From: Rhodococcus tibetensis
Lineage (GTDB): Bacteria > Actinomycetota > Actinomycetes > Mycobacteriales > Mycobacteriaceae
Length of the DNA stretch: 64,000 nucleotides
Reading direction: 5' to 3'
Assembly: GCF_024438035.1 (NCBI RefSeq)
Contig: NZ_JANFQF010000015.1
Span: forward strand, 1-64,000
The position numbers and the translations under genes were made by a program. Under the pieces are notes generated by a model, which was given only the letters and a program-made list of their open reading frames with translations, did not search any database and was not told the DNA's origin. This document shows positions 1-64,000 of the stretch, piece by piece (position 1 is the stretch's first letter; every line of letters begins with the position of its first letter).

Positions 1-192
1 GTCGGCACGTCGGCCGTTTTCCCCGACGGCGAGTACCAGGTGCGCACCAAGTGCAAGGAGGAGGGCGACGTCGACTACCAGGACCCGATCGCCCCGGTGC
101 GGGTCACCGTCACCTCGACCACCGCGGGCGGTGGCGGCCTGGACTTCGGTCTTGACGGCCTCCTCGACCTGCTCAGCGGGTTCGGCAGCTAA
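1..192 (+). CDS. 3' end of a probable exported protein (partial)
   Basis: Frame 1 is open from the left edge to a TAA at 190-192, giving 63 residues of a C-terminus. The visible part has a charged stretch with one cysteine, a short Thr/Ser run, then a glycine-rich tail ending in alternating Gly, Leu, Asp and Phe. Such low-complexity tails are common on secreted or surface actinobacterial proteins, but no domain is recognisable. The function is unknown and the start lies outside the window. Confidence 0.55.
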   Translation, partial: VGTSAVFPDGEYQVRTKCKEEGDVDYQDPIAPVRVTVTSTTAGGGGLDFGLDGLLDLLSGFGS

Positions 193-343
193 CAGCCGGA
201 GCGGCGGTGGCCAACGTCTCATGTGTGACCACCGCAGCTCCGCTGCCGGGACCGACCATTACGGCACGTCTCGAATTCCGCCCCGAGGATTCCGGTGGCA
301 ACTGATCTTCGCCGACGGAATTGCAGTGAGGCGAGGGCGTCCT

Positions 344-445
344 ACCGACATGAAATCTGGAAACCGACACGGAAACGTGGAACCTACAACCGACGCCGGA
401 TTCGGCGCACAAACCGACTGCCTCCGTGTCACTCATGGTTTGTGA
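344..445 (+). repeat. Left copy of a ~100-bp inverted repeat (IS21-like end remnant)
   Basis: This stretch has an inverted, near-identical partner at 4607-4737. Shared blocks include CCGACATGAAAT, GGAAACCGACACGGAAACGT and CGTGTCACTCATG. The unit GGAAACCGACACGG is itself repeated in the partner. Multiple short terminal repeats are typical of IS21-family ends, so a transposon-end remnant is the best guess, but no transposase is linked to it. The rest of 193-520 holds no gene that I can support. Confidence 0.5.
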
Positions 446-520
446 GCACTAGGTCGCGATAATTTCAGTTATCGCAGCTACCCCGACGCAAGTCCCCGAC
501 GTCGGGGAACCAGTTCTTAG

Positions 521-2343
521 TCAGTCACCTTCGGTGTGGTCGAGGATGGCAAGCAGGTCGGCGAGAAGTTTGTCGGCTTCGTCCTCGATGCCGTCGAGGA
601 TGTCGTTGACGTCCTCGAGGTGGGTGTGGGCGTCACGGCGGGCGGCGATGCCGCGGTCGTAGTAGGCCTGGTCCAGCTCGACGTCAACCAGGGCCGGGAC
701 CCGCACGTGCTCGCGGGGCGGCGTCGTGGATCTCCTGGCCGGCGGCCGCTTGTGTATCGGCGCTTGCCCGGCCAGGTGCGCGCGGACTAGGGCGGCGACG
801 GATTGTCCGGTCAGAGGAGTCGGGGCGAAGGGGGTGTGCCCCCACCGGTCGATGGATGTGAGCAGCGGCCGTTCGTCGCGGCGCGCGCTGTCTGCGAACG
901 CTGATAGATCTGCACCTTTGTCGAGGTGGTCGGCGAGGAGTTGGGTACTCGGGTATTGGTCCAGAAAGCCGAGCACCTCCACCCAGTTCTTATACGCGGC
1001 AGTGGGTTCGACGCCGGATTCGACGGTGACGCGAATCCAGTTCTCCCCCACCTGTACAGCGAGCGCATCATGCTCCGCAGTGACATCAGTGTGCCGCAGT
1101 CGGGCGATCTGCTCGAAACTCAGGCCCGCGCCGGCCAGGGTGAGAAGCAGAGCGTCGCGGCGGCCAACAGCCCGCCCGGCCACCCGATGACTGGAATCCG
1201 CAGGACCACCTGCGCCACCCGCTCCCGCGTCCGGGCCAACCGGTCGGCACGGGCTGCGTTGAGCAGCTGCCGGATCAGCTCGGCACGCCCCGGTGCTGGC
1301 AACTCGGCCTCGGTGTGAACGGCGTTGATCGCGGTGACCCGACGTCGTTGTGTCCCGTCGGCGGCGGGGTGTTCGGCGAGGAACTGCGCCAGCACACTGG
1401 GATGCGCCGGCACCGCCCGGTGATCGCAGGCGGCGCACCAGTCCGCGAACGACGCCGGTGCCCGCGCCCGCATCCGCGACAATCCGCCTCGGCACACATG
1501 CGACTCGAACGGTCGTGCGGTACATAGCAACCGGATCACCCCCGGACGTCCGGCGACGTCGAAGGCGGCGACGACCTGCGCCCACCGAAAATAGGCGCAC
1601 GGTGGGCAACTGTCATGGGAGGTGGTGAACGGCAACGCCCGCACCACCCCGAGACCTTCCTGGTCGGTCTTCGACCTGCGCAAGCGCACATGGACCCCGT
1701 CGAGGCGGTGCAGGGTGACGTCCCCACAGTTGAGGCCGACGAGGTCGCTGCGCCGGAACGCGCCGGCGAAGCCCATCAACAACAAGGCCGAGTCGCGGCG
1801 TTCGTGGACCTCGGTCGCCCAGCCGGTCACAGCCTGTCGGGCGGATCCGACGATGGTGACGATGTCGGAGGTCAACAGCGGTGCCCGCGGAGTCCTGGGG
1901 CGGTCGCCGGCGGCGGCGTAGTTCCGTCGGATCCCGGACAGGGTCGAGGACACCAGCGTCTCCCCCGCTGGGTTCGGCAGGCTGGCGGTCCGGTGGTAGT
2001 GCCCGATCACCGACACCCACCGACTGAGAGTGGAAGGGGAATAGGCGCGCTCGCCCTCACCATCGACGGTGTCGGCAGCATCGACCAGGTAGGCGGCGAC
2101 GGTGACCGGGTGCGCCGGCAGCGCACTGTGTCCCCGGGTTTCGCACCAGCTGCGGAAGCGGCGCCAGTCGCAGGCATAGACCCGACGGGTGCCCGGCGCC
2201 CGTGACGAGGTGACGGCGTCGGCGATCCGCGCCGTGGCTTCATCTGTCAGGTCTGGTGCCGACCCCCACCCACCGACCGGCACCATATCCACTGACGCCC
2301 TGCCCGATCCGTTCAGCTGTTCGATCGTCACGAGCCGGAACAC
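521..2343 (-). pseudogene. Frameshifted, chimeric tyrosine recombinase
   Basis: The first frame (2343 down to 1120) starts with a SAM-like core-binding domain and reaches the catalytic-domain opening, with the Arg box GAFRRSDLVGL and the beta-hairpin Lys motif RRSKTDQ. It then runs into sequence that looks like the N-terminal half of another recombinase (QRRRVTAINAVHTEAELPAPGR) instead of an H-x-x-R/Tyr end. Near 1180-1190, at a GGGCGGG stretch, the coding potential jumps to the frame that ends at 521 (RRDALLLTLAGAGLSFEQIARLR and onward). Adding one base there would join the frames into one product of about 600 residues. No His-x-x-Arg or nucleophilic Tyr box is visible, so it is probably inactive. 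A sequencing error or programmed shift at the G-run remains possible. Confidence 0.65.
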
Positions 2344-2622
2344 TACCGGCGGTGACCGACACGATCACTGCAACCGAAAACGCGGCGCGAACTGCACTTT
2401 CAGGGGAGTTGGCTTACGTATATTCACCGTCGCCGGCACGGCAGACAACAGCGACCCGATCAACACTCATCTTTCGAGTCCTTCATCGAGACCTGATGTC
2501 CGCACACGCCGTTGCACACGAACCTAGGTCAACGTTCTTGCCGCGTCGTCCAACTGGTGGACATACTTGAGCTAATGACAATGCCGACAACGTGTGAGAG
2601 CTTCCGGAAGGATGCGATTCCG

Positions 2623-3156
2623 ATGCCAGTGACCCGGTCCGCAACCTCCCCGGTGCAGCTCTACTCCGATTTTCGCCGCGAACACCCCGGTACTGCGATT
2701 CCGGCCGACTATCTCACCGAAAGGGGTTTCCATCTCGGTCGTTGGCAGGACCGCCAACGTGTGGCGCGCATGCTCGACACCCTGCCACCGCAACGCATTG
2801 CGCAGCTCGATGCGATCGGATTCGTGTGGAGCGATGACAACACTCCCCTTCCCGCCGTGTCCCGGGCCGATAGCAAGCGACGGCGGATGCTGACCGAGAT
2901 CGCCGCCTATCGCGAAGAGCACGGGAACGCACTGGTTCCCGCGAACTACGTCACCCACGACGGTGAACAGGTCGGTCAGTGGCTCTATCGGGCGGTGAAG
3001 AAGTGGCGGGCCGACACCCTCCCGGACGAGGAACGTGGCCCGCTCGCTGTTCTCGGGGTCTCCCCCAACCCGCGCCCGCGCGGGCCGCGCACACCAGCAC
3101 AGCGCACCGGGTCGGCTGTCCGTCACCCGGGGCGGCGATCACAAGCGCGAATCTGA
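2623..3156 (+). CDS. Small protein with two helicase-associated (HA) repeats
   Basis: The ATG at 2623 follows GGAAGGA (2606-2612) at good spacing and is preferred to upstream in-frame starts at 2512 and 2581. The 177-residue product has two related blocks of about 55 residues, each with the pattern aromatic-x-x-[FY]-R-E-H-x(4)-[IV]-P-x-[DN]-Y, a Gly before a Gln/Arg-Trp, then a Leu-rich helix. That is the helicase-associated domain normally found in many copies at the C-terminus of large actinobacterial plasmid or phage DEAD-box helicases. Here no helicase motor is present, and the tail after the second repeat (about residue 140 on) is Pro/Arg-rich and unlike the family. It is probably a cut-down relic or a small DNA-binding protein. 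Confidence 0.55.
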   Translation: MPVTRSATSPVQLYSDFRREHPGTAIPADYLTERGFHLGRWQDRQRVARMLDTLPPQRIAQLDAIGFVWSDDNTPLPAVSRADSKRRRMLTEIAAYREEHGNALVPANYVTHDGEQVGQWLYRAVKKWRADTLPDEERGPLAVLGVSPNPRPRGPRTPAQRTGSAVRHPGRRSQARI

Positions 3157-3276
3157 GCGCGGATCCTGCTGCCAGCGTGCCTGTTCCCGTATCGGGAGGA
3201 AGGTACCCCCTGCGTCCGGAACTTCGGTGGGCACGACGGCCATCGCGGCGCGAGCCCACGTAGGTCGGGTTACTAC

Positions 3277-3993
3277 TCAGCAGGAGTGCAGGACTTGGCT
3301 CATCGCGTCCTTCTCCGCCTGGGTCACCCACCGCCACCAGAGAGCTTTCACATCGATTTGCCTTGAGACGTAGGTGCATCGGTAGCTCTTGTTCGGTGGC
3401 AACCAGGATGAAGCGTCGGAATCGGACTTCTTCGAGTTGGTGGGCCCGTCGACGGCCTGCAAATTGCGTGGGTCGTTCGCCAGGTCGCGGCGTTGCTCCG
3501 GGCTGAGCTGCTGGGCGCCCTTCTGCCAGGCATCGGATAGTGCGACGACGTGGTCGATTTGCACCGCGGTGGAGGTGTCCTGGCCGCGGACGAAGGAATT
3601 GGTGGTGCCGGTGTAGGTGTCGTGCAGGGTGCCGGTGGCCACCACGCAGTCCCGGGTACTGGTCTTGTAGGTCAGGTCCACCAGGTCGCGGCGGAGGATG
3701 TCGTTGCGGGTATCGCAGCCGTTGTGGCCACCTTCGACGCCGTTGTCGTCGGACCACGACGGGCCGAACTGCTCACGGGTGTAGCCGGTCTTCGGGGCGC
3801 GGCCCTTGACCGCCAGGGTGTCGAGTTTCGCCAACGCCTGTGCCGAAACGAATCCGACCGGCGCCGGAGCCGCCGGTGCGTCTCCGAGGGAGCCGGTTCC
3901 CGGGTTTGCATCGGCGATGGCCGAGCACCCGGTCAGGCCGAGCACGGTGACCGCACCGAGAGCGAGAAGAGCGGTCTGGCAGCGATGGCGCAT
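3277..3993 (-). CDS. Secreted HNH-type nuclease lipoprotein (DUF1524-like)
   Basis: The 238-residue product starts with a lipoprotein signal: a basic N-terminus, a hydrophobic core and lipobox LTGC with the modified Cys at residue 23. The mature part carries the His-Asn nuclease signature QIDHVVALSDAW followed by DPRNLQAVDGPTNSKKSD and a Trp-Leu-Pro-Pro segment, as in the DUF1524/GmrSD-C type HNH proteins that many actinobacteria secrete. The role is probably extracellular or envelope-anchored DNA cleavage. The start at 3993 fits the signal peptide, and the cysteine pairs suggest disulfides outside the cell. It stands alone within the repeat-bounded block. Confidence 0.8.
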   Translation of the reverse strand: MRHRCQTALLALGAVTVLGLTGCSAIADANPGTGSLGDAPAAPAPVGFVSAQALAKLDTLAVKGRAPKTGYTREQFGPSWSDDNGVEGGHNGCDTRNDILRRDLVDLTYKTSTRDCVVATGTLHDTYTGTTNSFVRGQDTSTAVQIDHVVALSDAWQKGAQQLSPEQRRDLANDPRNLQAVDGPTNSKKSDSDASSWLPPNKSYRCTYVSRQIDVKALWWRWVTQAEKDAMSQVLHSC

Positions 3994-4127
3994 GCGTTGG
4001 TTCTCCTGTTACCTGTGTGACTGATGTGCAAGTATCGCGGGTACCTCCGACAACCGCGGTTGCGGGACCGACCGGAATGCGCTGTCGGAAGCGGAAGGGT
4101 GAGGGACCCGGCTCTCAGAGGACTGGG

Positions 4128-4397
4128 TCAGGCTGTCCGGTGGGTCAGCCGCCAGCCGCGCCGTGCGGCGATGAGACCGGAGACCGACCCGAGGACTGCA
4201 CTGAGCATCAGTCCGGCCGCGAGAAACGGTATGGGGTTCACGGAGTCCATGTGCGCGGTGGTTCCTTCGGCGCCGAGGGGTTCGTAGCTGCCCACGTAGA
4301 AGTGCACCGGGTACGACAGCCACCAGGCGAACAGGGCGGTACACACCAGGCCCGCGCCGAGCCCGAGGGCCGTTCCGATCAGTATCAGTGTCCGCAC
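4128..4397 (-). CDS. Small membrane protein with two TM helices
   Basis: The 89-residue product has a hydrophobic N-terminal helix (residues ~2-28), a ~30-residue polar loop with aromatic and Pro residues, and a second hydrophobic helix (~55-76) ending in a basic AARRGWR cytoplasmic-type tail. No family is recognised. It lies 134 bp upstream of, and in the same direction as, the HNH lipoprotein gene, so the two may share a promoter. Codon use matches surrounding real genes. Confidence 0.5.
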   Translation of the reverse strand: MRTLILIGTALGLGAGLVCTALFAWWLSYPVHFYVGSYEPLGAEGTTAHMDSVNPIPFLAAGLMLSAVLGSVSGLIAARRGWRLTHRTA

Positions 4398-4606
4398 AAG
4401 ATCGACTTCGCGATCACCAGCTGTTCTGTTACGCGGCCCGCCGGTCCGAACGTCGCCGGTGCCGTCTCGTCACGACCCTTTCCGCCTCCACCTGCACCAA
4501 CTCGCAGGGCGAGACACTCGAATCGAGCCCTGCAGAACAAAACAGTTTTGAACAGGAGTTTTACCCGAGACGCTGCGTAAGTGTTTTTTTACAGCAGTCA
4601 CCCCGC

Positions 4607-4737
4607 ACAAATCATGAGTGACACGGACCTGCGCTCTGGACGGCCCAATTCGCATTGGCGATGTAGGTTCCACGTTTCCGTGTCGGTTTCCAGATTCCGT
4701 GTCGGTGGCGTGTCGGTTTCCACATTTCATGTCGGTC
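4607..4737 (-). repeat. Right copy of the ~100-bp inverted repeat
   Basis: The reverse complement matches 344-445 block by block, but this copy carries one additional internal unit (TGTGGAAACCGACACGCCAC). The CACTCATG ends of the two copies face inward and the CCGACATGAAAT ends face outward. The rest of 4398-4768 contains no gene I can support. Confidence 0.5.
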
Positions 4738-4768
4738 GGGACCAGATTTTGAATCGTGACGTGGACCG

Positions 4769-5380
4769 GTGCGGTCGAGGCCAGGTACGTGCGGCGACAA
4801 CGGATGTGCTGTTGCGACGACGGTCGCTGCGGTTGACCCACGTCAGGTTGTTCGCGGACGGCCCGTGCGACGGGTTCGAAGTCACCACCACCGGCTGCAC
4901 TACGCGGGCTTGTTCTGGTCGGCCACCAACAGCGGCCATGTCGCGTACGAAAGTCGGCTGGAACTGGACCGTCTGTGGACGGCGGACTTCGCGCCGGAGT
5001 TGCTGCTGCTCGGCGTGATCCCTTTCGCATGGAACGCCGCCCACCAACGTGGAATGGGCGCTCGGCGCTCCGGCAGTGTGCCTGCTCCTCTACGCAGTGC
5101 TCGCGGTGGGAGTCCTGCGGCCGAGCGGCACCCCTTCCGGTTGGACCCTGAGACGAAACGCCGACTCGAGGAACTCGCCGACGAGTACGGGCCACGTCGG
5201 TTGTCCGTCCTGGTCCGCGTCGGGGTCCGCAGACTCATCGCCTACCCGGACACCGACGTCGCTCTCGCGCAACTGCACACGCAGCGCCTGACGGGAGACC
5301 CCGGCAAGACTTCTAGGTGCGCCGTGGATTGGCGCAACCGTACAACGGCGTTGTCGCATCCATCCAATGGTCACTCGTAA
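4769..5380 (+). pseudogene. TnsA-like transposase endonuclease fragment joined to an RHH-like tail
   Basis: Residues ~30-75 (HYAGLFWSATNSGHVAYESR and onward to WTADFAPEL) fit the core of the TnsA-like heteromeric transposase endonuclease found in actinobacterial Tn7-like elements, including the Glu of the YESRLE motif. After that, similarity stops and a low-complexity segment leads into FRLDPETKRRLEELADEYG, which looks like part of a ribbon-helix-helix DNA-binding protein. Neither half is complete, the start codon (GTG 4769) lacks a clear ribosome site, and no TnsB or TnsC follows. I read it as a recombination scar of two gene fragments that stayed in frame. Confidence 0.45.
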
Positions 5381-5400
5381 CACCGGACGACAATGAGTGT

Positions 5401-5413
5401 TGTGAGTCTCACA
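5401..5413. promoter_or_regulatory. Palindrome TGTGAG-T-CTCACA before the nitroalkane oxidase-like gene
   Basis: A perfect 6-bp inverted repeat with a 1-nt centre lies 38 bp upstream of the ATG at 5452. A transcription factor site is the natural reading. Which regulator binds it is unknown; the AraC-type protein at 6702-7715 is one candidate. Confidence 0.35.
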
Positions 5414-5451
5414 GTTGGATGTAACGGCAAGCACTGGAGGAACTGATTCTC

Positions 5452-6705
5452 ATGGCCATTGACTTCGATCTGAGTCCGGAGCAGGCGGCGTTGCAGAAGG
5501 CGGCGCAGACGTTCGCGGACAATCGGCTCGCCCTTGTGAAGGGGGTTATCGCGCCGTTTCCCACCCCGGAGGCGCGTTTTGCGGCGATCAAGCCGTTCTA
5601 TCAGGAGATGGTGGATGCGGGTTTTGTCAAAGCCCTTCTCCCGGTTGAATACGGTGGAACCGCGATGTCGTCGCTCGACTTTGCAGTAGCCGCGGAAGAG
5701 CTTGCGCGAGCGGATATCAATGTTCCGAGTGCATTGTTTGGCACCGGTCTCGGGCTGCAACCGATCATCCACTTCGGAACTGCCGAGCAGAAGGCACAGT
5801 TTCTGCGGCCATTCGCCGGCAATGATCCACTTCTCGCGTCGTGGGCCTTCACGGAAACGTCCGGGGGTGCGAACTTCGACACCGAGGACACTTCGGCCGG
5901 CGTACAGACCTTCGCCCGGTTGGAGGGAGATGAATGGGTCATCAATGGGGACAAACACTTCACCACGAACGGGTCGGGGTGGGACGGGAGCGGTGCCGAG
6001 CTAATCAGCGTCCTGTGTCGGACCGACCCAACACTGCCACCGCAAGAGTCACTGGCGGTGATCGTGGTGCCGGGTGACACCCCGGGCGTGAAGGTCGAGT
6101 CCTATATCGACACGATGGGACATCGCGCCACGGCATCCCCGCGCATCACATTCACCGACGTGAGGGTCCCCGCCGGGAACATCATCGGACGTCCAGGGGA
6201 CGGGATGGAGATCGCCCGCAGGACATTCAACTGGACGTCCCCGCTCATCGGAGCGGCTTGCGTGGGCCGGATGCGTGCCGCGTTCGACTACGCGCTCGCG
6301 TTCGCGAAGACTGACAAGCGCTCCGGCCCAGTTCCGATCATCGACTACCAGAATGTCGGATACATGTTGGTGGACATCAAAACCCGAATCGAGGCTGCGC
6401 GGTATTTCACCTGGAAAGCCTGCGATCTGTACGACAAGACCGGTGGCGCCGACGAGGAACTGGGGCACATGGTCAAAATCTATGCCTCCGAACTGTCCGT
6501 CCAAACGGTGTACGACGCAATGCGCGTGGTGGGAGTGAACTCCTACGGAGATCAGACACCGATTGCGGGGATCATGGAAGACGTGCTGTGCTTCCCCCTC
6601 TACGACGGCGGCAACATGGGAGTGCGCCGCCGCCAGCTGCACGGTTTGCTCAAGCGCGACGACTACGATCCGATGGAGTCCGCCGCGGGAATCGTGTCGG
6701 CCTAG
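5452..6705 (+). CDS. Nitroalkane oxidase-type flavoprotein (acyl-CoA dehydrogenase superfamily)
   Basis: The 417-residue protein has the full acyl-CoA dehydrogenase fold: an N-terminal helical domain, a beta domain around EWVINGDKHFTTNGSGWD, and a C-terminal helical domain. The usual catalytic Glu is not there. Instead the C-terminus reads LYDGGNMGVRRRQ, with Asp385 and Arg392. The same D-G-G-N-x-G-x-R pattern holds the catalytic Asp402 and Arg409 of Fusarium nitroalkane oxidase, whose Ser276 region (F-x-x-S/T...L[VI]GA) also has a counterpart here (FNWTSPLIGA). I infer oxidation of a nitroalkane or similar carbon acid to an aldehyde plus nitrite, with FAD. A good site (GGAGGA) precedes the ATG. 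The stop overlaps the convergent AraC-type gene by a few bases. Alternative: an unusual acyl-CoA oxidoreductase. Confidence 0.75.
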   Translation: MAIDFDLSPEQAALQKAAQTFADNRLALVKGVIAPFPTPEARFAAIKPFYQEMVDAGFVKALLPVEYGGTAMSSLDFAVAAEELARADINVPSALFGTGLGLQPIIHFGTAEQKAQFLRPFAGNDPLLASWAFTETSGGANFDTEDTSAGVQTFARLEGDEWVINGDKHFTTNGSGWDGSGAELISVLCRTDPTLPPQESLAVIVVPGDTPGVKVESYIDTMGHRATASPRITFTDVRVPAGNIIGRPGDGMEIARRTFNWTSPLIGAACVGRMRAAFDYALAFAKTDKRSGPVPIIDYQNVGYMLVDIKTRIEAARYFTWKACDLYDKTGGADEELGHMVKIYASELSVQTVYDAMRVVGVNSYGDQTPIAGIMEDVLCFPLYDGGNMGVRRRQLHGLLKRDDYDPMESAAGIVSA

Positions 6706-7715
6706 TCCTTCCGAGGCAGCTGGACCGACACTGTGCTGTTCGCGGCCCGATACTCGGTAGGGGTGCATCCGAGGTACCGCTGAAAGGTGCGGGTCAGATG
6801 CGAACTGTCATAGAAACCCCACCGCATGGCGATCTCACCGACGGAGACGGTGGGCGCGGCCGTCACGAGATCGTGCATCACGCCTCGTAGTCGCTCCTCC
6901 CGGACACGGTCCGCGAACGTGGTACCCGCCGCCTGGAACAGGCGGTGCAACGTCCGCACCGAGATCGCTGCCTCATTCGCGGCAGCCTCGGCGGTGACAC
7001 GGCCGAGGGGCATCGCCGAGCGGATGTAGCGCTCGACCACGAAACGAAGGGCTGCATCGCGAGCCTCGGACTCTGGCGTCTCGGCGGACCGGGACCGGGC
7101 TGATGACACCGCACAGAGCACATCAGCGAAGGATCTCTCCAAGCTCGCTTCGGTGGACTGATCCAGAGCGTGCTGTTGCTTCCAGAGCGACGACATCATC
7201 GTCGCCACAACGTTTCCTGCCCCAGTCGCTGTATCGATCGCACGGGCCGTCGCGTCGTCCGTGCGAACACCGAAGGCCCAATGATCACGAGGAACACGAA
7301 ATGACAGAACACGCCAACTGGCCTCCGACGCGGGCTCGCTGAATTCGAGCGAATAGGGGCGCGTGGTGTCAAACACGGCATAGCTTCCGGGCGGGACGAT
7401 ACAACGTCTGCCGTCCTGTTCGCCGTGGCAGACGCCCGACAGCTGCAGATTCACGAACAGCGCCTCCATTGAGGTGCGACGCACCTCACGCGGACCGTGG
7501 GTCAAAAGCTGAGTGCACGAGGCGATTTCGGCACAATTCGTCTCGACAAGGGGCTCGGATCGAACCCAGCCCGACACCCCGTCGGCCGTTGCACTGCGGT
7601 CGAGATGCGCCCGAGCACGCTTCGGCGCCAGGGGGGTGAAGGCCTCGCAGACGATGTCGCTCCAGTAACTCGCCTGGTCGCGAGGACTGAGACCCGAGGT
7701 GGACCAGTACGGCAC
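6702..7715 (-). CDS. AraC-family transcriptional regulator
   Basis: The C-terminal ~100 residues form two helix-turn-helix units (AISVRTLHRLFQAAGTTF and VGEIAMRWGFYDSSHLTRTF) with the family ending GCTPTEYR. The N-terminal part, with VPPGSYAVFDTTRPYSLEF, is the cupin-like AraC-binding domain seen in FeaR-type regulators of amine and aldehyde catabolism. I place the start at the GTG at 7715 (VPYWSTSGLSPRD), giving 337 residues. In-frame starts at 7790 or 7820 would run across the divergent promoter and into the aldehyde dehydrogenase gene. It lies between, and probably controls, the oxidase and dehydrogenase genes. Confidence 0.8.
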   Translation of the reverse strand: MPYWSTSGLSPRDQASYWSDIVCEAFTPLAPKRARAHLDRSATADGVSGWVRSEPLVETNCAEIASCTQLLTHGPREVRRTSMEALFVNLQLSGVCHGEQDGRRCIVPPGSYAVFDTTRPYSLEFSEPASEASWRVLSFRVPRDHWAFGVRTDDATARAIDTATGAGNVVATMMSSLWKQQHALDQSTEASLERSFADVLCAVSSARSRSAETPESEARDAALRFVVERYIRSAMPLGRVTAEAAANEAAISVRTLHRLFQAAGTTFADRVREERLRGVMHDLVTAAPTVSVGEIAMRWGFYDSSHLTRTFQRYLGCTPTEYRAANSTVSVQLPRKD

Positions 7716-7743
7716 GCCACCAGATTCTGCGCTAGAGGCGGGC

Positions 7744-7760
7744 TTGTCAATACCTGACAA
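7744..7760. promoter_or_regulatory. Inverted repeat TTGTCA-N5-TGACAA in the divergent promoter
   Basis: Perfect 6-bp arms with the spacer ATACC sit between the AraC-type gene and the aldehyde dehydrogenase, 29 bp upstream of the latter's ATG. On the minus strand the left arm reads TTGACA, a consensus -35 hexamer for the regulator gene. It may be both a promoter element and an operator. Confidence 0.4.
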
Positions 7761-7788
7761 CCGAGAAACTGAACAAGGAGAACGAGAC

Positions 7789-9285
7789 ATGACGATCACA
7801 CACGCCGCACCGTCGTCCACGGTGACCGAATTCCTGAAGAACCCCGTCCATCATCTGATCGACGGACAGAACGTTCCGTCCGTTTCCGGCGAAAGCTTCG
7901 CGACGTTCAACCCCTGCAACGGCGACCCGCTCGCACAAGTGGCATTCGGTGGTAACCACGACGTTGACAATGCGGTAGCCTCGGCGCGCCGGGCGCTCGA
8001 CGGCCCCTGGGGTCGCATGACGCCAGCACAGCGCAGCAAGATCCTCTGGCGCCTCGGGGACCTGCTCGAGGAGCGGGTGGCAGACTTCGCGCTCGTCGAG
8101 GCACTCGACAACGGCAAGCCCCTGACCTACGCGCGCCTGGTCGACGTACCGCTGGCCGCCGATTGGTTCCGATACATGGCCGGCTGGCCGACCAAGCTGG
8201 AGGGGACCACGATCCCGATCACATCTGCGGCAGCTCCCGGAAGCTACTTCGCCTACACCGTGCGCGAGCGAGTCGGAGTCGTCGCGGCGATCGTGGCGTG
8301 GAATTTCCCGCTCCTCCTCGCCGCCTGGAAGCTGGCCCCCGCCCTCGCCGCCGGCAACACGGTAATCCTCAAGCCGGCCGAACAGACCCCGCTGAGCGCC
8401 GCACTGCTCGGTGACGTGCTTCGCGAAGCAGGTGTGCCGGACGGTGTGGTGAACATCGTGCAGGGCTTCGGCGAAACCGTGGGCGCCGCCCTTACCGCCC
8501 ATCCCGGGGTCGACAAGGTGTCGTTCACCGGTTCGACCGAGGTCGGTCGGCGCATCGTAGGCGCCGCCCGCGGCAACCTGAAGAAGGTGACCCTCGAACT
8601 GGGTGGCAAGTCACCGAACATCGTCTTCGACGACGCCGACATCGACGCCGCAATCGAAGGCGCTGCGATGGCAATCTTCTTCAACCAGGGAGAAGCGTGC
8701 GAAGCCGGATCTCGCCTGCTCGTGCAGTCGAAGGTGTACGACCGCGTCGTGGAGGGAGTCGCTCGGATCGCATCCGAGCTCAAGGTCGGCGACAGTCTCG
8801 ACCCCGACTCACAGATGGGACCGGTGGTGTCGGAGAAACAACTCAGCACCGTCCTCGGCTACCTCGAGTCCGGGCGCGCCGAGGGCGCCACCGCGGTCGC
8901 GGGAGGAGGCCGTAAGGGGGACATCGGCTACTTCGTCCAACCCACAGTGCTCGTCGACACCACACCCACCATGCGAGTGGTCAAGGAGGAAATCTTCGGG
9001 CCGGTGGTCACTGTGTCGCGGTTCGACGATGTCGACGACGTTCTTGCCACCGCCAACGACACCGACTACGGGCTCGCCGCGGGCGTCTGGACGTCTGATG
9101 TGTCGAAGGCACACACCGTCGCCGCGCGCCTGTCAGCGGGCACCGTCTGGATCAACAGCTACCACGTGCTCGATCCGGCACTTCCTTTCGGTGGTTACAA
9201 GCAGTCCGGGTGGGGCCGCGAACACGGCTCCAGTGCGCTCGACGCCTACACCGAAACCAAGACCGTGATCGTCAAGAAGGGATAG
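7789..9285 (+). CDS. NAD(P)-dependent aldehyde dehydrogenase
   Basis: The product is 498 residues with every hallmark of the ALDH superfamily: the Rossmann segment (IVAWNFPLL...KPAEQTPLSA), FTGSTEVGR, the general base Glu270 in LELGGKSPN, and the nucleophile Cys304 in FNQGEACEAGSR. The C-terminus carries the family PFGGYKQSGWGRE box. The ATG at 7789 has AAGGAG eight bases upstream and is preferred to the in-frame ATG at 7699, which lies in the regulator gene. It oxidises an aldehyde to the acid. Next to a nitroalkane oxidase-type enzyme it would naturally remove that enzyme's aldehyde product. Expression is probably governed by the divergent AraC-type regulator. Confidence 0.9.
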   Translation: MTITHAAPSSTVTEFLKNPVHHLIDGQNVPSVSGESFATFNPCNGDPLAQVAFGGNHDVDNAVASARRALDGPWGRMTPAQRSKILWRLGDLLEERVADFALVEALDNGKPLTYARLVDVPLAADWFRYMAGWPTKLEGTTIPITSAAAPGSYFAYTVRERVGVVAAIVAWNFPLLLAAWKLAPALAAGNTVILKPAEQTPLSAALLGDVLREAGVPDGVVNIVQGFGETVGAALTAHPGVDKVSFTGSTEVGRRIVGAARGNLKKVTLELGGKSPNIVFDDADIDAAIEGAAMAIFFNQGEACEAGSRLLVQSKVYDRVVEGVARIASELKVGDSLDPDSQMGPVVSEKQLSTVLGYLESGRAEGATAVAGGGRKGDIGYFVQPTVLVDTTPTMRVVKEEIFGPVVTVSRFDDVDDVLATANDTDYGLAAGVWTSDVSKAHTVAARLSAGTVWINSYHVLDPALPFGGYKQSGWGREHGSSALDAYTETKTVIVKKG

Positions 9286-9297
9286 CCGTACAGCCGC

Positions 9298-9325
9298 GGC
9301 CGGGGCGTCACCACGCGCCTCGGCC
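9298..9325 (+). terminator. Hairpin after the aldehyde dehydrogenase gene
   Basis: Arms GGCCGGGGCG and CGCCTCGGCC (one mismatch) with an 8-nt loop begin 13 bp after the TAG. There is no strong T-run, which is usual in high-GC actinobacteria. From here to about 10250 only decayed sequence is visible. Confidence 0.5.
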
Positions 9326-9954
9326 ACGACGAACCGCACGCGACTACGGCTGCACAAACGTGAGCAACCATCCCCGGTTCCTCGATCCCAGCCGACAGGT
9401 GCATCAACCCAACAAAATGACGACCGGATGCTCGTCGACACCACGGTCAGCTGGCTTCCCTGCGGGGGACTCCACCAGAAGGAATTTGGCTCCGCTTCGG
9501 CCACGAACCCGACCAGTACTGGACCCCGCCTCGCGTACCTCGGCATTTCCCTATCACCATCAACCTCGACGCGTGATGCCAGGGACACCGAGACGCTTCC
9601 AAAGGTGCACGGACAAATCCGTTCTCGCGACACGCCCGCACCGCACCGCGGTTGCCGAGCCGGGGTGACGGATTACGGACGAAAGGACACCGGTGGCTGG
9701 GTGGCTGGGAACAGTGCCGACAACGATGAACGAGCGGGAACGATCGCGATCGGCCTGGCCATCGCGATCACCGCCCTCCTGACCTACCTGGAGTCACTGG
9801 CCTGTTGATTGCGCAGGCCGGCCCTCTGAACGACGCGAGCAGTAACCGGGTCTTGCGCATGCAGGGCACGCGGTCGACAGGTCGGCAACTGCACCCCGAA
9901 CTGCCCCCGGCCTGCAGAAGGCCGTGGCGGACTGGCATCGTGGGTCCGCGGATT

Positions 9955-10047
9955 GCCGTACAGCGACGTTGACTGATCGGCGATACCCTTCGGGAGAGCG
10001 ACCGGGCTGAGGATTCCGACAAGTTCGTGAGAATCAAGCACTGACAC
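9955..10047 (-). pseudogene. Possible CBS-domain fragment
   Basis: On the minus strand a short stretch reads VLDSHELVGILSPVALPKG, which resembles the end of a CBS (Bateman) domain. Nothing matching the rest of a CBS protein is nearby. The remainder of 9326-10252 shows only short open frames without recognisable domains or clear ribosome sites. Confidence 0.25.
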
Positions 10048-10252
10048 GGCGTTGAGAACCCGCAGGTTGTAGGCCTAGTGGAGTGACATCGAGCCGTGGA
10101 ACCTAATGGGAGTCGATCAGCGGGCCTTCGACGGGTAACGGACCGCGAGGGGGAGGCTGATCACCGACGATTCAGCAGCGTCTATGCGCCACGAGCCGCA
10201 GGTGTCGACGGCACGTGAAAACTGAACACGGTATGGCGGGCGGGTTATCGAT

Positions 10253-10628
10253 TCAACAAAACCGGGCCACCGCGTCCTCACCACGACCGAAGTCTTCAAA
10301 ATCATCGCCCAGGAAGCCCGACGTGTGATTGAGAAGTTGGCGCATCGTCACCGTGGCGCTGGCGTCCGGGTCGGCGATCGCGCGGTCAGGTAGATACCGG
10401 CGTATTGGCGCCTCCAGATCGATCTTGCTTCTTCGACCAGCCGCATCACCGTCGTTCCGGTGAACGTCTTGGTCGTCCAGGCGATCTGGAACACGGTGTC
10501 GCCGTCCACGGGAGTCGGGTAGTCGACATTGGTGACCCGTACGCCTTGATGCATTCCTCGCCATCAGCCAAAAGACCAACCGGACCCCGGGAATCGCGTA
10601 GTCCTTCATCCTCTGCTCGATCTGGCGG
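10253..10628 (-). pseudogene. Decayed second copy of the beta-lactamase-like gene
   Basis: This is a truncated, at least twice frameshifted relative of the gene at 12205-13758. Matching blocks are MKDYAIPGV, then (other frame) VTNVDYPTPVDGDTVFQI, then (first frame again) KIDLEAPIRRYLPD and MRQLLNHTSGFLGDD. The signal peptide and the C-terminal half are gone, and the catalytic SxxK site reads WTTK, so the Ser nucleophile is lost. It follows the hydrolase copy 2 gene directly, as the intact gene follows copy 1, so the module was duplicated and this copy is dying. Confidence 0.75.
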
Positions 10629-12170
10629 TCATTGTCGTGGCGGGAGGATCGTGAACTCCACGATTTCCACCGAGTCCACACAGGTTGTGTCGGGCTTCTC
10701 CGGATTGTCGAAGAACGACGCGATCACCTCCGCGCCGCATGGGTTCAGGAACACTCCGTGTCCCCACCCGGGAACCACCACGACAATCGCATGCGAAAGA
10801 TCCTTGGCGATGTACTCGCCCCACATCGGTCCAGTCCTCGCGTCGAAACCGCCCGTGATCACAAGCGAGGGGATGTCACTCTTGGTGGTGTCCCGAACCG
10901 AGTCAGGGGCCTTCGGCACGTCCCAGGCAGCGCATTCTTCGCGCAGGAACGCGAGTTGCGGCGCCTGCTCCAAAACCGAATCCGGGAAGTCCGGGAAGGC
11001 CTTCTTCGCTTCGGACATTGCCGCTTCAGCTGTCTCGAACGGAACCCATTCACTGCACCAGATACTCGAGGTGAGGCCGGTTGCCACGGTCGAGTTGGAG
11101 ACTCCGGAAGTCACCCACCCGGAGGCGTATTGCATGGCGACAGTCTGCGGATTCCCGTGGTCGAGCTCGTCGATTGCCGCTGGGATGCCGGCGGTCAGAC
11201 GACCAGCCGACCCCACGAACCACGCCAGCAACGTTCCACCGTCGATCACGACCTTCGTGGCTCCGTGTCCGGGGAGATCGATAGTGGTCGTGACGGGATT
11301 CTTCTCGAGCTCATTGACCAGCCGGATGAACGTCGGTCCGAGGTCGGGGTAGCGCTCTTTGCAGGCGGGCTGTGCCTCGCACGCCTCCATCACGCCGTCG
11401 AACGCCGCTCTTGCACTTACCCATGTCCATCCAAATCCGCCGACCGACGGAGGTGTCGCTCCGTCGAACGCGACGGATGTGATCGCTGCGCCGTCCATGT
11501 TCAGGTAGATGAGCGCGAGGGTCGTTCCGTAGGAGTGCGAGAACACTGCCCACTTCTCGTGACCGAGCGCCTTCCTCAGATCGATGAGGTCGTAGGCGCT
11601 TTCGGTCGAGTTGTACGCCGCGAGGTCGGTGGTCGGTGCGAGCCGGTCGCGGCATTCCTTCACCGATTTGGCGTCCAGTTCACCAGTGGAGGGCGCGTCG
11701 TACACCAGCCCGACTCGAACTGAGTAGAACTCGTCCTGTTCCGGGCAGAGAAGGGGTGTACTCGACGTCTGGGTGCCGCGCTGGCCGAAGAGAATCAGAT
11801 CGCGGTTGTGGTTGAGGCTGACGTCTGGCGGAACTGCGGGAGATGCGATTCCGTCCAGCCCGGGCCCGCCCTGGAGGAACACGATTGGTTCCTTGGTGGG
11901 TGGCTGCGTCTCCGAGGGAATGATCGCGATGGCCAACCGCATAGTCGGACCATCCGCCTTCGTGCGGTTTACCGGCACGACCAGCTCTCCGCAGCGAGCG
12001 TTGGCCAGCAGCGGCACCGGTTCCGGTGTCTTCGCGCAGGGCCCCTCGACAAACTGCGCCGACGGATGGTCCACGGTGGTCGGCGGCGAGGTGGACGGCG
12101 AACTCGAACATGCCCCGCTGGCGAGAACCACAGCAAAAGCCAGGACTGTGAACTGATTCAAATTTCGCAT
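10629..12170 (-). CDS. Exported alpha/beta-hydrolase lipoprotein, copy 2 (TAP-like peptidase family)
   Basis: The 513-residue product starts with a lipoprotein signal (Cys21 after LASGA) and a Ser/Pro/Thr linker. The catalytic domain has the oxyanion segment FLQGGPGLDG and the nucleophile elbow FSHSYGT with Ser213. A C-terminal TAP-like lobe has the Asp in TGGFDARTG and the His in PGWGHGVF. The family includes secreted tripeptidyl aminopeptidases and proline iminopeptidase-like enzymes (S33), so it probably cleaves peptides or esters outside the membrane. It is a clear paralogue of the gene at 13758-15299 over its whole length, and it is followed by a dead beta-lactamase-like copy. Confidence 0.85.
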   Translation of the reverse strand: MRNLNQFTVLAFAVVLASGACSSSPSTSPPTTVDHPSAQFVEGPCAKTPEPVPLLANARCGELVVPVNRTKADGPTMRLAIAIIPSETQPPTKEPIVFLQGGPGLDGIASPAVPPDVSLNHNRDLILFGQRGTQTSSTPLLCPEQDEFYSVRVGLVYDAPSTGELDAKSVKECRDRLAPTTDLAAYNSTESAYDLIDLRKALGHEKWAVFSHSYGTTLALIYLNMDGAAITSVAFDGATPPSVGGFGWTWVSARAAFDGVMEACEAQPACKERYPDLGPTFIRLVNELEKNPVTTTIDLPGHGATKVVIDGGTLLAWFVGSAGRLTAGIPAAIDELDHGNPQTVAMQYASGWVTSGVSNSTVATGLTSSIWCSEWVPFETAEAAMSEAKKAFPDFPDSVLEQAPQLAFLREECAAWDVPKAPDSVRDTTKSDIPSLVITGGFDARTGPMWGEYIAKDLSHAIVVVVPGWGHGVFLNPCGAEVIASFFDNPEKPDTTCVDSVEIVEFTILPPRQ

Positions 12171-12204
12171 TGCGCCACCGGCTTCCCCGGGGTAGATCGG
12201 CTAT

Positions 12205-13758
12205 TTACTGCAGGTGCCGGTAGAGCCGTCCGTGGTTGCTGAACCAGGCGACATTCCCATCGGACCCCCGAACGAAGTTGGATCGGGTACCGGTGGGTTT
12301 GAGGTCGGGGCCAAGGTCGAGCCCATAGTCGGTCTGGTAAAGCGCAAGACCGAGATTCGGGACTGTCTGCTCATCCGGCAGGTAGGTGCCATCCGGGGCG
12401 TCGCTCATGTTGCCGACGAGCTGGCCATCTTTGCCGCGGAAGTTGATCACGACGGTCCCCAGGGTGCCCGATTGATCGATGTCGTCAGTGGCATACGCCC
12501 CCTCGTAGGGCGCCAACTCGGCCGTGCTCAACTTCTGGGGCGTCGCGGGCAGGTTACTGATTCCGGCGAAGCGGCGAAGCGACCAGTCCTCGGCGAACAG
12601 TTCGTTGAGCAGTTTCCCTCCACCCTCGGAATTGGTGAGCACGGTCATGGCGAACTTACGGCTGGGCACCATGAAGAACCCGGATCGTTGACCCGCCCAG
12701 GTCCCGCCATGTTGGACGATCGTCTCGTTCTCCGCGGACGGCCGCAGCATCCATGACACTCCCATGCCGGTGAGTTCGACCTGAAGCGTGCCGCCGACGC
12801 CTGGATTGGAACGCATGGCGATGAGCGAGTCTTTGCTCATCAACCGATCTCCCTTGGATGTAGTGCCGTCGCCGAGGTGGAAGCGCGCGTAGCGCACCTG
12901 ATCCCGCACGCTGGAAATCAACGATCCGGTCGGGTTACAACTGCGCGAGAAGAACCAGAAACCCGGATCCACAACGGCTTTTCCGTCGTCGACGTTGTGT
13001 GAGGCGGCGATATTCCGGCCGATTATCTGGTCCGAGAAGAAGCGGGTGTGACTTAACTCGAGCGGGTCCAGCAGCATCTTCTGGACGGCGTCCTCGTAGA
13101 CCGATCCAGTCACGACCTCGACAATCCGCCCCGCCACAACCAGCCCCGCATTGTTGTAGGCGAAGACCGTGCCCGGCGGGGTCTCTTGTGGGAGCCGGGT
13201 CATCGACGCCACAAACTTGGTTATCGCGTCGTCGCCTCGACCGAAGTCCTGGAGATCGTCACCGAGCCAACCCGACGTGTGGTTGAGCAGTTGTCGCACC
13301 GTCGCCGTGGCGCTGGCTTCTGGATCGGCGACCGCGAAATCGGGCAGATACTGGCGTATCGGTGCCTCCAGATCGACCTTGCCCTCGTCGACGAGGCGCA
13401 TCACGGTCGTTCCGGTGAACGTCTTCGTCGTGGAGCCGATCCGGAACAGGGTGTCGCCGTCCACCGGTGTCGGGTGGTCGACATTGGTGACCCCGTACCC
13501 CTTGATGTACTCCTCACCGTCGGCAATGACGCCAACCGCAACCCCGGGGATCGCGTAGTCCTTCATCGCCTTGTCGATCTTGGCGTCGAGCTCGTTGAAC
13601 GCTTCCTTCGCGTTCGCCGGGACGCTCGTAGCTGTGTTGGTCGACTCCTTCGACGAACATGCCGGCAATACGAGCACCGCCAACCCGGCGACCGCCCCGC
13701 CAAGCACCGCCCGGCGCGACAACTCAGGGCCACCGACGGCGAACACCTCGGTCGTCAT
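12205..13758 (-). CDS. Exported serine beta-lactamase-like / DD-peptidase-like lipoprotein
   Basis: The 517-residue product has a twin-arginine signal (SRRAVLGG) that ends in lipobox LPAC (Cys34). The class C beta-lactamase/esterase fold is marked by SxxK (S109-T-T-K112 in RIGSTTKTF), YxN (AYNNAG), and the HxG-like VQHGGTWAG. The start ATG overlaps the stop of the upstream hydrolase as TGATG, so the two are translationally coupled. The longer open frame reaching 13953 lies inside that hydrolase and is not the start. Family members hydrolyse beta-lactams, esters or D-amino acid peptides. Pairing with a peptidase-like hydrolase points to envelope or peptide processing. The substrate is unknown. 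Confidence 0.85.
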   Translation of the reverse strand: MTTEVFAVGGPELSRRAVLGGAVAGLAVLVLPACSSKESTNTATSVPANAKEAFNELDAKIDKAMKDYAIPGVAVGVIADGEEYIKGYGVTNVDHPTPVDGDTLFRIGSTTKTFTGTTVMRLVDEGKVDLEAPIRQYLPDFAVADPEASATATVRQLLNHTSGWLGDDLQDFGRGDDAITKFVASMTRLPQETPPGTVFAYNNAGLVVAGRIVEVVTGSVYEDAVQKMLLDPLELSHTRFFSDQIIGRNIAASHNVDDGKAVVDPGFWFFSRSCNPTGSLISSVRDQVRYARFHLGDGTTSKGDRLMSKDSLIAMRSNPGVGGTLQVELTGMGVSWMLRPSAENETIVQHGGTWAGQRSGFFMVPSRKFAMTVLTNSEGGGKLLNELFAEDWSLRRFAGISNLPATPQKLSTAELAPYEGAYATDDIDQSGTLGTVVINFRGKDGQLVGNMSDAPDGTYLPDEQTVPNLGLALYQTDYGLDLGPDLKPTGTRSNFVRGSDGNVAWFSNHGRLYRHLQ

Positions 13759-15299
13759 CAGCGTGGCGGGAGAATGTCGTATGCCGGCAGTGGCGTCGTG
13801 TCCGTGCAGGATGTGTCCGGCTTCTCCGGATTGTCGAAAAACGACGCGACTATCTCGGCTCCGCACGGTGGCTCTGCATACACACCGTGTGCAGCTCCGG
13901 GCACTACCGCGACTATGGATTGCGAGAGATCCTTCGCGATGTAGTCGCCCCACACCGCTCCGGTCTGCCCGTCGTAGGTTCCCGACAGCACAAGCGAAGG
14001 GATGTCACTCACGGTGATGTCTCGGATCGAGTCAGGGGCCTTCGGCACGTCCCACACTTCGCAGGCGTCGCGCAGGAACGGCAGCTGCGGCGCTTGGGCC
14101 CGAACCGACTCCGGGAGTTCAGGGAATTCCTTTTCCGCCTGTTGCATTGACTGCTCGACGGTCTCGAACGGGATCCATTCACGGCACCAAATGCTCAGGG
14201 TGAGGCCCCAATGGAGGACGCCCCTCTCCGGATGCCCCCAAACCTCGGCCCAGCGCGACGCAATGGGCTGCGCATTCCCGTTTGCGAGCTCATCGACCGT
14301 TGATGGGAACTCTTTCGGTAGATGGGTAGCCACTGGGACAAACCAGTTCAGCAGCATTCCGCCGTCGACGACAACCTTCGTGCCTCCTACACCCTCAACG
14401 TTGACCGTCGTGGTGATGGGCTTCGCTTCAAGCTCATTGACCAGCCGGATGAACGTTGCCCCCAGGTCGGGATAGCGCTCTTTGCATGCTGGCTGGTCCT
14501 CGCACGCCTTGACCATGTTGTCGAATGCTTGGCGAGCGCTGGCCCAGGTCCACCCCAGGGCACCAGCCGATGGAGGCGTCACTCCGTCGAACACGATCGA
14601 CTCGATAGCGTCGGCGTCTTGACGCATGTAGATCAGCGCAAGGTCGGTACCGTACGAGTGGGAGAACACATTCCACTTCTCGAGGCCGAGTGCCTTGCGT
14701 AAATCAATCAGGTCAAAGGTGCTCTCGGTCGAATTGAACGCCGAGAGGTCAACGGTGGGAGCCAGGCGGTCGTGGCACTCCTTCACCGCTTCTACGTACG
14801 CATCCCGTGTGGACTCAGCGTTCCACGCCATCCCGATCCTTTGGGCGAAGAACTCGAAAATCTCCGGGCAGGGCAACGGCGAGCTGGACGTCATGTTGCC
14901 GCGCTGTCCCATCAGGATCAGATCGCGATCACGGTTCAGCGGGACGTCCGGGTTGATCGGGGGATCCGTGACCCCATCCTGACCGGGCCCGCCCATGAGA
15001 AAGACGATCGGAGCCTTGGTCGGCGGCTGCGTTTCCGACGGAACGATCGCTACTGCCAAGCGCAAGGTTCCGCTGTCTTCTTTGGTGCGATTCACCGGTA
15101 CCGACAATTCCCCGCAGCGAGCATTCTCCAGCAGTGGGACCGGATTCGGCGTCTTCGCGCACGGACCCTCGACAAACTCCGCCGGCGGATGAGCCACAGT
15201 CGTCGGTGGCGAACTGGACGGATCGGAATTGCTGCTACACGCTGAGCTGACGAGAATCGAGGCAAACGCAATCGCAGTTATCTGGTTCACCAACCGCAT
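13758..15299 (-). CDS. Exported alpha/beta-hydrolase lipoprotein, copy 1 (TAP-like peptidase family)
   Basis: The 513-residue product is the paralogue of the copy 2 gene at 10629-12170. It has a lipoprotein signal with Cys21, oxyanion FLMGGPGQDG, nucleophile elbow FSHSYGT (Ser near residue 214), Asp in SGTYDGQTG and His in PGAAHGVY. The start at 15299 (MRLVNQITA) is chosen because the signal peptide begins there; the frame is open further upstream without a signal. Its stop overlaps the ATG of the beta-lactamase-like gene. It probably acts outside the membrane on peptides or esters. Divergence along the whole length between the copies suggests an old duplication. Confidence 0.85.
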   Translation of the reverse strand: MRLVNQITAIAFASILVSSACSSNSDPSSSPPTTVAHPPAEFVEGPCAKTPNPVPLLENARCGELSVPVNRTKEDSGTLRLAVAIVPSETQPPTKAPIVFLMGGPGQDGVTDPPINPDVPLNRDRDLILMGQRGNMTSSSPLPCPEIFEFFAQRIGMAWNAESTRDAYVEAVKECHDRLAPTVDLSAFNSTESTFDLIDLRKALGLEKWNVFSHSYGTDLALIYMRQDADAIESIVFDGVTPPSAGALGWTWASARQAFDNMVKACEDQPACKERYPDLGATFIRLVNELEAKPITTTVNVEGVGGTKVVVDGGMLLNWFVPVATHLPKEFPSTVDELANGNAQPIASRWAEVWGHPERGVLHWGLTLSIWCREWIPFETVEQSMQQAEKEFPELPESVRAQAPQLPFLRDACEVWDVPKAPDSIRDITVSDIPSLVLSGTYDGQTGAVWGDYIAKDLSQSIVAVVPGAAHGVYAEPPCGAEIVASFFDNPEKPDTSCTDTTPLPAYDILPPR

Positions 15300-15783
15300 G
15301 TCGACCACCCTGAATGGCGACCGCCCGAACCTTGTGTTCGGGCTCGGCCCGAGTATTACCCAGATAATCCTGGCACACCCATAGCAATACCGAAAGTTCG
15401 AGAACCGATGAAATCCGGCGATCCTTATGCAGACGCTCGGTGATGAATCGAATCGTGCGGTCGGCCAGCTCGGTTGAGAACGCATCCCAAAGGCGGCGCG
15501 AGATCACCGCCGCAAAACGAGATAGTCGGTGCCCCGATTGGCGTCAGGGACGGCCAGTTGCCCGCTGTGGTCATGATGAAGGGCAGCCCGTCGTCCAGCA
15601 CATAAGACGCGAGCGCGGTTACGTCGGACTTGCCGCGCCTACACCCATGTCACCTCGTTACCGTCTTCGTGGTCCCGTTCCGCGGGACTGCGGTCGCCAT
15701 GTTCGGTATGACTTCTTGCCCCTGTCTCTCGAATGATCCGGGGGGTGGTGTCGCCGAACCTGGTGGCGTCGATGGACTGCTGA

Positions 15784-16090
15784 ATGGACAGCTACGCCGT
15801 GTTTTGCGGCATCGACGTGGGAAAGGCGAACACCACGCCGTCGGGCTGGATCCCTCCGGCGGCCGACTCTATGACAAGGCACTGCCGAACGACGAGACGA
15901 AGCTGCGTGCGGTGTTCGACGGCTTGGCCACCCGCGGTCCGGTCCTGGTGATCGTCGATCAACTTGGGCACGATCGGCGCCCTGGTCACCGTTGCCCGCG
16001 CCTGCGGACACGACGTTGCCTACCTGCCGGGGCTGTCGATGCGCCGCATCGCCGACCTGTACCCCGCGGGCCTGTCCGAGACGAAGAGGC
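15784..16090 (+). pseudogene. IS110-family transposase N-terminal fragment
   Basis: Three frames in succession give MDSYAVFCGIDVGK, then HHAVGLDPSGGRLYDKALPN and onward to VLVIVDQ, then IGALVTVARACGHDVAYLPG with LSMRRIADLYP. Together these match the DEDD RuvC-like N-terminal domain of IS110 transposases (first acidic residue in GIDVGK). At least two frameshifts and loss of the rest, including the C-terminal Ser domain, make it dead. The upstream 15300-15783 holds no supportable gene. Confidence 0.65.
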
Positions 16091-16167
16091 GAGAGGCATT
16101 ATCCAATCCGGTCGCCTGGCTGATGAGTCTCGCCCAGACCGAACAACTATCGGCGAATGTCTGATCC

Positions 16168-17113
16168 GTGAGCGTGTCTCCCGAACTCCAGCCATTCGGT
16201 GCCGTACCGTCCGTACCCGTCCGAAGTAGCCCATATCAGGTGGGTGAAGCAAACGGAAAAGGTCTCAAGATCATTCACGTCCTCCTCAACCAGAAGGGCG
16301 GCGTCGGAAAGAGTACCGTCGCCGTCAACCTCGCAGCCGTCACCGCGGACGTCCTCAACCAAGACGACGATCGCGACGCCACCTCCCCCGTGGCCGCGGT
16401 CTCCGTCGGTCCGACACTGTCCCACGTGCCGCTCAGCGAGCTGGCACCGGATCCTCGCAATCCGCGTGACGACCTTGGTGACCTCAGAGACCTGGTCTCG
16501 ATCACGGGCACCCAGCTTCAGCGCGCTCTGGTAGTCACCAGGTCGGCTTACCTGCGGCTGTACCCCGAAGACGAAACTGAGATCGGCCGCGCCCGCTGGA
16601 TAGTGATTAATGGCTGCCGGCGGCTCGCCGCCGCCGAGAACGTCGGCCGCCGCGACTTCGATGTCATCGAGGAGGCCAAGGCCGTCGAACTGATGGTCGT
16701 CGAATGTGGGACCGTCGGTAGGCAGCCCTCGAGCTCAACAAATCCAAGGGATGGATTTCGCAACGGCGGGCCCCGCTCAAACTGGCACCGAACTCCAAAC
16801 GGACATTCGCACAGGTGAACTCGCCATCCGTACCCCGCGCTCCCTCGCACAGGTTCGGCAGGCGGAACAAGTCGACAAGTGGCAAGCCGACCCACAGCGT
16901 GAGAATCAGGCAGACGGGAGCGACCAGGACTGCCCTCCAGCTGAGCGAGAATCTGACCGCTCCCCCATGACTGCCGCGAAGGTCACTCGAGCGTTCCGCC
17001 GCCTGGAGGCCGATCCTAATTGCCCCGTGTCGGTGTTGTTTACCGCGGTAAACAACACCGACATCGGACGGTTTGGTGCACCCGCCACCGAACGAGAAGA
17101 GAGAAATCCCTGA
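16168..17113 (+). pseudogene. ParA-ParB deletion fusion (plasmid partition remnant)
   Basis: GTG 16168 opens a frame whose first ~85 residues are a ParA N-terminus with the deviant Walker A motif LNQKGGVGKSTVAVNLAAV. At about 16410 it switches without a stop to a ParB nuclease/CTP-binding-type domain (VPLSELAPDPRNPRDDL, then WIVINGCRRLAAAE). Near 16690-16720 the ParB match shifts to another frame (ALELNKSKGWISQRRAPLKL, then ELQTDIRTGELAIRTPRSLA) and goes on to MTAAKVTRAFRRLEADP. The Walker B part of ParA and the junction were lost in an internal deletion. It is good evidence that plasmid backbone entered this locus. Confidence 0.75.
17028..17063. repeat. Perfect 36-bp palindrome, candidate parS
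   Basis: The left half reads TGTCGGTGTTGTTTACCG and the right half is its exact reverse complement, with no spacer. The central GTTTACCGCGGTAAAC resembles in layout the ParB-binding parS consensus GTTTCACGTGAAAC. It lies within the end of the parB remnant, where a centromere would be expected. The coding frame simply runs across it. Confidence 0.55.
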
Positions 17114-17203
17114 AGGTGCCGTTCATCTCCGGTACTGGCAAAACGACTGCGGCTTCGCAATTCTCGATCGCCGTAGCATCATCGAAGCACTAGTCTTCGG
17201 GCT

Positions 17204-17863
17204 ATGTCGGACGAACCCTACAAATACGGTGCAGTACTCATCGACTACGACTCTGAGTCCTTTCCTGTCTTTCGTCCCGTGAAAGCCTTCACTGAGAACG
17301 AGTATCTGCGATACGACCGTGCTCACGGGCTCCTAAAGTGCATATCAAGATGAGTCGATGTATCTCGGTGAGATCGAAGCGGTCCGCGGGAACCGAGCAG
17401 TTGATGTCGCCGCATGTCGGATAGTCGTGCCGACCCGCACGGCGCCAGCGATCAAGCGGCGGTCGGTGGGACGGGAAAAGATCGCGGTGTTTGCACGTGA
17501 TCGGTGGACGTGTCGGTTTGCGGATCCCGCACCATTGATCTGCGGGTGCTGAAGCTCGTTTCGCGCGCCTTCCCGACGGAATTTCCGTATCACTCGCATT
17601 GGAAATTCGGTCATTCGCACCTGATCTACTGGACCCACTCCACCAGTCTCGAGCACGTCGTCCCGATCGCCCGCGGGGGCCTCGACGAGTCCAGCAACTT
17701 CGTTACCACGTGCTACGCGTGCAACGACGCCCGCAGCCATTACCTCCTTGACGAACTCGGCTGGGCACTTCGCGAGCCCGCATCCTCCACCTGGCTTGGA
17801 CTCACCGAGTACCCGCCTGCCCTGAAAGCCACACGAACCACGAAGCCCATCCCTCCCAGTTGA
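17204..17863 (+). pseudogene. Frameshifted HNH endonuclease
   Basis: The ATG at 17204 opens MSDEPYKYGAVLIDYDSESF and goes on for 49 codons. Near 17340 the match moves to another frame (AYQDESMYLGEIEAVRGN through VFARDRWTCR). Near 17515-17525 it moves again (RTIDLRVLKLVSR through the end). Joined, the product is a ~220-residue HNH nuclease with Cys pair CR..CG, LEHVVPIARGG, SNFVTTCYACNDAR. Two single-base deletions explain the shifts. Such HNH proteins are common passengers of actinobacterial plasmids and prophages, in keeping with the adjoining parAB relic. Confidence 0.65.
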
Positions 17864-17974
17864 CGCGGATGTTCCGACCCCCGCCGCGTTATCCGGCTAA
17901 CGAGCAGGCTCGAGACCGGAGTATGTGCCAAATATGCTGTCAGACAGGACTCCACACTGCCGGTAATTTATATT

Positions 17975-18151
17975 ATGCCAATCAGAGTGTCCGGTATTGC
18001 ATTCGATGCCGATCCACCGATCGAGGAGGCGCGCGCCCAGGCGTACGCCGTGCCGTCCTACGACGACCAGTACAGCCCGGAAGGCTTCGGCCAGGGCACT
18101 GGTGCTGCGGTTCCGCTGGACGACTACGGATTCGGTTCCGACTACCGCTAG
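17975..18151 (+). CDS. Small hypothetical protein, 58 aa
   Basis: An ATG at 17975 opens 58 codons, acidic and Tyr/Asp/Gly-rich, ending [10 protein letters not shown]. No domain is recognised. A strong hairpin 15 bp after the stop supports transcription ending here. It may be the surviving tail of a longer plasmid gene rather than a complete small protein. There is no clear Shine-Dalgarno sequence before the ATG. Confidence 0.35.
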
Positions 18152-18166
18152 TCGCGTCCGACGAAT

Positions 18167-18197
18167 CGGCCCCGCTCCCACAAGGGATCGGGGGCCG
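18167..18197. terminator. Bidirectional hairpin between convergent genes
   Basis: CGGCCCC and GGGGCCG form the outer stem and TCCC/GGGA an inner stem around the loop ACAA. It sits between the 58-aa ORF (+) and the YVTN gene (-, stop 18230), so it can end transcription from both sides. Confidence 0.6.
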
Positions 18198-18229
18198 TTC
18201 GCGTCATCCAGCGTAGCGTGTCGGTTCGG

Positions 18230-21200
18230 TCAGGTGAGCACAGCGGCGGGTGCGCCGCCCGGTGCGCCGGTGACTGCATACACGGCGCCGTCGGCGTAGT
18301 CGGTGACGTACAGCGTTCCGCGGTTGTCCGGATCGACGAGCAGGAATCGGTAGGGTCCGTACGCCCCGGAGGTCGAGCCGTCCGGGTCGGTGACGAAGGT
18401 CCCGACGACGGCGTATGTCGAGGTGTCGATCACCGAGACGGTCCGGCCGTCCGCGCCGGAGACATACAGCAGATCGCCGTCCGCGCTGATCGCTACGTCG
18501 TGTGCTCCCTCGGGCAGCCGGACCGTCGCGAGCTGGGTCCCGTAGGTGGTACTGGACCGGTCGACGTCGATCACCGTGACGACCTCGTATCCGCCCGTCA
18601 CACGCCAGGTCCGTCCGGTGCCGTCGATGATGAACTGTCCGTTGGAGTAGCCGCCGCTGGCGAGCTCCACCGTGGTGACGTGGTACGTGGCATAGGCCCG
18701 GGTGCCGTCCGTATTGACGGCGACACTGCTGGTGACATCGGTGAACTCGCTGCTCGAGCGGGTGAGGTCCCACACCGGCCCGACTCCCAGGGTGCTGATC
18801 GCCGTCATGGATTCGGTGTCGATCACGGTAACGGAGGCGCCGCTCGTGCCGTACAGGTGACGGCCGTCCTCGCTGACGGCCAGATCGGTGAAGTATCCGA
18901 GGGGCTGCGAGGTCACGAGGGTGTTCGTTGCGGTGTCGACCACCGACACGGTGCCGTCCTCACCGCTGGCGTAGAGGCGTGTCCCGTCGGGGCTGACGGC
19001 CAGCTCCTGCGCCAGGGTCCAGCCCTGGTAGTCGGGGGAAGTGGGCAGCCAGATCGTGTCGACGACGGTGCCGGTGCTCGTGTCGATCACCGAGATGGTG
19101 CCGGTGTTGGGGCTGTTGACGTACACCCGGTCGACCGCCGGGGCGGCCGCAATGTTCGACGACGCCCAGTCGACCGCGATCGGCGCACCGACGACCGTGT
19201 TGGTCTCGGGATCGATCACCCGGACGAAGCCCTCTTCGCTGACGACATAGATGCGGTCCTCGGCGATCACCGCGCCGGTCGGACCGCTTCCCACCGTGAT
19301 TGCGGTCGACTCGACCTCGAGGACATCCGGAGCCTGCGTCGGCGAGATGGAAGCGGTGACAACGATGTTCGTCACTGCGTGGCCGTCGGCGAGGGCGATG
19401 GTGAACTGGTCGGCGTCCTCGTACGGTGTCTGCAGGGCGAGGTCGCGGGCGGCCGTGGTCGGGGTGTAGGTGAATGTCGAGCCGTCGGAGAGGACCGATC
19501 CGGACCCGGGGGCGGTGTTCGTGAAAGTCACCGGGTCGCCATCCGGGTCTTTGGGGTCGACGAGGGTGATGACGACCGCGCCGTCGGACGCTTGAGGTGT
19601 GCCGGCCGTCCAGCTCGCTGTGGGCGCGGAGTTCACGTGGGTGAGCGTCAGGGCCCGGACCCGCCCGTCGGTCGCATCGGTGACGAGCATCCGGGAACCG
19701 TCGGCACTCAGCGCGATGGAGTGGTCGCCGGACTCGGCGGGCGAGTCGATGGAGAGTGTGGACACGACGATGTTGGTGCGCGTGTCGATGACGGTCAGTG
19801 TGTCCGGATTGGAGACGACATAGGCTGCGCTTCCGTCGGGGGCGACGCGCACGGCGGTCGGCTGGGAACCGACGGCGACGGTGGCAACGACGGTGTTGGT
19901 GGCGGTGTCGATGACCGAGACGGTGTTGCTGCCACTGTTGGTGACGTATGCGCGGGTGCCGGCCGGGTTGACGGCGACAGCGCCGGGTGTGGTGCCGGTC
20001 TTGACGGTGGCGACGACGGTGTTGGTGGCGGTGTTGATCACCGACACGGTGTTGCTGCCACTGTTGGTGACGTATGCGCGGGTGCCGGCCGGGTTGACGG
20101 CGACAGCCCTGGGTGTGGTGCCGGTCTTGACGGTGGCGACGACGGTGTTGGTGGCGGTGTTGATCACCGACACGGTGTTGCTGCCACTGTTGGTGACGTA
20201 TGCGCGGGTCCCGGCCGGGTTGACGGCGACAGCCCTGGGTGTGGTGCCGGTCTTGACGGTGGCGACGACGGTGTTGGTGGCGGTGTTGATCACCGACACG
20301 GTGCCGCTGCCACTGTTGGTGACGTACACCCGGGTCCCGGCCGGGTTGGCCGCGACGCCGGTCGGGGAAGTGCCCACGGGCACCGAGCCGACGACAGTGT
20401 TACCTGCGTCGAGCACGGATACGCTCTTCGAACCCTGGTTTGCCACATAGGTTCTGGTGCCGGCGAACACCACACCGGACGGGTTGGATCCGACAGTGGT
20501 GGACTGCGCGACCTGCATCCGCGCCGCAGACACCGGCACCTGCACGGTCACCGGGTTGCTGGACTGCCCGGAGGTCACGGTGACGGTGAACGAGTCGTAA
20601 TCGGCGCTCGGGTCCAGCGCGGCCGCCTGGCGCGCTGCCTGGGTTGGGGTGTAGGTGAACCCGCCGGTCGCGTCGACGGTGACCGTTCCGCGGCTCGGCG
20701 GTCCGGTGACCGTGTAATCGAGTTGGGTTCCGGGCGAATTGATCGAGCCGGGCACCGAACCGGTGCTGCGGTCGGGCACACCGACGATCGGCCCGGCAGT
20801 GGATGCAGAGCTCGTGCCGGTGGATGCGGTGCTCGCGACGGCGAACGATTCGATCGGCTCGCTGGTCGTGACGGGGGCGGCAGCCAGCGCTTTGCTCGCG
20901 TCGGTGGTGATTGCCTTCTCCTGTCGACGGCACCATGCCGCGGCCAGCGCCCAGAACGTCGGCGACTCGATCGGTAGGTGTGGGTCGTTCGACAGGTACG
21001 GACGTAGCCCGAGGGCTCCGAGCACCTTCGACACGACACTGGATGCGCCATCCACCGCCGGCGTGGGGAGAGACGGCGCCATTGCCTGCGTCCCGACCTG
21101 CAGCGCATCGGCACGGGCGTCGGATACCCCGCGCGTCAGGGCCGTCGTCCCGTCGATCGTGGTGATCACGGGAGCCGTCGCCGTCGCCGGAACTGCATCC

Positions 21201-22027
21201 GGAATCGCTGCCGGCGCGTCCGGGACGGGTCCGCGCGCCGCCGGGTCCTCCGCCACGGCGGGCGGGGCGAGTGCCGTGCCGGAGCTGCCCGTCACCGGGG
21301 TGGTCGGTGGATTCGGCGCAATGGCGCTGCCCACAGGTGCGTGGTCGTGACCCTCTGCGGGTGTCGATGACGCGGACGAATCCGATGGCTCGGTGACTGC
21401 TCCCGCCAGAGGCCGGTCGGCCGGCGCGATCGCGGCACCGGACTCGTCGATCGTGGTCGGTGCCGTGGTGGCAGAGCTCGATCCGTCCTGCTCGGACTCG
21501 TCTGCTGTCGTGCCCGACTCTGGCATGCCATCGCCGTTCGCAGTCGACGAGCTGTCGGGTGTCGTGGGGTCGGGTGCCGTGGCGGTGTCGGGGGTCGTCG
21601 CGCCGGACCCGTTCATGTCGTCGTTCGAGGTGGCGGACGTGGAGTCGGTGCCCGTGGTGGAGTGGGTATCGGTGCCGGAGGTGGATTGGGAATCCGTGCC
21701 GGACGTGGATTGCGAATCCGCGCCGGACGTGGATTGCGAATCCGTGGTCGAGTCGCCGGTCGTCGACGATCCGGATCTGCCGCTCGACGAGTCCGAGTCG
21801 GTGCGCGATGCGCCGGATGAAGTCCTGTCCGACGAAGTCCCGTCCGTGGATCGGTCCGTGGATCTCCCGTCCGACGATGTCTGGCCGGAGGAGTCGGAAC
21901 TCGACGACGTGGACGAGTCGCCGACGGACGGTGCTGCCACCGCCATGCCAGCCGGCGCGACCGCAAGCCCTATGCCCACTGCCACCGCCAGCTCGCCGAG
22001 GTGCTTGAGGTGCTTGTCGTTACTCAT
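18230..22027 (-). CDS. Large secreted YVTN beta-propeller / cadherin-like surface protein
   Basis: The 1265-residue product begins with a signal peptide (hydrophobic 12-32, AVAAPS cleavage region). Next comes a ~170-residue Ser/Thr/Asp-rich stalk, where DSQSTSG units repeat, and a Pro/Ala-rich linker. Two Ig/cadherin-like segments (TGGFTYTPTQAARQAA and STFTYTPTTAARDLA) and two blocks of YVTN-type beta-propeller blades follow (motif VSVIDTATNTVVATV...P.AVAVNPAGTRAYVTNSGS). Four blades are nearly identical at DNA level (19885-20388). This architecture is known from mycobacterial and rhodococcal cell-surface proteins of unknown role, possibly adhesion. There is no sortase motif or C-terminal anchor. 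Its start lies ~180 bp from the LuxR-type regulator's end, on the same strand. Confidence 0.85.
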   Translation of the reverse strand: MSNDKHLKHLGELAVAVGIGLAVAPAGMAVAAPSVGDSSTSSSSDSSGQTSSDGRSTDRSTDGTSSDRTSSGASRTDSDSSSGRSGSSTTGDSTTDSQSTSGADSQSTSGTDSQSTSGTDTHSTTGTDSTSATSNDDMNGSGATTPDTATAPDPTTPDSSSTANGDGMPESGTTADESEQDGSSSATTAPTTIDESGAAIAPADRPLAGAVTEPSDSSASSTPAEGHDHAPVGSAIAPNPPTTPVTGSSGTALAPPAVAEDPAARGPVPDAPAAIPDAVPATATAPVITTIDGTTALTRGVSDARADALQVGTQAMAPSLPTPAVDGASSVVSKVLGALGLRPYLSNDPHLPIESPTFWALAAAWCRRQEKAITTDASKALAAAPVTTSEPIESFAVASTASTGTSSASTAGPIVGVPDRSTGSVPGSINSPGTQLDYTVTGPPSRGTVTVDATGGFTYTPTQAARQAAALDPSADYDSFTVTVTSGQSSNPVTVQVPVSAARMQVAQSTTVGSNPSGVVFAGTRTYVANQGSKSVSVLDAGNTVVGSVPVGTSPTGVAANPAGTRVYVTNSGSGTVSVINTATNTVVATVKTGTTPRAVAVNPAGTRAYVTNSGSNTVSVINTATNTVVATVKTGTTPRAVAVNPAGTRAYVTNSGSNTVSVINTATNTVVATVKTGTTPGAVAVNPAGTRAYVTNSGSNTVSVIDTATNTVVATVAVGSQPTAVRVAPDGSAAYVVSNPDTLTVIDTRTNIVVSTLSIDSPAESGDHSIALSADGSRMLVTDATDGRVRALTLTHVNSAPTASWTAGTPQASDGAVVITLVDPKDPDGDPVTFTNTAPGSGSVLSDGSTFTYTPTTAARDLALQTPYEDADQFTIALADGHAVTNIVVTASISPTQAPDVLEVESTAITVGSGPTGAVIAEDRIYVVSEEGFVRVIDPETNTVVGAPIAVDWASSNIAAAPAVDRVYVNSPNTGTISVIDTSTGTVVDTIWLPTSPDYQGWTLAQELAVSPDGTRLYASGEDGTVSVVDTATNTLVTSQPLGYFTDLAVSEDGRHLYGTSGASVTVIDTESMTAISTLGVGPVWDLTRSSSEFTDVTSSVAVNTDGTRAYATYHVTTVELASGGYSNGQFIIDGTGRTWRVTGGYEVVTVIDVDRSSTTYGTQLATVRLPEGAHDVAISADGDLLYVSGADGRTVSVIDTSTYAVVGTFVTDPDGSTSGAYGPYRFLLVDPDNRGTLYVTDYADGAVYAVTGAPGGAPAAVLT
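19885..20388. repeat. Four tandem 126-bp repeats inside the YVTN gene
   Basis: Units start near 19885, 20011, 20137 and 20263, each 126 bp (42 codons, one propeller blade). The middle two are almost base-identical and the outer ones differ at a few positions. Such similarity at synonymous sites points to recent unequal crossover or gene conversion. Confidence 0.85.
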
Positions 22028-22210
22028 GGGGTACTCCTCGATAAGGACGCTTCGAACTGCAGTCCGGACGCACCATCCGGTGGCTGGGCTGGTTTATCGC
22101 CTCGAAGCGCTTCTCAAGTTGCATGGGACAGCAATGATCGTCACGCTCAGTCGCGGATCTGAACCGCGTAGTCGACTACGCGATTTTCTGGTTACTGCGG
22201 CGACGCGCGA

Positions 22211-24760
22211 TCAGCGCAGTCTGGCGTGGTAGCGGTGGCCTTCGACTGTGCGGATGGAGACTCCGAGGCGTTCGGCGATCTCTTTGTTGGTGAAGCCCTG
22301 GGAGACGAGGGCGACGATTTCGCGCTGCCGCCTCGTAAGTGGGGTGGTTTCGCCGGCTTGGCGCAGTGCGGGGGTGTTGAGTCCGCGGTGGGTGCCTGCC
22401 AGCGTCCTGGCACGTTCGATGGCTGTCAGTGCGGAACCGTGATGTTGCTGTTCGCGGAAGAGAGTTCCGGCTTGGGCGGAGGCATCGGTCGCTGCGACGA
22501 TGTCACCGATTTCTTCGTACCGCCGTGAGGCTTCGGCGAGTTTTTCGCCGTTGACGCTGGTCAGGCCGTTGGCATGCAGTGCAACGGCGTGGACGCGTGG
22601 CCCGTCGACGAGGGCGGTGAGCTCGTTCAGCCGGTGCGCTGTGGTGCGATCGCCGAATTGCGATGCGGCTTGCAGACACATGAGTTCTTGGCCGAAGTGG
22701 CCGCGATCGGCCGCGATCGCGGCCGCCTTCCGTGCGAGGCGGATTGCATCGGCGATCATCTCCTGGGCGGCCGCAGCCCATGCTTTGGCGAGGGTGCACG
22801 CTGATCGGAGGAAGCCGTAAGGATTCAGCGTGTCGAGATCGCGCACCAGCTCCGCTGCGCGTTTCCCGTCCCCGCGATGCGATAGCGCGAGAATCAGGTA
22901 AACCCGGCAGCTGACGACAGCTGATCTGTCGTACGTGGTGCTACGGAATTCGCGATCCGCCCTGTTCAGAACCTCGAGCGCCGCGCTCAGATGACCTTGG
23001 GACAGGTTAACGTAGCTGTGGAGCAATGAGACAAACAAACCTATGGTTCCGGGAGTGTTCGCGGCATACTCGACAAACTGGGTCATGACTTGTTCCGCGG
23101 CCTGAAGGTACCCCGCGATGAACATTGCTTCGATGTGGAAGTAGACGATCCCGTACTCCAGCGCGGAAGCATCACTAGATGTTGCGACTAAAGCGGAGGC
23201 CCGCTTGGTCAACGGAGAAACCTTGGCAGCATTTCCCGAGTAACCGTGGGCAATGACCAGAGCGCATGAGGTGAGCACGAAGGCCATATCGCTCGGCGCA
23301 GCCTGAAAGACCACGTTTCCTGCGGCGATCGCGTGGTCAGGTCGGCCTTGCACCGAATCGAGGAGTACTTCGAATGCGGCTAGCTCACATGATTTGTGAT
23401 TACAGTGCGCTACCTTGGCGATTGCCAGTTCTTGCCTCGCCCGTTCGGGATCGCCGAGGCTCCAGCAGAGGGTGCCCACTCGCATAACGGACAGTCGCCG
23501 TTTCTCCTCGATCGTCAGCGCGTTCTGATCGAGCGCCTCGAGCAGGGTGAATGCATCCTGTGCCCGACCGACGTTATTGAGCACCCAGTAGTGCAGCATC
23601 GCGCCTTGAAAGCCGCTGTCAGATATATGTCCGGCGTCTGCGAAACGAAGGGCGAGAGGAGCATCGTGGAGCCGTAGTGCGGTGGCGGTGGCAGCGAGGT
23701 AAAGCCCCAGGTCGGGCGGAAGGTCGGATTCGAGCGTCAGCAATGCCCGTCGCAACAGAGCTGCCGGTGTCGGATCAGCGCGGGTGGACAGAGCGGTTGC
23801 GAGACGACCGCGCAGGCGGCGCAGATGTAGGAGGTTGCCAGTGCTGCGACGGACTTCACCGTAGAGGGGGTGGCTGAGGCGGACGGCGATATCGCCGTTG
23901 TCGCCGGCCATGTCGATGAGGCCGCGGGAATGCACTTCCTTGACCGCATGCGGGCTGGTGAGGATTTCCAACACCGTGCCGTCAATGGGTTCGCCAATCG
24001 CGAGGTAGTCGAGAACTTCTGCCGTGTCATCGGTCAGCGAACCAAGCTGGCCGGTAATGAGTTTGGCGAGGGTGGGTGAGACGACAGGTTCACCGCTCCA
24101 CCGCCAGGTGCCGACGTCGCTCACGAGCCGTCCGGCGTCCCGTTCCTGGCCAACGAGATGCCGCAGGAACAGCACATTGCCGCGAGTCAGGTTCCACAGT
24201 TCGGCCGCCGTTGCGGGGGCGACGGGCCCAGCGAGCGCTTGCGAAAGCAAGCATTCAGTGTCGTTTTCGCGCAAGGGATCTAAATCGATCCGATTGAGGA
24301 ACCCGTCTTTCCAAAGGGTGGTGATGGTGTCGGGGGCCGGTTCTGTGCTGCGCAGGGTGAGCACGACCCTGGCAAGGCCGCGCTGCACGAGTTGTTGGAT
24401 GACGACGACGGACAGGTCGTCGAGCAGGTGAACGTCGTCGACGGCCACGACTACGGGCTTCTCGCCAGCAGTGAGCGCTTTGATGACGGTATGAATGACC
24501 ATCATCGGGTCGGCCTCCGAGATCGGTGCCCATTGGGCAAACGCTCCCAACGGAAGAGTTCGGGCCGAGGCCGTAGCGGTGACCCACCGGACGGCGTGCC
24601 GTTTGGCAAGTACGGCGACGGCGGCACTCGCCAACCGACTCTTGCCAACACCTACACCGCCCGCCACAAGAACCCCACAGTCATCACCAGAGCCTTCGAT
24701 AGCCGCCCAGATGCGCCGCAGTTCCTCATCCCTGCCAATAAGTGGCCAGACACCGTCCAC
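22211..24760 (-). CDS. Large ATPase LuxR-family (LAL-type) transcriptional regulator
   Basis: The 849-residue product is a STAND-type ATPase regulator. Walker A is GGVGVGKS (residues 34-41) and the Walker B segment is VVVAVDDVHLLDD. A long helical-repeat middle (roughly 330-770) looks TPR-like. The last ~60 residues are a LuxR helix-turn-helix (LTRRQREIVALVSQGFTNKE, then RTVEGHRYHARL). It should sense a ligand or protein through the repeat domain and bind DNA as an oligomer. It is directly upstream of the YVTN surface protein on the same strand, which is the obvious target, though no operator is evident in the 183 bp between them. Confidence 0.85.
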   Translation of the reverse strand: MDGVWPLIGRDEELRRIWAAIEGSGDDCGVLVAGGVGVGKSRLASAAVAVLAKRHAVRWVTATASARTLPLGAFAQWAPISEADPMMVIHTVIKALTAGEKPVVVAVDDVHLLDDLSVVVIQQLVQRGLARVVLTLRSTEPAPDTITTLWKDGFLNRIDLDPLRENDTECLLSQALAGPVAPATAAELWNLTRGNVLFLRHLVGQERDAGRLVSDVGTWRWSGEPVVSPTLAKLITGQLGSLTDDTAEVLDYLAIGEPIDGTVLEILTSPHAVKEVHSRGLIDMAGDNGDIAVRLSHPLYGEVRRSTGNLLHLRRLRGRLATALSTRADPTPAALLRRALLTLESDLPPDLGLYLAATATALRLHDAPLALRFADAGHISDSGFQGAMLHYWVLNNVGRAQDAFTLLEALDQNALTIEEKRRLSVMRVGTLCWSLGDPERARQELAIAKVAHCNHKSCELAAFEVLLDSVQGRPDHAIAAGNVVFQAAPSDMAFVLTSCALVIAHGYSGNAAKVSPLTKRASALVATSSDASALEYGIVYFHIEAMFIAGYLQAAEQVMTQFVEYAANTPGTIGLFVSLLHSYVNLSQGHLSAALEVLNRADREFRSTTYDRSAVVSCRVYLILALSHRGDGKRAAELVRDLDTLNPYGFLRSACTLAKAWAAAAQEMIADAIRLARKAAAIAADRGHFGQELMCLQAASQFGDRTTAHRLNELTALVDGPRVHAVALHANGLTSVNGEKLAEASRRYEEIGDIVAATDASAQAGTLFREQQHHGSALTAIERARTLAGTHRGLNTPALRQAGETTPLTRRQREIVALVSQGFTNKEIAERLGVSIRTVEGHRYHARLR

Positions 24761-24961
24761 AGCGCAATCTTAGCTACTGCGTTAGTAGGCGCGGGAAATC
24801 ATCGACTGACGCTTTGCGTTTTCCAGCGGTAGTTGGCGCGACGGATATCCCGGCCATCACCCAGCCCGCGGCATTGATTGGCACTGAAAACAACTTCAGC
24901 CACACCAGCCAGGTTGTGCCATTTCACAGTTCGTTAAAGACCGAGTCGTGCGCTAAATATC

Positions 24962-25105
24962 GATTCAACCCTCGAGTTCCTGACCTGGCTCCACAACACC
25001 GATGGACGCACCGCCGCCACATGCCGACCGCACGACGTCGACGAATGGCTCGCCTCCGGCACAACCACACGCCACCTCGTCCGAACTTCTTCGCGTGGGC
25101 CTGCT
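24962..25105 (+). pseudogene. Tyrosine recombinase (integrase) fragment
   Basis: About 45 codons read EFLTWLHNTDGRTAATCRPH followed by DVDEWLASGTTTRHLVRT. This is a piece of the SAM-like core-binding domain of actinobacterial integrases, without start, catalytic domain or stop of its own. The flanking sequence between the LuxR-type gene (start 24760) and the P450 holds nothing else recognisable. Confidence 0.5.
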
Positions 25106-25129
25106 CGAAAAGGGCTGAGTCCTCCGCCT

Positions 25130-26440
25130 TTACCGGGCAACGCCTGTAGAAGCAGGCTGTCCGAGATCCACGGGTAGCGAGGCCCAGCCGCGCAGGACTC
25201 GGGTGTCACGCCGGATTCCCCCACCTGTCGATCGCAGGTGGGGGAATCGGTCGAACAGGGTCTTCAGTCCCACTTCCGTCTCCGCCTTGGCGAGCGAGGC
25301 GCCGAGGCAGTAGTGACGTCCGCCCGAGAACGACAGGTGCTTGCCCGCGTTCTCACGGGTGACGTCGAAGCGGTACGGATCGTCGAACAGTTCAGGGTCG
25401 CGGTTAGCGCCTGCGAGAACCAGAATTACCAGCTCGCCCTTCGTCAGAGGCACGCCCTCGACCGTCACGTCGCGCTTGGCCAGGCGCGCTGTCAGCTGCA
25501 CCGGTGATTCCAGGCGCAGCATCTCCTCGACGGCCGTCGGCCAGTACGACGGATCCTGTTGCAGGATCTCGAGCTGGTCGGGGTTGTCCAGGAGCAGCCG
25601 GATGCCACTGCCCAGTAGGTTGACCGTCGTCTCGAAACCGGCGGCCAGGACCAAACCAGCCGTAGCTCGGAGCTCTTCGTCGTTCAGCCCGACGCCGTCC
25701 TCGGTGGCCCTGATCAGTTCGCTCATCAGATCGTCACCGGGATTGCGGCGAAGCTCGGCGAGGTGACCGGCGAGCCAAGCGTCGAACTGTTCGAGCCCGT
25801 CCTCGACGCGGGTGAACTGCTCCCACGACAGCCCGATGTCGAGACTGGGCGCGGCCATCTCCCCGAACTCGAGCACCCGCTGTCGGTCCGCGTCGGGGAC
25901 GCCCAGGATCGTGCTGATGACGGCGACGGGAAGCTGCGCGCAGTACTTGTCGACGATGTCGACGTCGCGTCCGGCTGTTACCAGCTCGTCGAGGAGGCTG
26001 TCGGCCTTCTCCTGCACCATCACGCGCATCTTCGCGACTGCGCGCGGGGTGAACACCGACGCCACGAGTTTGCGGTAGCGGGTGTGTTCCGGCGGCTCGA
26101 CCGAGAGCAGCGACGGCGGCTTCAGCGGGTGAAGCGCTTTCGAGCGGGTCTTGTTCTCGATCCACCGCAGCGGCTTCGGGAGATTGGCGCCGAACTCGGT
26201 CACCCGGAAGTCGTCCGAGCGTAGGAGATCGTGCACGACGCGGTGCGTGACGGAGATGTTCGCGATCCGCGTCTTCACCAACGGCCCCGACGCCCGGATC
26301 TTCTCGAAGACCTGCCGCGGATTCTCGCGGGTGGCGGGGTCGGCGACCAGCATCGCCTGCAGGTCACCGCGCTGCGCCGCCTTCTTCGCCCCGTAGCGCA
26401 CGATGCCGTGCGCGGCGATCCACCTGATCCGAGCCTTCAT
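25130..26440 (-). CDS. Cytochrome P450
   Basis: The 436-residue P450 is complete. It has the I-helix LVLAAGFETTVN, K-helix ExxR (EEMLRLESP), and the heme loop FSGGRHYCLGASLA with the Cys ligand. The first ~40 residues, rich in Ala and basic residues, precede the usual entry segment NPRQVFEKIRASGPL. I place the start at the ATG at 26440 because GGAAGG and GAGG lie upstream. An in-frame ATG at 26464 has no ribosome site. No ferredoxin is next to it, so it may share the one at 34908-35105. It is divergent from the SDR gene with a TetR-type operator in between. The substrate is unknown. Confidence 0.9.
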   Translation of the reverse strand: MKARIRWIAAHGIVRYGAKKAAQRGDLQAMLVADPATRENPRQVFEKIRASGPLVKTRIANISVTHRVVHDLLRSDDFRVTEFGANLPKPLRWIENKTRSKALHPLKPPSLLSVEPPEHTRYRKLVASVFTPRAVAKMRVMVQEKADSLLDELVTAGRDVDIVDKYCAQLPVAVISTILGVPDADRQRVLEFGEMAAPSLDIGLSWEQFTRVEDGLEQFDAWLAGHLAELRRNPGDDLMSELIRATEDGVGLNDEELRATAGLVLAAGFETTVNLLGSGIRLLLDNPDQLEILQQDPSYWPTAVEEMLRLESPVQLTARLAKRDVTVEGVPLTKGELVILVLAGANRDPELFDDPYRFDVTRENAGKHLSFSGGRHYCLGASLAKAETEVGLKTLFDRFPHLRSTGGGIRRDTRVLRGWASLPVDLGQPASTGVAR

Positions 26441-26676
26441 GTCCTCGACCCTTCCGTTGTCCACTGTGAGCTACTCGGTGTGCCTATCCGCCGCGATGAG
26501 GAGCCGCGCCGCGGAGATCAGTGCGCCGCGGCTACGCACTTCGCGGCGATCGAGCCGGTTGTCCCCAGCGGTCATGCGTCACTGCACCTTCGAATCGCGG
26601 TTCTCCGAGGACCTCAGGCGGCCCTTGTCTCTGATGGTTCTCAGATTCAGTTTCTGAACTATCGCTCCGTCTTGAT

Positions 26677-26690
26677 TGACGATATCATCA
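26677..26690. promoter_or_regulatory. TetR-type operator-like site, TGACGATATCATCA
   Basis: This 14-mer differs in one base from the perfect palindrome at 29835-29848 and sits between the divergent P450 and SDR genes. It links both to the TetR regulator at 29047-29733. The rest of 26441-26964 shows no gene. Confidence 0.55.
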
Positions 26691-26964
26691 GAAGGGTGAG
26701 GAGTCGGGGTTGCTGGATGTGCGCATCGGCGTGGGCGGCGCACGAAGGAACATGCAAGTTGCTCGGGGTGCGGTACCCGTCGGCCGCAGATCGCGGATCG
26801 ATGTGACCCCGGGCGACCGGATTGCCGAAAACCCCTCGCGGGCAGCTTCGCATCGGCTTGCGCGGTCTCTGGGATCACGCACGCCGGCCGATAAGACTCG
26901 TATCGACTACCGAAATGTGCGGACACACCAGTTCGGCACAGCACACAAGGGCAAGGGGTATGTG

Positions 26965-27780
26965 GTGAAGACAGCTATCGTCACCGGGGCGTCATCGGGG
27001 ATCGGGCAGGCCGTAGCAACGGCGCTCGTCGACCGCGGGTACCGGGTGATCGGGACGAGCCGGAACAGTTCCACGGTGAGCGACCCGACGCGAGGTGTCG
27101 AATACCGCGATCTGGACCTCACCGACCGAGACTCGATCCGTAGTTTCGTCGACGCTCTCGACGGGGTAGAGGTCGACGTGCTGATCAACAACGCAGGCGA
27201 ATCTCAGTGCGGTCCTCTCGAAGAGCTACCCGTCGATGCCGTGCAAAGGTTGTTCCAGCTCAATGTTTTCGGCGCCGTGGAGCTGACTCAGTTGTTGCTC
27301 CCAGGAATGCGGCAGCGGCGACGCGGCAAGATCATCAACGTCGGGTCCATGTTGGCCAGCTTCCCCCTCGCGTACCGGTCGTCGTACGTGGCCACCAAGG
27401 CCGCTATCAAAGGATTCGCCACAGCCGCACGCTACGAGCTGCTGCCGTTCGGCATCGACATCACCACCGTCGAACCGGGTTCGATCGCCACCGGGTTGTC
27501 AGGGCGCCGAACGAAGTACATAGGTAGCCGATCCCCTTACGAACAGCGCTTCTCCTCCGCAATCTCGGTACTCGATGCCAGGGAGGCGCAGGGTATCTCA
27601 GCGACCAAGGTCGCACGAACGGTGGTCAAAGCAGTCGAGGACAAGAAGACCCTTCCGCTCTACGCCGTAGGCAGCAACGCCCCAGTTGTGTTCTTGGCGC
27701 GAAGGTTGATGCCGCGCACGGTGATCGAGTCCGTCATGGCCAAGGCATACGGCATCGGCGCGCGAACACGGGGCGCCTGA
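26965..27780 (+). CDS. Short-chain dehydrogenase/reductase
   Basis: The 271-residue product is a classical SDR: TGASSGIG cofactor loop, NNAG (INNAGES), catalytic Ser in NVGSML and the YVATK catalytic pair. Residues after 190 (GLSGRRTKYIGSRSPYEQR) form the substrate lid. The start is taken at GTG 26965, six bases after AAGGGG. The open frame further upstream to 26710 crosses the regulatory region. It probably interconverts an alcohol and a ketone in the P450/ring-cleavage pathway. The cofactor cannot be read with confidence. Confidence 0.85.
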   Translation: MKTAIVTGASSGIGQAVATALVDRGYRVIGTSRNSSTVSDPTRGVEYRDLDLTDRDSIRSFVDALDGVEVDVLINNAGESQCGPLEELPVDAVQRLFQLNVFGAVELTQLLLPGMRQRRRGKIINVGSMLASFPLAYRSSYVATKAAIKGFATAARYELLPFGIDITTVEPGSIATGLSGRRTKYIGSRSPYEQRFSSAISVLDAREAQGISATKVARTVVKAVEDKKTLPLYAVGSNAPVVFLARRLMPRTVIESVMAKAYGIGARTRGA

Positions 27781-27966
27781 CTCCTCGGCGCCGCCGACCG
27801 TGCACTACGGCGCTCTCACCCGAATCGACGGGCAGGGCGCCGTCGGTAGACCGTGGAAGCTGGACGCTCCATCATTGTGTCCTTTCAAAAGCGGCGCGGC
27901 CGCCCACCCCTCCGGAAACGCAATCCGGCATAGCCCGTCACTGCAGCCGCAGAAGGAAGTCGCGAG

Positions 27967-29013
27967 ATGATCGACCGCAGAACGCTGCTCGGCACACTCG
28001 GAGGGGTCACGGTTTCCGGGGTGGCACACTCGGTGGTGAGCGCTTCACGCAGCGCCCGGGCGAACCCGGCGGAACCCGCCGGTGGCCTGATCGACCTACA
28101 TTCGCACTTCCTTCCCGACTTCTACGTCCGAGACGCGGTACAGGCGGGAATCGCTTTCCCCGACGGAATGCCCAAGTGGCCTTCCTGGTCCATCGGTGAA
28201 CATCTGGCGATGATGGACAGTTGTGGCGTCGACTCTGCGGTTCTATCCCTGTCCTCACCCGGGGTTCTTTTGGGCGACACCGCGCAGGCGGCCGCTCTCG
28301 CACGTCGCGTCAACGACTTCGCGGCCGAGGTGACAAGCGGTCAACCCCGACTGGGATTCTTTGCCTCACTCCCACTTCCGAATGTAGTCGATTCCGTTGT
28401 CGAGGCCGTTCGCGCCTTGGACGACTTGGGCGCCGACGGCGTCGTGATGATGTCGAACGCCGCGGGAATGTACCTGGGCAACGCAGCGCTGTCACCACTG
28501 ATGGCAGCGCTCCACGCGCGCTCGGCAGTCGTCTTCGTCCACCCCACGTCACCACCCAACGCGGCCGCGGTCAATCTGGGCCTACCGGCATCGATGATGG
28601 AGTTTCTGTTCGATACCGCGCGCACCGTCGTCGACCTGCTGATGCTGGGCACCATCGATCGCTACCCGAACATTCGATGGGTTCTCACCCACGGCGGGGG
28701 CGTGCTTCCTCTGCTGTCGGATCGCGTGGACTTCTTTCGTTCGCAAGTAGGTATCAAAGCCCCCACGATGTCGGATATCTTGCAGAGCATGTGGTTCGAT
28801 CTTGCCGGCACCCCCGCCCCCCGCCAGTTGCCCGCCCTGGTTTCCGCGGTCGGCACCGAACACCTGGTGTACGGCAGCGACTTCTGCTTCACCCCGCTCG
28901 ACGCGGTCCGGCAGCAAATTCAATCCCTCGACGCTTCGACGCCGTCCGAGGTTTTCGCGAACTGGCGCCGAGCGACCTCGGACAACGCGCGGCGACTACT
29001 TGGCGACATCTGA
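27967..29013 (+). CDS. Tat-exported amidohydrolase (ACMSD/decarboxylase-like)
   Basis: The 348-residue product has a twin-arginine signal (DRRTLLGTLGG) at the N-terminus, which is unusual for this mostly cytoplasmic family. The amidohydrolase-2 metal site is complete: HxH in DLHSHFLP, His in VFVHPTSPP, His in LTHGGG and Asp in YGSDFCF. The family includes gamma-resorcylate and aminocarboxymuconate-semialdehyde decarboxylases and related C-C hydrolases. An aromatic-acid decarboxylase or hydrolase role fits the adjoining ring-cleavage genes. The start has GAAGGAAG upstream. The short spacing to the SDR suggests one transcript. Confidence 0.8.
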   Translation: MIDRRTLLGTLGGVTVSGVAHSVVSASRSARANPAEPAGGLIDLHSHFLPDFYVRDAVQAGIAFPDGMPKWPSWSIGEHLAMMDSCGVDSAVLSLSSPGVLLGDTAQAAALARRVNDFAAEVTSGQPRLGFFASLPLPNVVDSVVEAVRALDDLGADGVVMMSNAAGMYLGNAALSPLMAALHARSAVVFVHPTSPPNAAAVNLGLPASMMEFLFDTARTVVDLLMLGTIDRYPNIRWVLTHGGGVLPLLSDRVDFFRSQVGIKAPTMSDILQSMWFDLAGTPAPRQLPALVSAVGTEHLVYGSDFCFTPLDAVRQQIQSLDASTPSEVFANWRRATSDNARRLLGDI

Positions 29014-29046
29014 AAAATTGCGCCGCTACGGGCCCGGTGTCGAGAT

Positions 29047-29733
29047 TCAACATGCGGTGACGCTCGGATCGGCGCTCTGAGCGGCCGGATCGACCACTCT
29101 GCGAACACCGACGTCGAAGAACTGGGGCAGTGGGCGGGCGCACAATTGCTTTGCTTCTGTGGCCGGAATTCCCAGCGCTCGCAGAATATCTGCCGTCATG
29201 CCGTCGACCGTCGGCGCTTCGTCTCGGTCCGGCTGGTCCAACAACATGCGACCCATGGCGAGAAATGCACCGGCCACCAGTGCGAGTGCTCGGTCGGGGT
29301 CGTCGACGTCGAATCGGCCCTGCTTCGCCGCGGCCTCGATATCGCGCCTCGATCGCGGCGCCAACCCGTGATCGGATGTTATCGCGGCAGCCTCTGAACT
29401 GAGCAGCACTCGGCTCATCTGCGGCTCGAGTCGGAACAACCGCCCCGCCAGCCTGAACGACTGCGTAAACATTTCGACGGGATCGGTCAGATCGACCGTC
29501 AGGCTGTCGAGATAGTCACCGACCGAGTCGAGCGCTGTGTCCACCGCTGCTCGCCACAGGTCTTCCTTACTCTCGAAGTGGTTGTAGAACGATCCGTTGG
29601 CCACCTCGGCTGCCTGGGTGATCTCGAGGATCGGCGCGTTGAGCTTGCCGTTGGCGATGAACCCTTGCGCTGCAGCGATGAGGGCTGCCCGCGTACGCGC
29701 TTTACGGCGTTCGAGTCCACTGTTGTCCGACAC
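29047..29733 (-). CDS. TetR-family regulator of the ring-cleavage cluster
   Basis: The 228-residue product has the TetR helix-turn-helix at residues ~10-56 (TRAALIAAAQGFIANGK... ITQAAEVANGSFYNHFESKE) and an all-helical ligand domain. It is divergent from the extradiol dioxygenase gene. Two palindromes lie in the divergent promoter (29792-29805 and 29835-29848) and a third near the P450/SDR promoter, so it likely represses the whole cluster until an aromatic inducer binds. Confidence 0.9.
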   Translation of the reverse strand: MSDNSGLERRKARTRAALIAAAQGFIANGKLNAPILEITQAAEVANGSFYNHFESKEDLWRAAVDTALDSVGDYLDSLTVDLTDPVEMFTQSFRLAGRLFRLEPQMSRVLLSSEAAAITSDHGLAPRSRRDIEAAAKQGRFDVDDPDRALALVAGAFLAMGRMLLDQPDRDEAPTVDGMTADILRALGIPATEAKQLCARPLPQFFDVGVRRVVDPAAQSADPSVTAC

Positions 29734-29791
29734 GCGATGCTCCTGCCTCGTTGGGCTTTGGTCGACGAGAGTTTACCCCCGCCCATCATTA

Positions 29792-29805
29792 TGACGATTC
29801 CGTCA
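29792..29805. promoter_or_regulatory. TetR-type operator-like site, TGACGATTCCGTCA
   Basis: Arms TGACG and CGTCA match the perfect site 30 bp away. The location, 59 bp upstream of the TetR start, suits autoregulation. Confidence 0.55.
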
Positions 29806-29834
29806 AAACACTTGACTGTGGCCCAGCCTATAGG

Positions 29835-29848
29835 TGACGATATCGTCA
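29835..29848. promoter_or_regulatory. Perfect TetR-type operator palindrome, TGACGATATCGTCA
   Basis: A 14-bp perfect palindrome lies 22 bp upstream of the dioxygenase start codon, where a bound repressor would block transcription. Confidence 0.7.
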
Positions 29849-29869
29849 AGAACTCTTCGAGGAGTGGAC

Positions 29870-31039
29870 TTGACCACAGAGATCACCACCGGACCGGGTG
29901 TCGACGGCCACCAGAACATTCACGTCGACCAGGGCGCACTGCCCGGCGAACATCCCGGGCGCGCGAAGAACCCGATCATCAAAGCCCACGACATCGCGTG
30001 GCTCGAGTTCCAGAAGCCGGACTTGGTCAAGGCCCAGGCATTCGCCGAGGCCTTCGGGTTCACAGTGACGTTGCGGACCGCCGAGGAATTGCACCTACGC
30101 GGCACGGCAGCCGGCTCACCGTGCGTACTGATCCGCAAAGGCGCCCACACGAAGTACCTCGGGGCGGCGTTTCTCGCCGCCGACGGCGGCGATGTGATGC
30201 GACTGGCCGAGACCACCGGCCGCCGCGTCGATCGGCTCCCGGACACCGTCGGCGGAATCGGGACCACTCTCACCGATCCGAGCGGCCAGCCGGTGCGCAT
30301 CGTCGCAGATCTCGATGTCGGCCCGGAACTTCCGGGCCAACGGGTGCACGACTACAACTTCGCAGTACGTCACACCGCAACCACCGACGCACCCCGCCTG
30401 AACGCCACCCAACGCCCTCCGCGCGAACCCGCTCTCGTCGAACGGTTGGGTCATGTGGTTCTACAACGAGCCCGCTACCTGGAGAACCTCGACTGGTATC
30501 TGGAACACCTCGGCCTGATCGTCAGCGACTTCCTGTACTACGACGGACAGCGTCAGCGCGGGCCGGTGATGAGCTTCATCCGATGCGACCGCGGCGCCAC
30601 CCCCAGCGACCATCACACCCTGGCCCTGGCATTGGGCCCCTCGGACCGCTATGTGCACTCGGCTTATCAGGTGTGCGACCTCGACGCCATCGGCGCAGGC
30701 AATCGATATCTCACCGAACGCGGATACAAGCACTCGTGGGGCATCGGCCGCCACATCCAGGGCAGCCAGCTCTTCGACTACTGGCGGGATCCGGACGGCT
30801 TCCTCGTCGAGCATTTCAGCGACGGAGACCTGTTCGACTCTTCCCTCCAGCCCGGTTGGGCGCCGATGACCGCAACAGGGCTGGCCCAGTGGGGCCCGCC
30901 CGCCACCACGGATTTCCTCGGGATCGCTCCCGGCAGGGCGTCTCTCCAAGAACTACGTTCGATCTTTTCTTCACTACGTACCGACAACGAATTCGACTCC
31001 GAACGCCTCCGCGGCCTGTTGAAAGTAGCCTCCACATGA
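29870..31039 (+). CDS. Extradiol ring-cleavage dioxygenase (VOC superfamily)
   Basis: The 389-residue product is a two-domain type I extradiol dioxygenase. The Fe(II) ligands are in the C-terminal module: His in VERLGHVVL, His in PSDHHTLAL and Glu in GFLVEHFSDGD. It would open a catechol-type ring meta to the hydroxyls. I take the TTG at 29870, six bases after GAGGAG, as start. GTG 29864 overlaps that ribosome site and GTG 29834 overlaps the operator. The stop overlaps the next gene as ATGA. The exact catecholic substrate is not readable; the length is longer than the ~290-310 of biphenyl-type enzymes. Confidence 0.85.
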   Translation: MTTEITTGPGVDGHQNIHVDQGALPGEHPGRAKNPIIKAHDIAWLEFQKPDLVKAQAFAEAFGFTVTLRTAEELHLRGTAAGSPCVLIRKGAHTKYLGAAFLAADGGDVMRLAETTGRRVDRLPDTVGGIGTTLTDPSGQPVRIVADLDVGPELPGQRVHDYNFAVRHTATTDAPRLNATQRPPREPALVERLGHVVLQRARYLENLDWYLEHLGLIVSDFLYYDGQRQRGPVMSFIRCDRGATPSDHHTLALALGPSDRYVHSAYQVCDLDAIGAGNRYLTERGYKHSWGIGRHIQGSQLFDYWRDPDGFLVEHFSDGDLFDSSLQPGWAPMTATGLAQWGPPATTDFLGIAPGRASLQELRSIFSSLRTDNEFDSERLRGLLKVAST

Positions 31040-31974
31040 GCATTTCGGTCCTGCGCACCTCCGACGCATGGTGGGTGCAGCTGCCCACCGGCGCAGCGAA
31101 AATCGACACGACCGCATCGACGACCGCCGAACTGTTGGCCGATCGCGCGGCCATCGAGTCCGCTGCGGGCAGCACCGTCACCGTTCCGGTGGAATCGCTC
31201 GAGGTGCTCTCGCCGGTCACCGCGCCATGTCGCGTCGTTGCGCAGATGACCAATTACGTCTCGCACGTGAAGGATTCGGGCATGAATCCGGCGACGGTGC
31301 CACTGACGTTCTTCCGGAAGGCGTCCGGGTCGATCAGCGGTCCGTCGGACGAGATCGTCAAACCGGCTCACGTGAAGCTGCTCGACTACGAGGTCGAGAT
31401 CGGGCTCGTCGTCGGCAAGCCGTTTCCGGTGGGCACACCTATCGACGAGTCCACCGTCGCCGACTACATCGCCGCCCTCGTCATCACCAACGACGTGTCC
31501 GCACGCGATGTCCAGCTCCCGAAAACCCAGTTCTACGAGGCGAAGTCCTACCCCACCTTCACCCCGGTCGGCCCGGTACTCCTCGTTCTCGAAGACGGCG
31601 ACTTCGCTCGCTTCGAACAGCTGCGCCTGATGCTGCGCGTCAACGGTGAGGTGCGCCAGAACAGCACGGTGCGGGACATGATCTTCCGACCGGCGCAAGC
31701 CCTGAAGACCCTGAGCGGTTTCCAACGACTCGACCCCGGCGACCTGGTGCTCACTGGCACCCCCGGTGGAACGGCACTGAAAGCGCCGGCCAAACCGATC
31801 GAGATCATCGGATCCTTCCTCCCCCCTGCGGTCAAATGGAAGACATTCTTCACAAGGCAGGCCGGCAACCCGAAATATCTGAAGGACGGCGACATCGTCG
31901 AGCTGACCATCGCAACCGATGACGCGATGCTCGACCTCGGCGTCCAGCGCACCACCGTCAGGTACGCGCGATGA
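31036..31974 (+). CDS. Fumarylacetoacetate hydrolase-family hydrolase
   Basis: The 312-residue product has the FAH fold with its metal-binding set: the Glu pair in LLDYEVEIGLVVGK, Asp in ITNDVSARDVQ, and the closing LVLTGTPGGTAL. Family members are hydratases, isomerases or hydrolases of ring-cleavage products, so here it should process the dioxygenase product. The start ATG overlaps the previous stop (ATGA), and its own stop overlaps the next ATG, a fully coupled operon. A much longer upstream extension of the frame is an artefact of high GC. Confidence 0.85.
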   Translation: MSISVLRTSDAWWVQLPTGAAKIDTTASTTAELLADRAAIESAAGSTVTVPVESLEVLSPVTAPCRVVAQMTNYVSHVKDSGMNPATVPLTFFRKASGSISGPSDEIVKPAHVKLLDYEVEIGLVVGKPFPVGTPIDESTVADYIAALVITNDVSARDVQLPKTQFYEAKSYPTFTPVGPVLLVLEDGDFARFEQLRLMLRVNGEVRQNSTVRDMIFRPAQALKTLSGFQRLDPGDLVLTGTPGGTALKAPAKPIEIIGSFLPPAVKWKTFFTRQAGNPKYLKDGDIVELTIATDDAMLDLGVQRTTVRYAR

Positions 31975-32120
31975 CCCACGGTGTCGCTGACACCGCGCTG
32001 TGGTCCGTCCTGAAAGGCCCGGGCGACCTGACGGTCGTGGAATCGGTCCCTCTCGCCGAACGAGGACTCCCCGACAGCACGTACGCGCTGCTGCAACGAG
32101 ACAACGGGTCTGTGGGGTGA
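31971..32120 (+). pseudogene. N-terminal stub of an acyl-CoA synthetase, 49 aa
   Basis: The ATG overlaps the FAH stop and the stop overlaps the GTG of the next gene, so it looks like a normal operon member. However, its 49 residues (LTVVESVPLAERGLPDSTYA) are the N-terminal leader of AMP-forming acyl-CoA ligases and stop before any catalytic motif. I infer a large internal deletion that kept the coupling signals. It may now serve only as a translational bridge. Confidence 0.5.
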
Positions 32121-33700
32121 ACGCCGAGCACTACCCGGTGGTGATCATCGGGACGGGGCCCACCGGCATGGTCGCCGCGTCGCTGCTGGCCAGGTTCGGG
32201 GTCGATTGCCTTGTCCTGGACCGCTGGACCGATGTCTTCGCTCAACCACGAGCAGTTCACCTCGACGACGAGGTTTATCGCATCCTGGGTGAGCTGGGCC
32301 TCGCCGACGACTTCGCGTCGATCTCCCGGCCCGGACATGGACTGCGGCTGATCGATCGACGCCTGCGCACCATCGCCGAGTTCACCCGTGATCCGGATTC
32401 GGCGCCGCACGGATTTCCTCCGGCCAACATGTTCGATCAGCCGGAACTCGAACAGATCATGCGGGCAGCGATGAACCGATACGACAGTGTCACCTTCCGC
32501 GGCGAATGCGAGGTCACCGACGTCGCCAACAAGCGCGATCACGCCGTCGTCCGCTACACGGACCGAGCCTCCGGCGCAGACCGCTTCGTCACCGCGGACT
32601 ACGTGCTGGGATGCGACGGCGCGAGAAGCACCGTCCGCTCCGCCATCGGGTCGAAGATGCGAGATCTCGGCTTCGAACAGCGCTGGTTGGTGATCGACGT
32701 GGCCACCGGCACCGACTTGCAGCAGTGGGATGGCGTGCATCAACTCGCCGACCCCGACCGTGCCGGCACGTACATGCGCATCGGCGAGAGCCGCTACCGC
32801 TGGGAATTCCGGTTGCACGATCACGAGACCACCGCGGACTTCAGCAACATCGACACCGTCCGGCCTCTCATCGCCCCGTGGATCGGCACCACGGCGAACG
32901 TCGACCTGGAGCTGATCAGAGTTGCGGAATACACCTTCCGCGCCCAGGTGGTCGATCGCTGGCGGGACCGCAGAGTATTCCTTCTCGGCGACGCGGCCCA
33001 CCTCACTCCCCCGTTCATCGGACAGGGCATGGGCGCAGGGGTGCGTGATGCGAAGAACCTGATCTGGAAACTCGTCGGCGTCCTGCACGGGGTGCTGCCC
33101 AACTCTGCACTGGAGACCTATCAGCAGGAACGCGGGCCCCACGCCGATGCCATGATCAAACTTGCGGTGACCATCGGTTGGGCAATGACCGGCGGCGGGG
33201 AACGCACCGCCGCGCTCCGCCAGCGCCTGTTCCCTCTGCTGGCGCGGCTACCCGGCGTAGCGGCACGAGTGACCGACAGCGCCACCCCCGCCCTGCACAG
33301 GTCGGCATACGTGCGCCGCGCCCCTGGGCTCACCCGTGGTCTCGCCGGCACGCTGTGCCCCAACGCAATCATCGACCGGGGCAAACGTTTCGACGATGTC
33401 GCGCCCGACCAGTTCGTCATCGTCTCGCTGACCGCCCCGACCGGCGGGCAGCATCGGGAGATACTCCGCCGCGGCGCCGCCGCGCTCGTGGTGGGCGCCT
33501 CCTCCGAGCTCGGGGAGTGGCTGCGAGGCGCACACGCATCTGCGGCCCTCGTGCGGCCCGACAAGACTGTGATGGCCACGAGCCGGTCACTCGCGTCGCT
33601 GCACACTCTCGTGCCCGCCTCGGCCGTGCCCGTCGCCGGCCGCGCGCAACCGCCTGCCGTGCCGCTCATCGCAGCCACGCTGTCCGCCACCGACGTTTAG
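32117..33700 (+). CDS. FAD-dependent aromatic hydroxylase (MhpA-like)
   Basis: The 527-residue product is a class A flavin monooxygenase: GxGxxG (IIGTGPTGMVAA) at residues ~10-20, the DG motif (YVLGCDGARSTVR), and GD motif (VFLLGDAAHLTPPFIGQGM). It resembles 3-(3-hydroxyphenyl)propionate hydroxylase MhpA, which adds a hydroxyl ortho to a phenol to make the catechol for meta cleavage. A thioredoxin-like C-terminal domain follows (about 400 on). GTG 32117 overlaps the preceding stop (GTGA). It should supply the substrate of the dioxygenase. Confidence 0.85.
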   Translation: MNAEHYPVVIIGTGPTGMVAASLLARFGVDCLVLDRWTDVFAQPRAVHLDDEVYRILGELGLADDFASISRPGHGLRLIDRRLRTIAEFTRDPDSAPHGFPPANMFDQPELEQIMRAAMNRYDSVTFRGECEVTDVANKRDHAVVRYTDRASGADRFVTADYVLGCDGARSTVRSAIGSKMRDLGFEQRWLVIDVATGTDLQQWDGVHQLADPDRAGTYMRIGESRYRWEFRLHDHETTADFSNIDTVRPLIAPWIGTTANVDLELIRVAEYTFRAQVVDRWRDRRVFLLGDAAHLTPPFIGQGMGAGVRDAKNLIWKLVGVLHGVLPNSALETYQQERGPHADAMIKLAVTIGWAMTGGGERTAALRQRLFPLLARLPGVAARVTDSATPALHRSAYVRRAPGLTRGLAGTLCPNAIIDRGKRFDDVAPDQFVIVSLTAPTGGQHREILRRGAAALVVGASSELGEWLRGAHASAALVRPDKTVMATSRSLASLHTLVPASAVPVAGRAQPPAVPLIAATLSATDV

Positions 33701-33708
33701 GATCCGTT

Positions 33709-34911
33709 ATGGCACTCGATGTTTCGATCCCGCAGTACCGCGAGAATATATATTCCAAAGCTGCGATTCTCGACCCGTACCCGCACTACGCGGAACTACG
33801 TGCTCTCGGCCCGGCCGTGTGGCTACCCCGGCACCGTGCTTACGCAATCTCGAGGTACGCCGACTGCAAGTCCGTTTTGCTCGACGACGAAACCTTCATC
33901 TCCGGAGACGGAGTGGCATTGAACCCGCTCGCGAACCGACTCGGCCGCGGAACCACCCTCAACAGTGACGGCGACCAGCACGCACTCAAGCGGTCGGTCC
34001 TCGCGCACCGACTCACACCGAGGGCCGTACGGAAGATGACCGCCGCTGTCGAGGACAAGGCCGAGCAAATCGTCGACGCTGCGTTGGCCAAGCGATTCGT
34101 AGATGGTGTCGACGATCTCGCGACCGCGCTACCCACATCGATCGTTCCCGATCTGGTGGGCTGGCCCGAGGAAGGTCGCGATAACTTACTACGTTGGGCA
34201 GGCGCAACTTTCGATTCGCTCGGTCCGGTCAACAGGCAATCGATCAAAGCAACGAAAGCGGCTGGCGAGATGCTTGCGTTCTCCAAGCGAGTGGTCCGCG
34301 AGCGGTCTGTGCTTCCCGGCAGCATGGGCGACGACGTACTCACCGCGGCGGATGAGAACAGGATCGAGAAGTCGAAGTGCCCAGCGCTGATGATCGACTA
34401 TCTGGCGCCGTCCCTCGACACCACGATCGGAGCCATCTCGAGTGCGTTGCACCTCTTCGCGCGTCACCCCGAGCAGTGGCAAGCGCTGAGGGACGTCCCC
34501 GACCGGATCCCCAACGCCGTCAACGAGGTCGTGCGCTACGAGTCACCGCTGAGGGCCTTCTCCCGCCGCGCGGTACGCGATGTCGAGATCGGCGGCACAC
34601 CCGTCCCCAGCGGCGCACGGATACTGGTGATCTACGCCTCCGCCAACAGGGATCCCCGCGAATGGCACGACCCGGACTCGTTCGACATCACCCGCGACGC
34701 CGCACGCCAACTCGGCTTCGGTTCGGGAGTCCATGGATGCGCCGGTCAAGGACTTGCCCGCCTGGAAACACAGACCATCCTGCGGATACTGGCCCGGCGC
34801 GTCCATCGCATCGAACCGGCTGGCACACCGAAATGGGCCATCAACAACGTCATCCACCGATTCGAAAAGCTGCCACTGAGATTGGTTGCAGCAGAGGGGA
34901 CACCATCATGA
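33709..34911 (+). CDS. Cytochrome P450
   Basis: The 400-residue soluble P450 has the I-helix LAPSLDTTIGA (the usual AG before x-D-T-T is replaced by P-S), ExxR in NEVVRYESP and heme loop LGFGSGVHGCAGQGLARLE. ATG 33709 lies 8 bp after the previous stop. Its stop overlaps the ferredoxin start (ATGA), so the two are coupled as redox partners. It probably hydroxylates or O-demethylates an aromatic intermediate. The third partner, a ferredoxin reductase, survives only as a pseudogene downstream. Confidence 0.9.
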   Translation: MALDVSIPQYRENIYSKAAILDPYPHYAELRALGPAVWLPRHRAYAISRYADCKSVLLDDETFISGDGVALNPLANRLGRGTTLNSDGDQHALKRSVLAHRLTPRAVRKMTAAVEDKAEQIVDAALAKRFVDGVDDLATALPTSIVPDLVGWPEEGRDNLLRWAGATFDSLGPVNRQSIKATKAAGEMLAFSKRVVRERSVLPGSMGDDVLTAADENRIEKSKCPALMIDYLAPSLDTTIGAISSALHLFARHPEQWQALRDVPDRIPNAVNEVVRYESPLRAFSRRAVRDVEIGGTPVPSGARILVIYASANRDPREWHDPDSFDITRDAARQLGFGSGVHGCAGQGLARLETQTILRILARRVHRIEPAGTPKWAINNVIHRFEKLPLRLVAAEGTPS

Positions 34912-35105
34912 GGATCGATGTCGACTGGGATCGCTGTGAAGGCCACGGACTCTGCGCCGAGCAAGCCCCCGAGGTGTTCAGCCTCGACGACGACGGGGAA
35001 CTCGAATATGCCTATCAGGACAGCGACATCCCGGACAATGTCGCATCCGGGGTTAAATCGGCCATCGGTGCGTGCCCGGTCGCGGCACTGCGAGAGCACA
35101 CGTGA
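34908..35105 (+). CDS. 3Fe-4S ferredoxin
   Basis: The 65-residue protein has the Cys pattern of P450-linked [3Fe-4S] ferredoxins: RCEGHGLC near the N-terminus and GACPVAAL near the end. Acidic surfaces typical of electron carriers are present. It is coupled to the P450 gene by ATGA and would pass electrons from a reductase to it. Confidence 0.9.
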   Translation: MRIDVDWDRCEGHGLCAEQAPEVFSLDDDGELEYAYQDSDIPDNVASGVKSAIGACPVAALREHT

Positions 35106-35630
35106 GCAGTACCGACCGTCGGATCGTGATCGTCGGTGACTCCATCGCTCGATACACCACGCGAGGGAACTGAGGGCCCTCGATCACTCCGGTTCGATCA
35201 CCATGATCGGTGCCGACCCGGACGGATGCTGCGCTCGTCCGCCGCTGTCCAAACACGTCCTCAAACAAGACGGCGGACAGACCGATACGTGGAACATGTC
35301 CGATCTCGACATCACCACGATCACCACACGCTGTCGGCGTGGACACCGAGAACCGCGCAGTCCACGAGCACATTTCCTACGACGATCTCATCGTCGCGAC
35401 CGGTGCGGCCGCTCGCCGTCTCGCAGCGCCCGAGCAAGAAGGCGAACTGGTACTGCGGACCTCCGCCGGCGCCCGGACACTCCGAACTCGGTGGCGCCCT
35501 CATCAGTGCAGGCATCGGCAGCCAGGGCGCGTCCCATATCTTCTCTGGCGTCGCCGCACTCGGCGCGATCGTAACCACGCTCGTTCCTCGACGAACGCGC
35601 AACCTTGACGCGGTGCCCGGGACAGCCAAT
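35102..35630 (+). pseudogene. Decayed ferredoxin reductase
   Basis: GTG 35102 overlaps the ferredoxin stop and reads RRIVIVGDSIA, the FAD-binding start of a Pdr/CamA-type reductase. The frame breaks within 25 codons. Later pieces in other frames are RALDHSGSITMIGADPDG, RPPLSKHVLKQDGG, then HAVGVDTENRAVH, SYDDLIVATGAAARRLAAPE, and a possible NAD-binding remnant GIGSQGASHIFSGVAALGA. Several indels make it non-functional, so both P450s must borrow a reductase from elsewhere. Confidence 0.65.
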
Positions 35631-35894
35631 GCCAGCCGATCGCTGACCACTTCGACTGTGCGCTGTACGCGCACAAGGGAGTGACAGCACGGTCGATCCC
35701 GTTGTTCCGCACAGAAAATCCGGTCGAAGTTGTGTGCATTCGGACTTCGAACAATGAAGCAGTTCCACATCAGGCGGCCGGGTCATCGTTCCTCAGAGCG
35801 AGACTGCTGAGCAGGCAGCGGCCGTTGTGGGGCGAGCACGTTTCGAGCCGGAAGGGCGAAGAGGCCTAGGCCCGGGCGAGGAGCAGACTGCGGC

Positions 35895-36231
35895 ACCGCA
35901 TTGGCGAATCCCGACTGCACGGCAGACGCAATGCACACCCTCGTCGCCATCCAGATCGAATCCATCATCGGCGTCCGGGCCGCCGACGAGATTCTCGGCA
36001 TACCGAGGGATCGATGCCGTCCTGATGGGTCCGGCGGACTTGTCCAACTCGTTGGGCGTGCCGCTGGGCTGGCCAGAGTTCTGGAGTGACGTGGAGCGAG
36101 TGTTCGACGCCGCTCGGAACCATGGCGTTGCGCCAGGAGCGTTCTGTACTCACGAGCACCGTCCGGCCTGTTTGGCGGTCCAGGATTGCGCGGCCGAGGT
36201 CCCAGTGCAGCACCAGATTTGTGCACTGTGA
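35895..36231 (+). pseudogene. HpcH/HpaI-type aldolase fragment
   Basis: Two frames give LVAIQIESIIGVRAADEILG and then GIDAVLMGPADLSNSLGVPL with HGVAPGAFC, matching the metal-binding and GPADLS region of 2,4-dihydroxyhept-2-ene-dioate aldolases. One frameshift separates them and the N-terminal half is missing. It was probably the last step of the meta-cleavage route. Sequence from 35631 to 35894 is unrecognised, and 36232-36564 holds only the leader region of the next gene. Confidence 0.5.
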
Positions 36232-36564
36232 ACGTCGGTGCCGTGGTCGACACGCTGTCCCGGTGTAGCCCAGGATCCGGCAAATTTTCTGATGTCTCCC
36301 GTGTCTGGCGGAATTCGGATTGTAATTTGTTCCAAGTGCCGTACAGAAATATGTGCCCTGGGACACGTCTGCTTCGTATCGTGGCGCTTTAGGCACTGCC
36401 AGTCGCTTGCACCTGATCGAGGGCTACCCCGGCAGTCGGGGTTCAAAGTGCCGAGTCACCCATTGAGCATTCCGCCTTGCGGTCCACCGCGTGTGACGTC
36501 ACTTTTCACGGCGAGACACGAGTTGCTCGCGCAAGTTTGCTCACCATATGAGAGAGAGTCAGAG

Positions 36565-37317
36565 ATGTCACTGAACGGAAAGATTGCGATCGTCACCGGT
36601 GCTGCACAAGGCATCGGGGAGGCCACCGCGAAACGATTGGCTGCCGAGGGCGCGACGGTGATCGCAGCAGACATTCAGGACACGACGCGCACGGTGGAGG
36701 CCATCGTCACCGCCGGCGGCAAGGCCGAGGCGCACGTGCTCGACGTGCGCATCAAGAGCAACTGGGCCGAGACCGGACGCGAAGTGCTCGAGCGACACGG
36801 CCGCGTCGACCTGCTCGCCAACGTGGCGGGTGTGGTCAATATGCTGAGCGAGGACAGTGTCGTCGGGCTCACCGAAGAAGCGTGGGACCACGTCATCGGC
36901 ACCGACCTCAAGGGCGTGTGGCTGGGCATGCAGGCGGTGATTCCGAACATGATCGAGCGCGGCGGTGGACGGATCGTCAACATCTCGTCGATGGCGGCGC
37001 TACGTGGCCTGCCGAATCTCGCGTCCTATTCGGCCGCGAAGGGCGGGGTCATCTCCCTCACGAAGCAGGCCGCGGTCGAGTACGGAGACAAGAACGTCCT
37101 CATCAACGCCATCTGTCCGGGCACAATCGACACCCCGATCCTCGCGGACATCACCGACGAGATGCGCGAAGCGAACGCCAATGCCCACATCATCCGGCGC
37201 CTGGGTCAGCCGTCCGAGATCGCCTCGATGGTCGCGTACCTCATGCGCGAGGGCAGCTTCCTCACCGGCGAGATTTACCCGGTGGACGGTGGCTGGGCAA
37301 CCAAGGGCAACTTCTGA
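36565..37317 (+). CDS. Short-chain dehydrogenase/reductase
   Basis: The 250-residue classical SDR has TGAAQGIG, an acidic residue after beta-2 (ADIQD) suggesting NAD(H), NVAGV, catalytic Ser in NISSMAAL, YSAAK and the PVDGG C-terminal box. It likely oxidises a secondary alcohol to the ketone used by the monooxygenases that follow. The ATG at 36565 has only a weak purine-rich site upstream. It begins the LLM gene cluster and is separated from the next gene by 123 bp. Confidence 0.85.
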   Translation: MSLNGKIAIVTGAAQGIGEATAKRLAAEGATVIAADIQDTTRTVEAIVTAGGKAEAHVLDVRIKSNWAETGREVLERHGRVDLLANVAGVVNMLSEDSVVGLTEEAWDHVIGTDLKGVWLGMQAVIPNMIERGGGRIVNISSMAALRGLPNLASYSAAKGGVISLTKQAAVEYGDKNVLINAICPGTIDTPILADITDEMREANANAHIIRRLGQPSEIASMVAYLMREGSFLTGEIYPVDGGWATKGNF

Positions 37318-37440
37318 CGGAGTTTGGGCCCACCGACAATCGCGCTCGCTCCGACCCCTTCTCCGGCCGGGGCGAGCACGACACTCTGTGATTCAAGACA
37401 TAACCGATGACCAATGTGACCAAGTTCGAGGAGATGCGCC

Positions 37441-38478
37441 GTGGACGATCAGCACTGTACTTTCGGCCTGTGGTATGACTTCCGAAACCCGGCGCGATGG
37501 CCGCGCACCTTCACCGACTTCTACACACAGAGCCTCGAGCAGATCACTTGGGCCGAGAGCCGCGGAATCGAGTCGGTCTGGCTGACCGAACACCACTTCA
37601 TGACAGACGGGTACACCCCGTCGCCGTTCGTGCTCGCTGCCGCAATCGGAGCCCGGACCGCATCGATGCGAATCGGCACAAATCTCATCGTCTCCCCACT
37701 GCACAACCCGATTCGGCTCGCCGAAGACGCCGCGACACTGTCGCTGCTCACGGGCGGTCGCTTCGACCTCGGTGTGGGGCAGGGCTATTGGCAACCGGAG
37801 TTCGCCGCCTTCGGTCGAGATTTGCGCAACCGCCCGAGCCTGCTCGAGGAAGGCATCGATCTGATCCGACGCGCGTGGTCGGGTGAACCGGCCGAGTTCC
37901 ACGGCAAGCGATACGACTTCCCAGCGCTCCCGGTCACCCCGCAACCGGAAGTCATACCCCAGCTTCTCGTCGGCGCTATGGCCGAACCTGCCATCGAGCG
38001 GGCCGCGCGGATCGCAGACGGGTACCTGAGCACGCAGAACGCGCACCACGCGATGTATCTGGACGCGTTGGATCGGGTTGGGCGGTCTCGGGAGGAAGGC
38101 CGTATCTACGCCGGCCAGTGGGCGGTGGTGGCCGACGACCCCGAGCGCGAATGGGCCCGCATCGGTGAGCACGCTCTGTACCAGATCAACGGATACATCG
38201 AGATGGGGGCCTTCGGTCCACCCGAATCCACCCCCACCTTCGCGACACCGCAGGACCTCGTCGAAGGCGGCGCGTTCACGTTGTGGGATGTCGACACCGC
38301 AGTCACCGAACTCACTGCGCTGCTCGTCTCCCGCCCGCAGATCAAGGACGTGCACTTCTGGGCGCAACTGCCGGGCGAGCCGGTCGACAGCGGTTCGGCG
38401 CGCATCGAACTGCTCACCTCGAAGGTGATCCCCCGGGTACGCGCGGCGCTCGCCGCCGGACAGGAGGTTTCCGTATGA
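37441..38478 (+). CDS. Luciferase-like (LLM) flavin-dependent monooxygenase 1
   Basis: The 345-residue TIM-barrel protein has the LLM signature VWLTEHHFMTDG, MRIGTNLIVSPLHNP, GGRFDLGVGQGY and the flavin-site LLVGAMAEPAIERAARIADG. Family members use reduced FMN from a separate reductase to hydroxylate or Baeyer-Villiger-oxidise ketones. GTG 37441 follows AGGAG with good spacing. The stop overlaps the ligase start (ATGA). The later flavin reductase (44645-45139) is the likely partner. Confidence 0.85.
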   Translation: MDDQHCTFGLWYDFRNPARWPRTFTDFYTQSLEQITWAESRGIESVWLTEHHFMTDGYTPSPFVLAAAIGARTASMRIGTNLIVSPLHNPIRLAEDAATLSLLTGGRFDLGVGQGYWQPEFAAFGRDLRNRPSLLEEGIDLIRRAWSGEPAEFHGKRYDFPALPVTPQPEVIPQLLVGAMAEPAIERAARIADGYLSTQNAHHAMYLDALDRVGRSREEGRIYAGQWAVVADDPEREWARIGEHALYQINGYIEMGAFGPPESTPTFATPQDLVEGGAFTLWDVDTAVTELTALLVSRPQIKDVHFWAQLPGEPVDSGSARIELLTSKVIPRVRAALAAGQEVSV

Positions 38479-40112
38479 CCCCGGTGCCGTCGTTCGGTTC
38501 CAGCAGTCCGCTCGTGATCACCGATTTTCTGTATCGAGCGCGGGATCTCTTCTCCGCCAAGACGATCACGCAGTACCAGGACGACGTCACAGTCTTCGAG
38601 TACACCTACGGCGACTACGCGGACCGGGTCTTCCGGCTGGCCGCGGCGCTGATCGACCTCGGAATCCGGCCCGGGGACCGCGTCGCAACCCTCGCATGGA
38701 ACCACTACCGCCATCTCGAGCTGTATCTGGCCGTCCCCCTCGCAGGGGCCGTGCTCCACACCGTCAACCTGCGGCTCGAACCCGACGAGATCGCCTACAT
38801 CGTCGACCACGCCGACGACCGCATCGTCTTCGCCGACACCTCGCTGCTTCCCCTGCTCGACACCGCGCGGACGCGACGACCCGACATGCCGGTGATCACC
38901 ACCGACGGCGACGGTGCCGCGTTACCGAGCCAGGATGGATTGATCGCCGCGGCCGAACCGCTCACCGACCCGGTGCCTCGGGACGAGAACGACCTCGCGG
39001 CACTGTGTTACACGTCCGGGACGACTGGGCCACCGAAGGGCGTGGGATATTCGCACCGTGCGCTGTACCTGCACACGTTCACCGCGTGCCTGGTCGACGG
39101 ACACGCGATCGGTGAGCGCGACACCGTCTGCCATGTCGTGCCGATGTTCCATGCCAACGCCTGGGGTATTCCGTTCGCCGCGTTGATGACCGGAGCGAAC
39201 CAGGTCCTCCCCGGAGCTCACCCCGCTGTACCGGAGATCGCGACGATCCTCGCAAATGAACAGGTTACGTACACCGGGATGGTGCCGACGGTGGCGGTCG
39301 ATCTGGTCCGTCACGCCCTCGCCTCGGGTATCGACCTGACATGCCTGCGGGCGCTCGTCCTCGGCGGTTCGACCCCGACACCGGAGCTGATCCGCAGCAT
39401 CGAAGAAGATCTCGGGGTGCGGGCCTACCAGGGCTGGGGCATGACGGAACTGTCGCCGATGGGCACTTTTGCGCGCCCTCCCCGCTCGGCCGACGGCGAT
39501 CCACAGCGGCGCTACGACTACATCCGCCGGCAGGGCCGGTTGCTTCCCGGCCTGCGGTGGAAGCTCGTCGACGACGAGGGTGTTGTAGTTCCCCACAATG
39601 GCGTCGATCGAGGCGAACTCCTCATGCGCGGTCCGTGGGTGGCCGAACACTACTTCCGCGACGAGCACCCCGAAGCGTTCGTCGACGGCTGGTTGCGGAC
39701 CGGCGACATCGCGACAATCGACCCCGAGGGTTACCTGACCATCGTCGACCGAGCGAAAGACCTGATCAAGAGCGGCGGTGAATGGATCAGCTCGGTCGCA
39801 CTCGAGCAGGCCCTGACGACGATCCCGCACGTGGCGGAGGCCGCGGTGGTCGCGGTGCCGCACGTGCGGTGGCAGGAACGCCCCTTGGCGTTCGTTGCTC
39901 CCGAGAGCGGGCACGCCCTGGATCCTGCCGCGGTACTTGATGCGCTCGCCGATCTCGTCCCACGGTGGTGGCTGCCCGAACGCATCGAGGTCGTCGAGTC
40001 CCTTCCCCGCACCAGCGTGGGCAAGCTCGACAAGAAGCGCCTGCGCAGCGCGGCCGAGGGCCACCTGTTTGTGGATACCCACAACAGCACCGTCGCCGGG
40101 TCTCTCAGGTAG
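38475..40112 (+). CDS. AMP-forming acyl-CoA synthetase
   Basis: The 545-residue ligase is complete. It has the P-loop YTSGTTGPPKGV, A5 WGMTELSPMG, A7 GWLRTGDIATID, the hinge DLIKSGGEWISS and the catalytic Lys in RTSVGKLDKKRLR. It activates a carboxylic acid as acyl-AMP then acyl-CoA, probably the ring-opened product of the pathway. The gene overlaps LLM1 by ATGA. A copy of the cluster's 16-bp inverted repeat lies inside the gene at 39583-39598. Confidence 0.9.
   Translation: MTPVPSFGSSSPLVITDFLYRARDLFSAKTITQYQDDVTVFEYTYGDYADRVFRLAAALIDLGIRPGDRVATLAWNHYRHLELYLAVPLAGAVLHTVNLRLEPDEIAYIVDHADDRIVFADTSLLPLLDTARTRRPDMPVITTDGDGAALPSQDGLIAAAEPLTDPVPRDENDLAALCYTSGTTGPPKGVGYSHRALYLHTFTACLVDGHAIGERDTVCHVVPMFHANAWGIPFAALMTGANQVLPGAHPAVPEIATILANEQVTYTGMVPTVAVDLVRHALASGIDLTCLRALVLGGSTPTPELIRSIEEDLGVRAYQGWGMTELSPMGTFARPPRSADGDPQRRYDYIRRQGRLLPGLRWKLVDDEGVVVPHNGVDRGELLMRGPWVAEHYFRDEHPEAFVDGWLRTGDIATIDPEGYLTIVDRAKDLIKSGGEWISSVALEQALTTIPHVAEAAVVAVPHVRWQERPLAFVAPESGHALDPAAVLDALADLVPRWWLPERIEVVESLPRTSVGKLDKKRLRSAAEGHLFVDTHNSTVAGSLR
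39583..39598. promoter_or_regulatory. Cluster operator-like repeat TTGTAGTTCCCCACAA (intragenic)
   Basis: It matches the TTGTRRN4CYACAA pattern of the sites at 42883, 46399 and 48369 but lies within the ligase coding sequence, ~590 bp upstream of the LLM2 gene. It could be a roadblock or looping site, or chance. Confidence 0.35.
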
Positions 40113-40185
40113 GGCGACCGTCGTTCTAGCGTCGGTTCCACCGGCCCGCCCAAGAGGGGCATCCGTCGTCACGAGGAGGAACACC

Positions 40186-42150
40186 GTGAAGTTCGGAATC
40201 TTCTACGTCCTCGAATGCCCCGACCACGACTTCACACGGGCCTACCGCGAGATGCTCGAGCAGATCTCCTACGCCGAACAGCTCGGCTTCGACGAGGTGT
40301 GGCTGGCAGAGCATCACGGCAGCGACTACGGTTCGATGCCCTCACCGCAGATCGCGGCTGCGGCCATCGCCGAACGCACCGAGCGGATGCGCATCGGAAT
40401 CGCGGTGAGCAACCTGACCTTCGATTGGCCGGTGCGCATCGCGGAGGACTACGCGATGGTCGACGTCCTGTCGGGCGGACGGCTCGATTTCGGCGTGGGC
40501 CGCGGTTACCAGCCGCAGGAGTTCCACAACATGGGCGTCGCCGAGCTCCAGGGTGAGAGCCGGGAGGTGTTCGTCGAAGCCCTGGAGATCGTGCGGGGCC
40601 TGTGGAGCAAGCCGGTCGGTGAGCCGTTCTCCTATCGTGGCAGACACTTCGACCTCGACAACGTCGACTGCCGGCCCACCCCGCTGCAGCGTCCGACTCC
40701 GCCGATCTACATCGCCTCGATCAGTCCCGAGACCCTCGACCTGGCCGCGGACCAGGGCTACAACATGTTGGTCACCCCCACGTTGATGACGATGCCAGAA
40801 CTGAACGCGTTCGTCGTCGACGCGAAACGCCGGTTGCGCGATCACGGTCGCGACATCCTCGATCTCGATTTTCCGATGAACTGGCAAATCCACCTCGCCG
40901 ACACCGAGGAGACCGCGGTAGAGAACGCACGCGAGGCGCTGACCTGGTATTTCGACGCAGCCTTGGCTGCGGTGCCGCAGGGGCCGGATGTGCCGCCGAC
41001 GTACGAGCGGTATGCCGAGTTGGTCACCGCGACCGACGAGGCCGGCGGTATGACCGTCGAGGGCTTGCGGGACGGCGGAGTCGTCTACGTGGGCGACCCC
41101 GACGGGCTGATCCGGCAGATCGACGCCCTGCACGACGAGACCGGGCTGCAGCACTTGATCTGCTGGATGCGTTTCGGCGGACTCGAGCACGAGAAGGTCA
41201 TGCGGTCGCTCGAGCTGTTCGCCGAGCACGTCATTCCGCGATTCCGGGACCGTGAGCCCGTCGTCCCGCGCGCGCTGCGCGATCACTCGGCGCCCCACAC
41301 CTCTTCCCACCCGTTCAATTCCAATTCCCCATTCGCACAGGAGGACACCATGGGATTTCTGCCCGTCGAAAACGACCGCAGCATCTACTTCGAACATCAC
41401 CGGGGTGAAGGCCGGCCGATCGTGCTGATCCACGGCTGGGGCGCGACCGCCCGCGCCTGGGACACGACGCTTCCGGCGTTGCGCGCCAACGGAAACGAAG
41501 TCGTCACCGTCGATCTGCGGTGCTGTGGCCGCTCCGACAAGGACTTCGACGACGTCTCGATCGCCGCTCTGGCCTCCGACATCGTCCGACTCGTCGAACA
41601 CCTCGGCCTCGACCGACCGGTGATCAACGGTTGGTCGCTCGGTGGCGCCGTCGCCACCGCGGCGGTCGCCCAACTCGGCGACCGGGCCTCTGCACTGGTG
41701 CTCACCGGCGGGGCCTCCCCGCGGTACACCGCCACCGACGACTGGCCCCACGGCGGTGCCGTCGCCGACGTCGAGGCCGTGCTGGCGTCGGCCGCCGCCA
41801 ATCGTGCCGAGACCTTCCGCGGGGTCGCCGCCGCGGTGTGCGCCGAGAATCCCGGCGAGGCCGTGCTCGACTCGATCTGGGACATGTTCATGTCGATGGG
41901 GCCGCGCGGTGACGATTCGCTGCGCGACCTGGCCACGGTGGATCTGCGCAAGGAGATCGCCTCGCTCGAGGTGCCGATCCTGCTGTTGCACGGTCGAGCC
42001 GACGCGTTCGTCCCGTTCTCCGCCGCCGAAGCCGTGCCCACGCTCAACAACCGGGCCGAGGTCGTCGAATTCACGTCGAGCGGCCACGCCCCGTTCCTCG
42101 AGGAGCGCGATCGCTACCTCGCCGAGCTGACGGGATTCCTGAACCGATGA
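40186..42150 (+). CDS. LLM monooxygenase 2 fused in frame to an alpha/beta-hydrolase
   Basis: One open frame of 654 residues. Residues 1-~370 are an LLM flavin monooxygenase (VWLAEHHGSDYGSMPSP, MRIGIAVSNLTFDWP, GGRLDFGVGRGYQP). A ~25-residue polar, Ser/Pro/His-rich linker leads to Met389, which starts an alpha/beta-hydrolase: oxyanion HGWG, nucleophile elbow NGWSLGGAV, Asp in GRADAFVPF and His in SSGHAPFLE. The GTG at 40186 follows GAGGAGGA. An independent AGGAGG (41339-41344) lies five bases before the ATG of the hydrolase (41350), so a separate 266-residue hydrolase can also be made. A monooxygenase plus lactone or ester hydrolase makes chemical sense. Confidence 0.8.
   Translation: MKFGIFYVLECPDHDFTRAYREMLEQISYAEQLGFDEVWLAEHHGSDYGSMPSPQIAAAAIAERTERMRIGIAVSNLTFDWPVRIAEDYAMVDVLSGGRLDFGVGRGYQPQEFHNMGVAELQGESREVFVEALEIVRGLWSKPVGEPFSYRGRHFDLDNVDCRPTPLQRPTPPIYIASISPETLDLAADQGYNMLVTPTLMTMPELNAFVVDAKRRLRDHGRDILDLDFPMNWQIHLADTEETAVENAREALTWYFDAALAAVPQGPDVPPTYERYAELVTATDEAGGMTVEGLRDGGVVYVGDPDGLIRQIDALHDETGLQHLICWMRFGGLEHEKVMRSLELFAEHVIPRFRDREPVVPRALRDHSAPHTSSHPFNSNSPFAQEDTMGFLPVENDRSIYFEHHRGEGRPIVLIHGWGATARAWDTTLPALRANGNEVVTVDLRCCGRSDKDFDDVSIAALASDIVRLVEHLGLDRPVINGWSLGGAVATAAVAQLGDRASALVLTGGASPRYTATDDWPHGGAVADVEAVLASAAANRAETFRGVAAAVCAENPGEAVLDSIWDMFMSMGPRGDDSLRDLATVDLRKEIASLEVPILLLHGRADAFVPFSAAEAVPTLNNRAEVVEFTSSGHAPFLEERDRYLAELTGFLNR
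41339..41344 (+). promoter_or_regulatory. Internal Shine-Dalgarno AGGAGG before the hydrolase domain
   Basis: A consensus ribosome site inside the LLM2-hydrolase frame, 5 nt before the in-frame ATG at 41350. It indicates that the hydrolase was, or still is, translated on its own. Confidence 0.6.
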
Positions 42151-42872
42151 GCACACCCAAGACCTGGCTGGTCACCGGCGGATCCCGCGGAATCGGGCGC
42201 GCCGTCGTCGAGAACGCGACCGCGCGCGGCGACCGGGTCGCAGTCTTCGCCCGCAAGCCGGCCACCGTGCAGTGGACGCATCCCGAGAAGGTCGTGGAGA
42301 TCCCCACCGATATCAGTGACGCCGCCTCCCTGGGGCTCGCTGTGGACACGGTGTTCGAGACGTTCGGTTCGCTCGACGTTGTGGTCAACGCCGCCGGGGT
42401 ACACCGCGGCGGCCGGATCGACGACCTCTCCCGAGCACACTGGGACGAGGTGCTCGCCACTAACCTCACCGGCGCATTCGAACTCGCCCGCACGGTGGTT
42501 CCGCGCCTGGAGGACGGCGCCGCTGTCATCAATGTCGGTGCTGTCGTGGGTTTTCGGGGCTTTCCGGGAGATGTCGCCTACGGTGCGGCGAAGGCTGGGC
42601 TCAGCGGGCTGACACAGGTGCTGGCCGTCGAACTGGCTCCACGGGGAATTCGCGTGAATCTGGTGATCCCCGGGGTGGTGGATACCGACATGACCTCCGC
42701 GCTGACCGGACGGGCGCGCGAGCGGCTTGTCGCGGCGATTCCGATGGGTCGTACGGGCCGTGCCGAAGAGATTGCGCAGGTCATCGTGGGTGTCGCGGAT
42801 TCGACCTACATGACCGGCAGCATCGTGGCCACCGACGGCGGGTTGATGAGCTCGTTCAGCTCCCGATCCTGA
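42147..42872 (+). CDS. Short-chain dehydrogenase/reductase
   Basis: The 241-residue SDR has TGGSRGIG, Arg-Lys after beta-2 (FARKPATV; suggests NADP), NAAGVH, YGAAK and the closing ATDGG. The usual catalytic Ser of beta-5 is replaced in NVGAVVGF (Ala), which may lower activity or shift the role. The start overlaps the hydrolase stop (ATGA). It probably interconverts an alcohol and ketone in the same pathway as the neighbouring LLM enzymes. Confidence 0.85.
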   Translation: MSTPKTWLVTGGSRGIGRAVVENATARGDRVAVFARKPATVQWTHPEKVVEIPTDISDAASLGLAVDTVFETFGSLDVVVNAAGVHRGGRIDDLSRAHWDEVLATNLTGAFELARTVVPRLEDGAAVINVGAVVGFRGFPGDVAYGAAKAGLSGLTQVLAVELAPRGIRVNLVIPGVVDTDMTSALTGRARERLVAAIPMGRTGRAEEIAQVIVGVADSTYMTGSIVATDGGLMSSFSSRS

Positions 42873-42882
42873 CCCTAAGTCG

Positions 42883-42898
42883 TTGTAGCGACCTACAA
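42883..42898. promoter_or_regulatory. Cluster operator-like repeat TTGTAGCGACCTACAA
   Basis: The perfect inverted repeat extends to 10-bp arms (42879-42888 and 42893-42902, spacer CGAC). It is 118 bp upstream of the SnoaL-like gene and is the best copy of the cluster motif. Confidence 0.6.
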
Positions 42899-43015
42899 CG
42901 ACCGGGAAGTCAGCGTGACCCACACCACAGCACTCCGACTACTCTCGACACCAGCAGCACGGAAGTTGTTTCCACGCTGCGAGATTCATTCAATTCCTCT
43001 CTCGAAGGAGCTCAG

Positions 43016-43435
43016 ATGGGCAACGTCGCGCGTGCCGGAAGCCTCGAAGCAGCCAACAAGAAGCTCGTCGCCGAATTCATGGAGGTCTTCTCCACCGGCA
43101 ACGTCGAGGCGATCCTCGGCTACCTTGCACCCACCGCCACCTGGTGGGTTGCCGGCACCATCGACGGAATCTCCGGCACCAAGAACAAGCAGGAGTTCCG
43201 CGAGATGCTCTCGGGTCTGTCCGCGAATACCAAGACCGGCGCGATCGCTCTGACCCCGATTGCGTGGACCGCGGAAGACGACCGTGTCGCGGTGGAGACC
43301 GAGTCGTACTCGGAGATGAACAACGGCCGCGTCTACAACAACCTCTACCACTTCGTCTTCGAGGTCCGAGACGGACTCATCCAGTCCGTCAAGGAGTTCC
43401 TCGACACCGAACACACGCGGGCCGTGTTCCTCTGA
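43016..43435 (+). CDS. SnoaL-like (NTF2-fold) protein
   Basis: The 139-residue product has the NTF2-like cone: helices with NKKLVAEFMEVFSTGN, then strands ending FEVRDGLIQSVKEFLDT. This fold is used by SnoaL cyclases, ketosteroid isomerase and limonene-1,2-epoxide hydrolase. The Arg-x-Asp pair of the epoxide hydrolase triad is not at the matching place (ETES instead of ERVD), so that reaction is doubtful. The ATG follows AAGGAG. Sitting between an SDR and an LLM enzyme, it may isomerise or hydrate an intermediate. Confidence 0.75.
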   Translation: MGNVARAGSLEAANKKLVAEFMEVFSTGNVEAILGYLAPTATWWVAGTIDGISGTKNKQEFREMLSGLSANTKTGAIALTPIAWTAEDDRVAVETESYSEMNNGRVYNNLYHFVFEVRDGLIQSVKEFLDTEHTRAVFL

Positions 43436-43482
43436 TCCCGAATCACTCCCCCATTCACGCACTGACGCAAGGAGATACATCC

Positions 43483-44580
43483 ATGGATGTCGGAATGCTA
43501 CTCGTCTTCCAGAACTACCACGAGAACGTCAGCGATCAGGAGGTGTTCGTCCGCGAGCTCGAGATGGGCGTCGCCGCGGAGAAGTACGGCTTCGATGCCG
43601 TCTGGTCCGCCGAGCACCACTTCGACGACTACTCGATGTGCCCGGACAACATGCAGATCATGTCGTATCTCGCGGCCCGCACGTCGACGGTCAAGCTCGG
43701 CACCGGCGCCGTGATCCTGCCGTGGAACAACCCCGTCCGCGTCGTCGAGAAGATGACGATGCTCGACATGATGTCCGGTGGTCGCGCTCTGTACGGCATG
43801 GGCCGCGGCCTGGCCAAGATGGAGTACGACGCGTTCGGAATCCCGATGGACGAAGCGCGTGGACGCTTCGTCGAAAGCGCCGAGATGACGATCGAGGGTC
43901 TGCGCACCGGCGTCGTCGACAATCCCGACGGCGAGTTCTACCCACAGTCACGCGTCGAGATCCGCCCCGCGCCGAACCCGGCATTCGAGTGGGGACGCGA
44001 CCGTCTGTTCGGTGCCGCGATGTCGCCCGACTCGGTACCGGTCATCGCCGATCTCGGCGTGCGCATGATGACGTTCATGCAGTTCGAGTTCGACAAGCAC
44101 GTCGAGACGATCACCCGGTGGCGCGACCTCTACCGCGAGCGCTGGGGCACCGAGCCGTTGCCGCCGGTCATCCAGGACTTCGTGGTCTGCCACGAGGACG
44201 AGGAGGAAGCCCGCCGACTCGCCTACGCGCACACCGCCCGCTATTTCCTGTCGGTCATCAAGCACTACGACTTTGCCGGCGAGCACTGGCGGAACACGAA
44301 GGGCTACGAGACCTACCAGGTGGGCGCGGACATGATCCGCGAGGCGGGTATGGAAGCCGCCGCGGACGCCTACGTCGAGGCCAACGTGTACGGCACGCCC
44401 GAGCAGATCGTCGAGAAGTACGCCGCCCGGCACGAGAAGATCGGGGACTTCTTCGCCAACGCCGCCTTCGCGTTCGGTGGCATGCCGATCGACCAGGCCG
44501 AGAAGGCCCTGAAGCTCTACGGCGAAAAGGTCGTCCCCGAGCTCCAGAAGATGAAGGCACCGGTTCCGGCCAGCGCCTGA
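43483..44580 (+). CDS. Luciferase-like (LLM) flavin-dependent monooxygenase 3
   Basis: The 365-residue LLM protein reads VWSAEHHFDDYSMCPDN, LGTGAVILPWNNPVRV, GGRALYGMGRGLAKMEYDAF and a long C-terminal helix ending. The ATG follows AAGGAG by eight bases. It differs from the other two LLM proteins by inserts after the barrel beta-6 region and may use another substrate. It needs reduced FMN, presumably from the next gene. A strong hairpin follows its stop, so LLM3 and the SnoaL-like gene may form a separately controlled unit. Confidence 0.85.
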   Translation: MDVGMLLVFQNYHENVSDQEVFVRELEMGVAAEKYGFDAVWSAEHHFDDYSMCPDNMQIMSYLAARTSTVKLGTGAVILPWNNPVRVVEKMTMLDMMSGGRALYGMGRGLAKMEYDAFGIPMDEARGRFVESAEMTIEGLRTGVVDNPDGEFYPQSRVEIRPAPNPAFEWGRDRLFGAAMSPDSVPVIADLGVRMMTFMQFEFDKHVETITRWRDLYRERWGTEPLPPVIQDFVVCHEDEEEARRLAYAHTARYFLSVIKHYDFAGEHWRNTKGYETYQVGADMIREAGMEAAADAYVEANVYGTPEQIVEKYAARHEKIGDFFANAAFAFGGMPIDQAEKALKLYGEKVVPELQKMKAPVPASA

Positions 44581-44589
44581 CCTCAATTG

Positions 44590-44620
44590 GGCGGTGCCCG
44601 GGTACGCACCGGGCACCGCC
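44590..44620 (+). terminator. 12-bp perfect hairpin between LLM3 and the flavin reductase
   Basis: Arms GGCGGTGCCCGG and CCGGGCACCGCC with loop GTACGCA. No T-run follows, so partial termination or mRNA stabilisation of the LLM3 message, rather than a full stop, is likely; the reductase gene begins 24 bp later. Confidence 0.6.
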
Positions 44621-44644
44621 TGTCCCATCCCTTCGGAGGACAAA

Positions 44645-45139
44645 ATGAATTCCACTGCCACCCAAGACTTCACTAGCGAATTTCGCGATGCGATGGCTAG
44701 CGTGTGCACCCCCGTGACGGTGGTGACCGCACTCGACGGCGCCCGGCCGCACGGGACCACCGTGAGCGCCTTCGCGTCGCTGTCGATGAATCCTCCGATG
44801 GTCCTGGTCGCACTCGACCGCGGCTCCGACCTGCTCGCGGTGGTGCGTGAGCACGGCAGGTTCGGAATCAACGTCCTCGGTCACGGTCAGGACGGTCTGG
44901 CCCTGACCTTCGCCCGCAAGGGCAGCGACAAGTTCGACGGCATCGGATGGTCCCTGTCCGCAGGTGTGCCCCGCATCGACGGTGCACCCGGTTGGGTGGC
45001 CTGCAGCGTCGCCGATCTCGTCGAAGGCGGCGACCACGTCGTGGTTCTCGGGCACGTCGAGCACGCCGATCGCGGGGACCACCCGCCGCTGACGTATCAC
45101 CGGCGCACTTTCGGCACCCACAGCGCAGAACAGGAGTAA
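44645..45139 (+). CDS. NAD(P)H:flavin oxidoreductase
   Basis: The 164-residue product belongs to the HpaC/flavin reductase-like FMN-binding split-barrel family: TPVTVVTALDGARPHGTTVS, AFASLSMNPPMVLVALDR, the binding segment FGINVLG and the C-terminal PLTYHRRTFG. It provides free FMNH2 or FADH2 to a two-component monooxygenase, evidently the LLM enzymes of this cluster. ATG 44645 follows GGAGGA. Confidence 0.9.
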   Translation: MNSTATQDFTSEFRDAMASVCTPVTVVTALDGARPHGTTVSAFASLSMNPPMVLVALDRGSDLLAVVREHGRFGINVLGHGQDGLALTFARKGSDKFDGIGWSLSAGVPRIDGAPGWVACSVADLVEGGDHVVVLGHVEHADRGDHPPLTYHRRTFGTHSAEQE

Positions 45140-45144
45140 TCGCC

Positions 45145-46386
45145 ATGCCACGGACCCCCGCTCAGGATGTCGAACTCGCGGTCGAGACCCTCGCCGCCGG
45201 CGGCATCGTCGTCGTCGTGGACGACGACGATCGCGAGAACGAAGGCGACCTCGTCGCCGCCGCGGCGGCGATCACTACCCAGCAGATGGCGTTCATCGTC
45301 CGGCACACGACCGGCATCATCTGTGCGCCGATGACGACGCACCGCGCCGACGCGCTCGACCTGCCCCTCATGGTCGAGCGCAACACCGACGCGCACGGCA
45401 CCGCCTTCACCATCACCGTCGATCACGTCTCCACCGGCACCGGCGTCAGCGCCGCAGACCGAACCGCAACGGTGCGGGCCCTCGCCTCCGACGCAACCGT
45501 GCCCGCCGACCTGCGCCGACCCGGCCACATCTTTCCGCTGCGCGCCCGAGAAGGCGGCGTCCTGGCCCGCGCCGGCCACACCGAGGCGACCGTCGACCTG
45601 CTGCGTCTCGCCGGTGCCGGCGACGTAGGAGTCATCGGCGAGATCGTCGCCGAGGACGGATCCATGCGCCGCGGCGCCGACCTGATCGAGTTCGCCCGCG
45701 AGCACGACCTACCGATACTGCGCATCGCCGATCTGGTCCGCTACCGCGCCGCGACCGAACCATTCGTCGAGCTCGTCGCCGAATCCACCATGCCCACCGA
45801 GTTCGGTCAGTTCCGGGCGGTGGCGTTCCGGTCGGTCCTCGACGGGACCGAACACCTCGCGCTGGTCATGGGCGACGTCGCAGCCGCAGGACGCACCCCG
45901 GAAGGAGTGCTGGTGCGGGTGCACAGCGAGTGCCTCACCGGTGACATCCTCGGATCCCTGCGCTGCGACTGCGGAGCCCAGCTCGAACGTGCCCTCGCCG
46001 AGATCGCCCGCGAGGGATGCGGAGTGCTGGTGTACCTGCGGGGCCACGAAGGGCGTGGGATTGGGCTCGCTCACAAGATCCGCGCCTACTCACTGCAGGA
46101 GCAGGGACTCGACACCGTCGATGCCAACCGCGCGCTGGGACTGCCCGACGACTCACGTAGCTACGGTGTCGGCGCACGCATCCTCGCCGACCTCGGCGTC
46201 CGGCGGATGCGGCTGATCACCAACAACCCCAGCAAACTCGGTGGTCTGGAAGGTTACTCGATCGACATCGTCGGCCGCGTGGCACTCCCCACCGTGATCA
46301 CCGTCCACAACGTGCGGTATCTGCGCGCGAAGCGGGACCGAATGGGACACGACCTCGATACCCTCCCGAAAGTGATCGCTACCTGA
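45145..46386 (+). CDS. ribBA: Bifunctional riboflavin biosynthesis protein RibBA
   Basis: The 413-residue product joins DHBP synthase (residues ~1-205; DDDDRENEGDLV and RRPGHIFPLRAREGGVL...GHTEA) to GTP cyclohydrolase II (~210-410; zinc site C-x10-C-x-C in ECLTGDILGSLRCDCG, RGHEGRGIGL). These are the two entry steps of riboflavin synthesis. It lies five bases after the flavin reductase gene with AGGAG upstream. A housekeeping ribBA normally sits with ribH or ribE; here none are present, so it is probably an extra copy that raises flavin supply for the LLM enzymes. Confidence 0.9.
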   Translation: MPRTPAQDVELAVETLAAGGIVVVVDDDDRENEGDLVAAAAAITTQQMAFIVRHTTGIICAPMTTHRADALDLPLMVERNTDAHGTAFTITVDHVSTGTGVSAADRTATVRALASDATVPADLRRPGHIFPLRAREGGVLARAGHTEATVDLLRLAGAGDVGVIGEIVAEDGSMRRGADLIEFAREHDLPILRIADLVRYRAATEPFVELVAESTMPTEFGQFRAVAFRSVLDGTEHLALVMGDVAAAGRTPEGVLVRVHSECLTGDILGSLRCDCGAQLERALAEIAREGCGVLVYLRGHEGRGIGLAHKIRAYSLQEQGLDTVDANRALGLPDDSRSYGVGARILADLGVRRMRLITNNPSKLGGLEGYSIDIVGRVALPTVITVHNVRYLRAKRDRMGHDLDTLPKVIAT

Positions 46387-46398
46387 GAAGGCGGTACG

Positions 46399-46414
46399 TT
46401 GTGATATCCCACAA
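46399..46414. promoter_or_regulatory. Cluster operator-like repeat TTGTGATATCCCACAA
   Basis: Arms TTGTG and CACAA, 53 bp upstream of the regulator's ATG and 13 bp after the ribBA stop. Probably an autoregulation site. Confidence 0.5.
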
Positions 46415-46466
46415 AGGCGGCGGGGTGGAGATACAGCGACTACATCCGCGAAAGTGAGGGACTGGC

Positions 46467-48341
46467 ATGGCACTGCTGCCGAGCATGGGTGTTGAGACGA
46501 TGAGTCCGCATCCCGACGCCACCGGCGAGACAATGCCACCCCCGGCAACCCGCCCCCGCGAACGCGATGTCATCACCGCCTTCGCCGAGATCACCGGTGA
46601 GGCCATCACCGACGCCGACCTCGAACAGCTGCTGCGCTCTGTCTGCGTGAAACTATGCAGCGTGATCGGGGTATCGCGCTCGTCGCTCTACCTCAAGCGA
46701 CCCGACGGTCGCTTCCGCGGCGCCGCCGGGCACTGCGCGGATAAAGGCGACCTCACCGAGGCCGTCAAACGCCAGGAGTCGGGCGTCGCCGGTGACCGGT
46801 TCAGCCGGGAAGTCATCGAAACCGGACGACCGGTACTCATCGATGACGTCACCAACGATCCGCGGCCGCACCGGCGCACCATGGAGCACTGGCGGGTGCG
46901 CGCTATGCTCGGCGTCCCGCTGGTGTTCGACGGCGAGGTCATCGGCCTGCTCTTCGTCGACAACAAGGACCGTGAGCACCTCTACACTCAGGAAGACATC
47001 GAGATCGCCGAGATGTTCGCGCAGCTCAGCGCGCTGTTCATCAGCCAGGCGATGCTCAACGTCCGCTTGCGCAGCCAGGCATCGGAGATCGCCCGCAGCC
47101 GCAACACCCTCGCCTACCTCGCGGACGTGCACCGCAAGCTCACCAACGCCGTCCTCGAAGGCGCTGACATCCACAGCGTGGTGACGCTGCTCAGCGACCT
47201 GTCCGCCAAACCCGTCGTGCTCTACGACGAGGACTTTCGGGTGCTCGCCTGGGCTGCTCCCCCCACACTCGGTCTCGACCGCCCCCCGGCGATCTCCGAG
47301 CAGATCCGGGGGATGCCATCGGTCGAAGCCGAACTCGCCGCGCTGAGCCCGGAACGTCCGTCCGCGGTGGTCCCACCCACCCTGTCCGTCGGCCTCGGCC
47401 GTCGGCACCTGATGTGCCGACTGGTGATCGAAGGCAAACCGAACGGCTACCTCAGTATCGTCGAGGTCGGCCGGTCGCTCGAACAGGTCGACGCGAACCT
47501 CGCCGAGCACGGAGCAACGGTGCTCTCACTGCAGATCCTTTCCGAACGCCGACAGATCGAGACGCAAGGGCAGGCCCGCGACGACTACCTGTCCGACCTG
47601 TTGCGCAACACCCGCGACAAGGAACACCTGTTGCGCCGCGGCCCGCAGTTCGGAATCGACCTGACCCACCCCCACGTACTGGTTCGGTTCACTCTTTCGG
47701 CAGATCCCCGGATGACAGCCTCCGCGGCGCAACGGCTGGTCACTCGCCGCTTCCGAGAGATCCTGGGCATCGACGAACCGGCGGCGGTGAAACTGCCCGG
47801 CAGCATCATCGTGCTCGTACCGTTGCCCGACGGCGGCTCCGCCGAGGAACTCCGGACCGTCCGCGACCGTGTCAGTGAAGTGCAAACCTCGCTGCAGGCA
47901 CACCTCGCTACGGGCGCGACCGTTATCTCCGGAGTGTGCCGCGACGTCACCGACTTCCCGCCGGCCGCGCGCGAGATGCGCGAGGTCGCCGACATCGCGC
48001 GATCGTTCGAGTGGTCCGACGGTGTCCTCGACGTCACCGAGCTCGGACTGTTTCGCGTCGTCGTCAGCTCGGGCCGCGTCAAGGAGGCAGTCCGCTTCGC
48101 CCACGACTACGTCCACGCGGTCCAGGGCGCCGACGACGGAGTTCTCCTCGAGACGTGGCGGGCATTCGTCATCGCGGAGGGACGGGTGCAAGGCGCAGCC
48201 GTCGCACTGAACGTGCACGAGAACACGGTGCGATACAGGATGGGGAAGATCAAGGAAATCACCGGCCTGGACCCGACGAGCCTCGACGTTTTGCTCTCCG
48301 CGCGCCTGGCCTTTCAAATCCTCGACTTCGCAGCTCGCTGA
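46467..48341 (+). CDS. GAF-domain PucR/CdaR-type transcriptional regulator
   Basis: The 624-residue product has a GAF sensory domain at ~50-200 (SRSSLYLKRPDGRFRGAAGH, then MLGVPLVFDGEVIGLLFVDN), a connecting coiled region, a GGDEF-like CdaR middle domain, and a C-terminal PucR helix-turn-helix (AAVALNVHENTVRYRMGKIK, then ITGLDP). These regulators control catabolic genes in response to small metabolites. It lies between the LLM/ribBA genes and the kinase/ACAD pair, with operator-like repeats in front of itself and on both sides, so it is the likely controller of the cluster. ATG 46467 has GAGGGA upstream. Confidence 0.85.
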   Translation: MALLPSMGVETMSPHPDATGETMPPPATRPRERDVITAFAEITGEAITDADLEQLLRSVCVKLCSVIGVSRSSLYLKRPDGRFRGAAGHCADKGDLTEAVKRQESGVAGDRFSREVIETGRPVLIDDVTNDPRPHRRTMEHWRVRAMLGVPLVFDGEVIGLLFVDNKDREHLYTQEDIEIAEMFAQLSALFISQAMLNVRLRSQASEIARSRNTLAYLADVHRKLTNAVLEGADIHSVVTLLSDLSAKPVVLYDEDFRVLAWAAPPTLGLDRPPAISEQIRGMPSVEAELAALSPERPSAVVPPTLSVGLGRRHLMCRLVIEGKPNGYLSIVEVGRSLEQVDANLAEHGATVLSLQILSERRQIETQGQARDDYLSDLLRNTRDKEHLLRRGPQFGIDLTHPHVLVRFTLSADPRMTASAAQRLVTRRFREILGIDEPAAVKLPGSIIVLVPLPDGGSAEELRTVRDRVSEVQTSLQAHLATGATVISGVCRDVTDFPPAAREMREVADIARSFEWSDGVLDVTELGLFRVVVSSGRVKEAVRFAHDYVHAVQGADDGVLLETWRAFVIAEGRVQGAAVALNVHENTVRYRMGKIKEITGLDPTSLDVLLSARLAFQILDFAAR

Positions 48342-48368
48342 ACAGCGCGGACACCTACCCAGAGAGCA

Positions 48369-48384
48369 TTGTAGGAATCCACAA
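48369..48384. promoter_or_regulatory. Cluster operator-like repeat TTGTAGGAATCCACAA
   Basis: Lies 55 bp upstream of the phosphotransferase ATG, in the only gap between the regulator gene and the kinase/ACAD pair. Confidence 0.5.
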
Positions 48385-48438
48385 CAGCCCTCCGAAAAGT
48401 ACAGTGCCACCACAGGACAACGCCGATACGTTCTACCC

Positions 48439-49491
48439 ATGCCGACCGACACCACACACAGCGACCTCCTCGGAGTCGATCTCACCGCAGTGCGGGACTG
48501 GATGGACGCGCAGGGACTGGGGTCCGGCGACCTGACCGCGGTCTCCCCTATCGGAGGCGGGACCCAGAACATCATGCTCGGCTTCGAACGCTCCGGGACC
48601 CGCTATGTCCTGAGACGAGGACCGAAACACCTGCGCCCGCATTCGAACCGCATGATGGTCCGGGAGATGACGCTGCTCCGTGCCTTGTCCGGTACCGCCG
48701 TTCCCCACCCGACGTTCGTCGCCGGCAACGAGAACACCGACGTACTGGGTGCGGCGTTCTACCTGATGCACGCTGTGGACGGCTACAACGCCGCCGAAAG
48801 CCTCTCCCCGGTCCACGCAGCGAACCACAAGCTCCGGCACCGCATGGGCCTGGAAATGATCGACGCGCTCACCGAACTCGGCCGGATCGACCCCCCGGCG
48901 ATCGGACTGACCGACTTCGGCCGACCCGACGGATTCCTCGAACGCCAGGTCCGCCGGTGGAGCAGCGAACTCGAGTCGTACACACTCTTGCCCGGATATC
49001 CCACCGTGTTGCTTCCCGGCGTCGACCGGATCGCCTCGTGGCTCGACGACAACCGGCCCCGGCAATGGTCACCGGGCATCCTGCACGGCGACTACCACGT
49101 CTCCAACGTCATGTTCGACCACGTCGACCCGACAGTAACGGCGATCGTCGACTGGGAGATGGCCACCATCGGCGACCCACTGCTCGACCTCGGGTGGATC
49201 TTCGCGATGTGGCCCGATCATGACGGCGGACCCGATCTACTCGAGAGCCGTCTCGCCGTCGCCGGCGGCCTGCCGACCCGGGCGGAACTCCTCGAGCGGT
49301 ACGCCGCGAACACCGATCGGGACCTGAGCGCGATCGACTGGTACACCGCTCTCGCCGGTTTCAAACTCGGGATCATCCTCGAAGGCACCTACGCCCGCGC
49401 CTGCTCCGGGCAAGCATCCACCGAGGTCGGCGACCGGCTGCACCGGTACGCCGTCCAACTGTTCGAGCGCACCCTGCGCTTCCTCGACTGA
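48439..49491 (+). CDS. APH-family phosphotransferase (4-hydroxyacyl-CoA kinase-like)
   Basis: The 350-residue product has the aminoglycoside phosphotransferase kinase fold: GGGTQNIML near residue 40, the conserved Lys/Arg zone, catalytic loop ILHGDYHVSNVMFD and metal-binding IVDWEMATIGDPLLDLGW. In this subfamily the partner is usually an ACAD, as in human ACAD10/11 (kinase and ACAD in one chain) and Pseudomonas LvaA/LvaC, where the kinase phosphorylates the 4-hydroxyl of an acyl-CoA. The next gene is exactly such an ACAD. Antibiotic resistance is unlikely here. Confidence 0.8.
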   Translation: MPTDTTHSDLLGVDLTAVRDWMDAQGLGSGDLTAVSPIGGGTQNIMLGFERSGTRYVLRRGPKHLRPHSNRMMVREMTLLRALSGTAVPHPTFVAGNENTDVLGAAFYLMHAVDGYNAAESLSPVHAANHKLRHRMGLEMIDALTELGRIDPPAIGLTDFGRPDGFLERQVRRWSSELESYTLLPGYPTVLLPGVDRIASWLDDNRPRQWSPGILHGDYHVSNVMFDHVDPTVTAIVDWEMATIGDPLLDLGWIFAMWPDHDGGPDLLESRLAVAGGLPTRAELLERYAANTDRDLSAIDWYTALAGFKLGIILEGTYARACSGQASTEVGDRLHRYAVQLFERTLRFLD

Positions 49492-49522
49492 CCCACCGCA
49501 CCGCACACCGGAGGTACGAAAC

Positions 49523-50818
49523 ATGGCATGGGAATTCTCCACCGAACCCGAGTTCCAGCAGAAGCTGGACTGGATGACCGCATTCGTGCGTGACGAGATC
49601 CGTCCGCTCGAAACTCTCGAACTGACGTGGCCGCAGCTGCTCGAGGCCATCTCCCCGCTGCAACGTGAGGTCAAGGCCCAGCAGCTGTGGGCCGCACACC
49701 TCGACCCCGAGCTCGGCGGTCAGGGCTACGGTCAGGTCAAGCTCGGCCTGATGCACGAGATCCTCGGTTCCTCTCCACTCGGTCCGCTCGTGTTCGGCTG
49801 CCAGGCACCGGATTCCGGCAACGCTGAAATCCTCGCCGCGGTAGGCACCGACGAGCAGAAACGCCAATGGCTCGGCCCGCTCCTGGCGGGTGAAAAGTAC
49901 TCGGCCTTCGCACTGACCGAACCCGACAACGCCGGCGCCGACCCGACGAACCTGCAGACGACTGCGGTGCGAGACAGCAACAGCTGGATTCTCAACGGAC
50001 ACAAGTGGTTCATCAGCAACGCATCGACCGCCGACTTCGTCATCGTCGTCGCCGTCACCGAACCCGACGCCGAACGGCACCGCCGTGCATCGCAATTCAT
50101 CGTCCCAATCGACGCACCGGGCCTCGATGTGGTACGAGACATCGCGTCGATGGAGAACCCGTCGCCGCGCGAGCACACCTACGGCTCGCACTGCGAGGTA
50201 ATGCTACGCAACGTGCGTGTCGGTAACGACGCGCTGCTCGGCAATCCCGGCGACGGGTTCCTGATCTCCCAAAAGCGCCTCGGTCCCGGGCGTATCCACC
50301 ACTGCATGCGGTGGATCGGTCAGGCCAACCGCGCCTTCGACATGATGTGCGAGCGCGCCACGTACCGCTTCGCGCACGGCAGCGTCCTCGGTGAAAAGCA
50401 GACCGTCCGCAACTGGATCGCCGACTCCGCCGCCGAGATGCAGGCCCTGCGACTGATGACGCTGCAGGCGGCCTGGATGATCGACACCAAGGGCACCAAG
50501 GAGGCCCGCAAGGAGATCGCGATGATCAAGTACTACGGCGCGAAGATCCTGCACGACATCATCGACCGGTCCGTCCAGACCCACGGCTCCCTCGGCTACA
50601 GCTCCGACCTGCCCCTGGACTTCATGTACCGGGCGGCACGTGCAGCGCGCCTGTACGACGGCCCCGACGAGGTGCACCGCGACACCGTCGCCAAGCTCAT
50701 CCTGCGCGGCTACGAGGCCCCCGCCGACCGGATTCCGACCGAGCACGTGCCCACGCGCCGTCGCGCCGCGCAGCAGCGCTACGCCGCGCTGTTCGACGAG
50801 ATCCTGGCCTCAGTCTGA
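49523..50818 (+). CDS. Acyl-CoA dehydrogenase, ACAD10/11-LvaC type
   Basis: The 431-residue flavoprotein has the ACAD domains (FALTEPDNAGADPTNLQTTA, HKWFISNASTADF, MRWIGQANRAFDMM). Where most ACADs have Y-E-G-T, it reads YDGPDEVHRDTVAKL, the D-G-P-D-E-V-H signature of the ACAD10/ACAD11 group. The gene starts 31 bp after the kinase gene, with GGAGG upstream. I infer that it removes phosphate from a 4-phosphoacyl-CoA and rearranges the chain so that beta-oxidation can continue. A strong hairpin ends the operon. Confidence 0.85.
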   Translation: MAWEFSTEPEFQQKLDWMTAFVRDEIRPLETLELTWPQLLEAISPLQREVKAQQLWAAHLDPELGGQGYGQVKLGLMHEILGSSPLGPLVFGCQAPDSGNAEILAAVGTDEQKRQWLGPLLAGEKYSAFALTEPDNAGADPTNLQTTAVRDSNSWILNGHKWFISNASTADFVIVVAVTEPDAERHRRASQFIVPIDAPGLDVVRDIASMENPSPREHTYGSHCEVMLRNVRVGNDALLGNPGDGFLISQKRLGPGRIHHCMRWIGQANRAFDMMCERATYRFAHGSVLGEKQTVRNWIADSAAEMQALRLMTLQAAWMIDTKGTKEARKEIAMIKYYGAKILHDIIDRSVQTHGSLGYSSDLPLDFMYRAARAARLYDGPDEVHRDTVAKLILRGYEAPADRIPTEHVPTRRRAAQQRYAALFDEILASV

Positions 50819-50881
50819 TCCCCACTCTTGCCGGGACGAGGTCCGAGCCGGTGCGGGGCCTCACGACGAATACTCTTTGTA

Positions 50882-50922
50882 GCGCCTCGGGTCTCACGGA
50901 GCGGCGGTCAGACCCGAGGCGC
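50882..50922 (+). terminator. 13-bp perfect hairpin ending the LLM/ACAD cluster
   Basis: Arms GCGCCTCGGGTCT and AGACCCGAGGCGC, loop of 15 nt, 63 bp after the ACAD stop. It separates the cluster from decayed sequence. Confidence 0.65.
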
Positions 50923-51017
50923 GGCCCAGGAGGTCTCCGGACAACCTCACCGCGGACGCACGCACGTGGTACGAACGCTCGCGCTGAACCTTGGAAGTAG
51001 CCGGCAATCGGAAACAA

Positions 51018-51340
51018 TTACCGTCTCTGGTCAGGGTGCTGTGCACCGAGAACGTGGCCGGGCCAGACGCGTTTCGCAAGGGAGAGGACCGGAGGCAGGG
51101 CCGGGTTGTCCGAGGTCGGGCGCCACGCCATGCGCAGATGGATCGGCAGGGTCTCGTCGAGCACCCGCAGGAAGTGCACATGCGGGTCCGTCACGTTCTC
51201 CGCCACGGACGACACCGTCAGGGAGCATCCGACTTCGGCCCCCACCAGCGCCATGGCGGTCCACGAATCGGGTGCCCTCTGCACGATGTCGGGATCGAAC
51301 CCCGCCCCAGGCTCAGTCGGCGCAGCCGGTCACCCAGGAC
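51018..51340 (-). pseudogene. LysR-type regulator, C-terminal fragment
   Basis: The minus strand reads MQRAPDSWTAMALVGAEVGC and then SLTVSSVAENVTDPHVHFLR with PIHLRMAWRPTSDNPAL. This is the end of a LysR substrate-binding domain. Upstream, matching residues sit in another frame (RLRRLSLG) and the DNA-binding domain is absent. The other bases of 50819-51969 show only short frames without recognisable domains. Confidence 0.55.
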
Positions 51341-51969
51341 CGAGCCGGCGTCATGGCCGGACGGGCACTGGTGCGTGACGCCGCCCGGGCCAGCAGCCGG
51401 ACATCCCGGTATCTCGCTGGTGCCCTCGTACACTACCTTCACGCCGCGCATCCACACCGCTCGCACCCAACCCACGAACTGCGGGTCGTGAACTCGTCGA
51501 AATCGGCGATTCCTCGAGCATTGCAACGACTTTCCGGCGCCGATCTATCGCAGCTCCGTCGCCGAAGCGCCCGCGACTGCGAGGAAGCGCACTTGTTCGC
51601 TTACCAGTCGGAGTACGGGGGGGATTCCCCGACTGGGCTGGTCCGATGCGGACGACGCGGTGCCTTGCCATCAGAGACTTCGCCGGTTGCGTGAACGCGA
51701 ACTCGAGGCGATCGGATGCGACCCGAACGCCGCCGACAGCGATGCGGACAGCCTCGAAGCGTTGGTCGAGCTACTTCCCGGCAATGAAAGCGGCCTCGGC
51801 GCCTGCGCAACCAGTTCGGTGGGCACGCCGCCTGATGAACCGAATCCGCCGGGATCGCCTGAGCCGTGACGACCTCGACCCGATTCGACGTCACCCGCTT
51901 CCCCGACGAACACCAGACATTCACCGCAGGTGCCGTACGCCATTGCACCACCCTGTTGGCAGCAACTGG

Positions 51970-54900
51970 TCAGGTCGGTTGCTTCTCCAGGTCGGTGAGA
52001 TACTCGTCCAGGACGGTGGACGCGGTAGCGTCGGCGCGCTCATGCAGGTGTGTGCGGAGACGTCGTGCCAACCGGTTCACCGCAGGTCCGGCGTCGAGCA
52101 CCGGTCGTACCAGCCCGAGTCGAGCGCATTGCTCGGCTAGGGGCAGCAGTTTCGTCAGCGCGGCCTCCTCCTGACCCATGGCGGCCAACACTTCCACCTG
52201 CAGCAGGGCGGCGTTGAGGAATGCCCGCGGGCGGACCCGACGGTCGATTGACGCGACGAGGGCGTGTGCCCGCTCGTAGACCGGCGCGAGGTCCTGATCG
52301 TGGGTGGCCAGTGCCGCCCGGATCGCCGAGTCCTCTTCCAATTCGAAGGTGATGACGGCGATTCCGTTGTTCCGGTCGGGCAGTTGCCGGCTGTCGAGTT
52401 CGAGAATCGGGGTCCCGGAAGCCGCGTGTCCGATTCCGGCTCGAACTCGTTCGTTGGCGATTCGTGCTGCCAAGCGGGGCAAGCGCAGTTGCCCCGCCAG
52501 CCGGGCGCCCTCGTCGAGACGCGACTTCGCCGCGTCCTCGTGCCCGAGCAGGTACTTCAATCGTGCGCCCGTGCCGTAGGTGGCGAGCATGAAGTCGACG
52601 GTGCCGCCCTCGGCGCCCAAGGTGTGGCTGCGGTCGAGGAGTTGGTCGGCGTCGGCGAGGTGGCCCTGTTCGTACAGCAAGTCGCCGACCAGAGCAGCGG
52701 TGAGCCGGGTGCCGTAGCCCAAGCCTTCCTCGGCCTCGGAGACCAGTGCCATAGCGTGCCGGAAGCTCGCCTCAGCCGCCGGGAGATCGAGTTGTTCCCG
52801 TGCTGCGATCCCCGCCATGCAGTATCCGTACATCACGCTGAAGGGCCCGGTGGAGCGCTGGTGGAAAGGCAGCGCCCATTTCTGCCATCGGCGTGCTTCG
52901 TCGAAGTCGAAGCGGTAGATAGCGTGGAAGGACGCGGCGTCGGCGGCTCCGCACAACACCCATGGTCGCAGTGTCTCCGTCCGGGCAATGCATCCCTCGA
53001 CGGCCTCGTCGAGTCCGTCGATCTTGTCGTCGAACACGTTGACCGCGGCCCGGATGAATGTGGCCTCGACCCGCATGTCCGCTGCGGTGCGATCGTCGAC
53101 TCCGTTGTCCAGCGCTGTTTCCGCGGCGGAGAGAAACTGTTCGGCTTCGCGCGGGTGGTGCAGCAGTGCGTGCGCCCACGCGATCGCGATCTGCAGGCGG
53201 GGCTTGTCGGTAGTCGCTTTCGCCGGCAGTTTCGCGGCGAGGCCGAGCAGCGTCCCCATCTGCGACTGCTCGAGCAGATCCATCGCAGCGTCCTCGACCA
53301 ACGCGACAGCGTCCTCCTCGTCACCAGCGAGAAGGTAGTGGTCGACCGACTGGCTGAGAAGGTGCCGGTCCGCGAACCACCCACCTGCTCGCCGATGGAG
53401 CTCGACAACTCGGTCGGGATCGTCACGCTCGAGGCGATGTTGGAGGAATTCGGCGAACAGGTGGTGGTAGCGGAACCACTCCCCCTCTTCGTCGAGCCGG
53501 CGCAAGAACAGGTCCCGTGACTCGATGTCCTCGAGTGCCGCTTGGCCTTCCTGGTTGTCGGTGAGCGCGCGTGCCAAGCTGCCGCACGTCTTCTCGGTGA
53601 TCGACGTTGCGAGGAGGAGATCGAGGGTGCGTCGATCGAGACTGCCGAGGACGTTCTCGGCCAGATACTCGCCGATCGCCCGATTCCCTCCGGTCAGGTG
53701 CTCAATCAGCTCGCGGGGGTTCGGGTGATCACGTAATGCCAGCGAGACCAGTTGCAGTGCCGCCGCCCACCCGTCCGTCGACTGTTCCAGCTCGACGATA
53801 TCGGGTGCGTCCAGATCGAGACCGGAGCGGTCGACGAGCAACTGGGTCGACTCACGGACGCTGAAACGCAGTGCTGCGGAGTCTATTTCAACCAGTTCGT
53901 TGTGCACGCTCATTCTGCTGAGCGGGAGACCGAGGCGGGTGCGGCTGGTGACGATCAAGTGGAGGTGGTGGCAGCCGTGCTCGAGCAGGAATGCCAGCGC
54001 CGACCGTGTGTCCTCGTTGCTCACGCGGTGCCAATCGTCGATGACGAGGGCGACATGCTGGTCAGAGGAATGGAGCTTGTCGATCAATGAGGTGAGTACA
54101 TACCGCTCGCGGCCCGCGCCGTGTACTTCGATTTCGCGCACCAGTTCTCGGCCGAAGGCTGGTTGCGCGACGGCAATGGACTCGATCAGATGGGTGAGGA
54201 ACCAGATGAGCGTGTTGTCGTCGTTGTCTATCGTCAGCCAGGCGGTCGCCACGCCCTCGCTCCGGAGTGCCGCGAGGCGTTGGGCGGCCACTGTGCTCTT
54301 CCCGAACCCCGCGGGTGCGTGGATGAGCACCAGACGCGGACGACCGCTGCGGCGCAGGCGCTCGAGCAGGTGCGTGCGCGCCACCGTCGCCCCCGGTGTG
54401 ACCGGTGGACGGTACTTGGTGGAGGCGCTCGGTGGCGCGGGGTGATCTAGCGGGGTCCCGCCGCCACGTCGATATCGAAGGTATTGCGACACACCGAACG
54501 TGACCTCGTCGGAAGGCCGGAAGGGGCGGTCCTCGTCACCGACGATCGGAAGTGGGATATCCGCCAGTGCGAGACCGATCTGTTCTCCCGCCCGTCGCAG
54601 CGCGGCACCGAGTTCGGCAGCGGTGGTGGGACGGTCCGCGGGGTCTCGGGCCATGGCCGCCTCGATCACGGTGCACACCGCCTCGGGTACTCCCCCGTCG
54701 CGAAGATCGGGCAGCGGTTCCGTTCCGATGCGCATCAGCTGCGCGAAGACCGGCTCCCCACGGCGGCGGGCAAACGCCGGTCGGCCCGCCAGCGCAGTGA
54801 ACAGTGTTGCGCCGAGTCCGTAGACATCCGTGACGGTCGAGGCGTCGGAGCCGCTGAGCAGCTCCGGGGCGGTGTACGCGGGGGATCCGGCCACCAAACC

Positions 54901-55443
54901 CCGGGTGGTCTCCTCACCTCCCGTGATGCGGGCGATACCGAAGTCGGTCAGCTGCGGTTCGCCGTACTCGGTCAGCAGAATGTTGCCCGGTTTGATGTCG
55001 CGATGCAGCACTCCCGCGCGGTGCGCGGTTTCGAGAGCACCGGCAAGTTTGACACCGACGGCCAGTGCCTCGGCGGCCGTCAAAGCTCCGTGGTTGGTGA
55101 TCCAGGAGTCGAGAGAGTCGCGGCGATGAAACGGCATCACGATATAGGGGCGTCCGGTGTGGGTGATTCCGGCTTGCAACACGTGCACGATGTTCGGATG
55201 CCCGGACAGCCGCCCCATTGCCTGCTGCTCACGCAGGAAACGGGCGCGATCCAGGTGGTCCGGATCGGGACTGAGGACCTTGACGGCAACTACACGGTCG
55301 AGCGCGGGTTGCCGGCACCGGTAGACGATACCGAAGCCGCCGCGGCCGGCGATGCATGCGTCTTCGAAACCTTCGGCCGCCAACTCCGCGACGATGTCTG
55401 CATCGACCTGGCGTTGCGTGTTCTCGGCGGCGTCGTAAGACAT
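51970..55443 (-). CDS. pknK: PknK-type Ser/Thr protein kinase with ATPase regulatory domain
   Basis: The 1157-residue product starts with a eukaryotic-like kinase domain (~20-280): glycine loop AGRGGFGIVY, VAVKVLS lysine, VLHRDIKPGN catalytic loop, and LTDFGIARI. A MalT/STAND-type ATPase follows (~350-650; Walker A APAGFGKSTVA, LVIDDWHRV), then a long TPR-like tail. No helix-turn-helix ends the protein. Mycobacterium tuberculosis PknK has the same architecture and a similar length; it is soluble and regulates the virS/mymA monooxygenase region by phosphorylating the activator. Here the kinase is next to a large monooxygenase cluster. Two small tryptophan-rich ORFs precede it on the same strand. 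Confidence 0.9.
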   Translation of the reverse strand: MSYDAAENTQRQVDADIVAELAAEGFEDACIAGRGGFGIVYRCRQPALDRVVAVKVLSPDPDHLDRARFLREQQAMGRLSGHPNIVHVLQAGITHTGRPYIVMPFHRRDSLDSWITNHGALTAAEALAVGVKLAGALETAHRAGVLHRDIKPGNILLTEYGEPQLTDFGIARITGGEETTRGLVAGSPAYTAPELLSGSDASTVTDVYGLGATLFTALAGRPAFARRRGEPVFAQLMRIGTEPLPDLRDGGVPEAVCTVIEAAMARDPADRPTTAAELGAALRRAGEQIGLALADIPLPIVGDEDRPFRPSDEVTFGVSQYLRYRRGGGTPLDHPAPPSASTKYRPPVTPGATVARTHLLERLRRSGRPRLVLIHAPAGFGKSTVAAQRLAALRSEGVATAWLTIDNDDNTLIWFLTHLIESIAVAQPAFGRELVREIEVHGAGRERYVLTSLIDKLHSSDQHVALVIDDWHRVSNEDTRSALAFLLEHGCHHLHLIVTSRTRLGLPLSRMSVHNELVEIDSAALRFSVRESTQLLVDRSGLDLDAPDIVELEQSTDGWAAALQLVSLALRDHPNPRELIEHLTGGNRAIGEYLAENVLGSLDRRTLDLLLATSITEKTCGSLARALTDNQEGQAALEDIESRDLFLRRLDEEGEWFRYHHLFAEFLQHRLERDDPDRVVELHRRAGGWFADRHLLSQSVDHYLLAGDEEDAVALVEDAAMDLLEQSQMGTLLGLAAKLPAKATTDKPRLQIAIAWAHALLHHPREAEQFLSAAETALDNGVDDRTAADMRVEATFIRAAVNVFDDKIDGLDEAVEGCIARTETLRPWVLCGAADAASFHAIYRFDFDEARRWQKWALPFHQRSTGPFSVMYGYCMAGIAAREQLDLPAAEASFRHAMALVSEAEEGLGYGTRLTAALVGDLLYEQGHLADADQLLDRSHTLGAEGGTVDFMLATYGTGARLKYLLGHEDAAKSRLDEGARLAGQLRLPRLAARIANERVRAGIGHAASGTPILELDSRQLPDRNNGIAVITFELEEDSAIRAALATHDQDLAPVYERAHALVASIDRRVRPRAFLNAALLQVEVLAAMGQEEAALTKLLPLAEQCARLGLVRPVLDAGPAVNRLARRLRTHLHERADATASTVLDEYLTDLEKQPT

Positions 55444-55614
55444 GGCAATCCCTCAGCGCACCGTGACCGGTTCGTCGATGCGCCGCGCCCGGGCTGACCA
55501 ACACCTGCCCATGGGGTCTCCTCGCGATACGACCCCATTCTAGATACCGCCGAAGCTCACTGGCGCCAATATGCCTGGTGATGTCGGTGCACTGGCAACT
55601 CACTACCGGGCCGC

Positions 55615-55645
55615 TGGTCACCGATCAGCGGGTTCTCGGTGACCA
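55615..55645 (-). terminator. Hairpin between the small ORFs and pknK
   Basis: Arms TGGTCACCGA and TCGGTGACCA with an 11-nt loop, 40 bp after the stop of the second small ORF on the minus strand. There is no T-run. It may partly end the small-ORF transcript before pknK. Confidence 0.45.
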
Positions 55646-55685
55646 CCAGTCCAGGGTTCTCTGTGCGACGCGGTTCGGCCGGGCT

Positions 55686-55793
55686 TCAGAGCGGGTTCCA
55701 CCAACGGACGAAATTGTTCCACTCGAGTATCAGTGGCGATACGCCCTCCTCGAGAGGATTCGCCAAGAACAGGTCCGGCAGTAGTCCTATCAT
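55686..55793 (-). CDS. Tryptophan-rich small protein B, 35 aa
   Basis: The ATG follows AGAGGAG at ideal spacing. The product begins MIGLLPDLFLANP and ends EWNNFVRWWNPL. It shares MIG at the start and an N-F/x-x-WWN-x-hydrophobic end with the 33-residue ORF 13 bp upstream. No known family is recognised. A membrane-associated or secreted peptide is plausible from the amphipathic, Trp-rich end. Confidence 0.5.
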   Translation of the reverse strand: MIGLLPDLFLANPLEEGVSPLILEWNNFVRWWNPL

Positions 55794-55806
55794 CACCAGC
55801 TCCTCT

Positions 55807-55908
55807 TTAGAACCGATTCCACCAGGTGGCGAACGAGTTCCACCACGTCCACGGCCAGAACGTCACGTCCCCGATACCTGCCGGAAGGTCGAACACAACA
55901 CCGATCAT
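55807..55908 (-). CDS. Tryptophan-rich small protein A, 33 aa
   Basis: The ATG is preceded by GAAAGG at seven bases. The product begins MIGVVFDLPAGIGDV and ends TWWNSFATWWNRF, with five Trp. It is a paralogue of small protein B by its ends and sits 13 bp before it, so the two form a tiny operon upstream of pknK and divergent from the DUF808 gene. Function unknown. Confidence 0.5.
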   Translation of the reverse strand: MIGVVFDLPAGIGDVTFWPWTWWNSFATWWNRF

Positions 55909-56068
55909 GAGTGCACCTTTCGGGAAAGCTCCACGAACATGCTGTGTATCGGCGCCGCGGCGCTCAGCGCTACCGGTTGTGTATGACCATGGATTCGGTA
56001 CCGTTCGGTGTCGACCCGCGACCGCGTGTCATTCGATCGGCTCTGCACAACCGAACTGGGAGGTTCCC

Positions 56069-57022
56069 GTGGCTGGTGGTCTCGTCGCCCTGTTGGACGA
56101 CGTCGCGGCACTCGCGAAAGCAGCCGCGGCATCCGTCGACGACATCGGAGCTGCGGCCGGCAAGGCCAGCGTCAAGGCAGCGGGTGTGGTCGTCGACGAC
56201 GCCGCCGTCACCCCCCGCTACGTGCACGGGTTCTCCCCTAATCGCGAATTGCCCATCATCCGCAAGATCGCGATCGGGTCGATCCGCAACAAACTCCTGA
56301 TCATCCTTCCGGCGGCGATGATCCTGAGCGAGTTCCTGCCGCAGGCTCTGCCGTACCTGCTGATCGCCGGTGGCCTGTTCCTGTGTTTCGAGGGAGCCGA
56401 GAAGGTCTACGAAGCACTCATCGGCGGTCACCACAAGGATGAGGGCGCGACCGAAGGGCAGAGCGGACCCGAGCACGAGAAGACGATGGTCAGCGGCGCG
56501 ATCCGCACCGACCTGATCCTGTCCGCCGAGATCATGGTGATTTCACTGTCGTCGGTCGAGGACGAACCGTTCTTCACTCGGCTGTTGGTGCTCCTCGTCG
56601 TCGCGGTCCTCATCACCGTCCTGGTGTACGGCGTGGTCGCCCTGATCGTGAAGATGGACGACGTGGGTCTGGCGCTCGCCCGACGAGAGTCGTCGTTCAG
56701 TCAGCGGATCGGTCGAGGGCTCGTTGCCGCGATGCCGAAGGTGATGGCGGTGCTCACCGTGGTCGGGATCGCCGCGATGCTGTGGGTCGGCGGCCACATC
56801 CTGATCGTCAACATTGGCGAGGCAGGATTCCACTGGCCGGCCGATCGCCTCCACGATCTCGAACACTGGTTCGGCGATCTCGTGCAGGGCGGCTTCGACG
56901 GTGTTCTGTCCTGGACTGCGGGGACCGTGGTGTCCGCACTCGTCGGGCTCGTCGTCGGCGCGATCGTCGTCCTGATCGTGCACTTGATTCCGAAGCGGAA
57001 GAAAAGCGCCTCGGCGCACTGA
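56069..57022 (+). CDS. DUF808-family inner membrane protein
   Basis: The 317-residue product is a typical DUF808 (YedI-like) protein. It opens with GGLVALLDDVAALAKAAAAS, followed by KASVKAAGVVVDDAAVTPRY and the helices IRKIAIGSIRNKLLIILPAA. There are five or six hydrophobic segments and the conserved GGxFLCFEGAEKV motif. GTG 56069 follows GGGAGG and is preferred to the longer open frame reaching 55826. The role of the family is not established. Confidence 0.9.
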   Translation: MAGGLVALLDDVAALAKAAAASVDDIGAAAGKASVKAAGVVVDDAAVTPRYVHGFSPNRELPIIRKIAIGSIRNKLLIILPAAMILSEFLPQALPYLLIAGGLFLCFEGAEKVYEALIGGHHKDEGATEGQSGPEHEKTMVSGAIRTDLILSAEIMVISLSSVEDEPFFTRLLVLLVVAVLITVLVYGVVALIVKMDDVGLALARRESSFSQRIGRGLVAAMPKVMAVLTVVGIAAMLWVGGHILIVNIGEAGFHWPADRLHDLEHWFGDLVQGGFDGVLSWTAGTVVSALVGLVVGAIVVLIVHLIPKRKKSASAH

Positions 57023-57399
57023 CGCGTCCGGGCCGGCCGACGGGGCGATTCGGGCGAGATGATGGGAGGAGGGACTGTGCGCCAGGGGCCGCCTACGGCA
57101 CGGCTCCCAACCCCCACGTTGGTGACGAATCCTAGGCCGCCATGCCCCCGACCCGATCGACGGAACCGGGCAAGAGTCCTGTCTGCCCTTTCAACCTGTC
57201 GTCCCAGACCGAGTCCTCATCCTCGCCAGCAGGCAGCGCACTAGCGAGGAAACCCTGAGCTTCGCACTTCGGCGGGGCATCCGCCGATGATCGAGCGGAT
57301 GCCGTGCCGAGGAAGCCGGGGACGCCGTCGAGCGCCGGAAAGCCGGCAAACCGCGGTTCCGGCTCATCCTCGACACTGCTCGGACCGATAAGCACACCG

Positions 57400-57882
57400 T
57401 TACCGCGGTGGGACGTGGCCGTCGAGGAGTAAGGTGGCGCCGGCTGCCGCAGCGTCGTCGAGCGCAGCGTCGTGTTCATCCACCAAGAGCGAGCAGTAGA
57501 GGCCCAGCGCAAGTGCTCCCTCGACATAGAACTTCTGCGCCAGCAGCATGCGGCGGACATCGGCGTGTTCGATGTTCTCGGTGAGCTCGTGGTCGCCTCC
57601 CGAGATCCACATTTTCGTGCCGGTGACCCGGTAGCGGCCGTCGTCCTGCGGAACCGCCGGGTGGTGATCCGTCGTGGGTAGTTGCATCCCGCCGACGCTC
57701 TCGTCGAACTGCCCCGCGATCAGTCCCGACGCCGCGTAGGCGTCGAGTGCCGTCTTGACCTCGTCGATCATCTCGACGGGTGCTCTCGAAGTCGAGGCCC
57801 CCGCATCCCTCCCCTGGTGGGACAGCGCATCCCCTGGGTATAAATCAGCCCAGCAGCGAGCAAATTCTTGCCGGTATGGCAA
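57400..57882 (-). pseudogene. Acyl-CoA dehydrogenase with internal deletions
   Basis: The frame holds three separated ACAD pieces in the right order: an N-terminal helix part (DEVKTALDAYAASGLIAGQF, then DESVGGMQLPTT), the middle beta-domain (DGRYRVTGTKMWISGGDHEL), and part of the C-terminal helical domain (LLAQKFYVEGALALGLYCSL). The parts between are missing and the catalytic end is gone. It stays open because the deletions were in frame. Confidence 0.6.
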
Positions 57883-57888
57883 GAATTT
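57862..57888. promoter_or_regulatory. Perfect palindrome AAATTCTTGCC-N5-GGCAAGAATTT
   Basis: Perfect 11-bp arms with spacer GGTAT, in AT-rich sequence 37 bp upstream of the methyltransferase ATG. This is strong for an operator. The regulator is not identified in the window. Confidence 0.6.
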
Positions 57889-57924
57889 TCGCCAGAAACG
57901 ATGCTGCTATTGCACTGTGTCGGT

Positions 57925-58767
57925 ATGGAAGACGCGGGCGAGGTTACCGAGGTCAAGGCAGCATCGAGTGAGGCAGCTGAATGGGATGCGCGCTACAGCG
58001 AGCGGGATCGGGTGTGGAGCGGAGAGCCCAACGGCGCACTTGTTGACGAGATAACCGGCGCACGGCCGGGCCGCGCCCTTGACATCGGTTGTGGCGAAGG
58101 CGCAGACGCGATCTGGCTCGCCCGCCAGGGATGGGCCGTGACCGCGTTGGACGTTTCCAGGGTCGCCCTCGACCGGGCGGCGGCCCACGCCGCCGGGCAG
58201 GACACGGACATCACATGGGTGTTGAGCGGACTACTGGATGCCGATTTGCCCTCGGGTGGTTTCGACCTGGTCTCAGCTCAGTACCCCGCCTTGCGCAGTT
58301 CCGCCGATCGTGCCGCAGAATGTGCGCTGGTCTCCGCGGTCGCACCGGGCGGCATCTTGCTGGTGGTCCACCACGACATGCGCAATGCGGATTCCGCGCG
58401 CGAGCACGGCTTCGATCCCGATGACTGGGTCACACCCGGTGATGTGGCGGCGCTACTGGATGACAGCTGGCATATAGACGTGAACGAGGTGCGGGCGCGT
58501 TCGATCAGTGGCGGCGCGGGAGCGCACCACACACACGACGTGGTCCTGCGCGCGCACAGGCCGCCCCACCGCAGCCCTCTTATCGGGCACGGGACAGCAA
58601 GCGGTTCACTCGGCGCAAACACCGGATCACTCAGGGGAACCGCGACGGGCACAACTGCGCCCGCTTCACCGCTCTTCAGGCGCGCCAACTCACACGATCG
58701 GGGTCGCTACTGGGACCACCGGGAGGCGCGGTGGGTCAACTCTTACGACAACCGGCCCCGAGCCTAG
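57925..58767 (+). CDS. Class I SAM-dependent methyltransferase
   Basis: The Rossmann SAM site is clear: ALDIGCGEGADAIWLARQGW (motif I), TALDVSRVALDRAA (post-I), FDLVSAQYP and GGILLVVHHD. This set resembles the thiopurine/tellurite-type methyltransferases. The domain ends near residue 210 (THDVVLRAHRPP), and ~70 residues of Gly/Thr/Arg-rich sequence follow until the stop, which is not family-like and may be readthrough after loss of the original stop. ATG 57925 is preferred as the domain begins just after it, but the ribosome site is weak. 57901 is an alternative. Confidence 0.7.
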   Translation: MEDAGEVTEVKAASSEAAEWDARYSERDRVWSGEPNGALVDEITGARPGRALDIGCGEGADAIWLARQGWAVTALDVSRVALDRAAAHAAGQDTDITWVLSGLLDADLPSGGFDLVSAQYPALRSSADRAAECALVSAVAPGGILLVVHHDMRNADSAREHGFDPDDWVTPGDVAALLDDSWHIDVNEVRARSISGGAGAHHTHDVVLRAHRPPHRSPLIGHGTASGSLGANTGSLRGTATGTTAPASPLFRRANSHDRGRYWDHREARWVNSYDNRPRA

Positions 58768-58929
58768 GGCTCGTCATCACCGCAGTGGACGAGACACTCG
58801 CCCCTGACGGCAGGATAACGTCGGCTACTCGATCAAAACCCGACACCTATTCCAGCAGAGAGTCTTTCAATCCCCCAGCACGTCACCATGCTGCCGCACC
58901 CGGACATACGAGTCGCTTGCAACGGCACA

Positions 58930-59195
58930 ACAGTGATCTGTAGAACACTCCGGACAGGCACAGGATCGATAGGAACCCCAGGGCTCCGATCATGTTCTTC
59001 CACCAGGTGTTCCGAAGGTTGCCCATCAGCTGAATGTTGTTGCTCATCACAAGGAGGAGGAAGCCGAGGAAGGGCGCGATCAGCACCGTGAGCGCCTGGG
59101 CGAAGATGATCAGCTGGACTGGCGACTTCGTGAACAGGATGGTGATCAGCAGGCCGAAGGCCAGGATTACGGCGCTGGTGCGTTTGGCGGTCAGG
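58930..59195 (-). pseudogene. Nramp metal transporter, C-terminal fragment
   Basis: The minus strand reads TSAVILAFGLLITILFTKSP, then VLIAPFLGFLLLVMSNNIQL and MGNLRNTWWKNMIGALGFLS. This is the last part (final transmembrane helices) of an Mn2+/Fe2+ Nramp-type transporter. There is no start and the N-terminal two-thirds is absent. The stretch up to the glycerate kinase stop (59467) shows nothing else supportable. Confidence 0.6.
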
Positions 59196-59466
59196 GGCCC
59201 TCGTCACCGCCTGAACACTTCAGCTCCGCCTCGCCGACACCCAGCGCAGTGATGCTCGACTCTGACAAGGAATAGAACATGGCTGGAATACACCGTCAGA
59301 CGTGCGCAATGTACGCGTGGGGCTCATCCCCGGAGGCACTGCCCGAGGCCGCGCATGGCCTGACTCCGCCGAAGCCGTCACGACCTTCCGCGAGAAGCGC
59401 GCGCTCATCTTCGTCGGCGAATAACCGCAGGCCTTCGGACCACCAACCGGCCGGACCGCCCCCTCG

Positions 59467-60636
59467 TCATCGGCATGCACCGCGAGCGCCCAGAGCGACA
59501 CCGAGGAGACCACCGACCTGAACGGAAACTTCGCGAACCAGGTGGGCGCTGTTCGCGATCATATCCGCGAGGTTCGAAGGGCCGTTCGCGATGGAGAACG
59601 CCGAAAGGACACCAGACGAGGCGATTTCGGCTGCCGACAGTTGAACTGTTCCCGCGATCACGACTACTGGGCAATTCGGTGGGGTGACGTCGAGTACGCC
59701 GCGGACGACTTTCCCTCGCAGCGATTGCGAGTCGAACGAACCCTCGCCCGTCAGAACCGCGTCTGCGCTTTCGCAGATCTCGCGCAGGCCTACGACGTCG
59801 GTGACCAACCGGGCTCCGGGTGTCAGTTCGGCTCCCAGAAGTGGCACCAGGCAGGCCGGCATTCCACCGGCAGCGCCGGCTCCCGGATGCTCGGCGATGT
59901 CGACACCGGTCTTGGCATTGATGAGCCGCGAAAGGTGCTCCAACCCGACGTCGAGATCGATCACATTCTGTGGTGTTGCCCCCTTCTGCGGACCGAACAC
60001 CGCTGCTGCGCCCATTGTTCCGCACAACGGGTTGTCGACGTCCGTGGCGACGCGCCACCGCACCTGACGGGCGCGCGGATGGAGCTGGGAATCATCGACA
60101 GACGCGATGCGCACGAGGCCCGCCCCTCCGGGTTCCACTTCGCCACCATCGGAATCGAGGAAACTAGTCCCGAGCGCTCGAAGAAGTCCCGTCCCACCGT
60201 CCGTGCTCGCGGACCCGCCGATGCACAGCACGATCTCGTCGACGCCCTGGTCCAGCAGAGTGCGCGCAATGACCCCGACGCCGTAGCTGTCTGCATGCAT
60301 GGGCTGCAGGGGAATGTCGGAGACGTGCGGGAGACCGTTCGCCTCGGCAGCTTCGATGATGCCGACCACTCCGTCATTCGAAATCCCGTATCGGGCAGTC
60401 CGTGTCCGCCCCACCGCGTCAGTCGTGTCGATGAACCGAGGAACGGCGTGCCAGTTGGCGAGCAGTGCATCCAGCGTGCCCTCGCCACCGTCGGCCAGAG
60501 GGCACTCGACAATAATCGCGTGCGGACCGAGCGCAGTTCGCACACCTTCGGCCATCGCTGCGGCGACCTCGGCAGCCGTCAGGCTCCCCTTGAAGGAGTC
60601 GGGTGCGATGACCACGGTGGGGTGCCAGGGAACCAT
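59467..60636 (-). CDS. Glycerate kinase
   Basis: The 389-residue product matches the GlxK/GarK family throughout: VVIAPDSFKGSLTAAEVA at the start, PLADGGEGT, IGGSASTDGGTGLLRALG, and EHPGAGAAGGM with LTGEGSFDSQSLRGKV. It phosphorylates glycerate for entry to glycolysis. A FadR-type operator-like palindrome is just upstream (60671-60689). No glyoxylate or glycerate pathway genes are next to it. Confidence 0.9.
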   Translation of the reverse strand: MVPWHPTVVIAPDSFKGSLTAAEVAAAMAEGVRTALGPHAIIVECPLADGGEGTLDALLANWHAVPRFIDTTDAVGRTRTARYGISNDGVVGIIEAAEANGLPHVSDIPLQPMHADSYGVGVIARTLLDQGVDEIVLCIGGSASTDGGTGLLRALGTSFLDSDGGEVEPGGAGLVRIASVDDSQLHPRARQVRWRVATDVDNPLCGTMGAAAVFGPQKGATPQNVIDLDVGLEHLSRLINAKTGVDIAEHPGAGAAGGMPACLVPLLGAELTPGARLVTDVVGLREICESADAVLTGEGSFDSQSLRGKVVRGVLDVTPPNCPVVVIAGTVQLSAAEIASSGVLSAFSIANGPSNLADMIANSAHLVREVSVQVGGLLGVALGARGACR

Positions 60637-60670
60637 GAGACGAAGCCTAGGTCACTACTCCGCTCCTCCG

Positions 60671-60689
60671 TATGGTCAGATTGACCATA
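60671..60689. promoter_or_regulatory. FadR/GntR-like operator TATGGTCA-GAT-TGACCATA
   Basis: Perfect 8-bp arms, 35 bp upstream of the glycerate kinase start. TGGTCA-N-TGACCA is the usual layout for FadR-subfamily GntR sites. The regulator itself is not seen nearby. Confidence 0.55.
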
Positions 60690-60977
60690 TTTTGCCGCGA
60701 TGAATGCCTCGATATCTGGCAGTTCCGACCGAGGGCCTCTCGATCGACGGCGGCACTGCGGATGAGCGCGGACAAGAGCGCGGACCTTGCTCACCTTACG
60801 AAGGCGGAGGGCACGTCGCCCCGATCGTTCTACGTTCCGGGTGCTGTTCTGCACTGACCGTATTGCCTCCGGTGCCGAAACCTCCCACGAACATCGAGGA
60901 CAGTAGCTGTCCTGAATGACTTCTAGTCTGGGCCTCACCGAAGGAAAGGAGATCCGATGACGCCCATTCTGCGGAGG

Positions 60978-61655
60978 TCAGAGCGACCGTGCCACTCGAA
61001 ATCCGAGATCGTCGATGGAGAAGGACGGGTGGCTGCGACGACGGCACGACGCCCCGCAACCTCGGGCTTCCTCAGCCCAGCTCCCGCCACGGAAGGTTCG
61101 GTACGACCCGTAGACCTCCGCGTCGTACACATCCCAGCACCACTCCCACACGTTCCCCAGCATGTCGTAGAGGCCCCAGGGGTTGGGCTCTTTCCCGAGG
61201 ATCTCATGGACGTGTCCACCGGAATTGCCGCTGTACCAGGCGATGCCATCGAGTTCTCCGTACCTGTATCCGGAAGTACCCGCTTTGCAGGCGTACTGCC
61301 ACTCCGCTTCCGTGGGCAGGCGGTATCCGTCGGACTCGCTGTTGCACGCAGTATGCCGGCCGCCGTCGGTAACCGAGTAGTACTCCGTCAGCCCCGATTC
61401 TCGCGAGAGGACATTGCAGAAACTGATGGCGTCGTGCCACGAAACGTCGACTACCGGCACTGCATCTCCGGGGGAGGACTTCGCGTGATCGTTCATGATC
61501 TCGGAATACAGAGCGGCAGTGACGGGACTGCGTGCCACAAGGAAGTCGTCGAGTTCAACCGTCCACGCGGCCGCTTTTCGGTCGTCTCTCAACGCGACTT
61601 CGCCGGCAGGAATTCGGGCCATCGAGACATCGAGGCCGACCCTCGGATTCGGCAT
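60978..61655 (-). CDS. SUMF1/formylglycine-generating-enzyme-fold protein
   Basis: The 225-residue product has the SUMF1 fold: RIPAGEV at the start, VVDVSWHDAISFCNVLSRES, YRLPTEAEWQYACKAG, then GLYDMLGNVWEWCWD and FRGGSW...GFRVARS at the end. Active FGEs carry a C-x(4)-C copper site after GGS; the place here reads EEARGCGASCRRR, which does not fit well. So it may be an EgtB- or PvdO-like or inactive member rather than a sulfatase activator. ATG 61655 has GAAGGG upstream. Confidence 0.8.
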   Translation of the reverse strand: MPNPRVGLDVSMARIPAGEVALRDDRKAAAWTVELDDFLVARSPVTAALYSEIMNDHAKSSPGDAVPVVDVSWHDAISFCNVLSRESGLTEYYSVTDGGRHTACNSESDGYRLPTEAEWQYACKAGTSGYRYGELDGIAWYSGNSGGHVHEILGKEPNPWGLYDMLGNVWEWCWDVYDAEVYGSYRTFRGGSWAEEARGCGASCRRRSHPSFSIDDLGFRVARSL

Positions 61656-61791
61656 AGGACGACCCTTCGCACTCAGCTGATCTACCGCGCATCGCTATCG
61701 AAAAGCATTAGACCCAGGGCAGCTCGCGCGGTCAAGGTTTCTACTCAGCACACTTGCCTCGAACCGACACAAGCCGGCCTCCGCCCCCTTG

Positions 61792-61811
61792 ACCTCGAGT
61801 GAACTCGAGGT
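61792..61811. promoter_or_regulatory. Palindrome ACCTCGAGT-GA-ACTCGAGGT
   Basis: Perfect 9-bp arms with a 2-nt spacer, 225 bp upstream of the ABC transporter start. A TetR-type regulator site is likely for a DrrAB-type exporter. The rest of 61656-62035 holds no gene. Confidence 0.5.
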
Positions 61812-62035
61812 AATAGCGTCTGGTCATGGTCATCAGGTGTTCAGCCGTCGGAAATATACAAGCGACATCGCCCGGGCAACCTGTAAGTTGGTCTGCGATC
61901 GACGGGGGACGACGTGATCAGTAACAGCATCGAAACGTGCGGGCTTCACCGCGCGCCGCTGCGCTGTGGCACAAACACTTCACTCGCGCACAACACTGTT
62001 GGCAGTTCGCCTTCACTTCAGGCAGGGAGATTTTC

Positions 62036-63022
62036 ATGACATCCGAAGCGGCGATCGAGGCGATCGACCTGGTCAAACGATTCGGCGACAACGTGGCCGT
62101 CGATGGGGTGAGCTTCACGGTTCCCCAGGGATCCGTTCTCGGATTGCTCGGCCCCAACGGCGCAGGCAAGACCACGACGGTGCGGATGATGACCACACTC
62201 AGCACGCCCACCAGCGGAACTGCACGGGTGGCCGGTCACGACGTCGTCACCGACCCCAGGTCGGTGCGGCTCAGCATGGGACTGACCGGCCAGGCCGCCA
62301 CCATCGACGAGCTGCTGACCGGACGTGAAAACATCCGTATGATCGGCGAACTCTACGGGTTGTCGGGCAATGCAGCACGCCGCGCCAGCGACGAACTGCT
62401 CGAACGGTTCTCCCTCACCGCCGCCGGAGACCGGATCGCCAGGACCTATTCCGGGGGAATGCGCAGGCGCCTCGACCTCGCCGTGAGCCTTGTGGCCACA
62501 CCACCGGTGCTGTTCCTCGACGAACCCACCACCGGACTCGATCCGGCCAGTCGGATCGAATTGTGGGACGTGCTCCGCGAACTGGTCGAGGACGGGACCA
62601 CACTGCTGCTGACGACGCAGTACCTCGAGGAAGCCGACCAACTTGCCGACAAGATCGTCGTCATCGACAAGGGCAAGGTCATCGCCTCCGGCACCCCGGT
62701 GCAACTCAAGGACCAGTCCGGCAAGGCCAGTCTCGTTCTGACGGTGTCGCACGTGGCCGATCTCGACGAGGCCGAGCGGATGCTCCGCCAGCACGTCTCG
62801 GACGTGCGGGTCGACAGGTCGGCCCGGCAACTGTCGGCACCGACCGATGGACTACGCGACATGACACGTATCGCGAACATTTTCGACGACAGCACCATCC
62901 TGCTCGATGACATCGGCCTCAAACGTCCCAGCCTCGACGATGTCTTCCTGAGCCTGACCGGCCACCGCGCCGAGACGGCCGAAAATGCACCTACCTCAGA
63001 CGACCTGGAGACAGCCCGATGA
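62036..63022 (+). CDS. ABC transporter ATP-binding protein (DrrA-like)
   Basis: The 328-residue ATPase has Walker A GPNGAGKTT, the Q-loop GLTGQAATIDELLTG, signature YSGGMRRRLDLAVSL, Walker B PVLFLDEPTTGLDP and the H-loop region. The C-terminal extension (VADLDEAERMLRQHVSDVRV) is typical of DrrA-type daunorubicin-resistance ATPases. ATG 62036 follows GGGAGA. With the next gene it forms an exporter of lipophilic compounds or drugs. Confidence 0.9.
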   Translation: MTSEAAIEAIDLVKRFGDNVAVDGVSFTVPQGSVLGLLGPNGAGKTTTVRMMTTLSTPTSGTARVAGHDVVTDPRSVRLSMGLTGQAATIDELLTGRENIRMIGELYGLSGNAARRASDELLERFSLTAAGDRIARTYSGGMRRRLDLAVSLVATPPVLFLDEPTTGLDPASRIELWDVLRELVEDGTTLLLTTQYLEEADQLADKIVVIDKGKVIASGTPVQLKDQSGKASLVLTVSHVADLDEAERMLRQHVSDVRVDRSARQLSAPTDGLRDMTRIANIFDDSTILLDDIGLKRPSLDDVFLSLTGHRAETAENAPTSDDLETAR

Positions 63023-63876
63023 CTACCACATCCACACTGACCGACACCGCGATCGGTACCCGGCTGACTCGGCCCGACGTCAAGCCTGCGGGACTGGCAC
63101 GTCAATCGTGGATCGTCGTGCGCCGGAACCTCACCCATATCAAGCGAATGCCCGAGATGCTGCTGGATGTCACCATCCAGCCGGTGATGTTCGTTCTGCT
63201 GTTCGCCTACGTTTTCGGTGGGTCGATCACGACATCGGGCGCGAACTACCGCGAATGGCTACTCCCCGGCATCATGGCTCAAACAATGGTGTTCTCCTGC
63301 TTCGTGGTCGCCGTGGGCTTGAATTCGGATCTCGACAAGGGCATCGTCGATCGCTTCCGGTCGCTACCGATTTCACGGTCGTCGATCCTCATCGGCCGAA
63401 GCGTATCCAGCATCATCCACTCCAGCATCGGCGTCGTCGTCATGTCGCTGACCGGCCTCCTCATCGGCTGGCGCATCCACAACGGCTTCGGCGAGGCGGT
63501 ACTCGCGTTCGCGCTGCTGTTGCTGTTCGGCTTCGCCATGATCTGGTTCGGCATCCTCGTCGGATCGTTGATGCGGTCGGTCGAGGCGGTCCAGGGGTTC
63601 ATGTTCACCTCGATGTTCCCCATCACGTTCCTGGCCAATACCTTCGCACCCACCGAACAGATGCCGACCTGGTTGCGGACCATCGCGGAATGGAATCCGA
63701 TCTCCGCACTCGTGCAAGCCATGCGCCAACTGTGGGGTAACGCTCCGGCAGCACCTCCCAGCGCGGCGTGGCCGCTGCATCACGCGGTTCCCGTCACGAT
63801 CGGCTGGTCACTGCTCCTGATCGCGATCTTCGCGCCCCTCGCCGTGCGTGCGTTCCTGAACAGGACCCGCGACTGA
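63019..63876 (+). CDS. ABC-2 type transporter permease (DrrB-like)
   Basis: The 285-residue product has six hydrophobic segments and the ABC-2 core (RNLTHIKRMPEMLLDVTIQP near the N-terminus, AYVFGGSI, DLDKGIVDRFRSLPISRSSI, then the terminal helices with AEWNPISALVQAMRQLWGN). It overlaps the ATPase gene by ATGA, which makes the two a coupled DrrAB-type pair in the membrane. The substrate is unknown. Confidence 0.9.
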   Translation: MTTTSTLTDTAIGTRLTRPDVKPAGLARQSWIVVRRNLTHIKRMPEMLLDVTIQPVMFVLLFAYVFGGSITTSGANYREWLLPGIMAQTMVFSCFVVAVGLNSDLDKGIVDRFRSLPISRSSILIGRSVSSIIHSSIGVVVMSLTGLLIGWRIHNGFGEAVLAFALLLLFGFAMIWFGILVGSLMRSVEAVQGFMFTSMFPITFLANTFAPTEQMPTWLRTIAEWNPISALVQAMRQLWGNAPAAPPSAAWPLHHAVPVTIGWSLLLIAIFAPLAVRAFLNRTRD

Positions 63877-63945
63877 ATCCGCCAGAAGGCGCCCCAGCGT
63901 CCGATCCACCGCGGCACCGGGCATCTCGGCGCTAACGTGGTTCCG

Positions 63946-64000
63946 GTGACGTACACACCCGATCCGCGCGTCGACGCCTACATCGATGCCTTGCCGGAGT
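63946..64000 (+). CDS. Start of a DUF1801-like protein (partial)
   Basis: GTG 63946 opens TYTPDPRVDAYIDALPE up to the window edge, the usual N-terminus of DUF1801 (iron-chaperone-like) proteins. The rest is outside the window. Assignment rests on 18 residues only. Confidence 0.45.
   Translation, partial: MTYTPDPRVDAYIDALPE

Follow-up and report, generated by a model that had tools for sequence, protein, structure and literature searches.

A Rhodococcus gene cluster joining luciferase-like monooxygenases, an accessory RibBA and an ACAD11-like kinase/dehydrogenase pair, possibly for ring ketone degradation

Introduction

In the lva operon of Pseudomonas putida and in mammalian ACAD10 and ACAD11, as far as the available portions of the sources describe them, an APH-type kinase is paired with an ACAD that carries an HCMR motif, an upstream arginine and a catalytic aspartate. 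The lva operon also includes a ligase and an SDR. Type II Baeyer-Villiger monooxygenases have the luciferase-like monooxygenase (LLM) fold and obtain FMNH2 from a separate reductase. Such an LLM has been reported for progesterone in Caenibius, and Baeyer-Villiger activity is reported for the diketocamphane enzymes and, as a side activity, for LuxAB, with FMNH2 delivered by free diffusion. In Photobacterium, riboflavin genes lie downstream of lux, linked to an FMNH2-consuming enzyme of the LLM fold and a flavin reductase. In Rhodococcus sp. D-6, the ipp cluster for 2-isopropylphenol has the oxygenase gene ippA1 and the reductase gene ippA2 on either side of a DHBP synthase gene (orf2560; 42% to a RibBA), which is co-induced (log2 4.46). 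The limonene pathway of Rhodococcus erythropolis DCL14 comprises an LLM, an NTF2-fold protein, an SDR and ring opening.

Here we describe a cluster of 12 genes (A to L) from Rhodococcus tibetensis that resembles parts of these systems. As in lva and ACAD10/ACAD11, an APH-type kinase accompanies an ACAD with the same residues, and, as in lva, a CoA ligase and SDRs belong to the cluster. Unlike lva, in a comparison made without LvaB, LvaD and LvaE, the pair is combined with three LLMs, a hydrolase, a flavin reductase and RibBA. The LLM fold and a separate reductase are shared with type II Baeyer-Villiger monooxygenases, whereas sequence similarity to the proven member 4uwm is weak and LLM2 continues into the hydrolase. 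The linkage of riboflavin and LLM genes recalls Photobacterium lux-rib, but the cluster has RibBA only, is found in Actinobacteria and is probably catabolic. The ipp cluster, likewise with a DHBP synthase gene, differs in its Group D (ACAD-fold) monooxygenase, aromatic substrate and 214-aa synthase only. The components and putative ring-opening logic of the limonene pathway recur, although protein F has no family match to limonene-epoxide hydrolase (LEH), and the kinase/ACAD pair and RibBA are additional. Among the titles and abstract openings listed by searches of open-licence literature, none described the A to L cluster.

Results

Gene content, borders and distribution

Pfam and NCBIfam profiles applied to the window (the whole 64,000-nucleotide stretch analysed) assigned the 12 genes, all on the plus strand between 36,565 and 50,818, to three LLMs, a flavin reductase, RibBA, two SDRs, a CoA ligase, a hydrolase, an NTF2-like protein, a GAF-PucR regulator, an APH-type kinase and an ACAD (Table 1). 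Every gene named in the initial annotation was found on this strand and in this interval; its list had overlooked the regulator J, located between RibBA (I) and the kinase (K), and the LLM2 and hydrolase that it named form one open reading frame. C overlaps B by 4 bases, as E does D.

Table 1. Features of the cluster, in window coordinates
Feature	Product	Coordinates	Strand	Profile or match
A	SDR dehydrogenase, 250 aa	36565..37317	+	PF13561/PF00106
B	LLM1, luciferase-like monooxygenase, 345 aa	37441..38478	+	PF00296 E 1.1e-50
C	Acyl-CoA ligase, 545 aa	38475..40112	+	PF00501 E 1e-77; NF004837 525 bits, cut-off 476
D	LLM2 then alpha/beta hydrolase, one reading frame, 654 aa	40186..42150	+	PF00296 then PF00561
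Shine-Dalgarno within D	AGGAGG, ahead of possible internal hydrolase start	41339..41344	+	
D-hyd	Hydrolase from internal ATG, 266 aa	41350..42150	+	Ser/Asp/His motif positions present
E	SDR, 241 aa	42147..42872	+	PF13561 E 5.4e-53
F	SnoaL_2 / NTF2-fold protein, 139 aa	43016..43435	+	PF12680
G	LLM3, 365 aa	43483..44580	+	PF00296 E 2.8e-57
H	Flavin reductase, 164 aa	44645..45139	+	PF01613 E 9.6e-39
I	Accessory RibBA, DHBP synthase + GTP cyclohydrolase II, 413 aa	45145..46386	+	NF006803 605 bits, cut-off 569
J	GAF / GGDEF_2 / HTH_30 (PucR-type) regulator, 624 aa	46467..48341	+	PF01590, PF17853, PF13556
K	APH-type small-molecule kinase, 350 aa	48439..49491	+	PF01636
L	ACAD10/11-LvaC-type dehydrogenase, 431 aa	49523..50818	+	ACAD11 8v3u E 1.5e-85

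DNA similarity to four relatives (L004, L005, L033 and L034) begins at 36,564-36,565 and stops at 50,818-50,822, never more than four bases from the cluster coordinates. In L033 and L034 the conserved block opens with the first base of A; the last base of L is where the block ends. Because the similarity ends within four bases of either border, we regard the cluster as one unit. The genome search that had initially been proposed found most of these genes again in Rhodococcus, Gordonia, Williamsia, Thermocrispum, Amycolatopsis and Prauserella, and this recurrence, together with the sharp borders, bears out the earlier notion of a single coherent gene unit. Three linear megaplasmids also carry most of the set; their Rhodococcus hosts came from soil, compost and coking wastewater. 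G is 97% identical in L004 and 97.8% in L032, and a homologue of J lies within the cluster in most relatives. Purifying selection was evident from dN/dS values of 0.03-0.24 when the complete genes and both domains of D were compared with as many as five relatives. The cluster is probably a self-contained catabolic module that moves horizontally.

T. agreste L013 has B, C and most of LLM2 but no other part of the set. R. qingshengii L036 is a distant parallel with a kinase, an ACAD, an SDR, an LLM (46%) and an annotated hydrolase; the hydrolase has no recognisable similarity to D-hyd, and nothing similar to the flavin reductase or RibBA was seen at that locus. When conserved neighbours were sought, glmS- and NnrD-type genes appeared beside Gordonia L018 and a TetR regulator beside Pseudonocardia L025, and the few cases tested had no entry oxygenase in common. 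The P450, MhpA-like and extradiol-type genes upstream in the window had no DNA match above 150 bases in the available flanks of the seven relatives compared. Scans for promoters (1 site against 1.2 expected) and terminators (7 against 7.1 expected) found nothing above chance.

The kinase and ACAD pair

Aligned with ACAD11 (8v3u), L reads RLGPGRIHHCMR, with the HCMR motif and an arginine eight residues upstream of its histidine, and the ACAD11 residues R626, R631, H634, R637 and D753 are all matched. YDGPDEVH in L aligns with ADGPDEVH in ACAD11, the catalytic aspartate replacing the usual ACAD base. In 25 aligned rows of at least 35% identity the aspartate and the upstream arginine are invariant, and the motif reads HCMR in 22, HAMR in two and HVMR in one. 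These are the ACAD11/LvaC signature residues as named in the portion of PMC12440821 available to us. K matches the ACAD11 kinase domain in the PDB (E 1.1e-24) and carries the catalytic motifs HGDYH..N and DWEMATIGDP. K is thus a putative 4-hydroxyacyl-CoA kinase and L a putative 4-phosphoacyl-CoA eliminating enzyme. Since L carries the ACAD11/LvaC signature, the 4-hydroxyacyl-CoA step predicted in the initial annotation is well supported at the level of sequence.

The accessory RibBA and its neighbours

Both domains of I have their active-site and zinc motifs (RENEGD, RPGH, GHTEA, CDCG and RGHEGRGIGL). The description of this gene as an extra ribBA proved right: the genome also holds a rib-operon copy (C3:199751-200962) that adjoins ribD, ribE and ribH, and a third match from which the N-terminal part is missing. 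Across the order sample, 10 RibBA copies lay elsewhere than in the rib operon, and 8 of these had a flavin reductase gene within 1.5 kb, compared with none of the 29 rib-operon copies; with both sets taken together, 11 of 34 accessory copies had no such neighbour. Of the 70 genomes in the phylum sample, which was left out of the neighbour count, 63 had a RibBA match, single-copy in 57. In the tree, the RibBAs of the clusters form one branch (91/86) within a 45-row group free of rib-operon copies (99/99), and 25 of the 32 accessory copies fall together with them. The sequences support the accessory RibBA as a probable lineage of its own, whose role may be to supply FMN. A ribBA in a catabolic operon had been called unusual; this found no support, given that accessory copies recurrently adjoin flavin reductases and that the ipp and Photobacterium lux clusters offer parallels. 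In the portion consulted, PMC12855090 describes RibA2 in the mycobacterial rib operon, which has no bearing on accessory copies.

As RibBA is absent from the clusters of L010, L023, L024-L028 and L029, it is not indispensable. An Rfam scan of the window returned nothing at gathering scores and detected no FMN riboswitch.

The LLM2-hydrolase reading frame

The hydrolase is physically tied to an LLM, a point in favour of the initial annotation, in that the reading frame of LLM2 continues into it. The two parts share one frame in all eight Rhodococcus and Thermocrispum loci in which both were found; among the 20 relatives compared, the frame is open throughout in 8 and has a stop between the parts in 12. 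The predicted model of D shows two folded parts joined by a linker (residues 367-387) with pLDDT below 50. GGAGG precedes the hydrolase in all six copies compared (the window, L004, L005, L006, L032 and L033), being CGGAGG in L004. A plain fusion is less likely because this internal Shine-Dalgarno sequence is conserved. The hydrolase motifs GWS[LF]GG, Asp and GHAPF occur in 30 of 30 aligned rows, and D-hyd is annotated as a separate CDS on the three megaplasmids.

The LLMs and alternative substrates

PF00296 was found in B, D and G, and for all three the nearest PDB matches by sequence search, and for D also by Foldseek, are luciferase types and not F420 enzymes. Luciferase-type LLMs use FMN, and the partner flavin reductase H (PF01613) begins 64 bases downstream of G. 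These matches and the adjoining reductase favour the earlier assignment of the LLMs as probable FMNH2 enzymes, less clearly so for LLM1. LLMs are also capable of epoxidation, hydroxylation and C-S bond cleavage. Of proven type II Baeyer-Villiger enzymes, sequence comparison covered 4uwm only, which matched B (E 3.3e-8) and G (E 5.4e-4) weakly and was not among the matches listed for D (60 of 216); by Foldseek it matched D with E 2.7e-17, ranked after luciferases. For the LLMs, a Baeyer-Villiger mode of action on an alicyclic (ring) ketone is a proposal. PMC11852219, PMC9861168 and PMC7661421, in the portions available, deal with other LLM genes.

A limonene-type route is possible, though doubtful: one LLM would epoxidise a cyclic alkene, F open the epoxide, an SDR oxidise the diol and a second LLM open the ring, followed by the hydrolase, the ligase and K/L. 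It would accommodate three different LLMs, which are about 29-33% identical over aligned parts, and the best Foldseek match of D, RslO1, which we take to be an epoxidase. F, with 39 invariant columns among 39 sequences, was modelled (pLDDT 87.6) with the NTF2 fold common to LEHs, and these are among its top structural matches. However, ketosteroid isomerases and polyketide cyclases fit about equally, and neither Foldseek nor VIA-align separated the three types. F also lacks a Pfam LEH match at E 0.01, and most LEH chains matched it at profile E values of 0.01-0.02. The LEH Arg-x-Asp...Asp triad presumably places Arg-x-Asp on one strand, where F, judged by eye and not by structural alignment, seems to read ETESY. 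F is probably an acid-base enzyme.

The unclear position of LLM1 reflects its best NCBIfam model, the F420 subfamily TIGR03619 (F420_Rv2161c), at 138.9 bits, below the cut-off of 166.9. That B is an F420-dependent reductase, leaving two LLMs as oxygenases, is nevertheless unlikely: the luciferase types 8cbb (E 2.3e-30) and 8k74 (E 8.8e-26) precede the first F420 enzyme, 9fp4 (E 3.4e-15), and B adjoins a hydrolase homologue in the short clusters of Pseudonocardia L024-L028 and gammaproteobacterial L031. F420 enzymes are described, in the part of PMC6279831 at hand, as one clade descended from an FMN ancestor.

Desulfonation or C-S/C-N cleavage by the LLMs, serving sulfur or nitrogen acquisition, is highly improbable: the superfamily is broad and SsuD, SfnG and RutA types are among the weak matches, but the SsuD and SfnG models score under the luciferase types and far under cut-off, no ABC transporter domain occurs among the 12 genes, and the CoA ligase and ACAD11-type pair point to carbon catabolism. 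A biosynthetic cluster for a secondary metabolite, suggested by RslO1- and PuwE-type LLMs and SnoaL-type cyclases among the structural matches, is very unlikely in view of the ligase and ACAD11-type pair, the megaplasmid copies described above and the fact that none of the 12 genes was reported to encode a PKS, NRPS or terpene synthase domain.

Discussion

The best explanation of the gene set, in which our confidence and our doubt weigh about the same, is a pathway that takes a ketone through LLM oxygenation, hydrolysis, CoA ester formation and the K/L step with its own flavin supply. SDR A, a candidate for the alcohol/ketone step, and/or E would oxidise an alcohol to the ketone. The FMNH2-dependent B, D-LLM2 and G would oxygenate the ketone, the likeliest chemistry being a Baeyer-Villiger insertion, and the lactone or ester so formed would be opened by the hydrolase to a hydroxy acid, which ligase C would turn into its CoA ester. 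Where needed, beta-oxidation would shorten this ester; K would phosphorylate the resulting 4-hydroxyacyl-CoA, and L would remove the phosphate to give an enoyl-CoA for completion by beta-oxidation. H would provide the FMNH2, reportedly taken up by such enzymes through free diffusion, and the accessory RibBA would raise riboflavin and FMN while the cluster is on, with the later steps left to housekeeping RibD, RibE and RibH. J may sense the inducer. This order of steps would also explain the K/L pair if the ring is even-membered, since opening and beta-oxidation would then end at the 4-hydroxyacyl stage (6-hydroxy to 4-hydroxy); odd rings would have no need of K/L.

The proposed pathway is compact and would join the action of LLM oxygenases and a hydrolase with that of a bacterial pair resembling ACAD11. 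The apparent oddity of ribBA in a catabolic operon becomes a countable rule, that accessory RibBA copies adjoin flavin reductases. We give an even chance to the broader proposal that Actinobacteria maintain a second RibBA lineage, apart from the riboflavin operon, which moves with genes for flavin reductase and two-component flavin monooxygenases and so forms a portable 'flavin on demand' module. This cluster would be a complete example, uniting flavin synthesis, LLM oxygenation of a new terpenoid-like ketone, its hydrolysis and the ACAD11-type 4-hydroxyacyl-CoA bypass as a single inherited unit that makes up a new pathway of ring degradation. If the rule is causal, entry enzymes of riboflavin synthesis belong to oxygenase operons, which would matter for the prediction of degradation pathways and for the engineering of biocatalysts that depend on FMNH2 and may be held back by the supply of flavin.

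Gene content and limits of the cluster

Each gene that the initial annotation had named was correctly identified; the hydrolase is not cleanly a separate gene, being read in one frame with LLM2, and the regulator J had been overlooked. Four-base overlaps occur at B/C and D/E, and 5 bases separate H from I. Purifying selection acts on the complete genes and on each of the two domains of D (dN/dS 0.03–0.24 against up to five relatives). That the unit and its gene identities hold is practically certain.

Cluster genes (Pfam/NCBIfam, start assignment) and neighbouring features of the window
Feature	Position	Strand	Assignment
Cluster A–L	36565–50818	+	12 genes
A		+	SDR
B (LLM1)		+	luciferase-like monooxygenase (LLM)
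C		+	acyl-CoA ligase
D		+	LLM2 plus alpha/beta hydrolase, single frame
E		+	SDR
F	43016–43435	+	SnoaL_2
G (LLM3)		+	LLM
H		+	flavin reductase
I	45145–46386	+	RibBA
J		+	GAF-PucR-type regulator
K		+	APH-type kinase
L		+	ACAD
Adjacent run	29834–35105		extradiol-dioxygenase-like (Glyoxalase) protein, MhpA-like FAD monooxygenase, P450, ferredoxin
P450–ferredoxin pair	33709–35105
Remnants	35120–36231		broken ferredoxin reductase-like remnant (Pyr_redox_2) and HpcH/HpaI-like stretch, both below cut-off
Flanking protein	51970–55443	-	Ser/Thr kinase-AAA-MalT/TPR protein

The cluster is one unit. When the window was compared with seven relatives by blastn, counting matches over 150 bases, all seven gave a single unbroken match. 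In loci L004 and L005 and the Rhodococcus plasmid copies L033 and L034 it ran from 36564–36565 to 50818–50822, coordinates that coincide to within four bases with the A start codon and the L stop codon. The match to a third plasmid copy, L032, started 278 bases earlier (36287–50818), that to Thermocrispum L006, a locus without A, covered 37323–50818, and that to L011 was truncated by a contig end. No blastn match over 150 bases to the window was found in the flanks of the relatives, which covered about 6.4 kb upstream and 1.3 kb downstream for L004/L005 and about 10 kb per side for L032–L034.

Decayed genes abut the left edge of the cluster, the remnants lying between it and the P450–ferredoxin pair. 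The adjacent run is possibly a separate aromatic pathway and had no DNA match in the compared flanks of the seven relatives. The kinase-AAA-MalT/TPR protein adjoining the other side may be a recurrent neighbour, because partial matches to it lie near LLM genes in L036, a distant R. qingshengii cluster (58% over 22%), and in L139 (32% over 16%).

Recurrence and probable mobility

The genome search initially proposed recovered most of the gene set across several genera, with some gene positions shifted. Using the LLM2–hydrolase protein as query we located 28 loci; most of the set was present in long-contig loci of Rhodococcus, Thermocrispum municipale, Williamsia, Gordonia, Amycolatopsis and Prauserella; in some of these, A, K and L are placed at a different end. 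K and L of Amycolatopsis, Prauserella and Geodermatophilus may be a substitute pair of the same kind, since their identities are 37–40% and 58–60%. Genes are missing from L010 (A, F, RibBA), L022 (LLM2, F, flavin reductase) and L023 (LLM2, flavin reductase, RibBA), and T. agreste L013 holds only B, C and most of LLM2. Five Pseudonocardia loci (L024–L028) are a short version: all five keep LLM1, LLM3, the hydrolase and a distant regulator, four have A and SnoaL, and three have the ligase; RibBA and flavin reductase were absent from all five. All four RibBA-less cluster genomes searched (L010, L023, L025, L028) carry RibBA copies elsewhere. The R. qingshengii plasmid cluster L036 groups a kinase (34%), ACAD (36%), SDR (36%), an LLM (46% to G) and an annotated hydrolase without recognizable similarity to that of D; no RibBA or flavin-reductase similarity was found there.

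Within the genus, one of 26 genomes, R. tibetensis itself, has an LLM3 orthologue, and two others have 43–44% homologues. In an even sample of the order, three of 61 genomes passed E 1e-90 for LLM3: R. tibetensis itself, one genome with a 65% identical match and one with a 43% identical match. The linear megaplasmids of three strains, Rhodococcus sp. ZPP, R. rhodochrous GD02 and Rhodococcus sp. PD04, carry orthologous clusters. This patchy presence and the megaplasmid copies indicate that the cluster has probably moved horizontally. F is 72% identical to a protein (P0219) of Psychrobacillus, from another phylum, which suggests that the pathway, or at least a portion of it, has been transferred widely.

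A probable 4-hydroxyacyl-CoA step

The best supported chemical step is the initially proposed 4-hydroxyacyl-CoA step, which we consider very likely from the ACAD11 residues of L and the match of K to the ACAD11 kinase domain. L matches ACAD11 (structure 8v3u) at E 1.5e-85. Passages of PMC12440821 list R626, H634, R637 and the catalytic D753, and give R631 as common to the family. All five have identical counterparts in L (chain numbering shifted by one in the alignment). HCMR occurs in 22 of 25 aligned rows (HAMR in two, HVMR in one) and the catalytic Asp in all 25. K matches the kinase domain at E 1.1e-24 and keeps the catalytic motifs. The presence of K and L suggests that ring opening and beta-oxidation leave an intermediate bearing a 4-hydroxy group, as would be the case for even-membered rings.

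Oxygenases, hydrolase and substrate

Among solved structures, luciferase types come closest in sequence to LLM1–3, ahead of F420 enzymes; we take these luciferase types to be FMN-dependent. Foldseek ranked RslO1, LuxA and an Enhygromyxa luciferase above F420 reductases and the known Baeyer–Villiger enzyme 4uwm for D. B is less clear, its best NCBIfam model being an F420 subfamily, below cut-off. For LuxAB and diketocamphane monooxygenases, passages of PMC9864536 describe FMNH2 arriving by free diffusion and Baeyer–Villiger oxidation of ketones, including alicyclic ones, and part of PMC12239570 reports an LLM converting progesterone to testosterone acetate. Baeyer–Villiger oxidation of an alicyclic ketone by the cluster is a possible, tentative assignment. 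The F family is tight, with 39 invariant columns across 39 chosen sequences. Its NTF2 fold is common to limonene-epoxide hydrolases, ketosteroid isomerases and polyketide cyclases, and because these scores are nearly tied F favours neither a ketone nor an alkene as the starting compound.

The frame from LLM2 into the hydrolase is open in eight of 20 compared loci (Rhodococcus, T. municipale) and interrupted in 12; these 20 were the comparable ones among 33. L011 is cut by its contig end and L012 has an earlier frame shift. The D linker is under weaker constraint (dN/dS 0.23–0.49), yet open, and GGAGG with an in-frame ATG precedes the hydrolase in all six copies inspected; the cell may therefore produce the hydrolase both fused to LLM2 and on its own. 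In the predicted structure of D, a disordered linker connects two parts that are each well folded (pTM 0.57). In the incomplete gene tables of the plasmids (L032, L033, L034) the hydrolase is its own CDS and LLM2 has none, three of three, perhaps because its frame continues into the hydrolase. The LLM2–hydrolase link and the LLM1–hydrolase adjacency of Pseudonocardia would be consistent with the hydrolase opening the product of an oxygenase.

Accessory RibBA and its proposed role in flavin supply

I has both RibBA domains with intact motifs. At E 1e-60, a RibBA match was found in 60 of 61 evenly drawn genomes of the order, with more than one copy in ten; single-domain copies below threshold fall outside this count. 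We examined all 19 copies of nine multi-copy genomes (the own genome excluded) and 20 of 50 single-copy controls, hand-picked from the list. A copy was assigned to the rib operon if RibD, RibE or RibH lay no more than 3.5 kb away, and was otherwise counted as accessory. Of ten accessory copies, eight had a flavin reductase no more than 1.5 kb away, compared with none of 29 rib-operon copies (Fisher 7e-7), which does not bear out the initial view that a catabolic operon with its own RibBA is unusual. LLMs lay within 5 kb of three of ten and none of 29 (Fisher 0.013). As these neighbour counts show, accessory RibBA is tied to flavin reductases in general and less to LLMs.

H and one relative served as seeds for the flavin-reductase profile, which then went through a single round of refinement on hits from these same loci. 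A second set comprised 32 loci that were not random but hand-chosen from cluster-carrying genomes (cluster excluded, the own genome's other two copies included); here 15 of 24 accessory and none of eight rib-operon copies had a neighbouring flavin reductase, and 10 of 24 and none of eight a neighbouring LLM. Across both sets 11 of 34 accessory copies had no flavin reductase within 1.5 kb.

In a tree of 89 RibBA copies, the 20 cluster copies form one branch with moderate support (91/86), nested in a 45-copy group that contains none of the 37 rib-operon copies (99/99); seven of the 32 accessory copies lie outside that group, interspersed with rib-operon copies, and several of these seven have long branches. 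The DHBPS acidic motif reads DDEDRENEGD in the rib-operon copies compared and DD[A/D]DRE[N/D]EGD in most cluster and close accessory copies, Thermocrispum L006 retaining E. A third RibBA-like match in the own genome (L003/L078, G000:C3:12264-13235) is without the N-terminal part and has RCGCG in place of the RCDCG zinc motif; no flavin reductase was found nearby.

RibBA or DHBP synthase also follows an LLM gene on R. oxybenzonivorans pRB98 and a Pseudonocardia plasmid. Among the search listings of an open-licence library we found no statement of an accessory-RibBA rule and no account of the A–L cluster, which is weak evidence of absence. Passages of PMC12442392 place a DHBP synthase gene, induced log2 4.46, between oxygenase and reductase in the ipp cluster of Rhodococcus sp. 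D-6; its main text names RibBA once, in Table 1, and never mentions riboflavin. A figure legend in PMC6498646 shows DHBP synthase/GTP cyclohydrolase II with an NADH-FMN oxidoreductase in an R. jostii/R. ruber cluster of unknown substrate. Riboflavin genes lie 3' of lux in Photobacterium (in part of PMC10049116), and for Sinorhizobium RibBA a role in flavin secretion and a modular riboflavin supply have been proposed (in part of PMC9478397). FMN supply is the likely role of I.
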